Shown piece after piece: positions 1 to 64,000 of a stretch of 64,000 bases of DNA. Every line of letters starts with the position of its first letter. Position 1 is the first letter of the stretch. Made by a program: the position numbers and the translations under genes. This DNA is from Actinoallomurus spadix (GTDB lineage: Bacteria; Actinomycetota; Actinomycetes; Streptosporangiales; Streptosporangiaceae). The stretch spans positions 124,001 through 188,000 of the forward strand of contig NZ_JAMXMX010000007.1 in assembly GCF_024055725.1 (NCBI RefSeq). Reading direction: 5' to 3'. Below the pieces are notes generated by a model. The model did not search any database. It worked only from the letters and a program-made list of their open reading frames with translations, and was not told the DNA's origin.

Positions 1-1451
1 AAGCCCAGGCCGCCCACAGCAGTCGTTCGCAGGTCGAGGCCTGGACCTCCGGTTATGCCCGGCAGGCGTGGTGCGTCGACTTTCTCGTCGCCCTGCTCGC
101 GGGCCTGTTCGCCTTCGTCGCGCGGTTCCGCTACCCGACCTTCGGCGACCCGTGGAGCACTCCGTACATCGGGCTGAGCCTGTTCCTGCCCTTCCTGTGG
201 ACCGGTGTGCTCGGCATGGGCCGCGCGTACGAGAAGCGGCTCTTCGGCGTCGGCTCCGACGAGTTCCGCCGGATCATCCAGGCCGGCTTCTCCCTGACGG
301 CGACCGTGGCGATCCTCGCGTACGCCACCAAGGTCGACGTGGCGCGCGGCTACGTCATCGTGGCGCTGCCCCTCACCACGGGACTCGACCTGGTCGGGCG
401 GTACCAGCTGCGCAAGCGGCTGCACCGGCGGCGCAAGGCCGGCGAGTGCATGCGCCGGGTCGTGGCGGCCGGGCACCGTGCGGCAGTGGCCGACCTGGTG
501 CGGCAGCTGCGCCGCGAGCCCCAGCACGGCATGGAGGTCGTCGCGGCCTGCCTGCCGCCGATGCTCGCCGCGGGCGACGACGCGGTCAGCGAGATCGAGG
601 GTGTAAGGGTCGCGGGCGACTTCGCCCGGATCGCCGGAACCGTCGAGGCGGTGCACGCCGACACCGTCGCCGTGCTCGCCTGCCCCGAACTGGACGGCGT
701 TGCGCTGCGCCGCCTCGCCTGGCAGCTGGAGAAGGACGACGTCGACCTCGTCGTCGCGCCGGCGCTCATGGAGGTCGCCGGTCCGCGCACGTCGATCCGC
801 CCGGTCGCCGGGCTGCCGCTGCTGCACGTCGAGCACCCCGAGCTGAGCGGCGCCCGCCGGCTCGCCAAGAACGCGTTCGACCGGACCGTCGCGGCGGCGG
901 CGCTGATGGTCCTGTGGCCACTTCTGGCCGCCATCGTGATCGCCATCCGGCTGGAGAGCTCCGGCCCCGCGCTGTTCCGCCAGACCCGGGTCGGCCAGGA
1001 CGGTCGCGAGTTCACGGTGCTGAAGTTCCGGACGATGGTCGTGGACGCCGAGCGGCGCAAGGCCGAGCTCCTGCAGCTCAATGAGCACGACGGCGTCCTG
1101 TTCAAGATCAAGAACGATCCGCGGGTCACCCGGATCGGAGGCTGGCTGCGGCGCTACTCCCTGGATGAACTGCCCCAGTTGTTCAACGTGCTGTGGGGCG
1201 ACATGTCGTTGGTCGGGCCCCGCCCGCCGCTGCCGGAGGAGGTCGCGCAGTACGGTGATGACGTGCGCCGCCGCCTCGTCGTACGACCGGGCATGACCGG
1301 TCTGTGGCAGGTGAGCGGACGGGCGGACCTGACCTGGGAGGAATCCGTGCGCCTGGATCTGCGTTACGTCGAGAACTGGTCCCTGACCCTCGACCTGCAG
1401 ATCTTGTGGAAGACCTGGGCCGCCGTCCTGCACGGTTCCGGTGCCTACTGA
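1..1451 (+). CDS. Polyprenyl glycosylphosphotransferase, 5'-truncated by the window
   Basis: The reading frame is open from base 3, so the true start lies outside the window; at least 482 residues are visible. It begins with hydrophobic membrane segments (about residues 23-40, 58-73, 95-125), then a soluble CoA-binding-like middle, then another membrane helix and a C-terminal bacterial sugar transferase domain. That domain shows the family blocks FRQTRVGQDGREF, LKFRTM, DELPQLFNVL, SLVGPRPPLP and RPGMTGLWQVSGR. The family (WbaP/CpsE/WcaJ) transfers a sugar-1-phosphate from a UDP-sugar to undecaprenyl phosphate at the inner face of the membrane, the first step of repeat-unit assembly. Its place at the head of a locus with flippase, polymerase and glycosyltransferases fits that role. 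The sugar cannot be predicted from sequence. Confidence 0.93.
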   Translation, partial: AQAAHSSRSQVEAWTSGYARQAWCVDFLVALLAGLFAFVARFRYPTFGDPWSTPYIGLSLFLPFLWTGVLGMGRAYEKRLFGVGSDEFRRIIQAGFSLTATVAILAYATKVDVARGYVIVALPLTTGLDLVGRYQLRKRLHRRRKAGECMRRVVAAGHRAAVADLVRQLRREPQHGMEVVAACLPPMLAAGDDAVSEIEGVRVAGDFARIAGTVEAVHADTVAVLACPELDGVALRRLAWQLEKDDVDLVVAPALMEVAGPRTSIRPVAGLPLLHVEHPELSGARRLAKNAFDRTVAAAALMVLWPLLAAIVIAIRLESSGPALFRQTRVGQDGREFTVLKFRTMVVDAERRKAELLQLNEHDGVLFKIKNDPRVTRIGGWLRRYSLDELPQLFNVLWGDMSLVGPRPPLPEEVAQYGDDVRRRLVVRPGMTGLWQVSGRADLTWEESVRLDLRYVENWSLTLDLQILWKTWAAVLHGSGAY

Positions 1452-1468
1452 CGTGTAGAGAGAAGTAC

Positions 1469-2239
1469 GTGATCCACGACGACCACGCCCTCGCCAGGGA
1501 TCTTGCGACCGAGGCGGGAGCGCTCCTGCTCCGCCTGCGCGCCGACTCCGGCTTCGCCGACGTACGAACACTGCGGGACACCGGCGATCGGGAGGCACAC
1601 CTGTGCCTGACCGAGGCGCTCGCCCGGCAGCGTCCCGGTGACGCGGTCCTCAGTGAGGAGGGCAAGGACGACCTCGGCCGCCTCGACGCCGACCGCGTAT
1701 GGATCATCGACCCGCTGGACGGCACGCACGAGTACGGCGAGGAGGGCCGGGCCGACTGGGCCGTCCACGTCGCGCTCTGGGAGCGCGGCGCCGACGGCAC
1801 CGGACGGCTCACCGCCGGGGCCGTCGCACTGCCCGCCCAGGGACGCACCCTCTCCACCGCCGAGCCCCCGGCGCTGCCTCCGCTGCCCGACCCGTCGCGG
1901 ATCCGGATGACCGTGAGCCGCAGCCGCCCCCCGGCGTTCCTCGACCGGCTCGTCGAGGAGGTCGAGCAGGACGTGCGGATCATGCCGATCGGATCGGCCG
2001 GCGCGAAGGTCGCCGCGGTGCTCCTCGGCGACATCGACGCCTACGTCCACGCGGGCGGTCAGTACGAATGGGACTCCGCGGCGCCGGTCGCGGTGGCCCT
2101 CGCCGCGGGCGCCCACGCCTCCCGCATCGACGGGTCACCCCTGACCTACAACCATGAGAACACCCTGCTGCCGGATATCCTGGTTTGCCACCCGGATTTG
2201 GCGCCAACGCTGCTCGCCGGAATCCGGGCGGTCTCGTAA
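1469..2239 (+). CDS. cysQ: CysQ-type 3'(2'),5'-bisphosphate nucleotidase (inositol monophosphatase family)
   Basis: A 256-residue protein starting at GTG 1469 behind an AGAGAAG ribosome site, 17 nt after the glycosylphosphotransferase stop. Metal-binding blocks of the lithium-sensitive phosphatase superfamily are visible: VLSEEGKDD, WIIDPLDGTHEYG and, near the C terminus, EWDSAAPVAVALAAGA. CysQ enzymes hydrolyse 3'-phosphoadenosine 5'-phosphate (PAP), the by-product of PAPS-dependent sulfotransfer, to AMP. An inositol-phosphatase activity cannot be excluded by sequence. The adjoining cysD and cysN and a sulfotransferase 10 kb away favour PAP removal. It is probably co-transcribed with cysD, 22 nt downstream. 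Confidence 0.85.
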   Translation: MIHDDHALARDLATEAGALLLRLRADSGFADVRTLRDTGDREAHLCLTEALARQRPGDAVLSEEGKDDLGRLDADRVWIIDPLDGTHEYGEEGRADWAVHVALWERGADGTGRLTAGAVALPAQGRTLSTAEPPALPPLPDPSRIRMTVSRSRPPAFLDRLVEEVEQDVRIMPIGSAGAKVAAVLLGDIDAYVHAGGQYEWDSAAPVAVALAAGAHASRIDGSPLTYNHENTLLPDILVCHPDLAPTLLAGIRAVS

Positions 2240-2261
2240 CCGACCCCGGGAGCGGCTCCAC

Positions 2262-3191
2262 ATGCAGCGCAGTACCGCGGACACCCGTGACTACCGGACA
2301 TCTCAGCTCGGTGTCCTGGAATCCGAATCGATCCACATCATCCGCGAGGTCGCGGCCGAGTTCGAACGACCCGTCCTGCTCTTCTCCGGCGGCAAGGACA
2401 GCATCGTCATGCTGCGCCTCGCCGAGAAGGCCTTCTGGCCGGCGCCGGTTCCGTTCCCGGTCATGCACGTCGACACGGGACACAACTTCCCGGAGGTCAT
2501 CGAGTACCGCGACCGCCGGGTCGCCGAGCTCGGCGTCCGCCTCGTCGTCGCGTCCGTGCAGGAGTCCATCGACAAGGGACGCGTGGTCGAGGAGACGGGC
2601 CGGCGGGCCAGCCGGAACCGCCTGCAGACCACCACGCTGCTCGACGCGATCGAGGAGCACCGGTTCGACGCCGCGTTCGGCGGTGCCCGGCGCGACGAGG
2701 AGAAGGCCCGCGCGAAGGAGCGCGTCGTGTCCTTCCGCGACGACTTCGGCCAGTGGGACCCGAAGAACCAGCGGCCCGAGCTGTGGAACCTCTACAACAC
2801 CCGCATCCGCCAGGGCGAGCACGTGCGGGTCTTCCCCCTGTCGAACTGGACCGAGCTCGACATCTGGGACTACCTGCGGCTGGAGGGCCTGGAAATTCCC
2901 TCCATCTACTTCGCGCACACCCGCACGGTCTTCGAACGCGACGGCATGCTGCTCGCCGACAGCCCGTACTCCAACCGGGGTGACGACGAGCCGGCGTTCG
3001 AGGCGATGGTCCGCTACCGCACGGTCGGCGACATGAGCTGCACGGGCGCCGTCGAGTCGACCGCGACCGGCCTGGACGAGGTCATCGCCGAGATCGCTGC
3101 CACGCGGATCACCGAGCGCGGTCAGACCCGCGCCGACGACCGCACCAGCGAGGCCGCCATGGAGGACCGCAAGCGGGAGGGCTACTTTTAA
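2262..3191 (+). CDS. cysD: Sulfate adenylyltransferase subunit 2 (CysD)
   Basis: A 309-residue ATP pyrophosphatase-type subunit, close to the usual 300 residues. The PP-loop FSGGKDS is at about residues 41-47, followed by HVDTGHNFPE, GGARRDEEKARAKERV, and the C-terminal region SCTGAVES through RKREGYF that is typical of CysD. With CysN it makes adenosine 5'-phosphosulfate (APS) from ATP and sulfate in the cytoplasm. ATG 2262 is chosen because the longer in-frame extension runs into cysQ. The stop TAA shares one base with the cysN ATG (TAATG), which suggests translational coupling and equal dosage. No cysH or sulfite reductase gene adjoins it, so the pair may serve sulfation rather than assimilation. 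Confidence 0.95.
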   Translation: MQRSTADTRDYRTSQLGVLESESIHIIREVAAEFERPVLLFSGGKDSIVMLRLAEKAFWPAPVPFPVMHVDTGHNFPEVIEYRDRRVAELGVRLVVASVQESIDKGRVVEETGRRASRNRLQTTTLLDAIEEHRFDAAFGGARRDEEKARAKERVVSFRDDFGQWDPKNQRPELWNLYNTRIRQGEHVRVFPLSNWTELDIWDYLRLEGLEIPSIYFAHTRTVFERDGMLLADSPYSNRGDDEPAFEAMVRYRTVGDMSCTGAVESTATGLDEVIAEIAATRITERGQTRADDRTSEAAMEDRKREGYF

Positions 3192-4453
3192 TGGACATCT
3201 TGCGGCTCGCGACCGCGGGCTCGGTCGACGACGGCAAGTCCACCCTCATCGGGCGCCTGCTGTACGACTCAAAGTCGATCTTCGAGGACCAGCTCGAGGC
3301 GGTCGAGCGCACCAGCCGTGACCGGGGCGAGGACTACACCAACCTCGCGCTGCTCACCGACGGCCTGCGCGCCGAGCGGGAGCAGGGCATCACGATCGAC
3401 GTGGCCTACCGCTACTTCGCCACGCCCCGCCGGAAATTCATCATCGCCGACACCCCCGGGCACATCCAGTACACCCGGAACATGGTGACCGGCGCCTCGA
3501 CCGCGGACCTGGCGATCGTCCTGATCGACGCGCGCAAGGGCATCCTGGAGCAGTCCCGCCGGCACGCGTTCCTGACGACGCTGCTGCGGGTGCCGCACCT
3601 CGTGCTCGCGGTCAACAAGATGGACCTGGTCGACTACGACGAGGCGACGTTCGAGCGGATCAAGGACGAGTTCACGTCCTTCGCGGCGAAGCTGTCGGTC
3701 GGTGACCTGACGTTCATCCCGATCTCGGCACTGCACGGCGACAACGTCGTCGAGCGGTCGGCGAACATGGCGTGGTACGACGGCCCGTCGCTGCTGCACC
3801 ACCTGGAGAACGTCCACATCGCCTCCGACCGCAACCTCATCGACGTGCGGTTCCCGGTGCAGTACGTCATCCGGCCGCACAAGTCCACCGACCCGGAGCT
3901 GCACGACTACCGCGGCTACGCCGGCCAGGTCGCGGGCGGCGTGCTCAAGCCCGGCGACGAGGTCATGCACCTGCCGTCCGGGCTGACCACGCGGATCAAG
4001 CGGATCGACACCGCCGACGGCCCGGTGGACGAGGCGTTCCCGCCGATGTCGGTCACCCTCCTGCTGGAGGACGACATCGACATCTCCCGGGGCGACATGA
4101 TCTGCCGGCCGCACAACCGGCCTCAGGTCACCCAGGACGTCGACGCGATGGTGTGCTGGATGTCCGACGAGCGGCCGCTCGTGCCGCGCGGCAAGCTGGT
4201 CATCAAGCACACGACCCGCACCGCGCGCGTCATGGTCAAGGAGCTGCAGTACCGCCTCGACGTCAACACGCTGCACCGGCACGAGGACGCCGAGCGCCTG
4301 GACCTCAACGAGATCGGGCGGGTGCGGCTGCGCGTCACCCAGCCGCTGTTCGCCGACGACTACTCCCGCAACCGGGCCACCGGCGGCTTCATCCTGATCG
4401 ACGAGGCCACCAACGCGACGGTCGGCGCCGGAATGATCATGGAGAACCGCTAG
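3191..4453 (+). CDS. cysN: Sulfate adenylyltransferase subunit 1, GTPase (CysN)
   Basis: A 420-residue translation-factor-like GTPase. The P-loop GSVDDGKST is at residues 10-18, the G3 box DTPGHIQ near residue 87 and NKMD near residue 142, followed by EF-Tu-like beta-barrel domains. GTP hydrolysis by CysN drives the unfavourable formation of APS by CysD. There is no C-terminal APS kinase domain, so this is CysN and not a CysNC fusion; an APS kinase is encoded 21 kb downstream at 25731-27287. The start overlaps the cysD stop by one base. The gene ends just before a strong perfect hairpin, closing the cysQ-cysD-cysN unit. Confidence 0.96.
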   Translation: MDILRLATAGSVDDGKSTLIGRLLYDSKSIFEDQLEAVERTSRDRGEDYTNLALLTDGLRAEREQGITIDVAYRYFATPRRKFIIADTPGHIQYTRNMVTGASTADLAIVLIDARKGILEQSRRHAFLTTLLRVPHLVLAVNKMDLVDYDEATFERIKDEFTSFAAKLSVGDLTFIPISALHGDNVVERSANMAWYDGPSLLHHLENVHIASDRNLIDVRFPVQYVIRPHKSTDPELHDYRGYAGQVAGGVLKPGDEVMHLPSGLTTRIKRIDTADGPVDEAFPPMSVTLLLEDDIDISRGDMICRPHNRPQVTQDVDAMVCWMSDERPLVPRGKLVIKHTTRTARVMVKELQYRLDVNTLHRHEDAERLDLNEIGRVRLRVTQPLFADDYSRNRATGGFILIDEATNATVGAGMIMENR

Positions 4454-4460
4454 TCCTTCA

Positions 4461-4507
4461 GCGCGTACGGGCCCGGCTCCCTTCGTGGGAGCCGGGCCCG
4501 TACGCGC
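4461..4507. terminator. Perfect 21-bp hairpin between convergent genes
   Basis: Bases 4461-4481 are exactly complementary to 4487-4507, with a TTCGT loop. The hairpin lies 7 bp after the cysN stop and 5 bp before the end of the convergent flavoprotein gene, so it could terminate both transcripts. There is no U tract, as is common for actinobacterial terminators. Confidence 0.8.
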
Positions 4508-4512
4508 TCGGA

Positions 4513-4983
4513 TCAGGACCGCTCGGGCGGGAAGCCGCCGGTCGCGATCGGCCCCCACTCCTCGATGTGGACGCGGATCAGCGACTTGTCCTGCCGCCGC
4601 ATCGCCTCGCGGTACTCATCCCAGTCGGGGTGCTCGCCGGCGATGCAGCGGTAGTACTCCACCAGCCCGTCCAGCGCCTCGGGCATGTCCAGCACCTCGG
4701 CGCGCCCGTCGACCTGGACGTACGGGCCGTCCCAGTCGTCGGACAGGACGCAGATCGACACCCGTTCGTCCCGGCGCGCGTTGCGGGCCTTGGCCCGCGC
4801 GGGGTACGTCGAGACCACGATCCGCCCGTCGGCGTCCACGCCGCACGTCACGGGGGACATCTGCGGCCGGCCGCTCGCACGCACGGTGGACAGCAGCCCG
4901 TGGTGCCGAGGCCGGAGGAACTCCAGCAACTGCTCTCGGCCGACACGCTCGGCGGTCGCGATCCTCGGAGCCACTGACATCAC
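4513..4983 (-). CDS. PPOX-class F420-dependent oxidoreductase family protein
   Basis: A 156-residue split beta-barrel flavin/deazaflavin-binding protein. Blocks such as GLLSTVRASGRPQMSPV, GRIVVSTYPARAKARNARRDERV, YVQVDGRAEV and GEHPDWDEYREAM are typical of the FDOR-B (F420-dependent PPOX-like) families abundant in actinobacteria. The substrate is unknown. Two adjacent ATG codons (4983 and 4980) both follow a GGAGAGG site; either could be the start. A shorter paralogue lies at 51079-51489 and shares the GEHPDWD(D/E)YR(A/E)AM block. It sits inside the polysaccharide locus but has no obvious link to it. Confidence 0.85.
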   Translation of the reverse strand: MMSVAPRIATAERVGREQLLEFLRPRHHGLLSTVRASGRPQMSPVTCGVDADGRIVVSTYPARAKARNARRDERVSICVLSDDWDGPYVQVDGRAEVLDMPEALDGLVEYYRCIAGEHPDWDEYREAMRRQDKSLIRVHIEEWGPIATGGFPPERS

Positions 4984-5019
4984 CTCTCCGTACGCTGCTC
5001 GTCGTTACCGGCAGCACTC

Positions 5020-5025
5020 TAAACT
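5020..5025 (+). promoter_or_regulatory. Probable -10 element for a leaderless glycosyltransferase mRNA
   Basis: TAAACT lies 7 nt before ATG 5033, which has no Shine-Dalgarno sequence. That spacing would put the transcription start at or next to the ATG. No convincing -35 is visible. Confidence 0.4.
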
Positions 5026-5032
5026 GTCGCGA

Positions 5033-5929
5033 ATGCCGCCCTCTGTGGGAGTGGTCATCCCCACTCACAACCGTCCCCACCTGCTGCGCAAGGCGATCGA
5101 GTCGGTGCTGGCCCAGGACTACGACGGACGGGTGCGCGTCGTCGTCGTGTACGACCGGGCCGAGCCCGACGTGAGCCTGGCGGGCGACCGGGTCGAGGTG
5201 CTCGCCAACACCCGTACGCCCGGGCTCCCCGGCAGCCGCAACACCGGCATCCTCGCGCTCGACACCGACCTGGTGGCCTCCTGCGACGACGACGACGTGT
5301 GGTTGCCCGGAAAGCTCGCCGCGCAGGTCGCCGCGCTGGAGGCCGAGCCCGGCGCGGTCCTCGCCAGCTGCGGCATCCTGGTGGACTTCGACGGCCGGGA
5401 GATGCCCCGCCTGGCCGGCGCGGACCGGGTCCACTTCGAGGACCTGGTGGGCGACCGCGTGGTGAGCGTGCACTCCTCGACGTACGTCGCGCGGCGCGAG
5501 GCGCTGATCGAGATCGGCATGGTCGACGAGACGATCCCCGGCGGCCAGGGCGAGGACTGGGACCTGGCGCTGCGTGCGGCCCGGCGGCATCCCATCGTCA
5601 ACGTCGACCGGCCGTACGTCCGCGTGCTGTTCGGCCAGACCTCCTACTACGCGCAGGCCTGGGAGACGAAGGTCGAGGCCCTGCGGTGGTTCCTCGACCG
5701 GTACCCGGAGATCGGCGGGTCCCCGGCCGCGGCCGGGCGCGTGTACGGGCAGATCGCGTTCGGCTGCGCCACCATCGGCCGGCGCCGGGAGGCCGTGCGC
5801 TGGGCGGGCCGGGCGATGCGGGCGAACTGGCGGGAGCGGCGGGTGCCGTTCGCGCTCGCGGTGGCCTGCGGCGTCGTCTCCGGCAAGCGGGTCCTGCTGA
5901 CCCTGCACGCCCGCGGCCGCGGCATCTGA
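5033..5929 (+). CDS. Family 2 glycosyltransferase
   Basis: A 298-residue GT-A fold protein. The N-terminal nucleotide-sugar site VGVVIPTHNRPHLLRKAIES is followed by NTRTPGLPGSRNTGI and the metal-binding acidic run SCDDDDVW (a DXD-type motif), then GGQGEDWDLALRA, the ED/WD catalytic block of GT2 enzymes. The C-terminal 80 residues are helical and basic. It probably adds one sugar of the polyprenyl-linked repeat unit at the cytoplasmic membrane face; donor and acceptor cannot be inferred. ATG 5033 is preferred because the in-frame upstream part lies antisense to the flavoprotein gene and a -10-like TAAACT stands 7 nt upstream. Confidence 0.88.
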   Translation: MPPSVGVVIPTHNRPHLLRKAIESVLAQDYDGRVRVVVVYDRAEPDVSLAGDRVEVLANTRTPGLPGSRNTGILALDTDLVASCDDDDVWLPGKLAAQVAALEAEPGAVLASCGILVDFDGREMPRLAGADRVHFEDLVGDRVVSVHSSTYVARREALIEIGMVDETIPGGQGEDWDLALRAARRHPIVNVDRPYVRVLFGQTSYYAQAWETKVEALRWFLDRYPEIGGSPAAAGRVYGQIAFGCATIGRRREAVRWAGRAMRANWRERRVPFALAVACGVVSGKRVLLTLHARGRGI

Positions 5930-5935
5930 CCCTTC

Positions 5936-5993
5936 CGGAGGCACCCCGCCCCGGTGGAACGGCGACCGTCCGGCGTGCGAAGCCGTGCCTCCG
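5936..5993. terminator. Possible long hairpin between convergent genes
   Basis: Nine bases, 5936-5944 (CGGAGGCAC), are complementary to 5985-5993 (GTGCCTCCG), enclosing about 40 nt of GC-rich sequence. It lies between the ends of the GT2 gene and the convergent Wzz-like gene. It is weaker than the other terminators in this window because of the long loop. Confidence 0.35.
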
Positions 5994-6012
5994 CGCGCCG
6001 GACCGGCGATGC

Positions 6013-7941
6013 TCAGGTCGTCCAGGTGACCTTGGGGTTCGCGGCCGTCTCCGCCGCGCTGTTGTCGGCCGGTGCCGACCGCGAGACCTCGGTCGTGTCG
6101 TTGCGCGACGGGGCCTCGGCCGGGCGGGGCGCCTCGGCCGGGCGCGCGGTCTCGGCCGGCCGTGACGGGTCGACGGACCGGGCCAGATCGGAGCGGGCCT
6201 GACCGGTGGAACGCGCCGGCGCCGACGACCGGGCGGACTGCTCACCGGACGCGGGAGGAAGCGGCGCGGGCCGGTGCCGCCGCCCCTTCGGGGGAGGGGC
6301 GCCCTCGTCGGACACGGCCACCATGTCGAGAACCGTCGGCGCGTCCTCGATGGCCTGGTACTTGCTCTGCGCCGTCGCGGGGGAAGGCGTCGGCGCCGTC
6401 GTCGTCGACGGGGAGGTGACCGGCCGGTCGCGCAGCGGAGGCGGGGTCCGGGCCGGTACGGGCCGGGGCGGCGGCGCGGACACCTTGGCGTCCTGCACGG
6501 GCAGGACGACCGCGCCCATCACCGCGGCGCCCATCCGGTCGATGCGCCGGACGCCGTCGCGCACCTGGGCGTAGCGCGCGAGGGGGACCTCGACCACCAT
6601 GAGCGCGGCGTCGGCCAGGTCCGCCAGCGCCTGGGCGTCCGCGCCCAGCTCGGTGGACGGAGCCTCGATGACCGTGAACCGGTACTTGTCCCGCAGCGAG
6701 CCGATCAGACTGGTCATCTGCTCGCGCTGCAGCAGTTCGGCGGCCAGCTCGCTGTTCGCGCCGACCGTGATGGCGCTCAGCGTCGGCGCCCCGTGGTTCT
6801 TCCGGACCACCTCCTGCGGCTCGGCCCAGCCGAGCAGCACCTCCGACAGGCCCGGCCCCTCCGGGAGGCCGAGGAGCTCACCGGCCACCGAGGAGCCCAG
6901 GTCCGCGCAGACCAGCAGCACGTCCGAGCCCGTACGAGCGAGCGCGGCCGCGAGGTTCGCGGCGACGAAGCTGCCGCCGCGGCCCGGCGCCGCACCGGTG
7001 ACGAGGAGGACGTGGTTGCCGTGACCCAGCGTCGCGGTGAGCACGTGGGACAGCTCGTGGAAGCTCTGCCCGGTACGGCTGCGCGCCGGCAGCAGGCCCA
7101 GGCCCTCCCGGCCGCGCTTGGCCGGGATGTCCACCAGGACCGGCAGGTCGAGGACCCGCTCGATGTCCTGCGCGGTGCGCACCCGCTTGTCCGTACGGTC
7201 CAGGAGGATGGCCAGGATCACGCCGAGCAGCAGGCCGCCGACGAACCCACTCGGCAGATACCTCGTCAGGCTCGGGTCGGACGGCGAGGCGGGCAGCCGG
7301 GCGTCCGTGATGATCTGCCCGGGGTTGACGTTGGCCGCCGTCACCCGCAGGTCGGACGCCTTGTTGTTGAGGGCCTGCATCTGGGCGACGACCAGGTTCT
7401 TCTGCACCTTGTCGGTCATCGTCCGCAGCTGCTTCGACAGCGAGTTGATCTGCCGTTCGAGGGCGGCCATCTGGGTCGTCAGGACACTGGTGGCGCTGTC
7501 GCGACGGTCGTCGAGGTAGGCCTGGGCGAAGGCGTGCGCGCGGTCGCGCGCGCCCTGGGCGGTCGAGGCGTTGACGGTGATGTAGAGGACCGTCGAGTTG
7601 TTCGGGACGTTCACCGCCACGGACGAGCTCAGCGCGCTGGGGGTCTCCTTCGTGTGCAGGTCCCGCGCCACCCGCTCGGCCACGTCGTACGAGCGGACGC
7701 GCTGCGCCTCGGTCTGCAGGTTGATGTCCTGCTGCTTACCGGACTGGCTGCCGCTGTCGAGGTTCGTCGGCGTGGCGTTGACGACGGTGAACGCCGAGTA
7801 CGTCTTGGGCATGACGACGACGAGCATCGCTGCCACCGCGACGCCGAGCGCGGCCGCGGCGACGACCACCCACCAGCGGCGTTTGAGCATTGCGAGGTAG
7901 TCCGCGAGCTCGCGGGAGCCCCCCGTGGCCGTGGCGTCCAT
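6013..7941 (-). CDS. Wzz/BY-kinase-like polysaccharide co-polymerase with degenerate kinase site
   Basis: A 642-residue protein. An N-terminal Wzz domain (SRELADYLAMLKRRWW then a transmembrane helix near residues 24-43), a coiled-coil periplasmic part, a second helix (GFVGGLLLGVILAILL) and a cytoplasmic P-loop ATPase-like domain give the layout of actinobacterial BY-kinases that control chain length. The Walker A region reads GAAPGRGGS (residues 316-324): the invariant lysine of GKS/T is glycine. The Walker B-like strand is FTVIEAPST instead of hhhDxP, and the Pro/Ala-rich C-terminal tail lacks a tyrosine cluster. Walker A' LLVCADLGSS keeps its aspartate. I infer loss of autokinase activity with the chain-length role kept. 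ATG 7941 follows GAAGGGGC; a TATGTT -10-like box lies at 7985-7990. Confidence 0.85.
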   Translation of the reverse strand: MDATATGGSRELADYLAMLKRRWWVVVAAAALGVAVAAMLVVVMPKTYSAFTVVNATPTNLDSGSQSGKQQDINLQTEAQRVRSYDVAERVARDLHTKETPSALSSSVAVNVPNNSTVLYITVNASTAQGARDRAHAFAQAYLDDRRDSATSVLTTQMAALERQINSLSKQLRTMTDKVQKNLVVAQMQALNNKASDLRVTAANVNPGQIITDARLPASPSDPSLTRYLPSGFVGGLLLGVILAILLDRTDKRVRTAQDIERVLDLPVLVDIPAKRGREGLGLLPARSRTGQSFHELSHVLTATLGHGNHVLLVTGAAPGRGGSFVAANLAAALARTGSDVLLVCADLGSSVAGELLGLPEGPGLSEVLLGWAEPQEVVRKNHGAPTLSAITVGANSELAAELLQREQMTSLIGSLRDKYRFTVIEAPSTELGADAQALADLADAALMVVEVPLARYAQVRDGVRRIDRMGAAVMGAVVLPVQDAKVSAPPPRPVPARTPPPLRDRPVTSPSTTTAPTPSPATAQSKYQAIEDAPTVLDMVAVSDEGAPPPKGRRHRPAPLPPASGEQSARSSAPARSTGQARSDLARSVDPSRPAETARPAEAPRPAEAPSRNDTTEVSRSAPADNSAAETAANPKVTWTT

Positions 7942-8043
7942 CTGACTGCGTGGCCCCTTCGCCGAAGGTCTATGAGACCGCCATAACATACCTTGCCGGG
8001 CTTGGCCGATCCGTGTGCTTGCGCGGGCTCCCCGGCGCGCTCC

Positions 8044-9111
8044 CTAGGCGCGTCGTCTGATGTTGAAGCCGATGAGCACGGCCGCGAGGGCGAACGCCGC
8101 CCCGCCGATGGCGAGCGCGATCGTGGTGGTGTGCTGCCCGCCGGCGGCGCCGGCGTCCTGCCGCGCGGCCGAGGGTGTGCTCATCGCGTTGACGGAGCTG
8201 GGCAGCGGCACCCGCCAGATGGGCTGGTCGGCGCCCTCGGAGTCGACGAGGAGGGAGTGGCCGTCCGCGGTGAACGTCACGCCCTCGCCCTGCCGCTGCT
8301 GGGGCAGGAGGACCTCGGTCGGTCTCTCGGTGAGGGACCTGGCCACGTCGCCGTCGGTGACCCACCAGACGTAGGCGGTGTCGTCGTTGCGGATGACGAC
8401 GCGGTCGCCGCTGGGGGAGAACGCGCCTCCGGACGCCCGGGTGACGGGTACGTCGAGGACCTTCCGCAGGAGGTTGACGCCCTGGGGGTTCAGGCTCGCC
8501 GGGGCCTCCCACAGCGACGCGCGCTGCTGCGCGCTCTCGGTCTTGGTGACGACGAAGACGCGGCCGGTGCCCGGCTGGACGAGCAGCGTCTCGGCGGTGC
8601 GCCCGGCGACGCCGTCGGCGTACCGCAGGTGGTAGGTCGCCAGACCGGCCGGGGTGACCTGTCCGGTCGAGTTCGCGGGCGGCTCGTCGAACCTCAGCAC
8701 CGTGTAGTCCCGGCGGCCGGACCTGCGCGCCGTCTGCCGGGTGCGGAGCGCGTCGCCGATGTCGCCGACGTAGACGGCCCGCTTGCCGCTGCGCAGCCGG
8801 ACCGCGGCGAGGTCCTCCCAGTCCTGGTTGGACCGCGCGGGCAGGCGTACGGTGAACTGCGTCCTGCCCTTGGCGTCGAGCGCGAAGACGTCCGTGGACC
8901 GGCCTGAGTCCTCGTGGCTGTAGAGGACGCGGCCGTTCTCGCTCGTCGCCAGCCCGCTCGCCTGCGTGATGCGCGTGTCGGTCACGACCTCGAGGACCTG
9001 CGCGTCGAGGGGGCCGGGATCCCCGCCGGCACGCGCGGCCGCGGCGGTCGGCCAGAAGGCGCAGAGCGCGGCCAGCACCACCGAAGGCGCGCGGTAGAGG
9101 CGGATGGGCAT
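8044..9111 (-). CDS. Secreted, C-terminally membrane-anchored beta-propeller-like protein
   Basis: A 355-residue protein with an N-terminal signal peptide (basic start, hydrophobic stretch, cleavage near AAAARAGG) and a C-terminal transmembrane helix (about residues 330-350) ending in a basic IRRRA stop-transfer sequence. The extracellular body has repeated strand units ending in patterns such as VLYSHEDSG, AVYVGDIGDA, RVFVVTKTE and HSLLVDSEGADQPIWRVPLP, like the low-complexity propellers of LVIVD/SMP-30-type proteins; I cannot name a family with certainty. An AGGGAT ribosome site precedes ATG 9111. Its place between the co-polymerase and the polymerase suggests a role at the cell surface in polymer export or attachment, which is inference. 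Confidence 0.75.
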   Translation of the reverse strand: MPIRLYRAPSVVLAALCAFWPTAAAARAGGDPGPLDAQVLEVVTDTRITQASGLATSENGRVLYSHEDSGRSTDVFALDAKGRTQFTVRLPARSNQDWEDLAAVRLRSGKRAVYVGDIGDALRTRQTARRSGRRDYTVLRFDEPPANSTGQVTPAGLATYHLRYADGVAGRTAETLLVQPGTGRVFVVTKTESAQQRASLWEAPASLNPQGVNLLRKVLDVPVTRASGGAFSPSGDRVVIRNDDTAYVWWVTDGDVARSLTERPTEVLLPQQRQGEGVTFTADGHSLLVDSEGADQPIWRVPLPSSVNAMSTPSAARQDAGAAGGQHTTTIALAIGGAAFALAAVLIGFNIRRRA

Positions 9112-9195
9112 GCTGATCCCTGGATCTCCCCACTGAGGACTCTGAGAAGGTAAGGCCCGGGGTGGGCCCCGGTAAACTCCTGCCCGCGTGGCGGC

Positions 9196-9293
9196 GGGAC
9201 AAGCAGTCTAAAGACGGACCGAGCAGTCTGAGGACGGGACGAACAGTCCGAGGACGGCCAGGAAGCCTGCGATGGGACGAGCAGTCTAAGGAG
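9196..9293. repeat. Five tandem 20-bp repeats in a divergent intergenic region
   Basis: Units run 9196-9215, 9216-9235, 9236-9255, 9256-9273 (divergent, 18 bp) and 9274-9293, with approximate consensus GGGACGAGCAGTCTAAGGAC. They occupy the gap between the divergently transcribed propeller and polymerase genes. Eleven bases of unit 3 (GGGACGAACAG) recur at 43416-43426, and a similar 18-bp unit is duplicated in the flippase gene at 11581-11616. Confidence 0.85.
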
Positions 9294-9384
9294 CTGTCGG
9301 TGTCGAACGGGTACGAAGGGGCGGTTCCGGCGGCCGGGCGTGGCCCGTCGAACGCGTCTCCCGGCCTGCGGGCCTGACCGCCTC

Positions 9385-10815
9385 GTGACCGCCGTGAGCA
9401 GCCCCTCGAACCCGCGGTCGGGGTCCCGGCACGGCTCCGGCGCGCCCTCCGCCGACGAGCCGTCGTGGGGCCAGGAGCTGCCCCGGTGGCCGTTCGCCGT
9501 CTTCTTCGCGGGATACCCCGTCCTGTGGGTGCTGGGGCTCGGCGGGTTCGCCGCCGACCTGGCCGCGCTGCCGATGTTCGGCATCCTGCTGCTGCGCCGC
9601 GGTCTGCGCGTGCCGCCCGCGTTCGGGTTGTGGCTGCTGTTCCTGATCTGGATGACATTCTCCGGGACCCAGCTGGACTCCGCCGGCCGCATGATCGGGT
9701 TCGTCTTCCGGTTCATGAACTACGCCGCGGCGACCGTCTTCTTCCTCTACGTCTACAACGCCTCGCGCCGCGCGCTGCCGCTGTCCCGCGTCATCGGCCT
9801 CATGGTGCTGTTCTGGATCTGGGTGGTGGCGGGCGGCTACCTGGGCGTCCTCCTGCCGAACGGGTCGATCAGCACGCCCATGCAGAGCCTGCTGCCGGGG
9901 TCGATCGTCGGCAACGACTACGTGAAGGATCTGGTCCACCCGAAGTTCGCCGAGGTGCAGCGGCCGTGGGGGGCGCCGCGCGCGTACAACCGGCCCAGCG
10001 CGCCGTTCCCGTACACCAACACGTGGGGGAGCCACTTCGCGCTGCTCGTGCCGTTCGCGATCCTGTACATGCGCACGGCGGCGGTCCGGTGGCGGCGCCA
10101 GGCGGTCACCGTGCTGCTGCTCGCCTCGCTGGTCCCCGCCTTCAGCACCCTGAACCGCGGGATGTTCCTCGCCGTCGGTGTCGGGGTCGTGTACGCCGCC
10201 GTCCGGTTCGGCTTCCGCGGCCAGGTGAAGTGGCTGGCGGCGGTGCTCGTCCTGCTGGCGATCGGCCTGGCGACGGCGTCGGCGCTCGGGGTCGGGCAGA
10301 GCATCGGCAGCCGCACCCAGTACAGCTCGACGAACGCCGGCCGGGCGACCATTTACCGTGAGGCGTTCGAGCGCACGCTGGAGTCGCCGTTCATCGGGTT
10401 CGGCGCGCCGCGCCCGTCGCTCACCCTCAACATCTCGGTCGGCACCCAGGGCCAGTTCTGGAACGTCATGTTCTCGTTCGGCTTCGTGGCGCTGATCCTG
10501 TTCTGCGCCTGGCTGTGGTCGCTCCCGCTGCGGACGCGGGCCGCGCCGGGCGCGTTGCTGTGGCTGCACGTCGTCACGGTGATGGCCTCCTTCATGATGT
10601 TCTACTACGGCCTGGACGGCTCACAGCTTGTGGTGATCTTCGTGGCGGCGGCGCTCGTGATGCGGGAGACGGTGGGCGGCCCGGAGGCGGCACCGCCCGG
10701 TTCGCCCCGCCGGCGGCCCGGGACCGGTCTCGCCAGGCCGGACGCCCGTGCCCTGTCCGGCTGGGGCCGGTACACCCCCGGGCCGACCTGGAGCCAGGGA
10801 GAGGACGACGATTGA
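9385..10815 (+). CDS. O-antigen ligase/polymerase-like membrane protein (Wzy-type)
   Basis: About 476 residues with ten or more predicted transmembrane helices and a large extracytoplasmic loop (about residues 155-215) holding GNDYVKDLVHPKFAEVQRPWG. The pattern TLNRGMFLAVGVGVVYAAV followed by ERTLESPFIGFGAPRP resembles the Wzy_C/WaaL O-antigen polymerase-ligase family. It would join lipid-linked repeat units outside the membrane. The start is uncertain: GTG 9340, 9385 and 9394 are all in frame and none has a strong ribosome site. The C-terminal cytoplasmic tail is Pro/Gly-rich. Its TGA overlaps the TTG start of the flippase gene (TTGA), so the two are translationally coupled. Confidence 0.85.
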   Translation: MTAVSSPSNPRSGSRHGSGAPSADEPSWGQELPRWPFAVFFAGYPVLWVLGLGGFAADLAALPMFGILLLRRGLRVPPAFGLWLLFLIWMTFSGTQLDSAGRMIGFVFRFMNYAAATVFFLYVYNASRRALPLSRVIGLMVLFWIWVVAGGYLGVLLPNGSISTPMQSLLPGSIVGNDYVKDLVHPKFAEVQRPWGAPRAYNRPSAPFPYTNTWGSHFALLVPFAILYMRTAAVRWRRQAVTVLLLASLVPAFSTLNRGMFLAVGVGVVYAAVRFGFRGQVKWLAAVLVLLAIGLATASALGVGQSIGSRTQYSSTNAGRATIYREAFERTLESPFIGFGAPRPSLTLNISVGTQGQFWNVMFSFGFVALILFCAWLWSLPLRTRAAPGALLWLHVVTVMASFMMFYYGLDGSQLVVIFVAAALVMRETVGGPEAAPPGSPRRRPGTGLARPDARALSGWGRYTPGPTWSQGEDDD

Positions 10816-12506
10816 CCACTCAGGCCGAGGCCGCACGGGACGACCGCGCCGGGCGCTCGCACGTCCGGGAGTTCGCGCGCGGCGGCGCGATCGGGCTGGT
10901 CGGCTCCGGCGTCGCGGCGGTGGCGGGCTTCCTGCTCACCGTCGTCGTCGCGCGGGTGCTGGGCCCGGCGCGGACTGGCGTCTTCTTCACGGTCGTCGCC
11001 CTCTTCATGATCCTCACGGAGGTCACCGAGCTGGGCGCCGACACGGGCCTGGTGCGCACCACGGCGCGCCTGCGCGCGCTCGGCCGGGTCGGTGACCTGC
11101 GCCGGGTCGTCGTCGCCGCGCTGGTCCCGGTGCTGGCCGCCGGCGCGGTCACCGGACTGGCGGTGTTCGCGCTGGCGCCGTGGCTGGCCGGGCTGCTCGT
11201 CGACGCCGCGCACCACGACGACGCGGTGTTCCTGCTGCGGGTCTGCGGGCCCGTGCTGGCCGTGTCGGCCGCCCGCAACGTCGCGCTGTCGGGCACCCGC
11301 GGCATGGGCAGCCTGGCGGCGTTCACCGTCCAGGCGAACGTCATCACACCGCTGAGCCGGCCGGTGCTGGTGATCGCCGTCGCCGCCGTCGGGTACGGCG
11401 CCGGCGGGGTCATGGTCGCCTGGTCCCTGCCGATCGCGCTGACCTTCGTCGCGGCGGTCGCGATCCTGTGGCGGCTCCTCCGCCGGGCCGAGTCCGAGGG
11501 GCACGCGGGAAACGCCGGTGTTCACGCCGGGGCCGAACCCGCGGCGGTGACGGCCGGCCGCGCCGCGCCGCCCGTGGCCGGAGCGGACGGAGCAGCCAGA
11601 GCGGACGGAGCAGCCAGAGCGGACGAGGCCGCGCCCGGCCCCGTGGCGTCCTCGGCGGTCCGGGAGTTCTGGGCCTTCTCGGGGCTGCGCGGTGTGGCGG
11701 CCATGCTCGAGATCGTCGTCACCTGGCTCGGTGTGCCGCTCGTCAGCGCGATGGTGTCCAGCCACGACGCGGGCATCTACGCCACCGCCGGGCGGTTCAT
11801 CACGACCGGGACCCTCGTGCTGGCCGCCACGCGGCTCGCCGTCGCGCCGCAGATCGCGGGCCTGCTCGCGCGGGGTGAGACCCGGCAGGCCGAGGACCTG
11901 AACGCCGTCGCCACCGGCTGGATCGTCGCCGCCTCCTGGCCGCTGTACCTCGCCCTCGCGGTGTTCGGGCCGTTCGTCCTCACGCTGTTCGGCACGGACT
12001 TCCGTGGCGGCGCCGGGGCGATGGCGATCCTCGCGTGCGCGATGGCGCTGGTACTGGCGACCGGGAACGTCCAGACCGTCCTCCTCATGGGCGGCAAGAG
12101 CTCGTGGAACCTGATCGACAAGGCCGTCGTCGTGGTCCTCATGGTGGTGCTGCACCTGCTGCTGGTGCCGCCGTTCGGCATCATCGGCGCCGCCACCGCG
12201 TGGGGCGTCTCGATGCTCGTGGACAACCTGCTGGCCGTCGTGCAGGTGCGCTACCTCATGGGCCTGCGGCTGCGGACGCGGACGCTCGCGCCCGTCGGGG
12301 CCTGGGCGCTGGTGTGGTTCGGCGGCCTCGGCGTCGCGCTGCGGGCCCTCCTGGGCACCGGCCTGCCGGTGTTCGCCGCGTACGCGGTCCTGGCCACCGG
12401 CGGTTACGGTGCCGTGCTGTGGCGGCTGCGGCACGTGCTGCACGCCGATGTGATGGTCGGGGCGCTGCGGTCACGCGGGCGCTCCGGAGGGAAAGAGGAG
12501 GGCTGA
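10812..12506 (+). CDS. Polysaccharide flippase (Wzx/MOP superfamily)
   Basis: A 564-residue multi-helix membrane protein opening with REFARGGAIGLVGSGVAAVAGF and a VARVLGPARTGVFF block, as in polysaccharide-export and MATE-like flippases. It would move the lipid-linked repeat unit across the membrane. The TTG start at 10812 is supported by AGGGAGAGG upstream and by the 4-nt TTGA overlap with the polymerase stop. A cytoplasmic insert near residues 240-285 is Ala/Arg-rich and holds a duplicated 18-bp unit (ADGAAR twice). The stop is followed after one base by the sulfotransferase start, so polymerase, flippase and sulfotransferase form one tight unit. Confidence 0.9.
   Translation: MTTQAEAARDDRAGRSHVREFARGGAIGLVGSGVAAVAGFLLTVVVARVLGPARTGVFFTVVALFMILTEVTELGADTGLVRTTARLRALGRVGDLRRVVVAALVPVLAAGAVTGLAVFALAPWLAGLLVDAAHHDDAVFLLRVCGPVLAVSAARNVALSGTRGMGSLAAFTVQANVITPLSRPVLVIAVAAVGYGAGGVMVAWSLPIALTFVAAVAILWRLLRRAESEGHAGNAGVHAGAEPAAVTAGRAAPPVAGADGAARADGAARADEAAPGPVASSAVREFWAFSGLRGVAAMLEIVVTWLGVPLVSAMVSSHDAGIYATAGRFITTGTLVLAATRLAVAPQIAGLLARGETRQAEDLNAVATGWIVAASWPLYLALAVFGPFVLTLFGTDFRGGAGAMAILACAMALVLATGNVQTVLLMGGKSSWNLIDKAVVVVLMVVLHLLLVPPFGIIGAATAWGVSMLVDNLLAVVQVRYLMGLRLRTRTLAPVGAWALVWFGGLGVALRALLGTGLPVFAAYAVLATGGYGAVLWRLRHVLHADVMVGALRSRGRSGGKEEG
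11581..11616 (+). repeat. In-frame 18-bp tandem duplication in the flippase gene
   Basis: AGCGGACGGAGCAGCCAG occurs twice without change (11581-11598 and 11599-11616), with a partial third copy after it. It encodes ADGAAR repeats in a loop between helices, so it keeps the frame. The unit resembles the 20-bp repeats at 9196-9293. Confidence 0.8.
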
Positions 12507-12507
12507 C

Positions 12508-13407
12508 GTGCCGACCGGGTTCGTCGGGTGGGCGAAGGACCGCTCGCCACGCTGGATGAAGGACGCGGCCAACGCGACGACGCGCGCGTACGCCGTGCGG
12601 ACCGCCGACCGGCGGCACCTGCCGGACTTCCTCATCATCGGCACCAAGCGCGGCGGCACGACCTCGCTGTGGAACTACCTCATTCAGCATCCGCTGGTCA
12701 TGCCGATGTACCCGGCGTCGCGCGGGGTCAAGAGCCCCGGCTACTACTACGTCAACTACCACAAGGGCGACGACTGGTACCGCTCGCACTTCGCCACGGA
12801 GGAGGAGCTCGACCGGGTGCAGGAGCGCCTCGGCACCCGGCCCGTCACCGGGGAGGCGTGTCCGTACTACATGTACTACCCGCCGGTGCCGGAGCGGGTG
12901 CGCGCCCGCACCCCGGACGTGAAGATCATCGTGACGCTGCGCGATCCGGTGAAGCGTGCCTACTCCCACTACTGGGAGCGGGTCGGGGACGGCGCCGAGG
13001 ACCTGAGCTTCGAAGAGGCCCTGGCCGCCGAGCCGGAGCGGCTGCGCGGCGAGCGGGAGAAGATGGCCGCCGACCCGATGTACTACAGCCGGGCGCACGA
13101 CTTCTACACCTACCGGGACCGTGGTATCTACCGGCCGCAACTGGAGAACTGGTTCTCGGTCTTCCCCCGCGCGCAGTTCCTCATCATGCCGGCGGAGGAC
13201 CTGTACGCCGACGAACAGGCCGCCGTGGACCGGGTCACCCGATTCCTGGGACTTCCTGAGCATCCGCTGAAGATCGCCGAGAGGCACAACCATCTCCCGG
13301 CGCCGCCGATGAACCCGGCCACCAAGGAGGAGCTCACCGAGTTCTACCGTCCGCACAACCGGGCGCTCTACGACCTGCTGGGCGAGGATTACTCCTGGCC
13401 GGCCTGA
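12508..13407 (+). CDS. PAPS-dependent sulfotransferase
   Basis: A 299-residue cytoplasmic sulfotransferase-fold protein. The 5'-phosphosulfate-binding loop IIGTKRGGTTSL is at about residues 43-54 and the 3'-phosphate-binding segment LRDPVKRAYSHYW at about residues 143-156, the two PAPS-binding landmarks of the heparan-sulfate/carbohydrate sulfotransferase family. A late FLGLPEHP block is also typical. It should transfer sulfate from PAPS to a hydroxyl, presumably on a sugar of the repeat unit, since it is translated directly after the polymerase and flippase genes. GTG 12508 follows GGGAAAGAGGAGGG and lies one base after the flippase stop. The cysQ-cysD-cysN genes and the APS kinase would supply PAPS and remove PAP. 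Confidence 0.9.
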   Translation: MPTGFVGWAKDRSPRWMKDAANATTRAYAVRTADRRHLPDFLIIGTKRGGTTSLWNYLIQHPLVMPMYPASRGVKSPGYYYVNYHKGDDWYRSHFATEEELDRVQERLGTRPVTGEACPYYMYYPPVPERVRARTPDVKIIVTLRDPVKRAYSHYWERVGDGAEDLSFEEALAAEPERLRGEREKMAADPMYYSRAHDFYTYRDRGIYRPQLENWFSVFPRAQFLIMPAEDLYADEQAAVDRVTRFLGLPEHPLKIAERHNHLPAPPMNPATKEELTEFYRPHNRALYDLLGEDYSWPA

Positions 13408-13504
13408 CGCCGCGAGACAGGGGGACGCGTAGCACCCGGCGAAGGTTTACGCCTCAGCAGCCACTTTTCGGGCGCTAATCACCAGTAATAGCGAAATGAT
13501 TACT

Positions 13505-13537
13505 CTCGTTGACAACGAGTGCACGTTGCACTAATTT
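13505..13537 (+). promoter_or_regulatory. Strong sigma-70-type promoter with nested palindromes
   Basis: TTGACA (13509-13514) and TAATTT (13532-13537) are separated by exactly 17 bp, the best consensus promoter seen in the window. CTCGTT-GAC-AACGAG (13505-13519) is a perfect inverted repeat over the -35, and GTGCA-CGT-TGCAC (13519-13531) fills the spacer. These could be operator half-sites. Transcription would start near 13543, leaving a leader of about 80 nt before ATG 13626. The 218-bp gap from 13408 holds no gene that I can see. Confidence 0.65.
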
Positions 13538-13625
13538 TGCCACGTTCCTGCGCCAGCTTCTCTGTGCCGCAGATTGATTATCCCCCGAGCCCCTCTGCTC
13601 GCCGCTTTACTCCGCGGGAGAGTTC

Positions 13626-15701
13626 ATGGCATTCCGTCTGCCTGCGCGCAAGACCCCCTTGGTCGCCGGTGCGGCCGCCCTGGTCGCCGCCGGCGTCATC
13701 TTCGTTCCCAACTGGGCCAGCGCGGGCGCGCCGGACGGCAAGTCCTCCGGCGCCGCCGCGCTGTCCTGCTGGGCCGTCAAGCAGGACTACCCGAAGAGCG
13801 CCACCGGCCTGTACTGGCTGAAGACGCCTCGGATGAGCAGCGCCCAGCAGTTCTACTGCGACATGACCACCGATGGCGGAGGATGGATCCTCGTAGGCCG
13901 CGGTCGCGAGAGCTGGAACTTCCACTACGCCGGTCAGAGCAGCACGTCCAAGGTGCGCAGCACTCCAACCGGCACCGCCGCCTTCGCACCGGCGACGGTC
14001 CCCGGCGACACCATCAACGGGCTGTTCAACGGCGGCTCGATCGACGAGGTCCGGCTGCACCGCGCCAAGAACGCCGACGGCACCTCATGGCAGGACGTCT
14101 CGCTGAAGTTCAAGGACCTGGCCGACTGGTCCTGGACCTTCGACGGCGGGCTCCCGCTGAGCTCGGCGTCCTTCGACGGCGCGACCTACAGCGGCGGGTA
14201 CACCGACGCGATCAAGAAGTCCGACTACCTGCACCCGTACAACGGCCTGTCGACCGTCAAGACCAAGGACGACTCGTACAAGAAGGGCTTCGCGTACACG
14301 ACCAGCGTGTCGGGCGCGTCGAGCAGCGCGAGCAGCTACCTCTGGAAGGCGACCTCCAGCGGCCTGCCCACCCCCTTCACGCAGGTCTGGATCCGCCCCA
14401 AGATCACGACCTCGACCGGCGGGCCAGCCCCGGCGACACCGAAACTGCTCAGCGGCAAGACCTCCTCCAGCCCCTGGGGCGTGACGGGCGTCGTCAGCGG
14501 CCTCAGCGGTGAGGACCACATCGAGGTGCACGCCCTCGGCGTCGTCGGAAGCACCCTCTACGTCGGCGGCGAATTCAAGTACGTGCAGAAGGGCGCCAAC
14601 CCGGCCTCCGGCGAGAAGGTCCAGCAGTCCTACCTCGCGGCGTTCGACACGAGCACCGGCGAGTGGAAGACCGGGTTCCGCCCGAAGCTCGACGGCAGGG
14701 TCTGGGCGATCAAGGGGACCAGCGACAAGCTGTTCGTCTCCGGCGACTTCACCAACGTGAACGGCGTCGCGAACACGGCGGGTGTCGCCGCGCTCGACCT
14801 CAAGACCGGCGCGCCGCTGTCCACCTGGAAGGCCAGCCTGATCCGCGGCGGCAAGGACGCCAACGGCAACCCCAACATCCCGCGCGGCCGGGCCATGGAC
14901 GTCCAGGACGGCTGGCTGTACATCGGTGGCACGTTCGACCACATCAAGGGCGGCACGACGATCACCAAGTCGCCGTTCTGGGTCGGCGGCGCCGCGCGCG
15001 TCAAGGTGACGGACGGCACCCCGGACACCACCTGGAACCCGTTCTTCGACGCGGGCGTGTACTCGGTCGACGCCAGCTCGAAGGGCGACCGCGTCTACTT
15101 CGGCGGCCGCATGAAGCACATGGGCAAGCAGAAGGACGTGTCGGTCAACGACTTCGCGATCGTCAGCACGGCGGCGCCGGGCGGCCACATCTCCGGGCTG
15201 GGCGACACCAAGTGGATCCCCAGCACGGACAACCCGGACAAGCCGTACCGCAACACGATCCTCGAGGTCGGCGACCGCGTCTGGATGGGCGGCTCCGAGC
15301 ACGACCTGCAGGTCTACGACCGGGACTTCGACAAGAAGATCGGCGGCAACCTCGCCCGCTCCGGCGGTGACTTCCAGTCGACCGTCGAGATCAACGGTGT
15401 CCTGTACGCCGGGTCGCACGGCTTCGACTTCGACTACACCGACGGCTGGACGTACCCGGACCCGAAGACCGGCGGCTACTCCAACGTGCACCGCCTCAAC
15501 ATGGTGGGCGCGTGGGACGCCAAGACCGGCAAGTACCTGCCGAATTGGAACCCCTCCTTCGCGTCGCGGGCCGGCAACGGCGTGTGGGCGCTCGTGAAGG
15601 ACGGCAACGGGTGCATGTGGGCCGGTGGCGACCTGAAGAGCGGCTCCTGGAACGGCTCCGCCTACCAGTGGCTCGGTGGCTTCGGCCGGTTCTGCCCCTG
15701 A
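13626..15701 (+). CDS. Secreted fibrinogen-related-domain protein with propeller-like repeats
   Basis: A 691-residue secreted protein. A signal peptide (about residues 1-36, cleavage near NWASA-GA) is followed by a fibrinogen-C-like domain: YWLKTPRMSSAQQFYCDM, TTDGGGWILVGRGRESWNF and a C-terminal WIRPK around residue 255. The rest (about 280-691) repeats LYVGGEF, LFVSGDF, LYIGGTF, VYFGGRM and MWAGGDL motifs, like the delta-60/kelch-type repeats found in large bacterial surface proteins. Fibrinogen-related domains often bind acetylated or charged sugars, so binding to the adjacent polysaccharide is possible but unproven. GGGAGAG precedes the ATG. It has its own strong promoter and a terminator at 15741-15775. 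Confidence 0.85.
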   Translation: MAFRLPARKTPLVAGAAALVAAGVIFVPNWASAGAPDGKSSGAAALSCWAVKQDYPKSATGLYWLKTPRMSSAQQFYCDMTTDGGGWILVGRGRESWNFHYAGQSSTSKVRSTPTGTAAFAPATVPGDTINGLFNGGSIDEVRLHRAKNADGTSWQDVSLKFKDLADWSWTFDGGLPLSSASFDGATYSGGYTDAIKKSDYLHPYNGLSTVKTKDDSYKKGFAYTTSVSGASSSASSYLWKATSSGLPTPFTQVWIRPKITTSTGGPAPATPKLLSGKTSSSPWGVTGVVSGLSGEDHIEVHALGVVGSTLYVGGEFKYVQKGANPASGEKVQQSYLAAFDTSTGEWKTGFRPKLDGRVWAIKGTSDKLFVSGDFTNVNGVANTAGVAALDLKTGAPLSTWKASLIRGGKDANGNPNIPRGRAMDVQDGWLYIGGTFDHIKGGTTITKSPFWVGGAARVKVTDGTPDTTWNPFFDAGVYSVDASSKGDRVYFGGRMKHMGKQKDVSVNDFAIVSTAAPGGHISGLGDTKWIPSTDNPDKPYRNTILEVGDRVWMGGSEHDLQVYDRDFDKKIGGNLARSGGDFQSTVEINGVLYAGSHGFDFDYTDGWTYPDPKTGGYSNVHRLNMVGAWDAKTGKYLPNWNPSFASRAGNGVWALVKDGNGCMWAGGDLKSGSWNGSAYQWLGGFGRFCP

Positions 15702-15740
15702 TCCCGCATCCGGACCGGGCGCGGACACCTTCCGCATCGT

Positions 15741-15775
15741 GATCGGGGAATCACCCACCGGGTGATTCCCCGATC
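15741..15775. terminator. Perfect 16-bp hairpin after the fibrinogen-domain gene
   Basis: Bases 15741-15756 pair exactly with 15760-15775 around a 3-nt loop (ACC). It begins 40 nt after the stop and ends 36 nt before the next start. There is no U tract. Confidence 0.8.
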
Positions 15776-15811
15776 CCACGTTGGGAGCCCCGGGAATGGG
15801 AGGCTTGAGAC

Positions 15812-16906
15812 ATGAGGATCCCCAGAGTGCGCGGGCGCGCCGCCCTGTCGGCGGTGGCGCTGGTCGGCGCGGGCGCCATGCTGTCGGCCTGCGGCTCCGC
15901 GGCCGGCACCGACGGCAAGGGCGGGAAGACCTCCGCGAACGCACGGGCGGCCACCCTCGCGGAGGGCAGGTCGGCCGCGGCGGGCGGGAACTGCGGCGCC
16001 GACGCCAAGCTCATGCCCAAGTGCGGCGCCTACTGGGGCATCTACTCCGTGCAGGGCAGGTCGCTCACCTCGGCCGTGACCGGCATCGAGGGGAAAGTCG
16101 GCCGGCGCTTCGACATCGTCCTGCGCTTCCATGACTGGTCCAACGCGGCCGGGCCGGGCCGTTTCCCGGACGCCTCCGAACGCGCGCTCGGCCGCGACCG
16201 GCTGCTGTTCTTCGCCTGGGAGAGCAAGGTCTACCAGCGGCAGCAGAGCTACAAGTGGCGCGACATCGCGGCCGGCGCCTACGACCGCTCCGTGCTCGAG
16301 CCGGTGGCCGGGCGCGTGAAGGCGTACGGGAAGAAGGTCTTCATGTCCTTCGACCCGGAGATGGACCGCCACCAGAACAAGGGCGAGATGAAGGGCACCG
16401 CGGCCGAGTACGTCGCGGCGGCCCGGCACGTCCACGACGTCTTCCAGAAGGCCGGCGTCACGAACGTCGTGTGGGTCTGGGTCGTCACCGGCACGATGAG
16501 CGGCGAGAACCCCCAGCGGATGCTCGACTCCTACCCCGGTGACGCGTACGCCGACTGGGTGGGCTGGGACCCGTACAACTTCTACAAGTGCCACAACGGG
16601 CCGTGGCACACGTTCGACGAGAAGGTCGGGCCGACGTACCGCTTCCTCCAGCAGCACGGGTTCGCCAAGAAGCCGTTCATGCTCCCGGAGTACGGCACGC
16701 AGTACGACCCGGCCGATCCGAAGCGCTCGATCCAGTGGTACCGCGCGATCCCCGGCGTGCTGCGGAGCAAGTACCCCAACATCGCAGGGCTGATCCGCTT
16801 CGACGCGGGGCCGGGCTGCAACCTGAAGGTCGACAATGGACCGGGCATGCTGGGCTCGTACGCCGCGGCCGGCCGCGACTCCTACCTCAACACCGCCGGT
16901 CGCTGA
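15812..16906 (+). CDS. GH26-like glycoside hydrolase lipoprotein
   Basis: A 364-residue predicted lipoprotein: the signal peptide ends in the lipobox LSAC, putting the lipidated Cys at residue 27. The body resembles clan GH-A beta-mannanase/GH26 proteins. MSFDPEMDR carries the probable acid/base glutamate and LPEYGT the probable nucleophile glutamate, with WVWVVTG, DWVGWDPYNFYKC and GLIRFDAGPG between and after. It would act outside the membrane, perhaps trimming or processing the exported polymer; the substrate is not predictable. It follows the hairpin at 15741-15775 by 36 nt and faces the convergent pssE gene 7 bp away. Confidence 0.8.
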   Translation: MRIPRVRGRAALSAVALVGAGAMLSACGSAAGTDGKGGKTSANARAATLAEGRSAAAGGNCGADAKLMPKCGAYWGIYSVQGRSLTSAVTGIEGKVGRRFDIVLRFHDWSNAAGPGRFPDASERALGRDRLLFFAWESKVYQRQQSYKWRDIAAGAYDRSVLEPVAGRVKAYGKKVFMSFDPEMDRHQNKGEMKGTAAEYVAAARHVHDVFQKAGVTNVVWVWVVTGTMSGENPQRMLDSYPGDAYADWVGWDPYNFYKCHNGPWHTFDEKVGPTYRFLQQHGFAKKPFMLPEYGTQYDPADPKRSIQWYRAIPGVLRSKYPNIAGLIRFDAGPGCNLKVDNGPGMLGSYAAAGRDSYLNTAGR

Positions 16907-16913
16907 GGCGGGT

Positions 16914-17462
16914 TCACCGCGCCGGCCGGGAGCGCCGGCGGCGCCGGGGTTCGCCGACGAGCTCGTCCACCAGCCGCCCGAACCGCGCGACGGCGGGCGC
17001 CGTCTCGTCGGCCTCGTCCGGCACGGCGTACTTCGCCGGGTCGGCCAGGGCGCGGTTCAGGTGGGCGTGCAGGCTCTCGGCGGTCTCGGCCAGGGCCACC
17101 TTGCCGAAGGTCGCGACGTGCCGGGAGAACCGCACCTGATGGTCGTCGACGACCTCGTCCAGCCGCGCGATCCGGGGAACGACGATCGGCAGCCGGCCCG
17201 CCTGCCGGCTCTCGGTGATCGAGCCGGGGCCGCCCTGGCAGACGACGGCGGTCGCCTGCCGGAACAGCTCCTGCATGTCGGCGTGGGGCAGGAACTCGTG
17301 GCACTCGGCGCCCGCGGGCGGGCCGGCCGGGCCGTGCTGCACGACGCAGCGGACGTGGCCGTTCGCCGCGAGCCACTGCTCCATCCACCCCATCAACCGG
17401 TCGAACCGGTGATGGTCGGTGCCCACGGTCACGAAGACCAGCGGTCTGTCCGGGCCGGTCAA
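16914..17462 (-). CDS. PssE/Cps14G-like glycosyltransferase subunit (GT28 C-terminal domain)
   Basis: A 182-residue protein that begins VFVTVGTDHHRFDRLMGWME and carries HEFLPHADMQELFRQATAVVCQGGPGSITES, the nucleotide-sugar-binding half of GT28 enzymes (Alg13/PssE/EpsF type). It is expected to pair with the membrane-associated PssD/Alg14-like subunit encoded just upstream, forming a split glycosyltransferase at the cytoplasmic membrane face. The start is taken as TTG 17462, whose TTGA overlaps the pssD stop by 4 nt; no other in-frame start lies close. The C terminus is Arg-rich (RRRRRSRPAR). Confidence 0.85.
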   Translation of the reverse strand: MTGPDRPLVFVTVGTDHHRFDRLMGWMEQWLAANGHVRCVVQHGPAGPPAGAECHEFLPHADMQELFRQATAVVCQGGPGSITESRQAGRLPIVVPRIARLDEVVDDHQVRFSRHVATFGKVALAETAESLHAHLNRALADPAKYAVPDEADETAPAVARFGRLVDELVGEPRRRRRSRPAR

Positions 17463-17908
17463 AGCAACTGCCCCACGACGGTGCCCTTCGGGTAGCGCGC
17501 CCGCTGTTCCTCCCACTGCAGGAGGAACAGGTCCGCGATCGGATAACACAGGCGGCCGGTCAGCGTGCCCGAGTCGATGCGGTCGTACACCTCGAGGTAG
17601 ACCGTCCGCCGGCGCAGCAGCTTCCCCAGGAGGAAGAAGGGCACGGCGACGCCCGCCCCCGAGCTGACGATCACATCCGGCCGGTAACGCGGGACCAGCC
17701 GCAGCGCGAGCCACAGGTTGCGCAGCAGATTGGGGATGTTCCGGGTCGTCGGATGGTAGGCCCAGGTCACCTGCTCGTCCGCGAGGAGAGAGCACGCGTC
17801 GGCCTTCTCGAACGTCACCCACATCCGCTCGTGCTCGGACCACCAGGGCCGCAGCCGGTACAGCTGGGTCAGGTGCCCGCCGGTGGAGCAGACCAGGAGG
17901 ACCTTCAC
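17459..17908 (-). CDS. PssD/Cps14F-like glycosyltransferase subunit (Alg14 family)
   Basis: A 149-residue protein starting VKVLLVCSTGGHLTQLYRL, the Alg14/PssD/Cps14F signature, followed by a long amphipathic segment (NIPNLLRNLWLALRLVPRYRPDVIVSSGAGVAVPFF) that anchors this family to the membrane and recruits the catalytic partner. The GTG start at 17908 overlaps the upstream gene's TGA (GTGA) and is preceded by GGAGG; its own TGA overlaps the pssE start. The three minus-strand genes are therefore one translationally coupled operon. In Rhizobium and Streptococcus the pair adds a glucuronosyl or galactosyl residue; the donor here is unknown. Confidence 0.87.
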   Translation of the reverse strand: MKVLLVCSTGGHLTQLYRLRPWWSEHERMWVTFEKADACSLLADEQVTWAYHPTTRNIPNLLRNLWLALRLVPRYRPDVIVSSGAGVAVPFFLLGKLLRRRTVYLEVYDRIDSGTLTGRLCYPIADLFLLQWEEQRARYPKGTVVGQLL

Positions 17909-19206
17909 CGTTCCTCCAGGACCTCGAGCATGGCCGGATGGAGGGCGGGGTTCCATCCGCCGCCCAGCCGCTTGAGGTGGTAGGTCCGCATGAACATCTC
18001 CAGCAGGTAGAGCCGTCCGAGCAGTCGGCGATGGTCGGAGGGGAGCTCGGGAAGCTCGGTCCCGGCGGCGGCCCGTACGGCGGCGACCGCCTCGGCCAGC
18101 GGCCGGCCGCGCAGCACCAGCGCGTCCTGGAACCTCCAGTGCAGGTGGTCGAAGCCCGCCGGGACCTCCTCGGCGCTGTGCTCCCAGTCCCAGACGTACA
18201 GGTCCCCGGCGTACCGGCCCATGTTCCAGGGCACCCAGTCGCCGTGCCACCGGCCGACGCGCAGGGGAGTGTCGCCGTGCTCGCGTTCGAGCTCGTCCAA
18301 GTGCGCGGTGACGAGGGCCGCGAGACGCCGTTCGTCATCGTCGGCGGCCAGGACGGCGGCCTCCGCCCGCAGCGCCCGCCAGAACGCCGTGTCGGCCAGC
18401 TTCGTCGTACGGACGGCGAAGGGCCCCGGGAGGTTCGGAGGGCCCGGGAGGTCGGTCGGGGTCGGTTGGTCGGGGGAAAACAGCAGGCCGGTCGGGGTCG
18501 GTTGGTCGGGGGAACCCGCGTCGTGCGGGACACGGGGCGGCTCGGCCTCGCGGTAACGGCGGATTTTCGGCGGTAGCGGCGCGGTGACGGTGAGGTCGTA
18601 GTCGCGCCACGGGCCGTGGTGCAGCAGCTCCGGAACGCGGATGCCGGCCGCCGGCGTCGCGCTGACCGCGGCGATCGCGTCCGCCTCTCGCCGGGTCATC
18701 TCCCGGGTGGCGGGGTTCCAGCCGACCTTGGCGTAGCCAACGGGGGCGCCGTCGGCGCCGAAGAGCTGGAGCGTCGGCTTCGAGTTCGGATCGGGCGCGC
18801 GTACGCCCACCCCCAGCGCAGGGCGCGGCAGACCCAGCACGCGCCCGAGATGCGCGCTCAGCAGGTAGTCGCTCAGTTCGGCGTCCGGGAGTTTCTCGGG
18901 AACGCAGACGAGCAGCCGGTGGCGCAGCACGAGCGGCGCGATTCCGGTGCGGAAACCGGCGCCCAGGACCGTACGGGGGACGCGGAGGCGGGCCCAGCGC
19001 AGCCCGTTGTAGTGGGTGAGGCTGCCGGCGGCGACGGCCCGGCCGTCGAGCGGGACGAGGAAACGCGGCCGATCGGGGGAGGGCACCACGGCGTAGCGCT
19101 CGACCACCTGGTACCCCGGTGGGACCTCGCCCGACGTGACCCGGACCGGCCACCCTGAGGACTCCGGCTCGGGCAGCCATAGCCGTTCGACAAGTGCGCG
19201 GAGCAC
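17905..19206 (-). CDS. Aminoglycoside-phosphotransferase-fold protein in the polysaccharide operon
   Basis: A 433-residue protein. The C-terminal half has the APH/choline-kinase-like catalytic block GRWHGDWVPWNMG followed by LYVWDWEH (catalytic Asp and metal-binding Asp). The N-terminal 170 residues are not recognised, although YAKVGWN could contribute a nucleotide-binding lysine. A Pro-rich linker near residues 230-255 comes from a 36-bp-period repeat. Its GTG start follows AGGGGG and its stop overlaps pssD, so it is co-translated with the PssD/PssE pair. A small-molecule or sugar kinase acting on a polysaccharide precursor is plausible; drug resistance is less likely from context. Confidence 0.75.
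   Translation of the reverse strand: MLRALVERLWLPEPESSGWPVRVTSGEVPPGYQVVERYAVVPSPDRPRFLVPLDGRAVAAGSLTHYNGLRWARLRVPRTVLGAGFRTGIAPLVLRHRLLVCVPEKLPDAELSDYLLSAHLGRVLGLPRPALGVGVRAPDPNSKPTLQLFGADGAPVGYAKVGWNPATREMTRREADAIAAVSATPAAGIRVPELLHHGPWRDYDLTVTAPLPPKIRRYREAEPPRVPHDAGSPDQPTPTGLLFSPDQPTPTDLPGPPNLPGPFAVRTTKLADTAFWRALRAEAAVLAADDDERRLAALVTAHLDELEREHGDTPLRVGRWHGDWVPWNMGRYAGDLYVWDWEHSAEEVPAGFDHLHWRFQDALVLRGRPLAEAVAAVRAAAGTELPELPSDHRRLLGRLYLLEMFMRTYHLKRLGGGWNPALHPAMLEVLEER
18454..18514 (-). repeat. 25-bp perfect direct repeat, 36-bp period, in the APH-fold gene
   Basis: The same 25 bases occur at 18454-18478 and 18490-18514. The 36-bp period keeps frame and duplicates the peptide SPDQPTPT in the linker before the kinase-like domain, giving a Pro-rich spacer. 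Confidence 0.85.
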
Positions 19207-19369
19207 TGCGCCCCCTGGTGCCCTTGATCAGCCCGGATCCGTCCCGGTGACCGACTCCAACTTTCCCGGCACTTTACCGTAATCAGCCTGTCATCAGCGG
19301 ACGCGTCACCGCTTTTCCGGAACGTCGGTACGCTCGGTCACGCAGGCGGAACACGGTGAAGGGCGCGGG

Positions 19370-20242
19370 ATGGGCATGGGCGGCGGACCGCTGGTCGTGA
19401 TCGTGCTGTCGCACCGGAACCCGGGTCAGGTCGCCCGGCTCGTGGACCGCATCCGGACCGGCGTCGACACGGTCGCGGTCGTCCACCACGACCCGACCGG
19501 CGAGCCGCTCACGTTGCGCCCGTCATCGAACGTCGCGCTCGTCCCAGACGCGAGGCCCTGCCAGTGGGGGCGGCTCTCCCTGGTCGAGGCGCAGTGGCGG
19601 TCGCTGCGCTGGGTGGCGGCGAACATCCCGGAATTCTCCTGGGCGCTCCTCGTCTCGGGCCAGGACTACCCGATCCGGCCCATCACCGCGATCGAGAAGG
19701 AGCTCGCCGCCTCGCCGTACGACGCGTACCTCCGGCACTTCGCGGTGACCCCCGACCCGGCGGCGGACACCGACCCCTGGCAGGCGGTGACCCGCCGCCG
19801 CTACCTGCGCAAGCGGCGGCTGCCCGGCACCCACCGTTCGGTGCCGCTGCCGTTCGAGCGGCGGCACCCCTACCGGAACGGGGTGGGGCTGTACGTCGGC
19901 GACATGTGGTTCAACCTGTCCGCCGCGACCGTGCACGGCATGCTGGCCGACCCGCTGGCCGATCGCCTGCTGCGCTACCTGCGGTACGCGCCGATCCCGG
20001 ACGAGACCTTCATCTGCTCGATGGCCCTGAACGCCCGGCCCGCCCGCTCGGTCGCCAACGACAGCAGGCGGTTCATCCGGTGGGGCGCCGACGCGAGCCA
20101 CCCCGACCTGATCACCGCGGCGCACCTGGACGAACTGCGGGCCAGTGACGCGTTCTTCGCGCGCAAGGTCGACGCCTCCGCGCACCCCGAGGTCCCCGAC
20201 CTGCTCGACCAGCTCGCCGCCGACCGCGGGCCGGTCGCCTGA
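19370..20242 (+). CDS. GT14-family (core-2/I-branching-like) glycosyltransferase
   Basis: A 290-residue protein. It has the GT14 blocks VVIVLSHRNPGQVARLV near the N terminus, ALLVSGQDYPIRP (counterpart of the family's LSGxDxPL motif) at about residue 97, MWFNLS and the PDETFICS block. Family members are beta-1,6-xylosyl/N-acetylglucosaminyl transferases that make branches; bacterial versions occur in capsule loci. It probably adds a branch or repeat-unit sugar here. ATG 19370 follows GAAGGG, with a TACGCT -10-like box at 19329-19334. ATG 19376 is an alternative start. It is divergent from the APH-fold/PssDE operon and is the last gene clearly belonging to the polysaccharide locus. Confidence 0.82.
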   Translation: MGMGGGPLVVIVLSHRNPGQVARLVDRIRTGVDTVAVVHHDPTGEPLTLRPSSNVALVPDARPCQWGRLSLVEAQWRSLRWVAANIPEFSWALLVSGQDYPIRPITAIEKELAASPYDAYLRHFAVTPDPAADTDPWQAVTRRRYLRKRRLPGTHRSVPLPFERRHPYRNGVGLYVGDMWFNLSAATVHGMLADPLADRLLRYLRYAPIPDETFICSMALNARPARSVANDSRRFIRWGADASHPDLITAAHLDELRASDAFFARKVDASAHPEVPDLLDQLAADRGPVA

Positions 20243-20255
20243 CCGGGGATCCGAG

Positions 20256-20870
20256 TCAGGAGAAGGGGCCGATCCATGAGGCGAGCCACCGCGCCGGACC
20301 GTCGGCGTCCTCGGCGGAGTCCGCGCCGGCGGACCGCCCGCCGGTAAGCAGCAGACCGTACGGTCCCATGGCGAGCAGCGGACCGGCGGCGGACGGCGGT
20401 GGCGCGGCGATGGCCTGAGCCGGTACGACGGCGGGCCGAGGCCGTGCGGCGGTGGCGGGATCCGGTACGACGGCGGGCCGGGGCGGCACGACGGACACGG
20501 CCGTCGGCGCCGGTCGCTCGGGATTCACGATGGTGACCTTCTGCGTCAGATTGCAGACCCGTGCCCTGTGGCAGAGCGCGTTCTGCACGTCGCTCACACC
20601 CCCGGCGTTCCGGTTGGTGGTGTGCTGATAGCCGCGATTGCGGATGGGACTGCGCACGGACATCGCCGTGGTGTTGTGATGGCCGTTCCCGCCATTGTTG
20701 TGGTCGGTGACCAGCCGGCCCTGCGGATTGGCCGGGATGCGGGCGGCCGCGGCCACGGAGGGGAGCCAGACGAGGCCGAGGACGCCGCCCACCAGGGCCC
20801 CGGCGGCCGCCCTGCGGTGAAATGTGACCTTCCCACCGGTCGATGCGCCCAAGGTGCCCCGTCGGATCAT
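20256..20870 (-). CDS. Small secreted protein of unknown function
   Basis: A 204-residue protein with a signal peptide (RRAAAGALVGGVLGLVWLPSVAAAA) and then a polar, Asn/His-rich region (HNNGGNGHHNTTAMSVRSP) and a two-cysteine segment (ALCHRARVCNLTQKVTIVNP). The second half is a Pro/Ala-rich tail, perhaps wall-spanning. No enzyme motif is visible and I cannot name a family. ATG 20870 is preferred over 20897 because AGGGGTGGGG precedes it. It is convergent with the GT14 gene, 13 bp away, with no hairpin between them. Confidence 0.65.
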   Translation of the reverse strand: MIRRGTLGASTGGKVTFHRRAAAGALVGGVLGLVWLPSVAAAARIPANPQGRLVTDHNNGGNGHHNTTAMSVRSPIRNRGYQHTTNRNAGGVSDVQNALCHRARVCNLTQKVTIVNPERPAPTAVSVVPPRPAVVPDPATAARPRPAVVPAQAIAAPPPSAAGPLLAMGPYGLLLTGGRSAGADSAEDADGPARWLASWIGPFS

Positions 20871-20984
20871 TTCCCCACCCCTGCGAGTCGCTGCCACCGG
20901 ACGCGAACGGTCCGTTCCGCGGGCGTACCCGGAGCGGATATGCCGATCACGCTCCGGGCGGTGGGCTGCTGAATCATTGCCCGC

Positions 20985-21620
20985 TCATTGTCGTGAGCTC
21001 ATCGGCGAATCCGGCAAAGCGGCCGTCGAGCGGTCCGCAGCAGGAGCCAGGGCCAGATGGCCCAGCACCATCCGAGCCCCGAGATAGACGAAAGGCACCA
21101 GGAGGACGAGGTCCGCGAGGTGGGCTATCGCGATTTCGCGCGGTACGCGACTGAGCGGGAACGCGAGAGCGCCACCGAACAGCAGGACGCCGATCGGCCC
21201 GGGAACCGCGCGGATCCGGGTGAGCACGACGCCGAGCATGAAGAGGCTGAGCGGGAAGGCAGAGCCGGCGAACCAGAACGTCACGAACGCCGCCCCGGGA
21301 TGCTGCTGGATCAGGCGCACCGCCTCGGAGTGCGAGACGTCGAACAGTTCCTCGTGCATTCCCTGCAGCCCGAATGAGGCGCCGCCGACGCACCCGTAGA
21401 TCGCCGGCGGCAGTGCGATCGCCGTGTAGCGCGGCACCCGTGGCTCGATGAGGCGGTACAGCGCGACCAGGCCGATGAGCCAGCAGGTCGTCGCGGCCAC
21501 GATGAGAGTTCCGGCGGTGATGCCCTGGTAGCGGTCGCTCCAATAGAACGTTGAAATGGCCTGAAGCGCCGGGCCCATGACGAGACAGCCGCCGGCGATG
21601 ATCCGGGAAACCGAGTGCAT
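20985..21620 (-). CDS. Integral membrane protein of unknown function
   Basis: A 211-residue protein with about six predicted transmembrane helices (for example ITAGTLIVAATTCWLIGLVAL and IGVLLFGGALAFPL) and no catalytic motif I can identify. The layout resembles DUF4386-like or other small actinobacterial membrane proteins. ATG 21620 is chosen because AAAGGAGAAGC precedes it; the longer upstream reading frame lacks membrane character. It lies 109 bp beyond the end of the two-component operon on the same strand and could be read through from it or have its own promoter. Confidence 0.65.
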   Translation of the reverse strand: MHSVSRIIAGGCLVMGPALQAISTFYWSDRYQGITAGTLIVAATTCWLIGLVALYRLIEPRVPRYTAIALPPAIYGCVGGASFGLQGMHEELFDVSHSEAVRLIQQHPGAAFVTFWFAGSAFPLSLFMLGVVLTRIRAVPGPIGVLLFGGALAFPLSRVPREIAIAHLADLVLLVPFVYLGARMVLGHLALAPAADRSTAALPDSPMSSRQ

Positions 21621-21729
21621 CGCTTCTCCTTTGCCCGAGTGGATGACCATGCGGGCAACGCTAGAAATCCGCGCCGCGGATTCCATCCGCTTCACGGCGC
21701 GATGCGATACGGCTTTCGCGGTACCGGAA

Positions 21730-22413
21730 TTACCCCGAAGGCGGTACGCCGGGTGGCGCCACCGCCAGCCCCGACCGATAGGCGAACACCACCAGCTGGG
21801 CACGATCCCGCGCCCCTACCTTGGTCATCGCCCGGTTGACGTGGGTCTTCGCGGTCGCGGGGCTCATCCCTAGCCGCCGGCCCACGCCCTGGTCGGACAT
21901 GCCCTCGGCGACGAGCGCCACGACTTCGCGTTCCCGGCCGGTGAGAGTCGCTGACAGGGCCGGGTCGAAGGACGGCCCGCCCGGCCGCCCCACGAAGGCC
22001 GAGATCAACCGGCGGGTCACCTGAGGCGCGAGAAGGGCGTCCCCGGCGAACACCGTGCGCACCGCCTGTCGAAGAGTGTCGGGATCCATGTCCTTGAGCA
22101 GGAACCCGCTGGCCCCCGCATGCAGCGCGGCGAAGACGTACTGGTCCAGGTCGAAGGTGGTCAGGACGATCACTCTGACGTCCGGGGTCCGCTCGTCGGC
22201 GAGGATCCGTCTCGTTGCGACGAGCCCGTCCGTGCCGGGCATCCGCACGTCCATGAGCACGACGTCCGGGCGGTGCGTCCGCGTCAGGGTGATGGCCTCC
22301 TCTCCATCGGCGGCCTCCGCGACGACCTCGATGTCCTCCGTCCGGTCGAGGAGGACGCGGAACCCGGCCCGAACGAGCGCCTGATCGTCGGCCACCAGCA
22401 CACGGATCGTCAC
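21730..22413 (-). CDS. NarL/FixJ-type response regulator
   Basis: A 227-residue two-domain regulator. The N-terminal receiver domain opens with TIRVLVADDQALVRAGF and has the phospho-acceptor Asp in VVLMDVRMPGTDG (about residue 54). The C-terminal LuxR-type helix-turn-helix is LTGREREVVALVAEGMSDQGVGRRLGMSPATAKTHV in two stretches. It should bind DNA when phosphorylated by the kinase encoded just upstream. GTG 22413 overlaps the kinase stop by 4 nt (GTGA) and follows GGAG. Targets are unknown. The neighbouring membrane-protein gene at 20985-21620 is a candidate. Confidence 0.93.
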   Translation of the reverse strand: MTIRVLVADDQALVRAGFRVLLDRTEDIEVVAEAADGEEAITLTRTHRPDVVLMDVRMPGTDGLVATRRILADERTPDVRVIVLTTFDLDQYVFAALHAGASGFLLKDMDPDTLRQAVRTVFAGDALLAPQVTRRLISAFVGRPGGPSFDPALSATLTGREREVVALVAEGMSDQGVGRRLGMSPATAKTHVNRAMTKVGARDRAQLVVFAYRSGLAVAPPGVPPSG

Positions 22414-23762
22414 GTCGTCTCCTCGCCTCGCGTCCGGTCGCCCGCTCGGGACACCCTCGTGCGCGTCGCCGGGTCGTCGTTCGTGGCCGGCAGCCAGGCG
22501 CGCACCCGGAACCCCCGTCCCGCGCCGCCGGGCCACTCGAACGGGCCCGCGCTGAACCGGCCGCCCAGGCCCGCCACGCGTTCGGCCATGCCCCGCAGGC
22601 CGTTACCGCCCGTGGCCCGCCCGGGCGCGCCGGTACGGCCGTCGTCCTCCGTCACCCGTCCCCGCCAGCCGGTGCGGCGGTCGCCCTCCCCGGCCCACCC
22701 GGGCCCCTTCCGGGGGCGGTCGTCACCTCCGCCGCCGTCGTCGCGGACCTCCAGGACGAGCCCGGCCTCCTTGTACCGGACCAGGATCTCCACCAGGCCG
22801 GCGCCGGAATGACGCAATGCGTTGGTGAGGGACTCCTGCGCGATCCGGTAGGCCGTGAACTCCACCAGACGGGGCAGCGGACGGCGCTCGCCCTCGACCC
22901 GCACGTCGACGCGCGGCCCGCTCCCGGCACCGGCCAGGGCCAGGTCCGGCAGCCGGTCGATGCCCGGAGCGGGAGGTGCCAGGTCGCCCTCCGCGCGGTC
23001 CGGCTCCCGCAGGACGCCGACGGTCGCCCGCATCTCGGCCAGCGCCTCGCCACCGGCCCGCCGGACCGCCTCGAGTGCCTCCCGGGCCTGGTCGGGGGCC
23101 TCGGTCAGCAGCTCGGCGGCCACGCTCGCCTGCACGTTGATCACCGCGATCGTGTGCGCGGACACGTCGTGGAGTTCACGGGCGATGCGCATCCGCTCCT
23201 CGGTGAGCCGCTGCGCGGCGGCCTGGTCCCGGTGCGCGGCCAGCAGCGCCAGCCGGGCCTCGTACTCGGCGCGCCGCGCGCGACGGCTGCGTACGGAATC
23301 GCCCAGTAAGAGCGCCGCGACGAACACCACCGTCGATCCGTCGAGCGCCGCGTCGAACAGGCTGGCGCCGGTGGACTTCGTCCGGGCCAGCGCGTCCGAC
23401 ACGATCAGCCAGCCCGCGAGCGCCAGCCCCGTTCTCCGCCGCGGTGCGGCGGCCACCGAGAACAGCGCGATCCAGACCGGAATGGCAGGCGCCCCGCCCG
23501 GATAGTTCGCGATGTGGTAGATCACCCACAACAGGAAGACGGCGCCGAGCGCCAGAGCGGGACTGCGCCGGCGGACCGGCAGCACCACGGCCATCGCGAG
23601 CCCGATCCCGTAGGCCCAGGCATCGGGACTCCGCTCACCACCGTCCGGCGCCGCCGTACCGATGCGGTAGACGGTCACCGCCAGGGCGGCCGTACACAGG
23701 ATCGCCTCGCCGGCCCACGGCGGAACCGCTTCCGCCCGACGACGCAGCCGTGTGAGGTCCAC
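22410..23762 (-). CDS. Sensor histidine kinase, HPK7/NarX-like
   Basis: A 450-residue membrane kinase. About five N-terminal hydrophobic segments are followed by the HisKA_3 phospho-acceptor block RIARELHDVSAHTIAVI (His about residue 196), a dimerisation helix, and a HATPase domain with an N-box (YRIAQESLTNALRHS) and LVLEVRDDGGG. The ATP lid carries an unusual Gly/Arg-rich insert of roughly 40 residues before GGNGLRGMAERVAGLGG. It forms a coupled two-gene operon with the response regulator. GTG 23762 is preceded by GGTGGGGGC. The membrane part has no recognisable sensor domain, so the signal is unknown. Confidence 0.9.
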   Translation of the reverse strand: MDLTRLRRRAEAVPPWAGEAILCTAALAVTVYRIGTAAPDGGERSPDAWAYGIGLAMAVVLPVRRRSPALALGAVFLLWVIYHIANYPGGAPAIPVWIALFSVAAAPRRRTGLALAGWLIVSDALARTKSTGASLFDAALDGSTVVFVAALLLGDSVRSRRARRAEYEARLALLAAHRDQAAAQRLTEERMRIARELHDVSAHTIAVINVQASVAAELLTEAPDQAREALEAVRRAGGEALAEMRATVGVLREPDRAEGDLAPPAPGIDRLPDLALAGAGSGPRVDVRVEGERRPLPRLVEFTAYRIAQESLTNALRHSGAGLVEILVRYKEAGLVLEVRDDGGGGDDRPRKGPGWAGEGDRRTGWRGRVTEDDGRTGAPGRATGGNGLRGMAERVAGLGGRFSAGPFEWPGGAGRGFRVRAWLPATNDDPATRTRVSRAGDRTRGEETT

Positions 23763-24077
23763 GCCCCCACCGTACGGACGATCACCCCGCGACGCACTCC
23801 CGCCCCTGGATGATCACATGTTCGTGCTTCGCCATCTCCACCAGGTGGTGGAGTGGAGCACGCCGGCTCAGCTTCGGAACCTGCCGTTCGCGAGCCGTTC
23901 TCAGCCTTCGGCCGAAGTACGCCCGGCCGGTCATGCGTGCTGGCATCGGGACTCACACCCTTCCGTACCCGGTGCGGTGGGGGCCGCACTTGTCGAGGGT
24001 AGAGCCGAATCCGCTTCCTCGCCAGTGATCGAGGCGTCACGCTGAGTGAATTCAGAGCCGGACACACGGAGATCGGC
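23763..24077. other. 315-bp intergenic region without a supported gene
   Basis: This lies between the divergent kinase and RsbW-like genes. Short open frames exist on both strands but lack ribosome sites and recognisable motifs. CCAGGTGGTGG (23840-23850) is a small inverted-repeat-like patch. I see no tRNA, terminator or strong promoter. Confidence 0.4.
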
Positions 24078-24533
24078 ATGACAGTCGCCCCACACGTTCA
24101 GCACCGCTACGAAAGGCACCTCCCTCCCGTCAGGGCCGCCGCAGGGACGGCCCGAGACTTCGTGGAGTCCCGGCTGAGAGCCTGGGGGCGCGCCGATCAG
24201 ATCGAAGACGCCACCGTGATCATCGGAGAGCTGTTCAACAACGCACTCCTGCACGCCGCGTCCAGAGAACTCGTCGCCGCCATCGACTGGAACGGCGGGC
24301 GAATACGGCTGGAGATGTGGGACGACTCTCCCGACCGGCCGAAAGTCGTACCCATCGATTTCGAGAAGGAGTCCGGGCGGGGAATGCATCTCATCGCTTG
24401 CCTTTCCGGGATGTGGGGCTCTCGCCTGGCGGCCTCGGGCAAGTGCGTCTGGGCGATCCTGCCGAGTCAGGGCGAAGGCCGGCTCGCCACCCCTGCGGAT
24501 CTTCCCTGTGAGGTCAAGGAGATCTGGACATGA
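24078..24533 (+). CDS. RsbW-like ATP-binding protein (HATPase_c_2)
   Basis: A 151-residue GHKL ATPase domain standing alone, as in the anti-sigma-factor kinase group common in actinobacteria. The N-box is IGELFNNALLHA, the G1 box is around EMWDDSPDRP and the G2 box is ESGRGMHLIACLSGMWG. Such proteins often pair with an XRE regulator and a DUF397 protein. Here ATG 24530 overlaps the stop (ATGA) but opens only a nine-codon frame, so a partner gene may have been lost. GGAG precedes ATG 24078. Its partner and targets are unknown. Confidence 0.85.
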   Translation: MTVAPHVQHRYERHLPPVRAAAGTARDFVESRLRAWGRADQIEDATVIIGELFNNALLHAASRELVAAIDWNGGRIRLEMWDDSPDRPKVVPIDFEKESGRGMHLIACLSGMWGSRLAASGKCVWAILPSQGEGRLATPADLPCEVKEIWT

Positions 24534-24633
24534 GCGCCTCGTCCGATTCGACCGGATGAGTGGGGGCGGCGGTAAGGGTCGGGCGGCGGTGAACCCTCGC
24601 GACGCCTCCTGGACCGCGGCGGCAGGGACCGGG

Positions 24634-25626
24634 TCAGTGCGGGACGACGGACGGGTCCTTCTCGGAGCGGCGGATCGGGACGGCCCTCGGGGAGGGCGCG
24701 TCGTGGCGGGGGAGGGGGAACGGCGGCAGGCCGTTCCAGGTGCGGAGGAGGGACCAGGCCGCCGTGCCGCCGGCCACGGCGGCGATCAGGGCCCACGCCA
24801 TCGGCGTCGTGTGCACGCCGAACATCTTCAGCGCCGACGCCAGCAGGACGAAGGCCAGCGCCCACCGGATCAGGCCGCCCGGGGCGCGGGACGACGCGAG
24901 CGAGCCGAGGAAGACGCCGGGGATCGACCCGGCCAGCAGCGCGAGCGTGACGCTGAGCTGGAAGTCGCCGAACAGGATGTGGCCGAGCGCCGCGGACCAG
25001 ACCAGGGGCACGGCCTGCAGCAGGTCGGTGCCGACGAGGCGGTTGGCGGTGAGCTTCGGGTACAGGGCGAGGAGGGCGACGACGATCAGCGAGCCGGAGC
25101 CGACCGAGGTCATGCCGACGACGAGACCACCCACCGCTCCGACCAGCATGGTCGGGATCGGGCGTACGGAAACGGCCGCCGGGGACGCGCCGTCCTCGGG
25201 GGAGCCGGTGGCGCGGGCCGCGCGGCGCGGGCCGCCGGCGGCCATCGTCAGGTAGCTGCGGATGACGAGTCCGGAGGCGGCGATGAGCAGCGCGACGCCG
25301 AGGGCGATCTCGATGACGTCCTGCACGTGGCTGCCGTGCCCGAGGGCGCGGGCGAGGAGGACGCCGCAGAACGCGGTCGGTACCGATCCGGCGCACAGCC
25401 AGGCGACGAGGCGCAGGTTGACCGTCCCGCGGCGCAGGTGCACGAGGCTGCCGACCGGCTTCATGACGGCCGCGGAGACGAGGTCGCTGGAGACGGCGGT
25501 GAGCGGCGGGACGCCGAAGAAGACCGTGAGCATCGGCGTCATCAGGGCGCCGCCGCCCATGCCGGTCAGTCCCACCACGATCGCGACCAGGAACGATCCC
25601 AGGGCCATCTGATAATCGAAGTGCAT
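24634..25626 (-). CDS. TauE/SafE-family sulfite/organosulfonate exporter
   Basis: A 330-residue membrane protein with two homologous halves of about four helices each. The first half has VGLTGMGGGALMTPML and the second VVGMTSVGSGSLIVVALLALYP, the paired glycine-rich motifs of TauE/SafE transporters. The family exports sulfite, sulfoacetate or related anions, though many members are untested. It lies 104 bp downstream of the APS-kinase fusion gene on the same strand, which suggests a sulfur-related function. A TATAAC-like -10 lies shortly upstream of ATG 25626, so it may have its own promoter. The C-terminal tail is basic and cytoplasmic. Confidence 0.87.
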   Translation of the reverse strand: MHFDYQMALGSFLVAIVVGLTGMGGGALMTPMLTVFFGVPPLTAVSSDLVSAAVMKPVGSLVHLRRGTVNLRLVAWLCAGSVPTAFCGVLLARALGHGSHVQDVIEIALGVALLIAASGLVIRSYLTMAAGGPRRAARATGSPEDGASPAAVSVRPIPTMLVGAVGGLVVGMTSVGSGSLIVVALLALYPKLTANRLVGTDLLQAVPLVWSAALGHILFGDFQLSVTLALLAGSIPGVFLGSLASSRAPGGLIRWALAFVLLASALKMFGVHTTPMAWALIAAVAGGTAAWSLLRTWNGLPPFPLPRHDAPSPRAVPIRRSEKDPSVVPH

Positions 25627-25730
25627 CCGTATGCCCTACCCGTTATATCGGGAAAGTCGGACACTCAGGTTAAACGGTGATGGCCGGGGAGCGCCAGGCA
25701 GGTCCCCGTTGGCGTTCGGTGACGGACTCC

Positions 25731-27287
25731 TTACTCGGAGCGCACCCAGCCGCCGGCGACGAGCAGGTCGAGGACCCGCTCCACCGCGGCCTCGGGCGTC
25801 AGCTGCGAGGTGTCGATCGTGAGCTCGGCGTCGTCCGGCAGCTCGTACGGGTCGGAGATGCCGGTGAACTCCGGGATCAGGCCGGCCCGCGCCTTGGCGT
25901 ACAGGCCCTTGCGGTCGCGGCGCTCGCACTCCTCCAGCGGCGTGGCCACGTGGACCAGGACGAAGTCGCCCGCGGCGTTCACCATCCGGCGCACCTCCGC
26001 CCGCGTCGCGGCGTACGGCGCGATCGGCGCGCAGATCGCGACCCCGCCGTGCCGGGTGATCTCGGCGGCGACGTAGCCGATGCGGCGGATGTTGAGGTCC
26101 CGGTCGTCCCGGGAGAACGTCAGGCCGGCCGACAGCAGCCGGCGGACGACGTCGCCGTCCAGGAGGGTGACCGTGCGGCCGCCCCGCTCGACGAGCGCGT
26201 CGGCGAGCCCGCGGGCGATCGTGGACTTGCCCGAGCCGGACAGTCCCGTGAAGAACACGGTGAGACCCCGCTCATGCCGCGGTGGGTTGGCCCGGCGCAG
26301 CTCCTCCGCGACCGCCGGCAGCGTGAACCACTCCGGGATCTTCTCGCCGCGGTCCAGCATCGCGGCGAGCTCCGCCTCGGTCGGCTCGGGCCGGATGTGG
26401 TCAGGCTCGATCTTGGAGACCGGCCGCCAGACCTCGACGCTCTCGTCGTACGCCCACGGCTCCGGCGTGACCGGCTCGATCGGGAGCTGCCCGCTCGTCA
26501 GCGGCAGGGCCTGGGCGCCCGCCCGCGCGGCCTCCTCCGCGCCGGCGGCGGGCTCCAGGAAGAAGTGGGTGGCGCCGTACGCGGCGGCGACGTGGGCCGC
26601 GAGGGCCAGGTCACGGCCCGGCCGCTCGATCAGCGGGACCGGAACGACGAGCGTGCCGGCCGGCAGCTCGCGGCGGACGGCCAGCAGGGCGCGGACGAGC
26701 GCGTCGTCGTGACCCTCGCCGATCAACGGCATCAGCAGCAGCCGCGCGTCGAGCTTCTCGGCGAGCTGGCGCAGCTGGCCGAGGTGCCGCCGGTGCAACG
26801 GGCCGCGGGTCGCCAGCGCCAGGGTCGTCGCCCCGGCCAGCTCCGCGCGCACCTCGCGCGGGGTCAGGCGGAGCCGCCGGAACGTCCCGTGCTCCGGCAG
26901 GGCCAGCGTCTCGACCCGGCCGGCCGCGTGCCAGGACGTCGTCTCCGACGCCCGGAGCGGATCGCCCCCGGGGAACCCGGCCGGTGACACGTTGTCCTGC
27001 CAGGTCTCGGCGATGTGCAGGATCGCGAGCGGAACGCCCTCCGGGTCGGTCAGGACGACCCGCTCCTCCTTGGTGAGGTCCTCCGGGACGGCCAGCGTCA
27101 CGGCCGCCGGCCACGGCGTGCCGTCCGCCAGCCGCCCGGCGGCGGCCACGGTCGCCGCGTCCACCGCGCCGAGGAAACCGGTCAGCGGTTGGAACGCGCC
27201 GTTCAGCAGCAGTTCGAGGTCGGCCAGCTCGGCCGGGCCGGGCGTCAGGCTCGGCAGGTCGCGTAGGTCGCCGGCTTCCGTCGTCAA
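25731..27287 (-). CDS. APS kinase fused to a degenerate ATP-sulfurylase-like domain
   Basis: A 518-residue protein. The N-terminal part (about 1-325) resembles ATP sulfurylase (LLLNGAFQPLTGFLG near the start), but the catalytic QxRNPxHxxH motif reads ATRGPLHRRH near residue 160 and no GRDHAG-type motif is visible, so that domain is probably inactive. The C-terminal domain is a good APS kinase: P-loop GLSGSGKST near residue 345, DGDVVR, FSRDDRDLNIRRIGYVA and KGLYAKARAG. It would phosphorylate APS from CysDN to PAPS. TTG 27287 follows CGGAG; a TAGAGT box at 27325-27330 excludes starts further upstream. Confidence 0.85.
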   Translation of the reverse strand: MTTEAGDLRDLPSLTPGPAELADLELLLNGAFQPLTGFLGAVDAATVAAAGRLADGTPWPAAVTLAVPEDLTKEERVVLTDPEGVPLAILHIAETWQDNVSPAGFPGGDPLRASETTSWHAAGRVETLALPEHGTFRRLRLTPREVRAELAGATTLALATRGPLHRRHLGQLRQLAEKLDARLLLMPLIGEGHDDALVRALLAVRRELPAGTLVVPVPLIERPGRDLALAAHVAAAYGATHFFLEPAAGAEEAARAGAQALPLTSGQLPIEPVTPEPWAYDESVEVWRPVSKIEPDHIRPEPTEAELAAMLDRGEKIPEWFTLPAVAEELRRANPPRHERGLTVFFTGLSGSGKSTIARGLADALVERGGRTVTLLDGDVVRRLLSAGLTFSRDDRDLNIRRIGYVAAEITRHGGVAICAPIAPYAATRAEVRRMVNAAGDFVLVHVATPLEECERRDRKGLYAKARAGLIPEFTGISDPYELPDDAELTIDTSQLTPEAAVERVLDLLVAGGWVRSE

Positions 27288-27348
27288 CGCAGGCTCCGAT
27301 CGTGATTCGACCGTTGACCATTGCACTCTACGCTCTGGCGGCGTCACC

Positions 27349-28053
27349 TCAGATGATGCGGGCGTAGCGATTCTCCGGTTTGCGGATCACCATGGCGACG
27401 TCGCTGTACGCCGAGGTCGCGCGATTCCCGGACAAGACGCCCACCGCCCGGCACAGCAGCCGGACGATGGTCCCCGACCGGGCCGTCATCCCGGCGGACG
27501 TGTGCTCCTCGACGACGACCAGGCCCCGCATCAGGCAGTACGCCCGCATACCGGCCGCCGAGGCCACCCGCTCGTACACCGGCCGCGGCGGGGTGTCGCG
27601 CTGCCACAGGACGGAGCGCAGCCACCCCGGGGCGACCCGGTCGAGCCGGCCGAACGCGCTGTCGCGGTCCCGTACCCGGACCAGCATCAGTCCGCCGGGC
27701 CGGAGCGCCGCGACGAACCGGTCGAGGATCAGTTCGGCGTGCGGGACCCGCTCGATCAGGTGCGAGACGTGCACGATGTCGTAGACGCGCGGCGGCATGG
27801 GCACCGTGCGCAGGTCCCCGAGGTGCCAGGCGTCGAGGTCGCGGCGGGCGCGGACGCCCGCGCGCGCCTCCGGCAGGTCGTCGTCGACGCCGGTGACGTG
27901 GCACTCGGCGGGGTGCAGGTCGAGCGGCGCGCTCCGGCCGCAGCCCGCGTCCAGGACGCGCAGTCGCTCGTACGGCCGCTCGTCGGCGTACTCGCGAACG
28001 CGCCGGTGGAAGACGTCGGAATCGGAGATCGGCGGGGTCCGCAGCTCGGTCAC
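27349..28053 (-). CDS. Class I SAM-dependent methyltransferase
   Basis: A 234-residue Rossmann methyltransferase. Motif I is LRVLDAGCGRSAPLDL, followed by VTGVDDD (motif II acid), YDIVHVSHLIERVPHAELI and LRPGGLMLVRV. GTG 28053 is preferred because a TACGCT -10 box (28061-28066) stands 7 nt upstream, which makes a leaderless mRNA; more upstream starts would precede that promoter. The substrate is unknown. It is divergent from mfd and precedes the APS-kinase fusion gene by 61 bp, but that gene appears to have its own promoter. Confidence 0.82.
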   Translation of the reverse strand: MTELRTPPISDSDVFHRRVREYADERPYERLRVLDAGCGRSAPLDLHPAECHVTGVDDDLPEARAGVRARRDLDAWHLGDLRTVPMPPRVYDIVHVSHLIERVPHAELILDRFVAALRPGGLMLVRVRDRDSAFGRLDRVAPGWLRSVLWQRDTPPRPVYERVASAAGMRAYCLMRGLVVVEEHTSAGMTARSGTIVRLLCRAVGVLSGNRATSAYSDVAMVIRKPENRYARII

Positions 28054-28258
28054 GCCCCGGAGCGTAGCCGTCCGCTCGCGGAGTGTGGCCCCATTCGGCA
28101 TTGTCCGTGTCGTCGGCGTCATCGGTCATCGGCGGTTTCCGAACCACCCGCTTGACCGGGGCGCTGCGGGTTGTGGTACCGGCGACGCGTAGGCTGGGGA
28201 CCCCGGGGTGAGATCACTCTCGGGCCCTCACGCTGCCTGCCTGACCCTTGATGAGCCC

Positions 28259-31200
28259 ATGACCCTTTCCGGACTGCTCGACGTCGCCGCCGCCGATCCC
28301 GCGCTCGTTCGTGCGCTGAAGAGCGCCGACGCCCACCTGGACCTCGTCGCGCCGCCGGCGCTGCGCCCGTTCCTCGGCGCCGCGCTGGCCCGTGAGCGCG
28401 GGCGTACCGTCCTGATGGTCACCGCGACGGCCCGGGAGGCGGAGGACCTGACCGCGGCCCTGACGAGCCTGCTCGATCCGGCCGCGGTCGCGCACTTCCC
28501 CGCCTGGGAGACGCTGCCGCACGAGCGGCTGTCGCCGCGGTCGGACACGGTCGGCCAGCGCCTCGCCGTGCTGCGGCGGCTGGCCCACGGCGACCCCGAC
28601 GACCCGGCGGCCGGGCCGCTGCAGGCCGTCGTCGCCCCGGTCCGGGCCGTGCTGCAACCGATCGTCGCCGGCCTCGGCGACCTGGAGCCCGTACGCCTCC
28701 GCCCCGGGGACGAGGCCGAGCTCGACGACGCCGTGCGCCGCCTGGTCGACGCCGGTTACAACCGCGTCGACCTGGTCGAGAAGCGCGGTGAGATCGCCGT
28801 CCGCGGCGGCATCCTCGACGTGTTCCCGCCCACGGAGGAGCACCCGCTGCGGGTGGAGTTCTGGGGCGACCAGGTGGAGGAGGTCCGCTACTTCAAGGCG
28901 GCCGACCAGCGTTCGCTCGAGGTCGCCCAGGACGGGCTGTGGGCGCCGCCGTGCCGTGAGCTGCCGCTGACGGAGGCCGTGCGCGAGCGCGCCCGCGCGC
29001 TGGCGGCCGAGCACCCGGCGCTCGCCGACATCCTCCAGCAGATCGCCGACGGCGCGGCGGTGGAGGGCATGGAGGCGTTCGCGCCGGTCCTCGCCGACCA
29101 CATGGAGCTGCTCCTCGACGTGCTGCCGGCCGGCTCCTCGCTGGTCGTCTGCGACCCCGAGCGCATCCGCACGCGCGCCGCCGAGCTGGTCAGCACGAGC
29201 CAGGAGTTCCTCGAGGCGTCCTGGGTGAACGCCGCCGCCGGCGGCGAGGCCCCCATCGACCTCGGCGCGGCGGCGTTCCGGACCCTGGAGGAGGTCCGCG
29301 ACCGTACGACGGAGCTCGGGCTGGCGTGGTGGACGATCACGCCGTTCGCGAGCGCCGAGCCGACGGGCACCGGCCGGACCCGCCGCGAGTACTCCGCCGC
29401 CACCGGTGAGCTCACCGAGGTGGCCGCCGGCGAGGCGCCGGACGCGGGCGACGACGGCGCGCTGCGGATCGGGGCACGGGCGGCGGAGTCCTACCGGGGC
29501 GACACCCAGCGAGTGATGGCCGACGTCAAGGGCTGGATCCACGAGGAGTGGCGGGTCGTGCTCGTCACCGAGGGCCACGGCCCGGCCGAGCGGCTGGCCG
29601 AGGTGGTCCGCGAGGAGGGCCTGGGCGCGAAGGTAACGGAGCTGCCCGGCGCGCCGGAGCCGGCGATCGTCAACGTCTCCTGCGGCCTGCTCGACCACGG
29701 TTTCGTCTGGGACGCCGTCAAGCTCGCCGTGCTCACCGAGACCGACCTGTCGGGGCAGAAGTCCTCGACCAAGGACATGCGGCGCATGCCGTCGCGGCGG
29801 CGCGGCGGCGTCGACCCGCTGCAGCTCACCCCCGGCGACTACATCGTGCACGAGCAGCACGGCGTCGGCCGGTACGTCGAGATGGCCAGCCGGACGGTGC
29901 AGGGCGCCACCCGCGAGTACCTCATCATCGAGTACGCCAAGGGCGACCGGCTGTTCGTGCCGACCGACCAGCTCGACGAGGTGACCCGCTACGTCGGCGG
30001 CGAGGCACCGAGCCTGCACCGGCTCGGCGGCGCCGAGTGGCAGAAGCAGAAGGGCCGGGCGCGCAAGGCCGTCCGGCAGATCGCGGGCGAGCTGATCCGC
30101 CTCTACTCCGCCCGGCAGGCGTCGCCGGGGCACGCGTTCCAGCAGGACTCCCCGTGGCAGCGCGAGCTGGAGGACGCCTTCCCGTACATCGAGACGCCGG
30201 ACCAGCTCGCCGCCATCGACGAGGTCAAGTCCGACATGGAGAAGCCCGTCCCGATGGACCGGCTGATCTGCGGCGACGTGGGCTACGGCAAGACCGAGAT
30301 CGCGGTGCGGGCGGCCTTCAAGGCCGTGCAGGACGGCAAGCAGGTCGCCGTGCTGGTGCCGACGACGCTGCTGGTGCAGCAGCACCTGTCGACGTTCACC
30401 GAGCGGTTCGCGTCGTTCCCCGTGGTGATCAAGCCGATCAGCCGGTTCCAGACCGACCGGGAGGTCGCCGAGACGCTGCGCGGCGTCGCCGACGGCACCG
30501 TCGACCTCGTCATCGGCACGCACCGCCTGCTGTCGCCGGAGACCCGGTTCAAGGACCTCGGGCTGATCATCATCGACGAGGAGCAGCGGTTCGGCGTCGA
30601 GCACAAGGAGCGCCTCAAGGAGATGCGCACCCAGGTCGACGTGCTCGCCATGTCGGCCACGCCGATCCCGCGCACCCTGGAGATGGGTCTCACCGGCATC
30701 CGGGAGATGTCGACGATCCTCACCCCGCCGGAGGAGCGGCACCCGGTCCTGACGTTCGTCGGCCCGTACGACGACAAGCAGATCGCCGCGGCCATCCGGC
30801 GGGAGCTGCTCCGCGAGGGCCAGGTCTTCTTCGTCCACAACCGGGTCCGCTCGATCGACAAGGTCGCCAAGCACCTGACCGAGCTGGTGCCGGAGGCGCG
30901 GGTCGGCGTCGCGCACGGCCAGATGAACGAGCACCAGCTCGAGAAGATCATGGTCGACTTCTGGGAGAAGGAGTACGACGTCCTCGTCGCGACCACGATC
31001 GTGGAGAGCGGCCTGGACATCCCGAACGCCAACACCCTGATCGTCGACCGCGCCGACATGTACGGCCTGTCGCAGCTGCACCAGCTGCGCGGGCGCGTCG
31101 GCCGGGGCCGGGAGCGCGCGTACGCCTACTTCCTGTACCCGCCCGAGACGCCGCTGACCGAGACCGCGCACGAGCGGCTCGCCACGATCGCCCAGCACAC

Positions 31201-31843
31201 CGAGATGGGCGCGGGCATGTTCGTGGCGATGAAGGACCTGGAGATCCGGGGTGCGGGCAACGTCCTGGGCGCCGAGCAGTCCGGGCACATCGCCGGTGTC
31301 GGCTTCGACCTGTACGTGCGCATGGTCGGCGAGGCCGTGCGCGAGCTGCGCGAGGAGGGCGTGCCCGAGACGCCCGAGGTCAAGGTGGAGCTGCCGGTCG
31401 ACGCGCACATCCCGCACGAGTACGTCCCGGGCGAGCGCCTGCGGCTGGACGCGTACCGCCGGATCGCGGCGATCCAGAACGACGACGAGATCGTCGCCGT
31501 CCGCGACGAGCTGGCGGACCGGTTCGGGCCGCCGCCGGTGCCGGTGCTGAACCTCCTGGAGGTCGCGCGGTTCCGGGCGCTGGCCCGCCGGGGCGGGTTG
31601 ACGGACGTCACCCTGCAGGGCAACCACATCCGGTTCTCACCGGTGAGCCTGCCGGAGTCGCGTACGGTGCGGCTGCAGCGCCTGTACCCGAAGAGCATCC
31701 TCAAGGCGGCGACGAATACCCTGCTGGTGCCGGTGCCCAAGACCGCTCCGCTCGGCGGGCGTCCGCTGCGCGACCAGGAGCTGCTGAAATGGTGTACCGA
31801 TCTGGTGGAGGCGCTGTTCCTGCCAGATCCCGTGGCCCGATGA
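28259..31843 (+). CDS. mfd: Transcription-repair coupling factor Mfd
   Basis: A 1194-residue protein of typical Mfd length. The N-terminal UvrB-homology module is followed by a CarD-like RNA-polymerase interaction domain (GDYIVHEQHGVGRYVEM), then superfamily 2 translocase motifs: GDVGYGKTEIAVRAAF near residue 672, DEEQRFGVEHKERL, SATPIPRTL, and ATTIVESGLDIPNANT and QLRGRVGRGRERAYAY for the second RecA lobe, and a TRCF C-terminal domain. It removes stalled RNA polymerase and recruits UvrA. ATG 28259 (MTLSGLLDVAAADP) matches the usual family start; GTG 28208 is an upstream alternative. A TAGGCT -10-like element is at 28190-28195. Confidence 0.97.
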   Translation: MTLSGLLDVAAADPALVRALKSADAHLDLVAPPALRPFLGAALARERGRTVLMVTATAREAEDLTAALTSLLDPAAVAHFPAWETLPHERLSPRSDTVGQRLAVLRRLAHGDPDDPAAGPLQAVVAPVRAVLQPIVAGLGDLEPVRLRPGDEAELDDAVRRLVDAGYNRVDLVEKRGEIAVRGGILDVFPPTEEHPLRVEFWGDQVEEVRYFKAADQRSLEVAQDGLWAPPCRELPLTEAVRERARALAAEHPALADILQQIADGAAVEGMEAFAPVLADHMELLLDVLPAGSSLVVCDPERIRTRAAELVSTSQEFLEASWVNAAAGGEAPIDLGAAAFRTLEEVRDRTTELGLAWWTITPFASAEPTGTGRTRREYSAATGELTEVAAGEAPDAGDDGALRIGARAAESYRGDTQRVMADVKGWIHEEWRVVLVTEGHGPAERLAEVVREEGLGAKVTELPGAPEPAIVNVSCGLLDHGFVWDAVKLAVLTETDLSGQKSSTKDMRRMPSRRRGGVDPLQLTPGDYIVHEQHGVGRYVEMASRTVQGATREYLIIEYAKGDRLFVPTDQLDEVTRYVGGEAPSLHRLGGAEWQKQKGRARKAVRQIAGELIRLYSARQASPGHAFQQDSPWQRELEDAFPYIETPDQLAAIDEVKSDMEKPVPMDRLICGDVGYGKTEIAVRAAFKAVQDGKQVAVLVPTTLLVQQHLSTFTERFASFPVVIKPISRFQTDREVAETLRGVADGTVDLVIGTHRLLSPETRFKDLGLIIIDEEQRFGVEHKERLKEMRTQVDVLAMSATPIPRTLEMGLTGIREMSTILTPPEERHPVLTFVGPYDDKQIAAAIRRELLREGQVFFVHNRVRSIDKVAKHLTELVPEARVGVAHGQMNEHQLEKIMVDFWEKEYDVLVATTIVESGLDIPNANTLIVDRADMYGLSQLHQLRGRVGRGRERAYAYFLYPPETPLTETAHERLATIAQHTEMGAGMFVAMKDLEIRGAGNVLGAEQSGHIAGVGFDLYVRMVGEAVRELREEGVPETPEVKVELPVDAHIPHEYVPGERLRLDAYRRIAAIQNDDEIVAVRDELADRFGPPPVPVLNLLEVARFRALARRGGLTDVTLQGNHIRFSPVSLPESRTVRLQRLYPKSILKAATNTLLVPVPKTAPLGGRPLRDQELLKWCTDLVEALFLPDPVAR

Positions 31844-31936
31844 CGTGCCGTGGCCAGATGACGAGTCGGGGCGAGGAGACCCCCGGTGCCGGACGTACCC
31901 CGCGACCCCCGCGGGCGAGGAATCGAGAAGGACGCT

Positions 31937-32620
31937 GTGATCCGTAAGCCATTCAAGATCATGATCGCCGCCGGGCTGGCCGGCGCGGCGCTCACCGCCT
32001 GCGGCCCCGTGAAGACGGGGGCGGCCGCCCTGGTCGGGAACGACCGCATCACGATCGCGAAGCTGAACTCCACGGTCGACGAGTGGTCCAAGGAGCTCCC
32101 GAAGTACCCCGCCGCGCAGCAGGTCGCCCAGCAGGCGCAGGCCCAGGGCAAGCAGATACCGTTCGACCCGTCCTCCCCGCAGCGCAGCGCCCTCTACCAA
32201 CTCGTCGACATGAAGGTCTGGAACGAGGTCGCGCGCGCCGAAGGCGTGAGCATCAGCGGCGGCCAGGTCGACGCGGTCATCGCGCAGAACGGCGGGAAGC
32301 CCGCCATCGACGCCAACGTGCTCGCGCAGGGCCTGCCGGTCGAGTACGGCCGCGACTGGGTGAAGTCGATCCTTCTCCGCGGCGCGGTCTTCCAGAAGTA
32401 CGGCGTGAACACCGCACAGGATCAGCAGTCACAGCAGCGGGCGCTGGAGCAGGCCGCCGGCAGCTACCAGCGGGCGGGCCACCGCCTCAGGCTGGAGGTC
32501 AACCCGCGCTACGGCTCGTTCGACTTCCAGCGCATGGTCCTGGGCCCGGTCTGCCCGACCCTGTCCAAGCCGGACTCCGGCACGCCGACCACGAGCGGTG
32601 GAGTCTCGTGCCAGGCCTGA
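31937..32620 (+). CDS. SurA-N-domain-like lipoprotein
   Basis: A 227-residue predicted lipoprotein with the lipobox LTAC after a short signal peptide. The mature part starts GAAALVGNDRITIAKLNSTV, as in SurA/PrsA-type chaperone N-terminal domains, but no parvulin domain follows. Such proteins are commonly encoded between mfd and mazG in actinobacteria. It may assist folding of exported proteins; the role is inferred. GTG 31937 has an AGAAGG ribosome site. The last 13 bases overlap the mazG start, so the two are coupled. Confidence 0.83.
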   Translation: MIRKPFKIMIAAGLAGAALTACGPVKTGAAALVGNDRITIAKLNSTVDEWSKELPKYPAAQQVAQQAQAQGKQIPFDPSSPQRSALYQLVDMKVWNEVARAEGVSISGGQVDAVIAQNGGKPAIDANVLAQGLPVEYGRDWVKSILLRGAVFQKYGVNTAQDQQSQQRALEQAAGSYQRAGHRLRLEVNPRYGSFDFQRMVLGPVCPTLSKPDSGTPTTSGGVSCQA

Positions 32621-33534
32621 CCTTCCTCGCCTCCTCGCCGCGCGTCGCGCCGGGGCAGCTGACCTGGGCCGCCTGGGAGACGCTGCGCTCGGCGGACCGG
32701 GTGCTCGCCGGCGACGGCGAGCACCCGCAACTCCCGTACGTCCGCGACGCCGGTGTTCCGGTGGAGATCGTGGAGCCGGACGCCGCCGCCCTGGTCCGCG
32801 AGGCGTCGTCCGGCACGGTCGTGTGGCTCGCCGGCCCCGACGGCGAGGAGGCGCTGATGCGCGCGGTCGGCTCGCTCCTCGTCGGGATGGACGAGCCCCC
32901 GCAGGTCGAGGTCGTGCAGGGCGCGTACGACCTGCCCGGCGCGCGGTTCCTCGACCTCGTCGCGGTGATGGAGACGCTGCGCCGCGAGTGCCCCTGGGAC
33001 CGCAAGCAGACGCACGCCTCCCTCGCGCCGTACCTCCTCGAGGAGGCGTACGAGGTCATCGACACGATCGAGGGTGGTGACCTGGAGGCGCTGCGCGAGG
33101 AGCTCGGCGACGTCCTCATGCAGGTGGTGTTCCACTCGGAGGTGTCGGCGGACTTCACCGTGGACGACGTGACCGAGGGCATCATCGAGAAGCTCGTCCG
33201 CCGCCATCCGCACGTGTTCGGCGACGTCACGGTCGCGGACGCCGACGAGGTCAACGCGAACTGGGACAAGATCAAGTCCGCGGAGCGGGGCGAGGACGCC
33301 TCGATCTTCCACGGGGTCCCGATGGCCCAGCCCGCCCTCTCACTCGCGGCGCAGCTGCAGCGGCGCGCCGCGAAGGCGGACGTGCCGGAGGAGCTGTTCG
33401 CCGACGACGGCGCGGGCGCGGACCTGTTCGCACTCGTCCGCCGGCTCCGCGAGGAGGGCCGCGACCCCGAGGCCGAGCTGCGCGCCGCCGCCCGCCGCTT
33501 CCAGGAGCGGGTCGAGCGGCATCAGGGCCGATAA
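32608..33534 (+). CDS. mazG: MazG nucleoside triphosphate pyrophosphohydrolase
   Basis: A 308-residue protein. The MazG domain starts at about residue 110 (FLDLVAVMETLRRECPWDRKQTHASL) and shows the EEAYEV and EELGDVLMQVVFHS metal-binding helices and the ANWDKIKSAER block. The N-terminal 100 residues resemble a shortened remnant of the tetrapyrrole-methylase domain of YabN-type MazG proteins. It hydrolyses NTPs to NMPs and pyrophosphate, which limits incorporation of aberrant nucleotides. GTG 32608 follows GGTGGAG and lies inside the end of the lipoprotein gene. Confidence 0.93.
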   Translation: MPGLTFLASSPRVAPGQLTWAAWETLRSADRVLAGDGEHPQLPYVRDAGVPVEIVEPDAAALVREASSGTVVWLAGPDGEEALMRAVGSLLVGMDEPPQVEVVQGAYDLPGARFLDLVAVMETLRRECPWDRKQTHASLAPYLLEEAYEVIDTIEGGDLEALREELGDVLMQVVFHSEVSADFTVDDVTEGIIEKLVRRHPHVFGDVTVADADEVNANWDKIKSAERGEDASIFHGVPMAQPALSLAAQLQRRAAKADVPEELFADDGAGADLFALVRRLREEGRDPEAELRAAARRFQERVERHQGR

Positions 33535-33619
33535 CCGGCGAGACCGGACGGCCGCGGCGATGGCCGGAAATCCCCTCCCCAGGTTCCGATCACCGTCTGT
33601 GTGGGGATGACCGCGAAGT

Positions 33620-35827
33620 GTGGGGACGGATACGGGGCGGCGATCGGCGCGGCTGAAGGACCTGGTGATCGCCGCGGTCGCCGCCGGCGTGCTGTCGGCG
33701 TGCCTGGCGCTGCCCGTCCTGCTGCCCACCGGGCTGGGCATGAAGGCCGCGAACCACGCCTTCGAGACGCTGCCGGACTCGCTGGCCACCCCGGTGCTGC
33801 CGCAGAGTTCGGTCATCCTGGCCGCGGACGGTTCCAAGCTCGCGACCTTCTACTACGAGAACCGCGTCGAGGTGCCGCTGAGCCGGGTGGCGCCCGTCAT
33901 GCGCCAGGCGATCGTCGCGATCGAGGACAGCCGCTTCTACCAGCACGGTGCCCTCGACGCGAAGAGCATCCTGCGGGCGCTCATCGCCAACCTCAGCGCC
34001 GGAACCGTCGTCGAGGGCGGGTCCACGCTCAGCCAGCAGTACGTTAAGAACGCCCTCGCCGAGACGGCGACGACCACCGCGGCGCGCCAGGACGCGCTCG
34101 AACCGACCGCGGTCCGCAAACTCCGTGAACTGCGGCTCGCCATCGGCCTGGAGAAGCACCTCACCAAGGACCAGATCCTGGAGCGCTACCTCAACATCGC
34201 CTACTTCGGCGACGGCGCGTACGGCGTGGAGGCGGCGGCCCGGCACTACTTCGGCGTGCACGCCGCCGACCTGTCCCTGGCCCAGGCGGCGACGCTGGCG
34301 GGCGTCGTACGGGCGCCGCAGACGTACGACCCGAACCTGCACCCGGTGCGGGGCCGGAAGCGCCGGGACACGGTCTTGGACCGCATGGCCGAGCTGAAGA
34401 TCATCACGCCCGCGCAGGCGGCGGAGGTCAAGGCCCGGCCGCTGGAACTGCGGATCACCGCCACGCCGAACGGGTGCGTGGAGAGTTCGGCGCCGTTCTT
34501 CTGCGACTACGTCCAGCGGGAGCTCCTGGCGAACCGGGCCTTCGGGAGGACCGCCCAGGAGCGCCGGTTCCTCCTGCAACGCGGCGGTCTGCGCATCTCC
34601 ACGAGCCTCGAACCACGCATGCAGAAGGCCGCCCAGCACGCGCTGAACCATTTCGTTCCCCCGGACAACAAATCGGGCAAGGCGGCCGCCGAGGTGCTCA
34701 TCCGGCCGGGTACGGGCGAGATCACCGCGATGGCCCTGGACCGCCGGATGGGGGACAGCACCAAACGCGGCACGCTGTGGGTGAACCTCGCCGTCGACTC
34801 CGACCACGGGTCGAGCCTGGGCATGCAGGCGGGGTCGACGTTCAAGGTGTTCACGCTCGCCGCCGCGCTGGAGAAGGGGATGGCGTTCGGTGACAGGCTG
34901 GACGCGCCGAAGTCGTTCACGCCGACGGGGTTCCGCAACTGCGACGGCGACCGCGTCGGCGACCCGAGCGTCTCACTCGGCAACGCGGGCGACGGCGAGG
35001 GCGGGAAGCAGTTCACGCTGGTCACGGGCACGTGGCATTCGGTCAACACCTTCTTCCTCGAACTCGAGCGCAAGGTAGGGCTCTGCGCCACGTACAAGAT
35101 GGCGACGCGCCTGGGCATGCGCCGCGCGACCGGGCAGAAGCTGGAGCAGTACCCCTCGTTCACACTCGGGTTCAACACGGTCTCGCCGCTGCGGCTCGCG
35201 GCGGCGTACGCGGCGTTCGCGGCCCGCGGCCGCTACTGCCGCCCGATCGCCATCACGAGCATCACCGGCCCGACGGGGCCCCTGCCGGTCCCGCGCGCCA
35301 AGTGCCACCAGGCCATCGACGAGGGCGTCGCCGACGCGGTCAGCCACGTGCTCCGGGGCGTCCTGACCAAGGGCACGGCCAAGGGCAACGAGCTCGGGCG
35401 CCCGGCGGCGGGCAAGACGGGCACGGTCGACAACTTCTCGGCCGCCTGGTTCGCCGGGTACACCCCGGACCTGGCGAGCGCGGTCTGGGTCGGCGACCCG
35501 CGTGGCGGCTACAAGCACCCGTTGCGCGACGTGTGCCTCGGTGAGGCGTGCTACGCCCAGGTGTACGGCGCGGACGTCCCGGCGCCGATCTGGCGGGCGA
35601 CGATGGAGGCCGCGCTGAAGGGGGTCCCGGCGCACGACTTCGAGTCCCCGCCGGGGGAGTACTTCCGGGCCGGTGACGGCGAGAAGGAGGACGACGACAA
35701 GGACAAGGACAAGGCGAAGGACAAGGCCGAGGGCGCGGATCAGGAGCGGAGGGACGGTCCCGAGCCGAACAGCCACCTGCCGTGGTTCTTCAGGCCGCCG
35801 TCCACCTGGCCGTGGAAGGGAGACTGA
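33620..35827 (+). CDS. Class A penicillin-binding protein (transglycosylase/transpeptidase), copy 1
   Basis: A 735-residue bifunctional peptidoglycan synthase. A cytoplasmic stub and one transmembrane helix (about 14-36) are followed by a GT51 domain with EDSRFYQHGALD near residue 102 and GGSTLSQQYVKN, then a transpeptidase domain with STFK near residue 406, SVN near 474 and KTG near 599. The C-terminal tail is a highly charged Lys/Asp/Glu run. Both catalytic centres look intact. It polymerises and crosslinks peptidoglycan outside the membrane. GTG 33620 has a poor ribosome site. The next gene is a close paralogue, separated by tandem 21-bp repeats that begin at this stop codon. Confidence 0.93.
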   Translation: MGTDTGRRSARLKDLVIAAVAAGVLSACLALPVLLPTGLGMKAANHAFETLPDSLATPVLPQSSVILAADGSKLATFYYENRVEVPLSRVAPVMRQAIVAIEDSRFYQHGALDAKSILRALIANLSAGTVVEGGSTLSQQYVKNALAETATTTAARQDALEPTAVRKLRELRLAIGLEKHLTKDQILERYLNIAYFGDGAYGVEAAARHYFGVHAADLSLAQAATLAGVVRAPQTYDPNLHPVRGRKRRDTVLDRMAELKIITPAQAAEVKARPLELRITATPNGCVESSAPFFCDYVQRELLANRAFGRTAQERRFLLQRGGLRISTSLEPRMQKAAQHALNHFVPPDNKSGKAAAEVLIRPGTGEITAMALDRRMGDSTKRGTLWVNLAVDSDHGSSLGMQAGSTFKVFTLAAALEKGMAFGDRLDAPKSFTPTGFRNCDGDRVGDPSVSLGNAGDGEGGKQFTLVTGTWHSVNTFFLELERKVGLCATYKMATRLGMRRATGQKLEQYPSFTLGFNTVSPLRLAAAYAAFAARGRYCRPIAITSITGPTGPLPVPRAKCHQAIDEGVADAVSHVLRGVLTKGTAKGNELGRPAAGKTGTVDNFSAAWFAGYTPDLASAVWVGDPRGGYKHPLRDVCLGEACYAQVYGADVPAPIWRATMEAALKGVPAHDFESPPGEYFRAGDGEKEDDDKDKDKAKDKAEGADQERRDGPEPNSHLPWFFRPPSTWPWKGD

Positions 35828-35884
35828 ACTCCTCCCGGACGGTACCGAACTCCTCCCGGACGGTACCGAACTCCTCCCGGACGG
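35826..35884. repeat. Tandem 21-bp repeats between two PBP genes
   Basis: The unit GAACTCCTCCCGGACGGTACC occurs at 35826-35846 and 35847-35867 with a partial third copy at 35868-35884. The array starts at the last bases of the first PBP gene. It lies about 120 bp before the second PBP start, so it could affect transcription or folding of the read-through mRNA. Confidence 0.85.
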
Positions 35885-36003
35885 CCGCGGAACGCCGATT
35901 CCGTGGTTGATATGTCGCTTCCTGTGCTGCTGTGTCCGGAAGCGGCGGTGTTTTGTTGGACCGCGGAGATCCTTCCGAGCTCGGTTCGGCGTACGCTGAC
36001 CCC

Positions 36004-38403
36004 GTGTCTTCTGGGGTCGGCCCGCGCAGTGACGCCCTGAGAATCATCGGGCGCCTCGCGGGCGCGGGGGTCGTCGCCGGCGTGCTGGCGGCGCTCATCG
36101 CCTTCTCCACCGTCGGGATGGTCGGCGTCGGCGCGCGCAACGGCGCGAACTGGTTCGAGGCCATCCCCGGTGATCTGCAGACCCCGCCGGTCGCGCAGCG
36201 CTCGGTGATCCTCGCCGCCGACGGGTCGAAGCTGGCGACGTTCTACTACGAGAACCGCCTGGACGTGCCCCTGAAGAAGGTCGCCCCCATCATGCGCAAG
36301 GCGATCCTCGCGATCGAGGACAGCCGCTTCTACGAGCACGGCGGGCTCGACCTCAAGGGCACGGTGCGCGCGCTGGCCAGCAACCTCGCCGCCGGCGAGG
36401 TCACGCAGGGCGGGTCGGGCATCACCCAGCAGTACGTCAAGAACCTCCTCGTCGAGACGGCCGACAGCGACGCCGAACGCCGGTCGGCGCTGGCGACGAC
36501 GCCGGCCCGCAAGCTCCGCGAACTGCGGTACGCCGTGGCGCTGGAGAAACGGCTGACCAAGGACGAGATCCTCGAGCGGTACCTCAACATCGCCTACTTC
36601 GGCGGGGGTGCGTACGGCGTCGAGGCCGCCGCACGGCACTACTTCGGGCATTCCGCCGCGAAGCTGTCCCTTTCCGAGGCGGCGCTGCTGGCCGGCATCG
36701 TCCGCTATCCGTACGCCTACGACCCGACCGTCAACCCGAAACTGGCCGCGCAGCGCCGCAACACCGTGCTCGCCCGGATGAGCGAGCTCGGCTGGCTGTC
36801 CGCCGGCACCGCGTCCGCCGCCGAGCGCACCCCGCTCGACCTGCACGTCACGTCGACGCCGAACGGCTGTACGGAGAGCTCGGCGCCGTTCTTCTGCGAC
36901 TACGTCGAGCGGGAGATCCTCGGAAACCCGATCTTCGGCAAGACGGTCAAGGCGCGCACCAGGCTCCTGCGGCGCGGCGGTCTGGTCATCCGGACGACGC
37001 TGGACCCGCGGATGCAGCGCGCCGCCCAGCGCGCCGTCGACCACTACGTCCCGCCGAAGAACTCCAGCCACAAGGCGGCGGCGGAGGCGCTCGTCGAGCC
37101 GGGCACCGGCAAGGTCAAGGCCATGGTCGTCGACCGGAAGCTGGGGCCCGCCGAGAAGCGCGGCAAGACCTGGGTCAACTTCGCCGCCGACTCCGACCAC
37201 GGCACCAGCATCGGCATGCAGGCGGGATCCACCTTCAAGATCTTCACGCTGGCGGCCGCGCTGGACCAGGGGATGCCGTTCGGGCACCGCCTGATGGCCC
37301 CCGACCACTACACCCCGACCGGGTTCCGTGACTGCGACGGCAAGCCGGTCGGCTCCACCGAGTCGCTGGGCAACTCCGGCGACGGCGAGGGCGGCCGGAC
37401 GTTCAGCCTCGTCACCGGAACCTGGCACTCGGTCAACACCTTCTTCCTCCGGCTGGAGAAGGAGGTCGGCCTCTGCGACACCGTGAAGGTGGCCGAGAAG
37501 CTCGGCATGCGCCGCGCCGACGGAAAGGCGCTGCAGCAGTACCCCTCCTTCACCCTCGGCTTCAACACCGTCTCGCCGCTGCGGGTCGCGGCGGCGTACG
37601 CGGCGTTCGGCGCGCGCGGCGAGTACTGCGACCCGATCGTCCTCACGAGGGTCACCGACACCGCCGGGCACGAGCTGAAGGTGCCGAGCGCCCACTGCCA
37701 CCAGGCGGTCGACAGAGGCGTCGCCGACGCCGTCAACCATGTCCTGCGCGGGGTGCTGACCCGGGGCACGGCCGCCGGGGAGGGCATCGGCCGCGACGCG
37801 GCGGGCAAGACGGGCACGGTCGACGGCTTCTCCTCGGCCTGGTTCGCCGGCTACACCCCCGACCTGGCGAGTGCGGTCTGGGTCGGCGACCCGCGGGGCG
37901 GCTACCGGCATCCGCTGCGGGACGTCTGCCTGGGCGGCCGCTGCTTCGGCGAGGTGTTCGGCGCGGACATCCCCGCGCCGATCTGGCGCCAGACGATGCT
38001 CGGCGCGCTGCGGGACGTGCCCGCGCACGACTTCCACCGCCCGCCGAGCGACTACTACAGCGAGGGATCCGGCGAGGACCGCGTGCACGTCCCCGACGTC
38101 CTCGGTCTCAGCGCGTCGGCGGCCGCCGCCCGGCTGAGGGGCGCGGGCTTCGACGTGAGCTTCGGCCCGCGCGTCTCCTCGGACGCCTACCCCAAGGGCA
38201 CCGTCGCGCGGACCTCGCCGGGCGGCGGAGCCTCGGTCGAGCCCGGCACCACGGTCACCCTCTACGTCAGCAAGGGCGCGCCGAAGGGACCCACCCCGCC
38301 GGACGGGCCGAAGCCGCCGGGCGGCCCGGTCCAGACGCCCCCGCCCGGCATCCCGACCCCGCCGACGATCCCCCCGGTCGGCCGGGCCCACGGCGCCCTC
38401 TGA
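36004..38403 (+). CDS. Class A penicillin-binding protein with PASTA domain, copy 2
   Basis: A 799-residue paralogue of the upstream PBP. After a transmembrane helix comes a GT51 domain (EDSRFYEHGGLD near residue 105, QGGSGITQQYVKN), then a transpeptidase domain (STFK near 409, SVN near 476, KTG near 602). Unlike copy 1 it ends with one PASTA domain (VPDVLGLSASAAAARLRGAG, about residues 697-757) and a Pro-rich tail. PASTA domains bind muropeptides or uncrosslinked peptidoglycan. GTG 36004 stands 6 nt after TACGCT (35992-35997), so the mRNA may be leaderless; GTG 35932 is an alternative start adding 24 residues. Confidence 0.92.
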   Translation: MSSGVGPRSDALRIIGRLAGAGVVAGVLAALIAFSTVGMVGVGARNGANWFEAIPGDLQTPPVAQRSVILAADGSKLATFYYENRLDVPLKKVAPIMRKAILAIEDSRFYEHGGLDLKGTVRALASNLAAGEVTQGGSGITQQYVKNLLVETADSDAERRSALATTPARKLRELRYAVALEKRLTKDEILERYLNIAYFGGGAYGVEAAARHYFGHSAAKLSLSEAALLAGIVRYPYAYDPTVNPKLAAQRRNTVLARMSELGWLSAGTASAAERTPLDLHVTSTPNGCTESSAPFFCDYVEREILGNPIFGKTVKARTRLLRRGGLVIRTTLDPRMQRAAQRAVDHYVPPKNSSHKAAAEALVEPGTGKVKAMVVDRKLGPAEKRGKTWVNFAADSDHGTSIGMQAGSTFKIFTLAAALDQGMPFGHRLMAPDHYTPTGFRDCDGKPVGSTESLGNSGDGEGGRTFSLVTGTWHSVNTFFLRLEKEVGLCDTVKVAEKLGMRRADGKALQQYPSFTLGFNTVSPLRVAAAYAAFGARGEYCDPIVLTRVTDTAGHELKVPSAHCHQAVDRGVADAVNHVLRGVLTRGTAAGEGIGRDAAGKTGTVDGFSSAWFAGYTPDLASAVWVGDPRGGYRHPLRDVCLGGRCFGEVFGADIPAPIWRQTMLGALRDVPAHDFHRPPSDYYSEGSGEDRVHVPDVLGLSASAAAARLRGAGFDVSFGPRVSSDAYPKGTVARTSPGGGASVEPGTTVTLYVSKGAPKGPTPPDGPKPPGGPVQTPPPGIPTPPTIPPVGRAHGAL

Positions 38404-38564
38404 TCCCGCATCCGGAGAACGCCGCATATCGCCAAATATCGGGCGTTGCGCGCCGAATCACGCCCTGAACCTCAGATCTATCCACGATCTCTTCTTCGTG
38501 TGTTCGCCGCTTTCTAACGTAAGCGCATCCTGACGGTACGCAACCACACGGCAAAGGAGACGAC

Positions 38565-40085
38565 GTGGGCGCTATCCCGCAACAGGGCCCCGTACGAAGC
38601 CTCGTGCCCGCCCGAATCGACCGGCTGCCCTGGTCCCGCTTCCACACCCGGATGATCGCCGCGCTCGGCGTGGCGTGGATCCTGGACGGGCTCGAGATCC
38701 AGATCGCCAGCATCGTCGGCCCGGTTCTACAGCACTCCGGCACCCTCCACCTCAGCTCTCAGAACGTCGGATTCTCGGCGACCATCTACCTGATCGGCGA
38801 GGTCGTCGGCGCGCTGGTGTTCGGCCGGCTGTCCGACCGGCTCGGACGCCGCCGGCTGTTCGTCGCCACCCTCGCGCTCTACCTGGTCGCCAACGGGCTG
38901 ACCGCCTTCTCGTTCAACTACGGGAGCTTCCTGGCGCTCCGCTTCATCGCCGGAATGGGCATCGGCGGTGAGTACGCGGCCATCCACTCCGCGATCGACG
39001 AACTCATTCCCGCGCGATTCCGAGGCCGCGTCGACCTGGCGGTCAGCGGCACCTACTGGTTCGGCGCGATCGTCGCCTCACTGAGCGAGTACGCCCTGCT
39101 CAACCACAGCCTGCTCGCCGACAACGTCGGCTGGCGGGTCGGCTTCTTCATCGGCCCGGTGATCGGCGTCGCGATCTGGGGCCTGCGGCGCACCCTCCCC
39201 GAGAGCCCCCGCTGGCAGCTCGCGCACGGCCAGGCCGAAGAGGCGGAGAAGACCGTCGCGCTGATCGAACGCGAGGTCGAGGCGTCCGGCCGCACCCTGG
39301 AGCCGGTCGACCCCGACCGGTACGTCGAGATTCGGCCGCAGGAGTCGGTCTCGTTCGCCCAGGTCGCCAAGACGCTGTTCCGTGACTACCCGTCCCGGTC
39401 GCTGCTCGGCGCCACCCTGATGATCAGCCAGTCGTTCCTCTACAACGCGATCTTCTTCACGTACGGCCTGGTGCTCAAGCACTTCTACGGGGTGTCCGAC
39501 CACGACGTGGCGAAGTACTTCTTCGCCTTCGCGGCCGGGAACCTCCTCGGCCCGCTGCTCATCGGCCGGCTCTTCGACACGGTCGGCCGCAAGCAGATGA
39601 TCGCCGGTACGTACCTCGTGTCGGGCGTGCTTCTGGCGGTCAGCGGCTACCTCTTCAAGATCGGTTCGCTGTCGGCTCTCACGCAGACGGTGCTCTGGAC
39701 GGTGATCTTCTTCATCGCCTCGGCCGCCGCCAGCTCGGGTTACCTGACGGTCAGTGAGATCTTCCCGATGGAGCTCCGGTCCCAGGCGATCGCCCTGTTC
39801 TTCGCGATCGCGCAGGTCTTCGGGTCCCTCGGTCCGACGATCTTCGGCGCCCTGATCGGCGACCAGGACCACCCCGACCGCGGCAAGCTGTTCATCGCCT
39901 ACCTGATCGCGGCGGGCGTCATGGCCTTCGCGGGGGTCATCGCCGCGATCTTCGGCGTCAAGGCCGAGGGGGTCTCGCTGGAGGAGCTCGCCGCCCCGCT
40001 CGGCGCGGCGAAGAAGGTCCCGGAGACGCTCGTCGAGCGGATCGAGGACCTCGAGCCCGGCCCCGGCCCGGCTCCGGCCGTCTGA
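38565..40085 (+). CDS. MFS transporter, sugar-porter type
   Basis: A 506-residue 12-helix transporter. The A-motif GRLSDRLGRRRLF lies between helices 2 and 3 and GRLFDTVGRKQM is its counterpart in the second half. RFIAGMGIGGEYAAIHSAIDELIP and LPESPRWQ are typical of sugar/metabolite porters of the SP and related MFS subfamilies. The substrate cannot be assigned. GTG 38565 follows AAAGGAG, and a 160-bp gap separates it from the PBP pair. A perfect hairpin follows at 40110-40158. Confidence 0.9.
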   Translation: MGAIPQQGPVRSLVPARIDRLPWSRFHTRMIAALGVAWILDGLEIQIASIVGPVLQHSGTLHLSSQNVGFSATIYLIGEVVGALVFGRLSDRLGRRRLFVATLALYLVANGLTAFSFNYGSFLALRFIAGMGIGGEYAAIHSAIDELIPARFRGRVDLAVSGTYWFGAIVASLSEYALLNHSLLADNVGWRVGFFIGPVIGVAIWGLRRTLPESPRWQLAHGQAEEAEKTVALIEREVEASGRTLEPVDPDRYVEIRPQESVSFAQVAKTLFRDYPSRSLLGATLMISQSFLYNAIFFTYGLVLKHFYGVSDHDVAKYFFAFAAGNLLGPLLIGRLFDTVGRKQMIAGTYLVSGVLLAVSGYLFKIGSLSALTQTVLWTVIFFIASAAASSGYLTVSEIFPMELRSQAIALFFAIAQVFGSLGPTIFGALIGDQDHPDRGKLFIAYLIAAGVMAFAGVIAAIFGVKAEGVSLEELAAPLGAAKKVPETLVERIEDLEPGPGPAPAV

Positions 40086-40109
40086 CGGCCCCACCTCACC
40101 CCATCCTGA

Positions 40110-40158
40110 CGGCGCCCGGGCCCGCATCGGAGAATCCCCGATGCGGGCCCGGGCGCCG
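40110..40158. terminator. Perfect 21-bp hairpin after the MFS gene
   Basis: Bases 40110-40130 pair exactly with 40138-40158 around a 7-nt loop. It begins 24 nt after the MFS stop. There is no U tract, as with the other strong hairpins in this window. Confidence 0.8.
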
Positions 40159-40238
40159 TGTGGATGTGATCCGGCGTTTTGCCGGTCGATTGCGAAGAGT
40201 AGTGATTCACCTGCACGGCGTGCTCATTCCTGCTTAGG

Positions 40239-40568
40239 ATGCCGGCATGCCAGACTGGTGTCGACATCGTCGGAAGGCGGGCGAAGGTGATCGCCGAAGC
40301 CGTGCCGTACGAAGACTTCTGGTTCCATGACGGTCCCTGGACCGAGGAAGACGGGGTCTACAAGAATCACTTGTACTCCGTCGCCCGCATTCCCTGGTAC
40401 CTCCTCGTGGAGGTCGATGAGGACGACGAGCGGCCGACGCTGATCCTGCAGCGGCTCGGCTCGGGCCACTACGACGAGGTGGCCCGAGCCGTATGTGGTG
40501 AGACGCTGCAGCTGCCCGATCCGCTCGGGGAGATCGACCCGGCGGACCTGCTCAAGCGCCGTCGCTGA
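40239..40568 (+). CDS. Uma2-like C-terminal fragment, probable remnant
   Basis: A 109-residue protein. YKNHLYSVARIPWYLLVEVDED, read in two parts, and the end LPDPLGEIDPADLLKRRR resemble the last half of Uma2/DUF820-family putative endonucleases (YAxAGIPxYWLVD... DPADL). The N-terminal half of the fold and its catalytic residues are missing, and the frame upstream is closed at 40203, so this is probably a truncated gene. ATG 40239 lies inside a TAGGAT box; GTG 40287, preceded by GGAAGG, is another candidate start. It ends 9 bp before the convergent ABC permease gene. Confidence 0.5.
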   Translation: MPACQTGVDIVGRRAKVIAEAVPYEDFWFHDGPWTEEDGVYKNHLYSVARIPWYLLVEVDEDDERPTLILQRLGSGHYDEVARAVCGETLQLPDPLGEIDPADLLKRRR

Positions 40569-40577
40569 CGGCGATCC

Positions 40578-41462
40578 TCAGGACGGGTCGAGGCCGCGGC
40601 TGCGGCGCAGGGCGCGGTCGGCGGCGGAGAAGAGCCGGTCGATCACGATCCCGATGAACAGGATCACGATCATCACCGCGATCATGTCGGGGGCGTCGAT
40701 GTTCTCCCGGGCGTACTCCAGGCGGACGCCGAGCGACGTGTGGTGCCCGATGATCACCAGGAGCTCGCCGGCCATCAGACTGCGCCAGGCGAACGCCCAC
40801 CCCTGCTTCAGCCCGGTCACGAAGGCCGGCAGCGACGCGGGCAGGATCAGGTGCCGGTACAGCGCGAGCCCGCGCAGCCCGAGGATCTTGCCGGCCCGCA
40901 GCAGGATCGGCGGCGTGTAGTCGACGCCGGCGATGAGCCCGTTCGCGATCGACGGGGCCGCGCCGAGCACGATGACGAACAGGATCGCGCTCTCGCTGAG
41001 CTGGAACAGCAGGATCGCGAGCGGGAACCACGCGATCGACGGCATCGTCTGCAGCCCGGTGATCAGCGAGCCGAACGCCACCCGCAGGAACCGCACCCGC
41101 GACACGACCGCGCCGAGCAGCACCCCGGCGATGATCGCCAGCGCGAAGCCGATGATCGCGCGGCGCATGGTCAGGCCCAGCCCCGCCCAGAACGACGACT
41201 CGCTCAGGTCCCTGCCCAGCTGCGGGAAGACCTGCGCCGGACCGGGCAGGACGTACGTCGGCTTCCAGCCGCTGAGCACGACGAGCTCCCAGGCGCCGAT
41301 CGCGATGGCGACCGCGGCGAGCACCGGCCACGTCGACGCCCAGGTCCGCCGGAGGAGACCGGGCCGTGAGCGGTTCGCCATCTCGAGCGCGTCCAGGCCC
41401 GCGATCTGTCGCTCGAGCACGTTCGTCGCCGGGGTGCCCGGCTTCGCCGGTTCACGCTCCAT
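40578..41462 (-). CDS. ABC transporter permease, SsuC/TauC type
   Basis: A 294-residue permease with about six transmembrane helices and the inner-membrane-protein signature EAA-like block LILPASLPAFVTGLKQGWAFAWRSLMAGELL (in two parts). The family imports nitrate, sulfonates, taurine or thiamine precursors. ATG 41462 is chosen because GAGGAGG stands upstream and the start overlaps the end of the ATPase gene by 11 bp. Third gene of a substrate-binding protein, ATPase, permease operon. Confidence 0.9.
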   Translation of the reverse strand: MEREPAKPGTPATNVLERQIAGLDALEMANRSRPGLLRRTWASTWPVLAAVAIAIGAWELVVLSGWKPTYVLPGPAQVFPQLGRDLSESSFWAGLGLTMRRAIIGFALAIIAGVLLGAVVSRVRFLRVAFGSLITGLQTMPSIAWFPLAILLFQLSESAILFVIVLGAAPSIANGLIAGVDYTPPILLRAGKILGLRGLALYRHLILPASLPAFVTGLKQGWAFAWRSLMAGELLVIIGHHTSLGVRLEYARENIDAPDMIAVMIVILFIGIVIDRLFSAADRALRRSRGLDPS

Positions 41463-42231
41463 GGCGGCCGACCTCCTCACGCAGCCGGTCGGTGATCCGT
41501 CCCGCCAGGGCGGCGACGGAGGCGTCGTCGATGCGCCGGGGCCGGTCCAGCGGCACGGGGAACTCCTCGACCACCCGGCCGGGGCGGCTGGACAGCAGGA
41601 CGACGCGGTCGCCGAGGCGTACGGCCTCGCGCACGTTGTGCGTCACGAACAGCACGGTCAGGGAGCGCTCGGACCAGATGCGCTCCAGCTCGTCGTGGAG
41701 CAGGTCGCGGGTCATCGTGTCGAGCGCGCCGAACGGCTCGTCCATGAGCAGGACGTCGCTGTCCTGGGCGAGGGCGCGGGCGATGGCGACGCGCTGGCGC
41801 ATGCCGCCGGACAGCTGGTGGGGCCGCTTGCGGCCGAAGCCGTCCAGGTGGACGGCGGCCAGCAGCTCGGCGGCCCGCCGCCGGCGTTCGGCCTTGGGCA
41901 CGCCCCGCGTGCGCAGGGCCAGCTCGACGTTGCCGGCGACGGTGAGCCAGGGGAACAGCGCGGGTTCCTGGAACATCAGGCCGACCCGCGCGCCGCCGGC
42001 GTCGACCGTGCCGAGCGTCGGCCGGTCCAGCCCGGCCACGATCGACAGCAGCGTGCTCTTGCCGCACCCTGACGCGCCCAGGATGCAGACGAACTCGCCC
42101 GGTTCGACCGACAGTGACACCTTGTCGAGTGCCAGCAGCGCCCCGCCGCCGGTCCCGTACGCCTTGGAGACGCCGTCGATCCGCACCGGCGGGGCGGTCG
42201 TGCGCTCCGGTTCCCGTGTTGTGGCAGACAT
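41452..42231 (-). CDS. ABC transporter ATP-binding protein, SsuB/TauB type
   Basis: A 259-residue ATPase. Walker A is GASGCGKST, the signature is LSGGMRQRVAIARALA, Walker B is VLLMDEPFGALD, and the H-loop is VLFVTHN. The length and sequence fit the nitrate/sulfonate/taurine importer subfamily. GAGAAGG precedes ATG 42231, 28 bp after the binding-protein gene. It energises import through the adjoining permease. Confidence 0.94.
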   Translation of the reverse strand: MSATTREPERTTAPPVRIDGVSKAYGTGGGALLALDKVSLSVEPGEFVCILGASGCGKSTLLSIVAGLDRPTLGTVDAGGARVGLMFQEPALFPWLTVAGNVELALRTRGVPKAERRRRAAELLAAVHLDGFGRKRPHQLSGGMRQRVAIARALAQDSDVLLMDEPFGALDTMTRDLLHDELERIWSERSLTVLFVTHNVREAVRLGDRVVLLSSRPGRVVEEFPVPLDRPRRIDDASVAALAGRITDRLREEVGRHGA

Positions 42232-42259
42232 GTCCTTCTCCCTCAGCCGAGCGCGCGGA

Positions 42260-43306
42260 TCACGAGTCGCTCACCGCCGGCTCGCCTTTCGCCTTGAGGA
42301 CCTCGTTGAGCGGGCCGAGGTCGTAGATGCCGTTCAGGTCGACGTGGTCGAGGAGGCCGACCGCCTCGGCGTGCTGGGCGCTGGCCTTCAGCGACGAGGC
42401 GATCGGGTCGTTGGTGAAGGTGACGTTCTTGAACGTCGCGTCGAGGGCGGCCTGCTTGAGCGGTTTCCCGGTCAGGGACGCCAGCTCGGTGTTGGCGGCC
42501 TGCTCCGCGCCGGCCTTGTCGGAGTTGATGTAGGCGGTGGCCTCGACCTGCGCCTCAAGGAGCTTCCTCACCAGGGCGGGGTGCTTCTTGAGGAACTCGG
42601 TCCGCACGATCAGGTTGGTGATGACGAACTTGCCGCCGGGCCACAGCGACGCCTCGTCGACCAGCTTTCTGCCCTTGCTCTCCAGGACGAGCCGGGAGGC
42701 GTACGGCTCCGGTACCCACGCGCCGTCGATCTGGCCCTGCGCGAACGCCTGGAGGGTCTGGGAGTTCTCCTGGGGGACGACGTGGACGTCGCCGCCGCCG
42801 GCCTTGTCGGTCTTGAGGCCCTGCTGCTTCAGCCAGTAGCGGAGGGCCACGTCCTGGGTGTTGCCGAGCTGAGGCGTGGCGATCTTCTTGCCGCGCAGGC
42901 CGGCGGCGGACGTGATGGAGGGTTTGACGATGAGGGCGGCGCCGCCGCTGGCCGCGCCCGCGATGATCTTGATGGCCTGGCCGTGCGACTTCACGAAGGC
43001 GTTGATGGCCGGATTGGGGCCGACGTACGTCGCGTCGACCGCGCCGGAGAACACCGCCTCGGTGGCCGCCGGGCCGGCGTTGAAGGTCAGCGTCTTGGGA
43101 GCCTTGCCCAGGTGCTTCGTGAAGATCCCCTTCTGCACGCCGACCAGCGCCGTGGCGTGGGTGATGTTCGGGAAGAAGCCGAGCCGGACGACGGTGTCGT
43201 CGCCGCCGGAGGACGCCTTCGCGTCGTCGCCGCCACCGCCGCACGCGGTGAGCAGCCCGGTGCCGGCGAGGATGGCAAGGCCGAAGGCCGCGAGCCGCGG
43301 TTTCAT
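42260..43306 (-). CDS. ABC substrate-binding lipoprotein, SsuA/NMT1-like
   Basis: A 348-residue lipoprotein: the signal peptide ends in the lipobox LTAC. LGFFPNITHATALVGVQKGIF, DATYVGPNPAINAFVKS and GAWVPEPYASRLV are typical of the SsuA/TauA/NMT1 periplasmic-binding fold. Sulfonate or taurine is the likely ligand class because sulfur genes recur in this window, but nitrate or other anions are not excluded. First gene of the three-gene import operon; it faces eno across a 269-bp gap that holds an inverted repeat at 43321-43361. Confidence 0.9.
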   Translation of the reverse strand: MKPRLAAFGLAILAGTGLLTACGGGGDDAKASSGGDDTVVRLGFFPNITHATALVGVQKGIFTKHLGKAPKTLTFNAGPAATEAVFSGAVDATYVGPNPAINAFVKSHGQAIKIIAGAASGGAALIVKPSITSAAGLRGKKIATPQLGNTQDVALRYWLKQQGLKTDKAGGGDVHVVPQENSQTLQAFAQGQIDGAWVPEPYASRLVLESKGRKLVDEASLWPGGKFVITNLIVRTEFLKKHPALVRKLLEAQVEATAYINSDKAGAEQAANTELASLTGKPLKQAALDATFKNVTFTNDPIASSLKASAQHAEAVGLLDHVDLNGIYDLGPLNEVLKAKGEPAVSDS

Positions 43307-43320
43307 GGGCGTCTCCCACT

Positions 43321-43361
43321 TTGTCTATCGAACAGGTCTGATTGGTCGCTTAAGTAGACAA
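43321..43361 (-). promoter_or_regulatory. Inverted repeat upstream of the SsuABC-like operon
   Basis: TTGTCTA (43321-43327) and TAGACAA (43355-43361) are perfect 7-bp inverted arms separated by 27 nt. They lie 15-55 bp before the start of the binding-protein gene, where a promoter would be expected. The rest of the gap to eno shows only a short repeat-like patch at 43416-43426. The regulator is unknown. Confidence 0.4.
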
Positions 43362-43560
43362 GGGAATCGAAGTGAGCGTCAAGTACGGGGAAGGCGGGTG
43401 TAACAGGCTGACTACGGGACGAACAGGTCGCAGATGGACGGTCGGTGGCCCGATCCGGCCGCACGATGGAAGGCACGATCGTCCGCGCGGAAGGGGGGTG
43501 GCGTTGCGCGGCGGTCAGCCCCTGGGCGACTAGGCTCAGGGGCGAAAGGTCCGATAGTGA

Positions 43561-44856
<1,296 letters not shown>

Positions 44857-44868
44857 GGCCACGCCCCC

Positions 44869-45291
44869 ATGGCGGAGGAGAAGCGGCGGCCGCCTGAGCG
44901 GAAGGCCAGGGAGGCGCGCCGCGCTCATCTGACGAGTCGCGCCGCCATCCTGGCGGTCGTCGCCTGCGCGATCGCCCTGAGCCTCGCCTATCCCGTCCGG
45001 GAGTACATCGCCCAGCGACGGGAGATCGCCTCGCTGCGCGTGCAGCAGCGCGTGGCGCGGGCTCAGGTCGAGCAGCTCTCCCGGCAGAAACAGCGGCTCG
45101 GCGACGAGTCCTACATCAGGCGGGAGGCGCGCCGCCGCCTGCACATGTGCGATCCGGGCGCGAAGTGCTACGTGGTGCTGGGTGGGGGGCAGACGAGCGG
45201 CCAGGACGCCTCCCACAAGCGTCCGCCGCCCACCCCGCCCTGGTACGTCACGCTGTGGCGCTCGGTGGACGCGGCGGATCGGCGCCGCTGA
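44869..45291 (+). CDS. DivIC/FtsB-like septum formation protein
   Basis: A 140-residue bitopic membrane protein. A basic cytoplasmic N terminus and one transmembrane helix (about 24-44) are followed by a coiled coil (REIASLRVQQRVARAQVEQL) and the family block DESYIRREARRRLHMC. DivIC/FtsB proteins link the divisome with FtsL and FtsQ/DivIB. It starts 12 bp after eno, with which it is conserved as a neighbour. The Pro-rich C-terminal tail is not part of the family core. Confidence 0.9.
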   Translation: MAEEKRRPPERKAREARRAHLTSRAAILAVVACAIALSLAYPVREYIAQRREIASLRVQQRVARAQVEQLSRQKQRLGDESYIRREARRRLHMCDPGAKCYVVLGGGQTSGQDASHKRPPPTPPWYVTLWRSVDAADRRR

Positions 45292-45439
45292 CCGCATACT
45301 CTGAGCGCTGGCATATCAGGTTCGGCGCGGCCGGTTCGCAGGTCCCGGCCCGGCCCGGCGCGCCGATGACGGCGCCGGGTCCGGTGCTGCGGGCCCGGGC
45401 CGGCAGGCGGGCCTGCAGGTGACTCCGGAGGGCTTACCG

Positions 45440-45997
45440 GTGATCGAGGAACGCGACGTCGCGGCGGTGGCCGCGCAGCTGGGCCGCGCGCCGCGCGGGC
45501 TGCGGGCGATCGCCCATCGCTGCCCCTGCGGGCTGCCCGATGTGGTGGAGACCGCGCCCCGGCTGCCCGACGGCACGCCGTTCCCCACGCTGTTCTACCT
45601 GACCTGCCCGAAGGCCGCCTCGGCGATCGGGACGCTGGAGGCGAGCGGGCTGATGCGCGAGATGACCGCGCGGCTCGGCGCCGACCCGGAGCTGGCCGCG
45701 GCGTACGAGGCGGCGCACCGCGACTACCTCGACCGCCGTGACGCCGCCGCCGAGGAGGACGGCCTCGAGCCGCTCCCGGACGGCATGCAGACCGCGGGCG
45801 GCATGCCGGCCCGGGTCAAGTGCCTGCACGCCCTGGTCGCCCACGAGCTGGCGGTCCCCGGCGTGAATCCCTTCGGCCGGGAGGCCCTGGACCGGATGCC
45901 CGACTGGTGGCGTACGGGCTCGTGCGCGGCCACATGTGGCACCGAGGCCGTGCCGCCCCCGGGATCCGATGACACGACCTGTCAGGGCCTGTCATGA
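45440..45997 (+). CDS. DUF501 family protein
   Basis: A 185-residue protein with the DUF501 features RAIAHRCPCGLPDVVETAPRL (in part), PFPTLFYLTCPKA and VKCLHALVAHEL. The conserved cysteines and histidines suggest a metal site, but no activity is established. GTG 45440 is preferred because GGAGGG precedes it; GTG 45419 is an alternative, seven residues longer. It lies between divIC and ppx in the usual actinobacterial order. Confidence 0.88.
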   Translation: MIEERDVAAVAAQLGRAPRGLRAIAHRCPCGLPDVVETAPRLPDGTPFPTLFYLTCPKAASAIGTLEASGLMREMTARLGADPELAAAYEAAHRDYLDRRDAAAEEDGLEPLPDGMQTAGGMPARVKCLHALVAHELAVPGVNPFGREALDRMPDWWRTGSCAATCGTEAVPPPGSDDTTCQGLS

Positions 45998-46118
45998 TTT
46001 GCTGTAAGTCGGCGGCCGAAGCGGGCGGCCTGCGGGAGCCGGGCCTCTCGGGCGCGGTCGGAGGTGGAGGAGCGCGGGACGACCGCGCCGAAGAGGTGCG
46101 CCGGGAGGCGAGCGAATC

Positions 46119-47222
46119 GTGAGCACAGCGACGCGTGTCGCGGCGGTCGACTGCGGAACGAACTCCGTCCGGCTGCTGATCGCCGACATCGTCGACGGCC
46201 GGTTGACCGATCTCGAACGCCGGATGGAGATCGTGCGGCTCGGGCAGGGCGTCGACAAGACCGGTCGCCTGGCCCCTGAGGCGCTCGACCGCACGTTCGC
46301 GGCCATGCGAGGCTACGCGAAGCTGATCGCCACGCACGACGTCACCGGTACCCCGATCCGGACGCGGGTCGTGGCGACCAGCGCGACTCGTGACGCGAGC
46401 AACCGGGACGACTTCGTCCGGGGCGTCGTCGACATCTTCGGCGTGGAGCCCGAGGTAGTGACGGGGGAGGAGGAGGCGCGCCTCTCCTTCATCGGCGCGA
46501 CGAAGGACCTGTCGGCGCTGCGGCCCATGCGCCCGTACCTCGTCGTCGACATCGGCGGCGGCTCCACCGAGTTCGTCTTCGGCACCGGCGAGGTCGAGGC
46601 GGCGCGTTCGGTCGACATCGGCTGCGTTCGCCTGACGGAGCGGCACCTGCGCTCCGACCCGCCGTCGCCGGAGCAGGTGGCCGCCGCCGTGGCGGACATC
46701 GACGCGGCCCTCGCGAGCGTCCGTGACGGCCAGGCGGCGCAGGAGACGGCGGGCGTCCCCGGCCCGCCCGGCAACGGCGCTCCGGGCGCCGACCCGGCGG
46801 CCGCCCGCGCGCTGGCCGACGCCGCGGACCCGTTCGCCGCCGCCCGCGCGCTCGCCGAGACCGCGCCCGCGCGCCCGGCCGAGAGCCTGCCGGCCGTACC
46901 CGTCGCCGAGGCGCGCACCCTGGTCGGGCTGGCCGGCTCCGTGACCACGGTCGCGGGCATCGCCCTGGACCTGCCCGCGTACGACTCCGAGCGCATCCAC
47001 CTGTCGCGGATCAAGGCGCGCCAGGTGCACGACGTGACCCGTACGCTGCTGCGCTCGACGCACGACGAGCGCGGCAGGATCGGCGTCATGCACCCCGGGC
47101 GGGTCGACGTCATCGGCGCCGGGGCGCTCATCCTCGACCGGATCATGCGCGAGTACGCCTTCGCCGACGTGATCGTGAGCGAGCGGGACATCCTCGACGG
47201 CATCGCCTGGTCGCTGGTCTGA
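46119..47222 (+). CDS. Ppx/GppA-family exopolyphosphatase with an Ala-rich insert
   Basis: A 367-residue ASKHA-fold phosphatase. The N-terminal [45 protein letters not shown] and [14 protein letters not shown] blocks identify the Ppx/GppA family, and [16 protein letters not shown] is the second phosphate loop. Between these (about residues 205-265) is a Pro/Ala-rich low-complexity insert not seen in typical short actinobacterial Ppx. It hydrolyses polyphosphate or pppGpp. GTG 46119 follows CGGGAGGCGAGCG. It lies 121 bp after DUF501. Confidence 0.9.
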
Positions 47223-47251
47223 CCCCGCAGGAGCGAACCGAGTACGACGGC

Positions 47252-48064
47252 ATGAACGCCCCCTTCATCCCCCCGGGATCCGGACATCCGGAGGATCCCG
47301 CCGGCCCGGACACGCCGGTCGCGCGGACCCCGGAGGACGTCCGCGCCCTCGCGGACTCCGCCCCCGCGCTCGGCGAGCTCGTCGCGCGCCAGTCGGTGTG
47401 CCGCGCCTGTCCCCGCCTCGTCGCCTGGCGGGAACAGGTCGCCGTCGAACGCCGCCGGGCGTTCGCGGAGGAGGAGTACTGGGGCCGCCCGGTCCCGGGC
47501 TGGGGGGATCCGGAGCCCCGCGTCCTCATCGTCGGCCTGGCGCCCGCCGCGCACGGCGGCAACCGCACCGGACGGATCTTCACCGGGGACCGCAGCGGCG
47601 ACTGGCTCTTCGCGTCGTTGCACCGGACCGGTCTGGCCGCGATTCCGACCAGCACCCACGCGGGGGACGGGCAGCGGCTGCTCGGCGCCCGGGTCGTGGC
47701 CCCGGTGCGCTGCGCGCCGCCGGCCAACAAGCCCACCCCGGCCGAACGCTCCGCCTGCCTTCCCTGGCTCGTCCGTGAGCTCGCCCTCGTCGCCGGGACG
47801 GTCCGGTCGATCGTCGTGCTGGGCGGATACGGCTGGCAGGCGCTGTGGCCGGCGCTGCGGGAGGCGGGGTACGCCCTGCCCGCTCCGCGCCCGGCTTTCG
47901 GGCACGGCGTCGAGGTGCCCCTGATCGCGCCGGACGGCGCCGAGACCCTGCTGCTCGGCTGCTACCACCCGAGCCAGCAGAACACCTTCACGGGACGGGT
48001 GACGGAGCCGATGCTCGACGCGGTGTTCACCCGGGCCCGCGGGTACGCGCGCCTTCCCGGCTGA
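47252..48064 (+). CDS. Family 5 uracil-DNA glycosylase (UDGb)
   Basis: A 270-residue protein. CRACPRL supplies two of the iron-sulfur cluster cysteines, [26 protein letters not shown] (in two parts) is the family 5 active-site motif with its [10 protein letters not shown] core, and [13 protein letters not shown] is the DNA-intercalation loop motif. It removes uracil and related bases from DNA. It starts 29 nt after the ppx stop and may be co-transcribed with it. The N-terminal 30 residues are a Pro-rich extension. Confidence 0.92.
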
Positions 48065-48151
48065 GCCCGGACCGGGGCCAGGCCGTCCGTGTGAGCGGCC
48101 CGCGTGTCCGGTGCCGGGGGTGAGGCGCCCCGGGGGCGGCGGATCCGGCGG

Positions 48152-48220
48152 GTGACGGGCGGGGCGGCGCACAGTGGAGCCCCCGCTTCCACTGCACGGC
48201 CCCCTCGCTCCGCCCGTCAC
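48152..48220. terminator. Large nested hairpin in the UDG-ndh gap
   Basis: GTGACGGGCGG (48152-48162) pairs exactly with 48210-48220, and inside it CAGTGGA (48172-48178) pairs with TCCACTG (48188-48194). The structure starts 88 nt after the UDG stop and could end that operon's transcript or belong to an RNA. The rest of the gap up to the Rex site shows no gene. Confidence 0.5.
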
Positions 48221-48338
48221 CGCGCGGGTTCCTTCTCCTTCTTTGACGCGGCTTCTCGCCGAGTGGTTCGTACGTGATCGGGTTCACAGGACGGGGTCTG
48301 TGATCGCCCGGCCTGCCGGCGTAGAGTAAAAAGCGAGA

Positions 48339-48356
48339 TTGTGAAACTTTTCACAA
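48339..48356 (+). promoter_or_regulatory. Rex-type operator upstream of NADH dehydrogenase
   Basis: TTGTGAAACTTTTCACAA is a perfect palindrome that matches the Rex operator consensus TTGTGAANNNNTTCACAA at every defined base. It also contains TGTGA-N6-TCACA, the CRP core. It starts about 12 nt after a TAGAGT -10-like box (48322-48327) and lies 28 bp before the ATG of a type II NADH dehydrogenase gene, so bound repressor would block transcription. Rex senses the NADH/NAD+ ratio and controls respiratory genes in Streptomyces. Confidence 0.85.
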
Positions 48357-48383
48357 AGTATCCGGCCGTTTCGGGAGGATCCC

Positions 48384-49745
48384 ATGGGTACCGAAACCCG
48401 TATGGCAACGCACGTGCTCATCGTCGGTGGCGGCTACGTAGGCATGTACACCGCGCTCCGTCTGCACAAGAAGATGCGCCGCGAGCTCAAGAGCGGCGAA
48501 CTGCAGATCACGGTGGTCGACCCCCAGTCGTACATGACCTACCAGCCGTTCCTGCCGGAGGCGGCGGCCGGCAACGTCGAGGCACGGCACGTCGTCGTGC
48601 CGCTGCGCCGCGTGCTCCCGCGGGCGACGATCCTCAACGGCCGGGTCACCAAGGTCGAGCACGCGAAGCGCCAGGCGTGGGTCCAGGTGGTCGGGAGCAC
48701 CAGCGCGGAGGGAGGCGGCGGCGAGCAGTCCGCCGAGACGCGCGTGCTCTCCTACGACGTCCTCGTCTTCTGCCCCGGATCCATCTCCCGGACGCTGCCG
48801 ATCCCCGGCCTCACCGAGTGCGGCATCGGTTTCAAGACGGTGGGCGAGGCCATCTACCTGCGCAACCACGTGCTCGCGCAGCTCGACATCGCGGCCTCGA
48901 CGGCCAACGAGAAGGTCCGCAGGCGGGCGCTGACGTTCGTCTTCGTCGGCGGCGGCTACGCGGGTGTCGAGGCGCTGGCGGAGCTGGAGGACATGGCCCG
49001 CGACGCCTGCGACTACTACCCGACCATCGAACCGTCCGACATGCGGTGGGTGCTGGTCGAGGCGAGCGACCGCATCCTGCCGGAGGTCGGCCCGGAGATG
49101 GGCCGCTGGACGGTCGAGACGCTGCGGCGACGCGGCATCGCGATCAAACTCCAGACGCTCCTCAAATCGGCCGAAGGGCACCACATCGTCCTCAGTGATG
49201 GTGAAGAGTTCGACGTGGGAACACTCGTCTGGACGGCGGGTGTCAAACCCAATCCCCTCGTCCGGCGCACCGATCTCCCACTTGATGAGAAGGGCCGGCT
49301 CAAGGCCACCGCCGAGCTGACGGTGGAGGGCGTGGAGGGCGCTTTCACCGCCGGTGACATCGCGGCCGTTCCCGATCTGACGAAACCGGGCAACCTGACC
49401 GCGCCGAACGCGCAGCACGCCGTCCGGCAGGCGAAGGTCCTGGGGGACAACGTCGTCGCCATGCTGCGCGGCAAGGAGCTCAAGCGCTACGAACACTCCT
49501 ACGCCGGCTCGGTCGCCAGCCTCGGGCTGCACAAGGGCGTCGCCCAGATCTACGGCGTGAAGATGCGGGGGCTCATCGCCTGGTGGCTGCACCGCACGTA
49601 CCACCTGTCGCGGGTGCCCACGGTCAACCGCAAGGCGCGGGTGACCGCCGACTGGACCCTCGCCTTCTTCTTCAAGCGGGAGGTCGTCTCGCTGGGGTCG
49701 ATCACGCGGCCCCGCGAGGAGTTCGAGCTCGCCGCTAAAGACTGA
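48384..49745 (+). CDS. ndh: Type II NADH dehydrogenase (NDH-2)
   Basis: A 453-residue FAD/NAD(P)-binding oxidoreductase. The FAD-binding GXGXXG-type start HVLIVGGGYVGMYTALRL and the NAD(P)-binding FVFVGGGYAGVEALAEL near residue 192 are followed by GTLVWTAGVKPNPLV, FTAGDIAAVPD and a C-terminal amphipathic membrane-binding region. NDH-2 passes electrons from NADH to quinone without pumping protons. GGGAGGA precedes ATG 48384. The Rex-type operator 28 bp upstream suggests repression when NADH is low and expression when NADH accumulates. Confidence 0.92.
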   Translation: MGTETRMATHVLIVGGGYVGMYTALRLHKKMRRELKSGELQITVVDPQSYMTYQPFLPEAAAGNVEARHVVVPLRRVLPRATILNGRVTKVEHAKRQAWVQVVGSTSAEGGGGEQSAETRVLSYDVLVFCPGSISRTLPIPGLTECGIGFKTVGEAIYLRNHVLAQLDIAASTANEKVRRRALTFVFVGGGYAGVEALAELEDMARDACDYYPTIEPSDMRWVLVEASDRILPEVGPEMGRWTVETLRRRGIAIKLQTLLKSAEGHHIVLSDGEEFDVGTLVWTAGVKPNPLVRRTDLPLDEKGRLKATAELTVEGVEGAFTAGDIAAVPDLTKPGNLTAPNAQHAVRQAKVLGDNVVAMLRGKELKRYEHSYAGSVASLGLHKGVAQIYGVKMRGLIAWWLHRTYHLSRVPTVNRKARVTADWTLAFFFKREVVSLGSITRPREEFELAAKD

Positions 49746-49844
49746 GTGGTATTCGGCCTGTAATTAGGGCGCGGCACTAATAGGCGTTATTTGTCGCATT
49801 TACTGGGTGGTCCCTTATTGGCTCATGCCCGGTATGATTACGCC

Positions 49845-49919
49845 GCCCCCGTAGCCCAACAGGCAGAGGCAGACTCCCTAAAAGAGTCGGTTGTGTCGGT
49901 TCGACTCCGACCGGGGGCA
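49845..49919 (+). tRNA. Class I tRNA-like gene with UAA anticodon (tRNA-Leu-like, atypical)
   Basis: The 75-nt sequence folds as a cloverleaf: acceptor GCCCCCG/CGGGGGC (49845-49851 and 49912-49918), a 3-bp D stem (GCC/GGC), anticodon stem GACTC/GAGTC (49872-49876 and 49884-49888), T stem GTCGG/CCGAC with loop TTCGACT, and discriminator A. The anticodon loop is CCTAAAA, so the anticodon is UAA (reads UUA, Leu), but position 33 is C instead of U and the variable region has only about 6 nt, unlike the long arm of normal tRNA-Leu. CCA is not encoded. TATGAT at 49833-49838 is a plausible -10, placing the start at the first tRNA base. Confidence 0.7.
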
Positions 49920-50191
49920 CTGCAGCTTGACAAGGGTCGTGGGAAGCAATCCACACCTTTCGTCCGAGTGTCCCTGGCGGCATTATGGCCGTCAGTTCGG
50001 TCGGTATCGGTCCGCCGCTTCTTGTCCGATATCGGCCGCGCGGATCCGTGCAATCCGTGATATGGGCGTTCCGCGACGAGCCTGCCGATGCCTCTCCCGC
50101 GCGGCGCGGGAACGTGTGGGGGACCCTGCCGGTGGGGAACACGTGACCGGGCGCCGTCGTTGAATCGTCAACAACGAGTCGGAGGAGAGCC

Positions 50192-50977
50192 ATGGAGAGC
50201 CGGAACCCGGTCCTGTCCCGGCGTGGCGCGTTCGGGCAGCAGTCGTCGGGATACGCCCCGAGCGTGTACCAGCTCGAGGCGATGTACAACACGTCGTCGT
50301 ACGCGCCGCCCCGGTCGATGACGATCGACGACGTCGTCGTACGGTCCCTCCTCACGCTCGGCACGCTCGCCGTGGCGGGGGCCGCCGCGTGGATCCTCGT
50401 CCCGGACCGCCTCGCCAACGCCGTCGCGCTCGCCGGCGTCGTGGTCGGGCTGATCTGCTGGGCGATCCTGACGTTCGGCCGCCGGGTCAATCCCGCCCTC
50501 GTGCTCGGTTACGCGGCCGCGTACGGCGTGACGGTCGGCGTGGTGAGCCACGCCTACAACTCCTTCTACAACGGCGTGGTGCTGCAGGCCGTCGTCGGCA
50601 CGGCGCTGGCGTTCGGCGCGACACTCACCGTCTACGCCCTGCGGATCGTCCGGGTGACCCCGAAATTCGTCCGCTTCGTGGTCGCCGCCGGGTTCGCGCT
50701 CCTGGGCCTCATGCTGCTCAACCTGCTCGTGTCGCTCTTCCACGTCGGCGGGATCGGGCTCCGGGAGAACGGCCCGCTCGGCATCGCCTTCAGCGTCGTC
50801 GCGATCCTCGTCGGCTGCTTCTACCTGCTGCTGGACTTCCGCTCCATCGAGGACGGGGTCCGCTCGGGCGCGCCGCGGAAGGCCGCGTGGCTCGCGGCGT
50901 TCGGACTGACCGTGAGCCTGCTCTGGATCTACCTGGAGCTGCTCCGGTTCCTGTCCTACTTCTACGACCGGGACTGA
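50192..50977 (+). CDS. YccA/Bax inhibitor-1 family membrane protein
   Basis: A 261-residue protein with about seven transmembrane helices. The N terminus is polar (QSSGYAPSVYQLEAMYN), and AYNSFYNGVVLQAVVGTALAF, ILVGCFYLLLDFRSIEDGV and the C-terminal WIYLELLRFLSYFYDRD are typical of actinobacterial Bax1-I/YccA proteins. Their role is membrane homeostasis, with FtsH regulation known in E. coli. GGAGGAG precedes ATG 50192. The 270 bp between the tRNA-like gene and this gene hold no other supported feature. Confidence 0.9.
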   Translation: MESRNPVLSRRGAFGQQSSGYAPSVYQLEAMYNTSSYAPPRSMTIDDVVVRSLLTLGTLAVAGAAAWILVPDRLANAVALAGVVVGLICWAILTFGRRVNPALVLGYAAAYGVTVGVVSHAYNSFYNGVVLQAVVGTALAFGATLTVYALRIVRVTPKFVRFVVAAGFALLGLMLLNLLVSLFHVGGIGLRENGPLGIAFSVVAILVGCFYLLLDFRSIEDGVRSGAPRKAAWLAAFGLTVSLLWIYLELLRFLSYFYDRD

Positions 50978-51034
50978 CGAGGGCGCCGACAAGGACTGAC
51001 GCGGGCGGCGTGCGGCGGATGCCGCCAGGGCATG

Positions 51035-51078
51035 GCCGGCGCCGGCGCCTCCGCGAGGAGCGGGGCGCCGGCGCCGGC
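51035..51078. terminator. Perfect 15-bp hairpin between convergent genes
   Basis: GCCGGCGCCGGCGCC (51035-51049) pairs exactly with 51064-51078 around a 14-nt loop. It abuts the stop codon of the flavoprotein gene at 51079 and lies 57 nt after the YccA-like gene's stop. Confidence 0.7.
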
Positions 51079-51489
51079 TCAGCCGTGGAAGTCCGGACCG
51101 GCGCGCACGATCGTCGCCCGGACGACGACCCGGCGATCTCGTTCCATCGCCGCGCGGTAGTCGTCCCAGTCGGGATGCTCGCCGGAGACCTTCCGGTAGT
51201 AGTCGATCAGTGGGTCCATCGCGTCGGGCAGGCGGACGACCTCGGCCTCGCCGTCCACCTGGATCCACTCGCCGAAGAAGGCGTCAGTGAAGACACAGAA
51301 GGTGACGCGGGGATCGCGCACCAGGTTGCGCGTCTTCGCCGCGGTCTCGCGTGTGCTGACGATGATCCGCCCCTCGTCATCGGCCGCGCAGAGGACAGGC
51401 GAGGTCTGCGGGCGGCCGTCGGCGTGGAACGTGACCATCACCGCTCGGTGGTGCTTGGCGATGAAGTCGAGCGCCCTGCGCTGCTCCAC
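51079..51489 (-). CDS. PPOX-class F420-dependent oxidoreductase family protein, second copy
   Basis: A 136-residue split-barrel protein related to that at 4513-4983. AVMVTFHADGRPQTSPVLCAAD, GRIIVSTRETAAKTRNLVRDPRV and GEHPDWDDYRAAMERD are the shared features of the FDOR-B group. Substrate unknown. GTG 51489 lies 6 nt after the stop of the DUF4287 gene, so the two form an operon. It ends at the hairpin at 51035-51078. Confidence 0.87.
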   Translation of the reverse strand: MEQRRALDFIAKHHRAVMVTFHADGRPQTSPVLCAADDEGRIIVSTRETAAKTRNLVRDPRVTFCVFTDAFFGEWIQVDGEAEVVRLPDAMDPLIDYYRKVSGEHPDWDDYRAAMERDRRVVVRATIVRAGPDFHG

Positions 51490-51495
51490 GCCGGG

Positions 51496-51723
51496 TCAGA
51501 ATCGGACGGCGCGCCGGTGCAGCTCGTGCTCGTGCACGAGGGCGGAGGCGTAGCCGTGGGAGAGTCCGTGTTCGTCCGCCAGCCAGTTGACCCGCTCGTC
51601 GCATCGGAGGAAGGCGGGGCCGTTGTCTATGGCTTCGAACCACTCGGGGAGGTCACGTCCTGTGACTTTCGGGATGCGTGCGATGAGGTTCTTGTGCGTC
51701 TCCGGTGAGTGGTTCAAAGACAT
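51496..51723 (-). CDS. DUF4287-like small protein
   Basis: A 75-residue protein, MSLNHSPETHKNLIARIPKV through CDERVNWLADEHGLSHGYASALVHEHELHRRA, matching the DUF4287 pattern. No catalytic motif is evident, and the function is unknown. ATG 51723 follows GGAGGTG at good spacing; more upstream frame is unlikely to be translated. It is the first gene of a two-gene operon with the flavoprotein. Confidence 0.8.
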   Translation of the reverse strand: MSLNHSPETHKNLIARIPKVTGRDLPEWFEAIDNGPAFLRCDERVNWLADEHGLSHGYASALVHEHELHRRAVRF

Positions 51724-51867
51724 AGGCACCTCCTGGCTGGGCGTGCTGCTTGTTGATGACTCTGCAACACCCATCGCAATCACACAACCCCCCGGCGGAG
51801 AGCTTTCTGTCACGGCACGTAGATCATTCGTCACCGTCCGCCCGTCGCAGGTTACGAGGTGCTAACG

Positions 51868-51902
51868 AAACTCCCCGGCGGGCGTGTCCCGCCGGGGAGT
51901 TT
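51868..51902 (-). terminator. Intrinsic terminator after the thiolase gene
   Basis: AAACTCCCCGGCGGG (51868-51882) pairs exactly with 51888-51902 around a 5-nt loop. The stem ends in A/T-rich bases on both sides, giving a short U tract. It lies 38 bp beyond the thiolase stop on the minus strand. Confidence 0.85.
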
Positions 51903-51939
51903 TACGTGAACCGGCCCGTCGCTTGGGCCTCCGGACACC

Positions 51940-53160
51940 TCAGCTGAGGCGCTCGAACACCATCGCCATGCCCTGGCCGCCGCCGACGCACATCGTCTCG
52001 AGGCCGAAGGTCTTGTCGTGCCACTGGAGCCCGTTGAGGAGCGTGCCCGTGATCCGCGCGCCGGTCATGCCGAACGGGTGGCCCACCGCGATCGCGCCGC
52101 CGTTGACGTTCAGCTTGTCGAGGTCGATCCCCAGGTCGCGGTAGGACGGGATCACCTGCGCGGCGAACGCCTCGTTGATCTCGACGAGGTCGATGTCGTC
52201 GATCGTCAGGCCGCCTCGCCTCAAGGCCTGGCGGGACGCCTCCACCGGCCCGAGCCCCATGATCTCCGGCGACAGCGCCGAGACCCCGGAGGAGACGATG
52301 CGGGCCAGCGGCGTGATGCCGAGCTCCGCCGCCTTGGTGTCGCTCATCACGACGACCGCGGCCGCGCCGTCGTTGAGCGGGCAGCAGTTGCCGGCCGTCA
52401 CCGTCCCGTCGGGCCGGAAGACCGGCTGGAGCTGGGAGACCTTCTCGAGCGTCGTTCCGGCGCGCGGGCCGTCGTCCTTGCTGACCACGGTGCCGTCGGG
52501 CAGCTCCACCGGCGTGATCTCACGCTCGAAGAAGCCGTTCTCGATCGCCTTCTCGGCGAGGTTCTGGGAGCGCACTCCGAACTCGTCCTGCTCCTCACGG
52601 CTGATGCCGCGCAGCTGGGCGACGTTCTCGGCGGTCTGGCCCATCGCGATGTAGACGTCGGGGAGCGCGCCGTCCTCGCGGGGGTCGCGCCAGGTCTCGG
52701 CGTTGCCCTCGCCGCGCTTGGCGGTACGGGCCTGGGCCTCGCCGAACAGCGGGTTCTGGGTGTCGGGCAGGCCGTCGCTGCTGCCCTTGGCGAACCGGCT
52801 GACCATCTCCACCCCGGCGGAGACGATGACGTCCGCCTCGCCGGACCTGATGGCGTGGAAGGCCATTCGCGTGGTCTGCAGGGACGAGGAGCAGTAGCGC
52901 GTGATCGTGGCGCCCGGGATGTTGTCGTATCCGAGGAGGATGGCGACCACGCGGGCCATGTTGTAGCCCTGCTCGCCGCCGGGCAGGCCGCAGCCCAGCA
53001 GCAGGTCGTCGATGTCGTTCGGGTCCAGCTGCGGGACCTTGTCGAGCGCCGCCCGCACGATGCGCGCGGTGAGATCATCGGGGCGCAGGTCCTTCAGCGA
53101 TCCCTTGAAGGCTCGACCGATCGGGGAGCGAGCGGTCGCGACGATGACAGCCTCGGGCAT
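51940..53160 (-). CDS. Acetyl-CoA C-acyltransferase (thiolase)
   Basis: A 406-residue thiolase. The nucleophilic cysteine is in [10 protein letters not shown] (about residue 90), [12 protein letters not shown] and the [11 protein letters not shown] histidine block follow, and the C-terminal catalytic cysteine is in [10 protein letters not shown]. It catalyses thiolytic cleavage or Claisen condensation in fatty-acid or ketone-body metabolism. AAGGAGAG precedes ATG 53160. It is divergent from cystathionine beta-synthase. Confidence 0.94.
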
Positions 53161-53368
53161 GATGGCTCTCCTTCTCCTTGGCCGGCCGGGCGGCGGCCCT
53201 CCAGTCCCGTTCGCAGGCTACTGCGTGCCAGGCCGCAAACCTACTGATGGGTAGCCCCGTGCGTCGACCACCCGCGGCGACTCACCGTCACGAGCGCCGA
53301 ACCCGGTGGTCAGGGCGGGTGGGGTACCGTCTGAACAGAACTTATTGCCGACGACAGGGACGTCGCTG

Positions 53369-54739
53369 GTGCACGTGCACAACTCGCTGACGGAGCTCAT
53401 CGGGGACACCCCCCTGGTGCGCCTTCGCAACGTCACGACCGGAGCCCGCGCGCAGGTGCTCGCCAAGGTCGAATACTTCAATCCGGGCGGCTCGGTGAAG
53501 GACCGCATCGCCGTCCGGATGGTCGAGGCCGCCGAGGAGTCCGGCGCCCTCAAGCCGGGTGGCACGATCGTCGAACCCACCTCCGGCAACACCGGTGTCG
53601 GGCTCGCGATCGTGGCGCAGGAGAAGGGCTACCGCTGCGTCTTCGTATGCCCGGACAAGGTCGCGAACGACAAGATCGCCGTCCTGCGGGCCTACGGCGC
53701 CGAGGTCGTGGTCTGCCCGACCGCGGTCTCACCGGACCACCCGGACTCCTACTACTCGGTCTCGGACCGGCTCGCCGCCGAGATCCCCGGAGCCTGGAAG
53801 CCCGACCAGTACGCCAACCCGAACAACCCGCGCTCCCACTATGAGACGACGGGGCCGGAGATCTGGGCGCAGACCGAGGGCCGGGTGACGCACTTCGTCG
53901 CGGGCATCGGGACCGGCGGCACCATCACCGGCACCGGCCGGTACCTCAAGGAGATCTCGGGCGGGCGTGTCAAGGTCATCGGCGCGGACCCGGAGGGATC
54001 GGTCTACTCCGGCGGCACCGGCCGGCCGTACCTCGTCGAGGGCGTGGGCGAGGACATCTGGCCCGAGACCTACGACCGGGACATCTGCGACCAGGTCATC
54101 GCCGTCAGCGACAAGGACTCGTTCACCATGACGCGGCGGCTGGCCCGCGAGGAGGGGCTGCTCGTCGGGGGCTCCTGCGGGCTCGCGGTCGTGGCCGCGC
54201 TGCGCGTCGCGGCCGAGGCCGGCCCCGACGACGTGGTCGTCGTCCTGCTGCCCGACGGCGGCCGCGGCTACCTGTCCAAGATCTTCAATGACGACTGGAT
54301 GGCCGACTACGGCTTCCTCAGTGCCGAGACCGAGGAGCCGCGCATCGCCGACGTGCTGGCCCGCAAGGGGTCCGGGCTGCCGGAGTTCGTGCACGTCCAT
54401 CCGCATGAGACGGTCGGCACCGCAGTGTCCATCCTGCGGGAGTACGACGTCTCCCAGCTGCCCGTCATGAAGGAGGAGCCGCCGGTCATGGCCGCCGAGG
54501 TCGTCGGCTCCGTCGGGGAGCGCGACCTTCTGGCCGCCCTGGTCAGCGGCAAGGCGGGTCTCGACGATCCGCTGAGCGACCACATGGCGCCGCCGCTGCC
54601 GATGGTCGGCTCGGGGGAGGGCGTGAGCAAGGCCGTGAGCGTCCTGGAGAACGCCGGTGCCGCCGTCGTCCTCGTCGACGGCAAGCCGGCCGGTCTCATC
54701 ACCCGCCAGGACCTCCTGGGCTTCCTCGCGACCGGCTGA
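53369..54739 (+). CDS. Cystathionine beta-synthase
   Basis: A 456-residue protein. The PLP-binding lysine is in NPGGSVKDRIA (about residue 44), TSGNTGVGLA binds the substrate, GTGGTITGTGRYLKE binds phosphate, and two C-terminal CBS domains (about residues 340-455) are present. It condenses serine and homocysteine to cystathionine. Start assigned to GTG 53369, with GTG 53375 as alternative; AGGGA lies upstream. With the cystathionine gamma-synthase gene at 59014-60171 it completes transsulfuration enzymology in this window. Confidence 0.92.
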   Translation: MHVHNSLTELIGDTPLVRLRNVTTGARAQVLAKVEYFNPGGSVKDRIAVRMVEAAEESGALKPGGTIVEPTSGNTGVGLAIVAQEKGYRCVFVCPDKVANDKIAVLRAYGAEVVVCPTAVSPDHPDSYYSVSDRLAAEIPGAWKPDQYANPNNPRSHYETTGPEIWAQTEGRVTHFVAGIGTGGTITGTGRYLKEISGGRVKVIGADPEGSVYSGGTGRPYLVEGVGEDIWPETYDRDICDQVIAVSDKDSFTMTRRLAREEGLLVGGSCGLAVVAALRVAAEAGPDDVVVVLLPDGGRGYLSKIFNDDWMADYGFLSAETEEPRIADVLARKGSGLPEFVHVHPHETVGTAVSILREYDVSQLPVMKEEPPVMAAEVVGSVGERDLLAALVSGKAGLDDPLSDHMAPPLPMVGSGEGVSKAVSVLENAGAAVVLVDGKPAGLITRQDLLGFLATG

Positions 54740-54787
54740 CCGGCCGACCGGGCGATAGGCCACAACGAACGACGAGGTCACACTCGA

Positions 54788-54835
54788 CGACGAGGCCCCG
54801 GTGCGTGCGACGAGCGCGCCACCGGGGCCTCGTCG
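54788..54835. terminator. Perfect 16-bp hairpin after the CBS gene
   Basis: CGACGAGGCCCCGGTG (54788-54803) pairs exactly with 54820-54835. The 16-nt loop is long but the stem is perfect. It lies between the CBS stop and the convergent lipoprotein gene's end at 54859. Confidence 0.7.
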
Positions 54836-54858
54836 CGTCAGCCGGCCGGTGAGGTCGC

Positions 54859-55311
54859 TCAGGCGGGACGGGTGGTGGCCGCCGTGGGCGCCGGGCTCCG
54901 GGCCGGAGCGCCGCCGAGCACGAGCCACCAGCGGCCGTCGTGCCTGACCAGCACGACCTGGTCGTGGTACGGGCCGTGGCCGGTGTGGCCGACGAGGCCC
55001 ACCGACGCGAAGTCGGGGGCGACGTCCCGGCGGATGTCCAGGTGATCGACCACGAGGTCCCCGCCGGCGCGCGTGACGAGCCGGTGCGCGTCGTCCCTGG
55101 CCGAGCGGTCGTGCCGCCGGTCGTCTCGCACGAGCGCGAGCAGGGCCTTCTCGTCCTTCGCGTTGATCGCCTTGACGTAGGCGTCCATGACGTCCCGCGG
55201 GGAGTCGGCCCCGCTGGAGGACGAGCAGGCGCCCGGCGCCTGCGTGGCGATGATCAGGCAGGCGAGGACGAGCAGGCGCCCGCGCCGGCGGAGCTGCGAA
55301 TACGGCGTCAC
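54859..55311 (-). CDS. Small lipoprotein with NTF2-like domain
   Basis: A 150-residue predicted lipoprotein with a signal peptide ending TQAPGAC. The mature part, SPRDVMDAYVKAINAKDEKALLALV through HDGRWWLVLGG, has the helix and sheet pattern of NTF2-like/DUF4878-type lipoproteins. Function unknown. GTG 55311 is chosen for TAGGAG at good spacing; GTG 55335 overlaps the upstream stop (GTGA) and is a possible alternative. It is co-oriented with the amidase-domain gene. Confidence 0.7.
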   Translation of the reverse strand: MTPYSQLRRRGRLLVLACLIIATQAPGACSSSSGADSPRDVMDAYVKAINAKDEKALLALVRDDRRHDRSARDDAHRLVTRAGGDLVVDHLDIRRDVAPDFASVGLVGHTGHGPYHDQVVLVRHDGRWWLVLGGAPARSPAPTAATTRPA

Positions 55312-55331
55312 GGTGGCTCCTACGGTGTGGG

Positions 55332-56492
55332 TCACGTCCGGTGGGCGTACCAGCGGGCGTGGGGGAACTGCTGAAGGAGGTAGGAGAGCTTTCGATGCCA
55401 GGTGTCGTTGCTGTGGTAGTCGAGGTAGCGCTCGCCGCGGCGGTCCCACGCCACCACGATCATGCTGTGGTCCTTTCCGCTCCCAGGGTCGAAGTCGGCT
55501 TGGAGGACGTCGCCGGGCTGGAGATACCAGACGTTGCCGAGTCGGGCGGTCCGGTGGGACTTGTCCCTAGCGAAAATGCCCCAATCCTCCGCATTGGCCC
55601 ATGTATGGCTGGTGGTATGGGTATTCGACCCGTAATACCACTTCGTCTTGTCCTTGCGGCTCCAGAAGCCCGAGCCGATGAACCGCCAGCCGCCCTGCCG
55701 CATGGCCTGGGAGATGAAATTGGTGCAATCCTGGGCGTAAGTGCGGTACGCGCCGTTGTGGTGATACCAGTACTTCTCCGCGTACCAGACCGCCGCCGCC
55801 TTCTCCCGCGCGCCCAGTCCCTGCGTCGCCATCGGGACGTCGCCCCGGGCCCCGTCGGCGGGTCTCCTCGTGTCGGCCGGCGGCCCGTCTCCCGGCCGAG
55901 GGGCGGGGTCGTCCGGCGTGGGCGGTGCGGGCGGCGGAGACTCGAGCCGGGTGCCGGGCGGCGGCCCGCCGGGCGCCACCCGTGCGTGGTCGGTGGTCAC
56001 CCGCCAGACCCCGCCCGATCGCAGGAACTCCAGGTCGTGCGGCAGGACGTAGGCCTCGTGATCGGACGGTGCGTCCGCGGCGACCGAGGCGAAGAAGAGC
56101 TCGGTGTACTCGGTGACGTCCAGCCTGGCCCGGGAGCCGTCGACGGTGAGCGCGCCCGGCGTGACCTCGACCTCGGCGCTGCGGTAACCGCCGTCGATCA
56201 GCCGCAGCGCGTCGCGGCGCCGCGTCAGCGCGACGGCCTCCTGAGCGAACGTCCGCGCGAGCTCGCCGCCCATGGTCGAGGCGTCACTGGCCCGCCGGCC
56301 GCCGCCCGCGGGCGTCAGCTGGTCGGCGCGCCTCTGCAGATATCTCTTCGCGATCGCGGCGAACGTCACCTTGGACGGTGCGCCGTCCGCGGCCGCATGC
56401 GACGCGGAAAGCGGTGACAATGCAGTGCCGGCGCACGACAGAACGGACACAAAACTGTGAATCGCCCGATTCAAGAGATGACCCCCGTACAT
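55332..56492 (-). CDS. Secreted protein with C-terminal amidase (Amidase_6-like) domain
   Basis: A 386-residue secreted protein. A signal peptide (HSFVSVLSCAGTALSPLSASHAAADG) and a helical N-terminal domain with NTF2-like segments are followed by a Pro-rich linker and a C-terminal domain with YAEKYWYHHNGAYRTYAQDCTNFIS (in two parts; the Cys is a likely nucleophile), PGDVLQADFDPGSGKDHSMIVV and YLDYHSND. This is the PF12671-type amidase layout, perhaps acting on the wall. ATG 56492 is given; TTG 56474, preceded by GGGGGT, is equally likely. Its 3' end adjoins the small lipoprotein gene. Confidence 0.8.
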   Translation of the reverse strand: MYGGHLLNRAIHSFVSVLSCAGTALSPLSASHAAADGAPSKVTFAAIAKRYLQRRADQLTPAGGGRRASDASTMGGELARTFAQEAVALTRRRDALRLIDGGYRSAEVEVTPGALTVDGSRARLDVTEYTELFFASVAADAPSDHEAYVLPHDLEFLRSGGVWRVTTDHARVAPGGPPPGTRLESPPPAPPTPDDPAPRPGDGPPADTRRPADGARGDVPMATQGLGAREKAAAVWYAEKYWYHHNGAYRTYAQDCTNFISQAMRQGGWRFIGSGFWSRKDKTKWYYGSNTHTTSHTWANAEDWGIFARDKSHRTARLGNVWYLQPGDVLQADFDPGSGKDHSMIVVAWDRRGERYLDYHSNDTWHRKLSYLLQQFPHARWYAHRT

Positions 56493-56618
56493 CTCCGAAC
56501 GCCCGGCCGGTCGGCGGGGCGGTGACGCACCGATTCTCAATCGCCGCCCATTTCCCTGTCAAGGAAAGGTCGAACGGCGGAATTCCCGGCAATGAATAAT
56601 GAATCGGCGAAAAGCGAA

Positions 56619-56651
56619 GCCCCGGCGGCGCGAGGAGCGCGCCGCCGGGGC
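56619..56651. terminator. Perfect 14-bp hairpin after the MMPL gene
   Basis: GCCCCGGCGGCGCG (56619-56632) pairs exactly with 56638-56651 around AGGAG. It follows the minus-strand MMPL stop by about 20 bp; a T-rich stretch lies beyond it on that strand. Confidence 0.75.
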
Positions 56652-56671
56652 CTCAGTGCGTCACCGGCCGG

Positions 56672-58834
56672 TCAGACCGGGCGGTCGACCAGGTCGTACG
56701 GCTCCGCCGCCGGCGGTTCGTCCCGCCGCCGGACCGCGTCGCCGTGCCCGGGCCACCATGCCTTGTGGCCCAGCAGCGCCGTGATGGACGGCACGAAGAA
56801 CGCCGACATGACGAAGGCGGACAGCAGGATGCCGATCGCGACGCCGAAGCCGATCTCCGCCGACATCGAGTCCGGCGAGAGGGTCAGGGCTCCGAAGGTG
56901 CCGGCCAGGATCACGCCGGCCGCCGCGACGGTCGGCCCGGCGTGCTGGATGCCGAGCGCGGCGGCGCGCCGCGGGTCATGGCCTTCCTGCGCCTCCTCGC
57001 GAAGCCGGGCGATCATCAGGATGTTGTAGTCCGTGCCGATCGCCAGGACGAAGAGGTACAGGATGATCGGGAGCTGGAACATCAGCCCGCTCTTGCCCTC
57101 GGCGCCCTGGAACACCCCGACGGTCGCGCCGAGCGTGGCCGTGAAGCCGAGCAGCACCGCGATCACCAGGTAGATCGGAGCGACCAGCGCGCGCAGCAGC
57201 AGCGCGAGGATCAGGCCGATCAGCAGGACCGCCACCGGGAGGATGACCGACAGGTCGCGGTTGTTGACCGTGTTGATGTCGGCGAACGCCGCGGTGGTGC
57301 CGCCCACCAGCACCTTGGTGCCGGGCGGGGCGTTCTGGTGCGCGACGTCCCGGAAGGGCCCCTTGACCAGGCTGATCGCCTCGTTGGAGTTGGGGTTCAG
57401 CTTGAGGATGACGGTGATCTTGGCGACGCTTCCGTCCTGGCTGAACTGCGGCGGCGCCACCTGGCCGACACCCTTGGCTCCCGCCAGCGTCCGGTCGAAC
57501 TTGCTCACCGCGGTCTTGTCGAGCGGGCCGCTGCCCTGGACGTACACCTCGGTGGGCGCCGTCAGGCCGGATGGCAGGCTCGCCCGCAGGTCCTTCATCG
57601 CCTTGGCCGACTCGGTGTTCTGCGGGGCCGCGGCCTGGAAGTCGTAGTCGGCCTTGAACGCGAGGGCGCCCGCGGCCAGGGCCACGAGGACGATGCCGGA
57701 GGCCAGCGCCGCCGCGACCGGCCGGCGGCCGACGCCGTTGCCGATCTTCACCCACAGGCCGGGCTTCGGCTCCTTCTTCCACGCCTTCGACGGCCAGAAC
57801 ACGAAACGGCCCAGCAGCGACACGATCGCGGGGACGAGCGTCAGCGACGTGACGAACATGACGGCGACGGCGATCGCCAGCTGTGGCCCGAGTGAGCCGA
57901 ACGCCTTGAACGACGCGAGCACCAGGACGATGAACGCGGCGATGACCGCGCCGGCGGCCGAGGCGATGGCCTCACCGACCCGCTCGACGCTCGTGATCAT
58001 CGCGGTCTTCTTGTCGTCACCGGCCCGCAGCCGCTCCCGGTACCGGAAGAGCAGGAACAAGATGTAGTCGGTGCCGATGCCGTACAGGACGACGAGGATG
58101 ATGACGTTGAAGCCCTCGTCGAAGCTGAGGTCGAACGCCTTCCCGATGAACGCGGTGACGGCGTTCGCCACCTGGGACACCAGGACGATCACGATGATGG
58201 GCAGGAACGCCGCGATCGGGCTGCGGAAGATGATCAAAATCAGCGTGATGATCAGGACGATCGTCGCGAGTCCGATCAGCTCCATCGTCTGCTGGTTGGA
58301 CTTCTCGTTGTCCAGGCTGGAGGCGAAGTCACCGGCGACGCCGTAGGCCAGACCGCTGCCCTTGAGCTGGGCGGCGGTCACGTCACGAACCTGTTTGACC
58401 GCGTCCTGGCCTGTCTTCTGGGTCTTGCTGTCGAAGCCGTTCGGCAGCCCGACGACGATCAGCTGCACCTTGTGGTTCTGCGAGAGCGTCGTCTTCGGGT
58501 CGGTGGCGACCTGCTGGACGCCCGGGATGGCCTTGGCCTGGATCGCCTTCGCCGCCTCGCCGATCTTCTGCTGGTCGGCGCCGGTCAGCGGGCCCCCGTC
58601 GCTCCGCTTGACGACGACCATCTGCCGGCTGACCTTTTGATCCCCGCTGGGGAACGCCTTCTCCGCGAGGGTCGAGGCCGCGACCGACTCGTACTTCTTC
58701 GGCAGGAACGCCTGCTGGTCCGACTTGGTGGTCAGTTTGGGGGCGAACACCACCAGGACGGCCGCCGCGACGAGCCACGCGACGATCGTCCACCAAGGGT
58801 GTCTGACGACACCACGCCCCAGCCATCCGAACAC
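56672..58834 (-). CDS. MMPL-family RND transporter
   Basis: A 720-residue membrane protein with two RND-like halves, each with one helix, a large extracytoplasmic loop and about five helices. FVLVLASF... and EEGFNVIILVVLYGIGTDYILFLLF read in parts match the MMPL core with its Asp/Tyr proton-relay residues (GTDYILF and GTDYNIL). MMPL proteins export lipids or small molecules, or transport other hydrophobic substrates. GTG 58834 has GAAGGGGAG upstream; a longer ATG start at 58873 is less likely. No adaptor or lipid-synthesis gene is adjacent, so the substrate is unknown. Confidence 0.88.
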   Translation of the reverse strand: MFGWLGRGVVRHPWWTIVAWLVAAAVLVVFAPKLTTKSDQQAFLPKKYESVAASTLAEKAFPSGDQKVSRQMVVVKRSDGGPLTGADQQKIGEAAKAIQAKAIPGVQQVATDPKTTLSQNHKVQLIVVGLPNGFDSKTQKTGQDAVKQVRDVTAAQLKGSGLAYGVAGDFASSLDNEKSNQQTMELIGLATIVLIITLILIIFRSPIAAFLPIIVIVLVSQVANAVTAFIGKAFDLSFDEGFNVIILVVLYGIGTDYILFLLFRYRERLRAGDDKKTAMITSVERVGEAIASAAGAVIAAFIVLVLASFKAFGSLGPQLAIAVAVMFVTSLTLVPAIVSLLGRFVFWPSKAWKKEPKPGLWVKIGNGVGRRPVAAALASGIVLVALAAGALAFKADYDFQAAAPQNTESAKAMKDLRASLPSGLTAPTEVYVQGSGPLDKTAVSKFDRTLAGAKGVGQVAPPQFSQDGSVAKITVILKLNPNSNEAISLVKGPFRDVAHQNAPPGTKVLVGGTTAAFADINTVNNRDLSVILPVAVLLIGLILALLLRALVAPIYLVIAVLLGFTATLGATVGVFQGAEGKSGLMFQLPIILYLFVLAIGTDYNILMIARLREEAQEGHDPRRAAALGIQHAGPTVAAAGVILAGTFGALTLSPDSMSAEIGFGVAIGILLSAFVMSAFFVPSITALLGHKAWWPGHGDAVRRRDEPPAAEPYDLVDRPV

Positions 58835-59013
58835 GGGTGGCTCCCCTTCGTAGAGTGTCTTTGAGTAACGCACCGACGATATCCAGGCAAAACGGGCTTT
58901 GCCTCACCGTTAGAGTCGATATCCGCCCTAGTCCCTACGGTGGAGACGGATCATCCCCCGGTATGGACGGCGCGCCGCTCAGCCGCCCCCTAAGAGGCAC
59001 TAACCTCGCGTGC

Positions 59014-60171
59014 ATGGACGGTTTCAACCACGAGACCGGCTTCGAGACCCTCGCCATCCACGCAGGTCAAGAGGCCGATCCCGCGACAGGGGCGGTCGTT
59101 CCGCCGATATATCAGGTGTCCACGTACAAGCAGGACGGCGTCGGCGGACTGCGCGGTGGATACGAGTACAGCCGGTCGGCCAACCCGACCCGGACGGCGC
59201 TGGAGGAGTGCCTCGCCGCGATCGAGGGCGGCGTGCGGGGTCTCGCGTTCGCCTCGGGCATGGCCGCCGAGGACACTTTGCTGCGCACCATCTGCAAGCC
59301 GGGCGACCACGTGCTGATCCCCGATGACGCCTACGGCGGCACGTTCCGGCTGATCTCGAAGGTCCTCGCCCGGTGGGGCGTGGCGTACGACCCGGTGCCG
59401 CTGACGGACGTCCAGGCCGTGCGCGCCGCCGTACGCCCGGAGACCAGGGCCATCTGGGTCGAGACCCCCACGAACCCGCTGCTCGGCGTGGCCGACATCG
59501 CCGCGCTGGCGCACGTGGCACGGGAGGCGGGCGCCCGCCTCGTCGTGGACAACACCTTCGCCTCGCCGTACCTCCAGCGCCCGCTCGCCCTCGGCGCCGA
59601 CGTCGTCGTGCACTCGACCACCAAGTACCTCGGCGGTCACTCCGACGTGGTCGGCGGCGCGCTCGTGGCCGCCGACGTCGAGCTCGCCCAGGAGCTGGCG
59701 TTCCACCAGAACGCCATGGGAGCCGTCGCCGGGCCGTTCGACGCGTGGTTGACCCTGCGCGGCATCAAGACGCTCGGCGTTCGCATGGACCGGCACTGCG
59801 CCAACGCCACGCGGATCGCCGAGTTCCTCAGCCGCCACCCGCGGGTCGCCGCCGTGCACTACCCGGGCCTGCCGCAGGACCCCGGCCACGAGGTCGCGGC
59901 CAAGCAGATGCGGGCGTTCGGCGGCATGGTGTCCTTCCGGCACGCCGACGGCGAGGACGCGGCCGTACGCGTCTGCGAGCGGGCGAAGGTCTTCACGCTC
60001 GGGGAGTCGCTGGGCGGCGTCGAGTCGCTGATCGAGCACCCGGGGCGGATGACGCACGCCTCCGCCGCCGGTTCGCCGCTGGAGGTGCCGGGCGACCTCG
60101 TACGCCTGTCGGTCGGCATCGAGGACGTCGACGACCTCCTCGCCGACCTGGAGCAGGCCCTCGAGAGTTAG
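59014..60171 (+). CDS. Cystathionine gamma-synthase
   Basis: A 385-residue PLP enzyme of the Cys/Met metabolism family. ETLAIHAGQEADPATGAVVPPIYQ, YEYSRSANPTRTALE and HSTTKYLGGHSDVVGG (Schiff-base lysine near residue 205) are diagnostic, as is the late GGVESLIEHPGRMTHAS. It makes cystathionine from an O-acyl homoserine and cysteine; cystathionine gamma-lyase activity cannot be excluded. ATG 59014 has no ribosome site, but TAACCT (59001-59006) stands 7 nt upstream, so the mRNA may be leaderless. Confidence 0.92.
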   Translation: MDGFNHETGFETLAIHAGQEADPATGAVVPPIYQVSTYKQDGVGGLRGGYEYSRSANPTRTALEECLAAIEGGVRGLAFASGMAAEDTLLRTICKPGDHVLIPDDAYGGTFRLISKVLARWGVAYDPVPLTDVQAVRAAVRPETRAIWVETPTNPLLGVADIAALAHVAREAGARLVVDNTFASPYLQRPLALGADVVVHSTTKYLGGHSDVVGGALVAADVELAQELAFHQNAMGAVAGPFDAWLTLRGIKTLGVRMDRHCANATRIAEFLSRHPRVAAVHYPGLPQDPGHEVAAKQMRAFGGMVSFRHADGEDAAVRVCERAKVFTLGESLGGVESLIEHPGRMTHASAAGSPLEVPGDLVRLSVGIEDVDDLLADLEQALES

Positions 60172-60761
60172 GCGTTCCAGACCATCAGGACGAGGATCAC
60201 CAGCCAGATGAGCGCGACGACGCCGGAGATCGTGGCGATCCGGCCGGTCTCCACCTTGGCGGGCTCGCCGAGCGGAGCCCGGGGCGCGGGTTCCGGCGTC
60301 GTGGGGCCCGCGTCCGCCGCCCCGGCGGCCGGGCCCTCGCCCGGCGCGGTGACGGCGCCGCCGCCGGCCGTCTCGGCCGCGGCGGTCTCCGCGGCCGACT
60401 GCGGGGCGGCGGCCGCCGGCGCCGGGCGCCGCTCGGCGTCGGCGACCTCGAGCTTGTGCACGGCCTTGCGCTGATCGCGCTCGACGATGAACAGCAGCAC
60501 GAGGGCGACGATGAACAGGGTCATCGACGCCGACAGCCACATCTGGTCGAACCGCCCGTGCGCCAGGAGCGCGCCGAACAGGAAGATGCCCAGGGTGAGC
60601 AGGCCGTAGACCCGGGTCGCGCGGTTCAGGTAGCGCACGACGCCCGGCTGGGCCCGGCGGATGTAGCGGGGCGTCGCCATGGTCGCCGCGGTCAGCGGCC
60701 CCAGGGCGAAGATCGCGAAGCCGAGGTGCAGGAACAGGAGCAGGCGGTCGGCGCTCGACAT
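60168..60761 (-). CDS. Four-helix integral membrane protein of unknown function
   Basis: A 197-residue protein. Three helices (about residues 7-27, 52-70, 78-98) in the first half and one at the C terminus (ISGVVALIWLVILVLMVWN) are separated by an Ala/Pro-rich cytoplasmic or extracellular segment of about 60 residues. The first half resembles DUF2269-like proteins, but I cannot confirm the family. ATG 60761 has no ribosome site; TAAGAC (60768-60773) lies 6 nt upstream, which suggests a leaderless mRNA. It overlaps the convergent CGS stop by 4 bp. Confidence 0.7.
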   Translation of the reverse strand: MSSADRLLLFLHLGFAIFALGPLTAATMATPRYIRRAQPGVVRYLNRATRVYGLLTLGIFLFGALLAHGRFDQMWLSASMTLFIVALVLLFIVERDQRKAVHKLEVADAERRPAPAAAAPQSAAETAAAETAGGGAVTAPGEGPAAGAADAGPTTPEPAPRAPLGEPAKVETGRIATISGVVALIWLVILVLMVWNA

Positions 60762-60829
60762 GGTCTGGTCTTAGCCCGGAGCCTCCGTTCCAAACTCCCC
60801 GGACGACCCGCGCCGGGGCCGGGGCCGCA

Positions 60830-62794
60830 TCACCCGCCCCCGCCCCGGCGGACCCGCAGGTAGTCCCGTACGACGAACTCGCCCAGCCGGTCCGGCGTCG
60901 GCGCGAACACACGGCCGCCGTTGCGCCGCGCGACCTCCTGCACGAACGCGACGAGGCGCTCGTCGTCGGCGAGCATGAAGATGTTCAGCGTCGCGCGCCG
61001 CCGGGTCATCTTGTCCACCTCGGCGAGCGTCAGCTCCAGCGTCTCGCGCGACGGCGGCCAGTCGAACGACGACCGGCCGTCCCGGAGCAGGTGCGCGGTC
61101 GGCTCGCCGTCCGTGATGATCAGCACGATCGGCTCGTGCTCGGGGTGCTTCTCCAGGTGCCGCCCGGCGATGAGCAGCGCGTGGTGCAGGTTCGTGCCCT
61201 GCACCATGTCCCAGTCCAGCCCGGCCAGCTCCGTGGGCGGCAGCACCCGCGCGTAGTTGGAGAACCCGATGACCTGGATCGCGTCCTGCGGGTACTTGCT
61301 CGCCACCAGCGTGTGCAGGGCGAGCGCGGTCTGCTTGGCCGAACCCCACGTGCCGCGCAGCGCCATGGAGTACGACAGGTCGACCAGCAGGCACACCGCC
61401 GCCGCCGTACGGCGCTCGGTCTCCAGCACCTCGAAGTCGTCCACCGTCAGGCGCACACCGGTTCCGCCCGCACGCGACCCGCCACGGCGCAGGGCGTTCG
61501 ACACCGTGCGCACGACGTCGATCGGCTGTTCGTCGCCGTGCTGCCAGGGCCGGCTGCCGCCCGTCAGCTCGCCCGCCTGACCGGCGTCGGACTGGTCGTG
61601 GTCGCCGCGCCGGGCCGTGTCCAGCTGGGCGAACACCCGGCGCAGCGCGGTCTCCCCGAGGCGCCGCACCGCCTTCGGCGTCAGCTCCAGCGACCCGCCC
61701 TTGCGCTTCAGGTAGCCCTGGCGCTCCAGCTCGGCCTCGATGCGGCGCAGCTCGGCGAGGTCGTCGACCGCCTGGCGGCCCAGGGCCCGGCGCACCGCCT
61801 CCTCGTCGACGTCGTCCAGCCGCGCGCCGGGGTAGTCCTGCCGCAGCGCGCCCTCCAGCTCGGCCAGGTCCGCGAGCTCCTCCAGCGCGGTCGTCGCGTC
61901 ACCCACGGACATCGGGTCCTCACCCGACATCCGCTCGGAGCCGGACCAGTCCAGGTCGGGCCGGCGCTGCCGCAGCGAGGACCCCAGCCGCTGCATCTCC
62001 ATGGCCAACCCGGCGTCCTCCAGGGTCTGGGCCATCAGCGCCGCCAGCTCCGCCCGCTGGTCCGGGGTGAGCGAGGCGAGCAGGCGCTCCGTCGCGGCGG
62101 CGCGCCGCGCCAGGGAGTCGACGAGCTCCTCCAGGTTCCGCGGGTCCTCCGGGAAGAACTCGCCGTACTCCCGCATGAACGCCTCGAAGTCCTCCTGGGT
62201 GTGCTCGCCCCGGGCGTCCTTCTCCAGCATGTCGTTGAGCGCGGCCATCATGTCCTTGACCCGCCGCATCGCCGCCGGGTCGGGATCGCTCAGGGCCTGC
62301 TTCATGCCGCGGAACTGCGCGTCCAGCACGTCACGGCGCAGCAGGTCCTTCAGCTCCTCGAACGTCCGCCGCGCCTCCGGCGACCGCCACTCGTACGACG
62401 CGAGCCGGCGCACCGCCTGCGCGGTGTCGTTCGGCAGGGTGTCGAGCTCGGCCTCCCGCAGCCGCGCGTCGTCGCCCGGGTCCGGGAACAGCGCCGCACG
62501 CTCCTGGCCGATCGCCCGGTCGAGCAGCGCCCGCGCCTCCTCCAGCGTGCCGTCGAGCCGGCCGCGCCCGCGCAGCTCCTGCCGGCGGGACCGGACCTGC
62601 CGCAGAAGGTCGTCCAGCCCGCGCCGCCGCCGCTCGCCGGGCAGGCCGCGGCGCAGCAGGTCGCGCAGCGCGTCACCGGGGTTCGTGCCCTCCAGCATCG
62701 AATCGCCCATGGCGTCCAGCGCGGCGCGCACGTCGTACGGAGGGGCGAGCGGGTCCGGCCCCTCGTGGTACGGACCGTAGCGGTATCCGGCCAC
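60830..62794 (-). CDS. VWA-domain protein, CoxE/BchD-like partner
   Basis: A 654-residue protein. A long helical N-terminal part (Arg/Glu-rich coiled-coil character) is followed by a C-terminal von Willebrand A domain with the MIDAS motif DLSYSM (about residue 472), a TNLH segment and ITDGEP. It resembles VWA proteins that work with BchI/MoxR AAA+ ATPases in metal or cofactor insertion and protein maturation. GTG 62794 follows GGAGGAGG. It lies 100 bp downstream of the AAA+ gene on the same strand and is probably co-transcribed. Confidence 0.85.
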   Translation of the reverse strand: MAGYRYGPYHEGPDPLAPPYDVRAALDAMGDSMLEGTNPGDALRDLLRRGLPGERRRRGLDDLLRQVRSRRQELRGRGRLDGTLEEARALLDRAIGQERAALFPDPGDDARLREAELDTLPNDTAQAVRRLASYEWRSPEARRTFEELKDLLRRDVLDAQFRGMKQALSDPDPAAMRRVKDMMAALNDMLEKDARGEHTQEDFEAFMREYGEFFPEDPRNLEELVDSLARRAAATERLLASLTPDQRAELAALMAQTLEDAGLAMEMQRLGSSLRQRRPDLDWSGSERMSGEDPMSVGDATTALEELADLAELEGALRQDYPGARLDDVDEEAVRRALGRQAVDDLAELRRIEAELERQGYLKRKGGSLELTPKAVRRLGETALRRVFAQLDTARRGDHDQSDAGQAGELTGGSRPWQHGDEQPIDVVRTVSNALRRGGSRAGGTGVRLTVDDFEVLETERRTAAAVCLLVDLSYSMALRGTWGSAKQTALALHTLVASKYPQDAIQVIGFSNYARVLPPTELAGLDWDMVQGTNLHHALLIAGRHLEKHPEHEPIVLIITDGEPTAHLLRDGRSSFDWPPSRETLELTLAEVDKMTRRRATLNIFMLADDERLVAFVQEVARRNGGRVFAPTPDRLGEFVVRDYLRVRRGGGG

Positions 62795-62894
62795 GGCGAC
62801 CTCCTCCCTCGCTACGCCCGGCCCGCACCGAGCCGGGGCTCGCTCCCGTCCCGGCCTCCGCCGGAACGGGAAGATGACGGGGTCCGGGCCCCCG

Positions 62895-64000
62895 TCACGT
62901 CCGGTAGGTCGTGGTGCCGTCCTCGGTGTCCTTGGACAGCCGGCGCATGAGGTACAGCCCTTCCAGGGCGAACTCCAGCGCCGCCGCCGCGTGACCCGGC
63001 GACTCGCCCTCCATGCCGAGGGCGTTCATGATCCGGGACAGGCCGGGCACCGGGCCGATGCGGTGCAGCAGGTCGGCCGCCGCGACCAGCTCACCGGAGC
63101 CGACCGTGGCGCCGCGGTCGAACCGGTCGAGCAGGCCGCTCAGGTCGACCGGCCCGAGCGTGCGCCGCCAGGTCTCCGCGGTCGCCCGGCGGAGCAGGTG
63201 CGCCAGCACCTCCTCCTCACGGCCCTCCTCGCTCACCTCGAACTCGACCTTGCCGAGGAGCGTCGGCACGATCGAGGGCAGGTCGCAGACGCGTGCCACC
63301 GGCTGCTCCTCACCGGCCAGCGCGGAGCGGCGCAGCGCGGAGGCGGCGACCGTCTCGGTCGCGGCGATCGCGAACCGCGCGGACACGCCGGACCGCGTGT
63401 CGACCGCCGGGGATTCGCGCACCAGCCGGGTGAACCGCGCGATGACCTCCATCAGGTGCACCGGCACCGCCGCCGCGACCTCGGCCTCCTGGCCGATCAG
63501 GACGAGCTCCTCGTCGACGTCGAGGGGATAGTGGGTGCGGATCTCCGCGCCGAAGCGGTCCTTCAGCGGCGTGATGATCCGGCCGCGGTTGGTGTAGTCC
63601 TCCGGGTTCGCGCTGGCCACCAGCAGGATGTCGAGCGGCAGCCGCAGGTTGTAGCCGCGGATCTGCACGTCCCGCTCCTCCAGGACGTTCAGCAGCGAGA
63701 CCTGGATGCGCTCGGCGAGGTCGGGCAGCTCGTTGACGCAGAAGACGCCGCGGTTCGTCCGTGGCACGAGGCCGTAGTGCACCGTCTCCGGGTCGCCGAG
63801 CGTGCGGCCCTCCGCGACCTTGATCGGGTCGATGTCGCCGATGAGGTCGCCGACGCTCGTGTCCGGCGTGGCGAGCTTCTCGCCGTACCGCTCGTCCCGG
63901 TGTTTCCAGGCCACCGGCAGGTCGTCGCCCGCCTCGGCGAGCAGCCGGCGGCAGCGCACGCACACCGGGGCGTACGGGTGGTCGTTGATCTCACAGCCCT
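62895..64000 (-). CDS. BchI/MoxR-like AAA+ ATPase, 5'-truncated by the window
   Basis: The frame is open to the window end, so the Walker A part of the gene is outside. In the visible 367 residues, an N-terminal CxxC pair (CVRCRRLL, with a further Cys and His upstream) may bind zinc. It carries the Walker-B-like VFCVNELPDLAERI, with Asn for the usual Asp, then VASANPEDYTNRGRIITPLKDRF (sensor 1) and a typical lid. This NELPDL form is seen in BchI-related ATPases paired with VWA proteins. The partner VWA gene follows. The client or metal is unknown. Confidence 0.87.
   Translation of the reverse strand, partial: GCEINDHPYAPVCVRCRRLLAEAGDDLPVAWKHRDERYGEKLATPDTSVGDLIGDIDPIKVAEGRTLGDPETVHYGLVPRTNRGVFCVNELPDLAERIQVSLLNVLEERDVQIRGYNLRLPLDILLVASANPEDYTNRGRIITPLKDRFGAEIRTHYPLDVDEELVLIGQEAEVAAAVPVHLMEVIARFTRLVRESPAVDTRSGVSARFAIAATETVAASALRRSALAGEEQPVARVCDLPSIVPTLLGKVEFEVSEEGREEEVLAHLLRRATAETWRRTLGPVDLSGLLDRFDRGATVGSGELVAAADLLHRIGPVPGLSRIMNALGMEGESPGHAAAALEFALEGLYLMRRLSKDTEDGTTTYRT

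Follow-up and report, generated by a model that had tools for sequence, protein, structure and literature searches.

A candidate sulfated exopolysaccharide locus joined to sulfate-activation genes in Actinoallomurus spadix

Sulfated sugar polymers are well-known products of animals and algae, and to our knowledge their chemistry has barely been explored in soil actinomycetes. It is of interest to ask what the only sulfate-activation genes found in Actinoallomurus spadix are doing beside a polysaccharide locus. A sequence-only reading of a 64,000 bp stretch of its genome (here called the window) had proposed that the genes at 1-20242 make a sulfated exopolysaccharide with built-in sulfate activation. 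In the literature searched, a sulfated polysaccharide of an actinomycete was predicted once, in 2026, without chemistry (PMC13390465), and no work linking a sulfotransferase, an exopolysaccharide and cysD in actinobacteria was found; for sulfated polysaccharides of Actinoallomurus the paper listed was a marine review. A sulfated exopolysaccharide is the best reading of the locus, and we give the full explanation set out below a probability of about 0.76.

Gene content of the locus

Comparison with Pfam, NCBIfam and the PDB showed that 1-20242 is a polysaccharide locus of the Wzx/Wzy type that includes cysQ-cysD-cysN and a gene for a PAPS sulfotransferase, bearing out the earlier inventory (glycosylphosphotransferase, GT2, GT14, PssD/PssE, Wzz, polymerase and flippase). 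The initiating sugar-phosphate transferase, flippase, polymerase and chain-length protein of a Wzx/Wzy-dependent system occur together, the flippase falling slightly under its Pfam cut-off. On the forward strand, a WbaP-like initiating glycosylphosphotransferase (1-1451; Bac_transf, 233 bits) runs off the window start and precedes CysQ (1469-2239; PF00459), the ATP sulfurylase subunit CysD (2262-3191; TIGR02039, 452 bits, cut-off 397) and the 420-residue GTPase subunit CysN (3191-4453; TIGR02034, 578 bits, cut-off 336), which has no fused APS kinase. The starts at 1469 and 2262 are probably to be preferred to those of the longest reading frames. CysQ reaches 80 bits against NCBIfam TIGR01331, under the cut-off of 229, though its best PDB match is the PAP phosphatase 5djf (E 9.8e-77, residues 5-252).

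The cassette continues with a GT2 glycosyltransferase (4685-5929, forward; PF00535), whose true start is probably near 5040 and which is 55% identical to the gene in the WpsA position of locus L279. On the reverse strand are a Wzz-type chain-length protein with a Wzc-like kinase domain (6013-7989; PF02706 above cut-off, every kinase-family NCBIfam match below) and a protein of unknown family (8044-9111; no Pfam match), which we read as secreted and which has a counterpart in 7 of 80 named sulfotransferase loci. These loci are the best 80 of 571 relatives, and frequencies among them are not population figures. The forward strand then carries a Wzy-type polymerase (9340-10815; PF04932, Wzy_C, 34.4 bits, cut-off 31.7), a Wzx-type flippase (10812-12506, start near 10812; PF01943, 24.4 bits, below the cut-off of 28.2) and the sulfotransferase (12508-13407; PF00685, 52.6 bits, cut-off 22; PF13469 also above cut-off). 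The GTG start of the sulfotransferase at 12508 lies one base past the flippase TGA (12504-12506), directly after the flippase gene as had been noted. PF13469 is matched by five genes of the genome, so that there are other possible users of PAPS.

Downstream are a secreted protein (13626-15701, forward; no Pfam match; matched in 65 of the best 80 of 571 relatives), in our reading fibrinogen-like plus a propeller, and a GH26-like, mannanase-like lipoprotein (15812-16906, forward; PF02156, 19.4 bits, cut-off 20.2) that matches the gene in the WpsE position of L279. The reverse strand holds a PssE-like glycosyltransferase subunit (Alg13/GT28 C-terminal; 16914-17495; PF04101), a PssD-like (Alg14) subunit (17459-17900; PF08660), both with approximate starts, and an APH-type kinase (17905-19206), homologous by comparison with L279 to the gene in the WpsI position, in which H321, D323, N328 and D340 are invariant in 26 of 26 sequences. 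A GT14-like (Branch) glycosyltransferase (19370-20242, forward; PF02485) ends the stretch. The fibrinogen-like/propeller protein, the GH26-like lipoprotein and the APH-type kinase belong to the same cassette and extend the earlier inventory.

By its sequence features and fold, the sulfotransferase is of the heparan-sulfate 3-O/N-sulfotransferase type. G45, R48, G50, S53, E116, R145 and S153 are invariant in 27 of 27 sequences; following work on 3-OST and NDST, we take these to be the PAPS-binding residues (5' loop and RDP...S 3' motif) and the catalytic Glu. The best fold matches are 3rnl and heparan 3-OST (E about 1e-13, TM-score 0.62-0.69 by query length), both of which are also matched in sequence comparison. 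The best match of another class, a curacin pathway enzyme, has E 2.3e-6, and tyrosyl, mycobacterial and cytosolic sulfotransferases follow at about 2e-4 to 2e-3.

Sulfate activation and the branch after APS

The genome, whose assembly is 98.3% complete, has one CysD and no other ATP sulfurylase was found; CysD is likewise single-copy in 33 of the 36 family genomes that have it. The idea that this cysDN is a second, dedicated set was therefore rejected. As the sequence-only reading stated, the window has neither cysH nor a sulfite reductase gene; genome searches place sir and cysH on another contig (C55). A set of this kind dependent on the present cysDN had been named as evidence against the proposal. 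Since cysDN is the only ATP sulfurylase found, sir-cysH must draw on it, and cysDN is therefore common to cysteine synthesis and not dedicated to sulfation. The CysH belongs with the APS reductases, and cysteine synthesis should accordingly not need PAPS. The CC and CxxC iron-sulfur ligand motifs of APS reductases are present in all 32 distinct CysH sequences scored, our own included (the search gave matches in 55 genomes and loci for 30). No cysH lies near cysD in 35 family genomes, and a CysN beside cysH was looked for and was absent. To call the activation built in is thus misleading, because cysDN is shared; it is the branch after APS, made up of CysQ, the sulfotransferase and the one APS kinase found, that looks specific to sulfation.

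Genome searches turned up a single APS kinase, which had been placed at 25731-27287. The assignment holds and the extent is revised, because the reading frame covers 25731-27347 (reverse strand) and includes an additional N-terminal ATP-sulfurylase-like domain. The kinase domain has an intact P-loop and DGD motif; together with a sulfurylase-like domain that lacks its motifs, this makes the protein, by sequence, a two-domain APS kinase of the Thiobacillus denitrificans type. In the PDB its nearest match is 3cr8, from T. denitrificans. In the sulfurylase-like domain, LATRGPLH and FFLEPAAG stand in place of QxRNPxH and GRDHA, which we take to be the sulfurylase active-site motifs (the letters of 2gks were compared directly). 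Of 42 distinct sequences (from 47 rows), 41, that of the window among them, have neither QxRN nor GRDHA, and the sole sequence with both motifs (L108) comes from a genome where no CysD was found. This count leaves out a broken frame in G003 (L085), ten reduced proteins, further hits that scored below 350 bits or were shorter than 450 residues, and hits from the genus Actinoplanes other than those fetched. Part of the sulfurylase-like domain is missing in ten family genomes. This half of the protein is probably dead and structural in role. On the lost motifs and the match to 3cr8, the protein was rejected as a supplier of APS; nor does it have the intact QxRNPxH and GRDHA of an Aquifex-type bifunctional ATP sulfurylase/APS kinase. 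A single APS kinase, in a genome with an APS-type CysH, points to sulfation.

Linkage in relatives and alternative readings

The family set comprises 37 genomes, including our own, of which 27 hold both cysD and the sulfotransferase. In 20 of the 27 no more than 20 kb separates cysD from the sulfotransferase, and in seven the two are on different contigs; the APS kinase is likewise near in 20 and on another contig in seven. In two of the seven unlinked genomes, G009 (15 kb read) and G021 (13 kb read), the separation looks genuine. WbaP adjoins cysQ in 24 of 26 family genomes with the sulfotransferase, against one of seven without it, a count from which G026 (where the contig ends), G004 (in which no CysD was detected), and G027 and G036 (both unfetched) were left out. 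Nine of the 36 family genomes with CysD lack the sulfotransferase and still keep an APS kinase. In the eight of these nine that were read, cysQ, cysD and cysN are together, and one profile and one P-loop pattern found no sulfotransferase beside them in the 5-20 kb read. Among members of the genus, two sulfotransferase cassettes that are only distantly related occupy the slot next to cysQDN.

Outside the family the association is rarer. Five of 23 genomes have the sulfotransferase: within 20 kb of cysD in one, at 42 kb in another and on other contigs in three. Among the named loci, CysD falls within the fetched flanks (at most 10 kb) in six of the best 80 of 571 relatives; labels of linkage rest on flanks of this length, except that L267 was labelled from additional searches. 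The linkage of cysDN and sulfotransferase also occurs in Arthrobacter and in Ornithinicoccus/Serinicoccus loci. Co-occurrence in relatives, whose absence was to count against the proposal, is therefore strong within the family and thinner beyond it. All linkage counts are uncorrected for common descent. Those of cysD with the sulfotransferase, the APS kinase and cysH in the family and other genomes exclude sulfotransferase rows weaker than E 1e-40 (among them G000:C66, G020 and G026), CysD rows weaker than E 1e-20, additional fragments of a single gene (for example G008:C558, G032:C12, G036 and G047), APS-kinase rows that were N-terminal or split, and weak rows from G003:C12 and G021:C191.

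These data bear on a simpler account, in which cysQDN is a housekeeping assimilation set that borders a polysaccharide locus by chance and the sulfotransferase acts on another target or is marginal. It agrees with cysDN being the only ATP sulfurylase found, with the existence of sir-cysH, with the retention of cysQDN and APS kinase in relatives lacking the sulfotransferase, and with the fact that most such cassettes outside the family, those among the best 80 of 571 relatives included, do not adjoin cysDN. Chance bordering, however, leaves unexplained why a sulfotransferase persists in the slot throughout the family even as the cassettes are swapped, why WbaP tracks it, and why the linkage recurs separately in Arthrobacter and Ornithinicoccus-type genomes. 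We regard this account as unlikely, although it is the most serious of the alternatives.

Sulfation may instead be directed at a small glycan, either lipid-linked or part of the cell wall, or at a glycolipid, and not at a secreted polymer. The acceptor cannot be read from the sequence, and mycobacterial PAPS is reported to go to sulfolipids (PMC4373884). Against this, the fold is nearest to polysaccharide sulfotransferases and bacterial 3rnl and far from the mycobacterial STF and cytosolic enzymes, one base separates the gene from the flippase, and Wzx, Wzy and Wzz are matched in 76, 72 and 58 of the 80 named loci (best 80 of 571 relatives), which makes a small acceptor improbable. Less probable still, to the point of being nearly negligible, is that 25731-27347 is a true bifunctional PAPS synthetase and a second source of APS independent of cysDN. 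Its domain order is that of the Aquifex enzyme (2gks) and it scores 461 bits against NCBIfam NF004040, below the cut-off of 669; yet the motif losses, with their one exception in a genome without a detected CysD, and the partly missing domain both oppose this, and 3cr8 is reported to lack sulfurylase activity (title cited in PMC13213808).

Proposed pathway and comparison with known systems

In the sulfated exopolysaccharide reading, CysDN would convert sulfate and ATP to APS, part of which would be reduced for cysteine by the APS-type CysH and Sir encoded elsewhere, and the two-domain APS kinase would commit another part to PAPS. WbaP, GT2, GT14 and PssDE would build a lipid-linked repeat unit, and the sulfotransferase would sulfate one of its sugars on the cytoplasmic side, before export by the adjoining flippase; Wzy and Wzz would polymerise the units and CysQ would clear PAP. 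Gene identities, single copies, motifs and linkage in relatives were observed; the enzyme activities, the sulfation of the polymer, its timing before export and a role in spores are inferred. By analogy with wps-1 of Actinoplanes missouriensis (see below), the polymer would most likely coat spores or sporulating hyphae.

One of the systems nearest to this locus is the wps-1 cluster of A. missouriensis, for which a sulfated polysaccharide needed for normal sporangia was predicted (Tezuka and Ohnishi 2026, PMC13390465). Loss of the heparan-type sulfotransferase gene wpsH, of wpsI or of the Wzx, Wzy or Wzz gene is reported to squash the sporangia, and loss of AMIS_7390, which adjoins wps-1 and was not activated together with it, to cause severe defects, an unexpected phenotype (PMC13390465). 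The window and wps-1 have in common Wzx, Wzy, Wzz, GT2, a heparan-type sulfotransferase, a WpsI-type kinase, a GH26 protein and a neighbouring two-domain APS kinase, which in the window is about 12 kb from the sulfotransferase. Unlike the window, where scans of the main reading frames showed neither, wps-1 has a second sulfotransferase and a WecG-type transferase. In a quick tree of 63 rows (SH-aLRT only), biased to the clade of the window sulfotransferase because this served as the query, that enzyme and the WpsH clade lie on opposite sides of the deepest branch (SH-aLRT 100), and we reject the idea that the window is simply wps-1. Actinoallomurus forms spore chains without sporangia, so the role of wps-1 may not carry over in detail.

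No match to cysQDN was found in 20 kb of L279, and the WbaP-cysQ-cysD-cysN module is on another contig in 8 of 8 Actinoplanes-group genomes checked. The L279 gene in the place of AMIS_7390 is without the same sulfurylase motifs. By our motif analysis AMIS_7390 is predicted to make PAPS and not APS, which would explain the unexpected sporangium phenotype. We suggest, at even odds, that in these spore-forming actinomycetes the only sulfate-activation genes are fixed walls, with WbaP-cysQ-cysD-cysN to one side and the APS kinase and mfd to the other, around an exchangeable slot for sulfated-glycan genes. As in a capsule-type locus, the sugar cassette there would be swapped and a sulfotransferase would return. 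Where the walls are apart, as in the Actinoplanes group, the remote module and the dead-sulfurylase kinase would serve wps-1 in trans with the first sugar transferase and PAPS, and AMIS_7390 would act in sulfation of the sporangium polymer, not in cysteine synthesis. The present locus carries the wps-1 prediction over to a family that shows a physical tie between sulfate activation and sulfotransferase cassettes. It also points to the enzyme by which sulfate would be committed to sulfation, and yields an account of the AMIS_7390 mutant that can be tested. WbaP-cysQ-cysD-cysN, a heparan-type sulfotransferase and a two-domain APS kinase also form a genome signature for candidate producers of new sulfated glycans.

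Sulfation genes inside polysaccharide loci are described for Cobetia marina KMM 1449 (cysN/C, cysD, cysQ and sulfotransferases; PMC11766843) and Vibrio sp. KMM 8419 (cysC, cysN, cysD and sulfotransferases; PMC11641403), with sulfated polymer structures reported for both; the C. marina capsule locus is thus a chemically shown precedent. Unlike the window, these are ABC-transporter capsule loci of Gram-negatives, and the Vibrio cys genes are second copies where the window has the only copy found. The cyanobacterial synechan locus of Synechocystis (PMC8205485) resembles, by description, the reading proposed for the window, being a sulfated exopolysaccharide locus with sulfotransferases, and a report on Pontiella adds to those of bacterial sulfated polymers (PMC7356697). 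Mycobacterial CysDN(C)/CysH/CysQ is alike in that APS is split between an APS reductase and an APS kinase feeding sulfotransferases, with a CysQ homologue (PMC4373884); there, however, the kinase is fused to CysN, whereas the window encodes it as a two-domain protein of its own, and a polysaccharide cassette is flanked by the genes. Inactive sulfurylase-like domains fused to APS kinase are also described in T. denitrificans (3cr8) and Entamoeba histolytica (PMC13213808). In contrast to these, the kinase here is the one APS kinase detected in actinomycetes that carry the sulfotransferase, and its dead domain is partly missing in ten genomes of the family.

Sulfate activation genes of the polysaccharide locus

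Gene identities in the window, part of the Actinoallomurus spadix genome (8.02 Mb, completeness 98.3%), were checked with Pfam, NCBIfam and PDB sequence searches. These bore out the gene list of the sequence-only reading: a WbaP-like transferase, CysQ, CysD, CysN, GT2, Wzz, Wzy, Wzx, sulfotransferase, PssE, PssD and a GT14-like protein. The sulfotransferase gene (12508-13407) does directly follow the flippase gene, starting one base past its stop. For the AlphaFold model of its product (mean pLDDT 89.7), the top fold matches are the bacterial structure 3rnl and heparan 3-O-sulfotransferases from human, with E near 1e-13 and query-length TM-scores of 0.62-0.69, a likeness from which acceptor and position are not readable. 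A curacin-pathway domain comes next (E 2.3e-6), then tyrosyl, mycobacterial and cytosolic enzymes with E-values of about 2e-4 to 2e-3. Residues G45, R48, G50 and S53 of the loop, and E116, R145 and S153, are invariant in all 27 sulfotransferases. Three sulfotransferase genes stand in tandem near cysQDN in one relative (G018, locus L054, 13665-16718).

The APS kinase had been placed at 25731-27287. It is indeed a kinase, but the ORF extends over 25731-27347 on the minus strand and carries an extra sulfurylase-like domain N-terminal to the kinase. Among solved structures it comes closest to 3cr8, a two-domain APS kinase from Thiobacillus denitrificans that is described as lacking sulfurylase activity, both in a title cited in PMC13213808 and in passages of that paper. 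Among 42 distinct aligned sequences, the kinase P-loop and DGD are kept in all and the sulfurylase motifs QTRNPxH and GRDHA in one. This exception, locus L108, belongs to a genome (G046) with CysH and with no match in the CysD search, and looks like a useful internal control, the fused sulfurylase appearing intact where CysD was not found. In ten genomes of the family (37 genomes, A. spadix included) the dead sulfurylase domain is partly absent, from about query residue 267 (231 in G022) to 353-356. A single TAG interrupts the APS-kinase frame at locus L085 of G003, through either a sequencing error or gene decay.

The sequence-only reading had raised the possibility of cysH and sir elsewhere drawing on this cysDN, and the genome does contain them. 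Contig C55 carries sulfite reductase and CysH together, and the surrounding 18 kb matched none of CysQ, CysD, CysN and APS kinase; the window CysD is the sole one found in the genome, and no further ATP sulfurylase was found there. By this gene content, the APS predicted to be made by the window CysDN must also serve the synthesis of cysteine from sulfate. In CysH, both the CC and the CxxC ligands typical of APS reductases are present, and its best PDB match is the solved reductase 7lhr; the motifs occur in all 32 distinct CysH sequences, own included (30 by strict pattern, two with GCATC). As a CysH of this type should need APS and not PAPS, PAPS should be dispensable for cysteine, and sulfation would be the one clear role remaining for the only APS kinase of the genome. 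PF13469 is matched by five genes of the genome, so the window locus need not be the sole user of PAPS.

Conservation and probable exchange of the cassette

CysD is present in 36 of the 37 family genomes, A. spadix included, and is single-copy in 33 of the 36. G023 has two extra cysD genes (C5:458034, 52% identical, and C11:18918, 51%), each with an APS kinase roughly 2 kb away, possibly further sulfation clusters. The proposed co-occurrence of sulfotransferase and cysD holds within the family: a close sulfotransferase occurs in 27/37 family genomes, with CysD within 20 kb in 20 of the 27 (on separate contigs in the other seven) and APS kinase within 20 kb in 20/27. CysD is near CysH in none of 35 family genomes, the two being 1.5-4.5 Mb apart in five with both on one contig. 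More distant genomes with both have them within 20 kb in 4/17, and in two of these four (G050 and G057) sir, cysH, APS kinase, cysD and cysN are all together. Beyond the family this linkage is less common: the sulfotransferase occurs in 5/23 genomes and lies within 20 kb of cysD in one.

WbaP adjoins cysQ in 24/26 judged family genomes with the sulfotransferase versus 1/7 without it (Fisher p 1.7e-4, uncorrected for descent). All nine family genomes with CysD and no close sulfotransferase have an APS kinase, and in the eight that were read cysQ, cysD and cysN are adjacent, with no sulfotransferase found in these stretches. By this retention, cysQDN looks like the older, general-purpose part.

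Among the best 80 of 571 relatives of the window sulfotransferase, a set biased towards its own clade, Wzx is matched in 76 loci, Wzy in 72, GT2 in 71, an APH-like kinase in 70 and CysD in six; hosts include Micromonospora, Salinispora, Nocardioides and Arthrobacter. Two further window genes recur in these best 80: a large secreted protein (13626-15701), fibrinogen-like with a propeller by reading of its sequence, in 65, and a GH26-like lipoprotein (15812-16906) in 39. The APH-type kinase itself (17905-19206, minus strand) has HGDW...N and DWE motifs and a fold resembling those of fructosamine-3-kinase and glucosamine kinase, with E near 5e-5 and query-length TM-scores of 0.26-0.41. Its recurrence, and its match at the position of WpsI in the wps-1 cluster of Actinoplanes missouriensis, suggest that a small-molecule or sugar kinase may belong to the pathway. 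Between cassette and APS kinase lie a LuxR-type response regulator and a HisKA_3 histidine kinase (21730-23762, minus strand), possible regulators.

In a quick sulfotransferase tree of 63 rows, one branch (SH-aLRT 100) separates two groups. Among seven Actinoallomurus genomes with cysD, three (G000, which is A. spadix, G001 and G007) have the second group and four (G002, G003, G005 and G006) the first. In all seven the sulfotransferase adjoins cysQDN and CysD is 92-99% identical to the window CysD; cysD and APS kinase are 21-29 kb apart in six, the G001 kinase being on a separate contig. Across the two cassette sorts, identity is 39-41% for the sulfotransferase and 31-32% for Wzx. Sinosporangium album (G011) and Planomonospora have a first-group cassette in this slot and a second-group one away from cysDN. 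In Arthrobacter and in Ornithinicoccus/Serinicoccus, too, second-group sulfotransferases are linked to cysDN. Eight changes of the cysDN label are required on the tree, and starred branches force five of them. With two cassette sorts in one slot, it appears that cassettes were swapped and that a sulfotransferase was kept beside the sulfate-activation genes.

The Actinoplanes cluster and known sulfated polymers

Tezuka and Ohnishi (PMC13390465) deleted the wps-1 genes of Actinoplanes missouriensis one at a time. Sporangia were squashed in mutants lacking WpsH (a heparan-type sulfotransferase), WpsI (kinase-like), Wzx, Wzy or Wzz; without WpsB, the second sulfotransferase, they looked normal but released fewer spores, and no mutant differed macroscopically on agar. 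Loss of the adjoining AMIS_7390 unexpectedly caused severe defects, and the authors link this gene to making APS for sulfur-containing amino acids (PMC13390465). We identified a locus (L279) with the wps-1 gene order, whose WecG-type (64-241) and DUF4262 (27-152) Pfam ranges equal those given for WpsC and WpsD (PMC13390465). Its protein at the AMIS_7390 position is 51% identical to the window APS kinase, has neither sulfurylase motif and is the sole APS-kinase match in its genome, by which AMIS_7390 can be read as a putative PAPS-making enzyme serving polymer sulfation. Against an easy version of this reading, AMIS_7390 was not activated alongside wps-1 on day 3, and the accessible text of PMC13390465 does not report whether the mutant grows with sulfate as the only sulfur source.

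The order from APS kinase to Wzx is the same in 7/8 Actinoplanes-group genomes, the contig of the eighth ending past Wzz. In all eight a WbaP-cysQ-cysD-cysN module lies off the APS kinase contig, with no cysH in the 14 kb read near it; the cysQDN genes of Micromonospora lupini and Salinispora showed no neighbouring WbaP. Since no WbaP-type initiating transferase is among the domains listed for wps-1 in the accessible text of PMC13390465, we infer that this remote module is a candidate source of first transferase and APS.

The kind of system is already known. Sulfate-activation genes lie within the polysaccharide locus, as in the window, in Cobetia marina (cysN/C, cysD and cysQ; PMC11766843) and Vibrio sp. 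KMM 8419 (cysC, cysN and cysD; PMC11641403), both with reported sulfated capsule structures, and for an actinomycete such a sulfated polymer is predicted in PMC13390465. As far as our literature searches reach, what is new is the single-copy sharing of cysDN, the dead-sulfurylase kinase as a putative gate to sulfation, the slot with exchangeable cassettes and the role now proposed for AMIS_7390.
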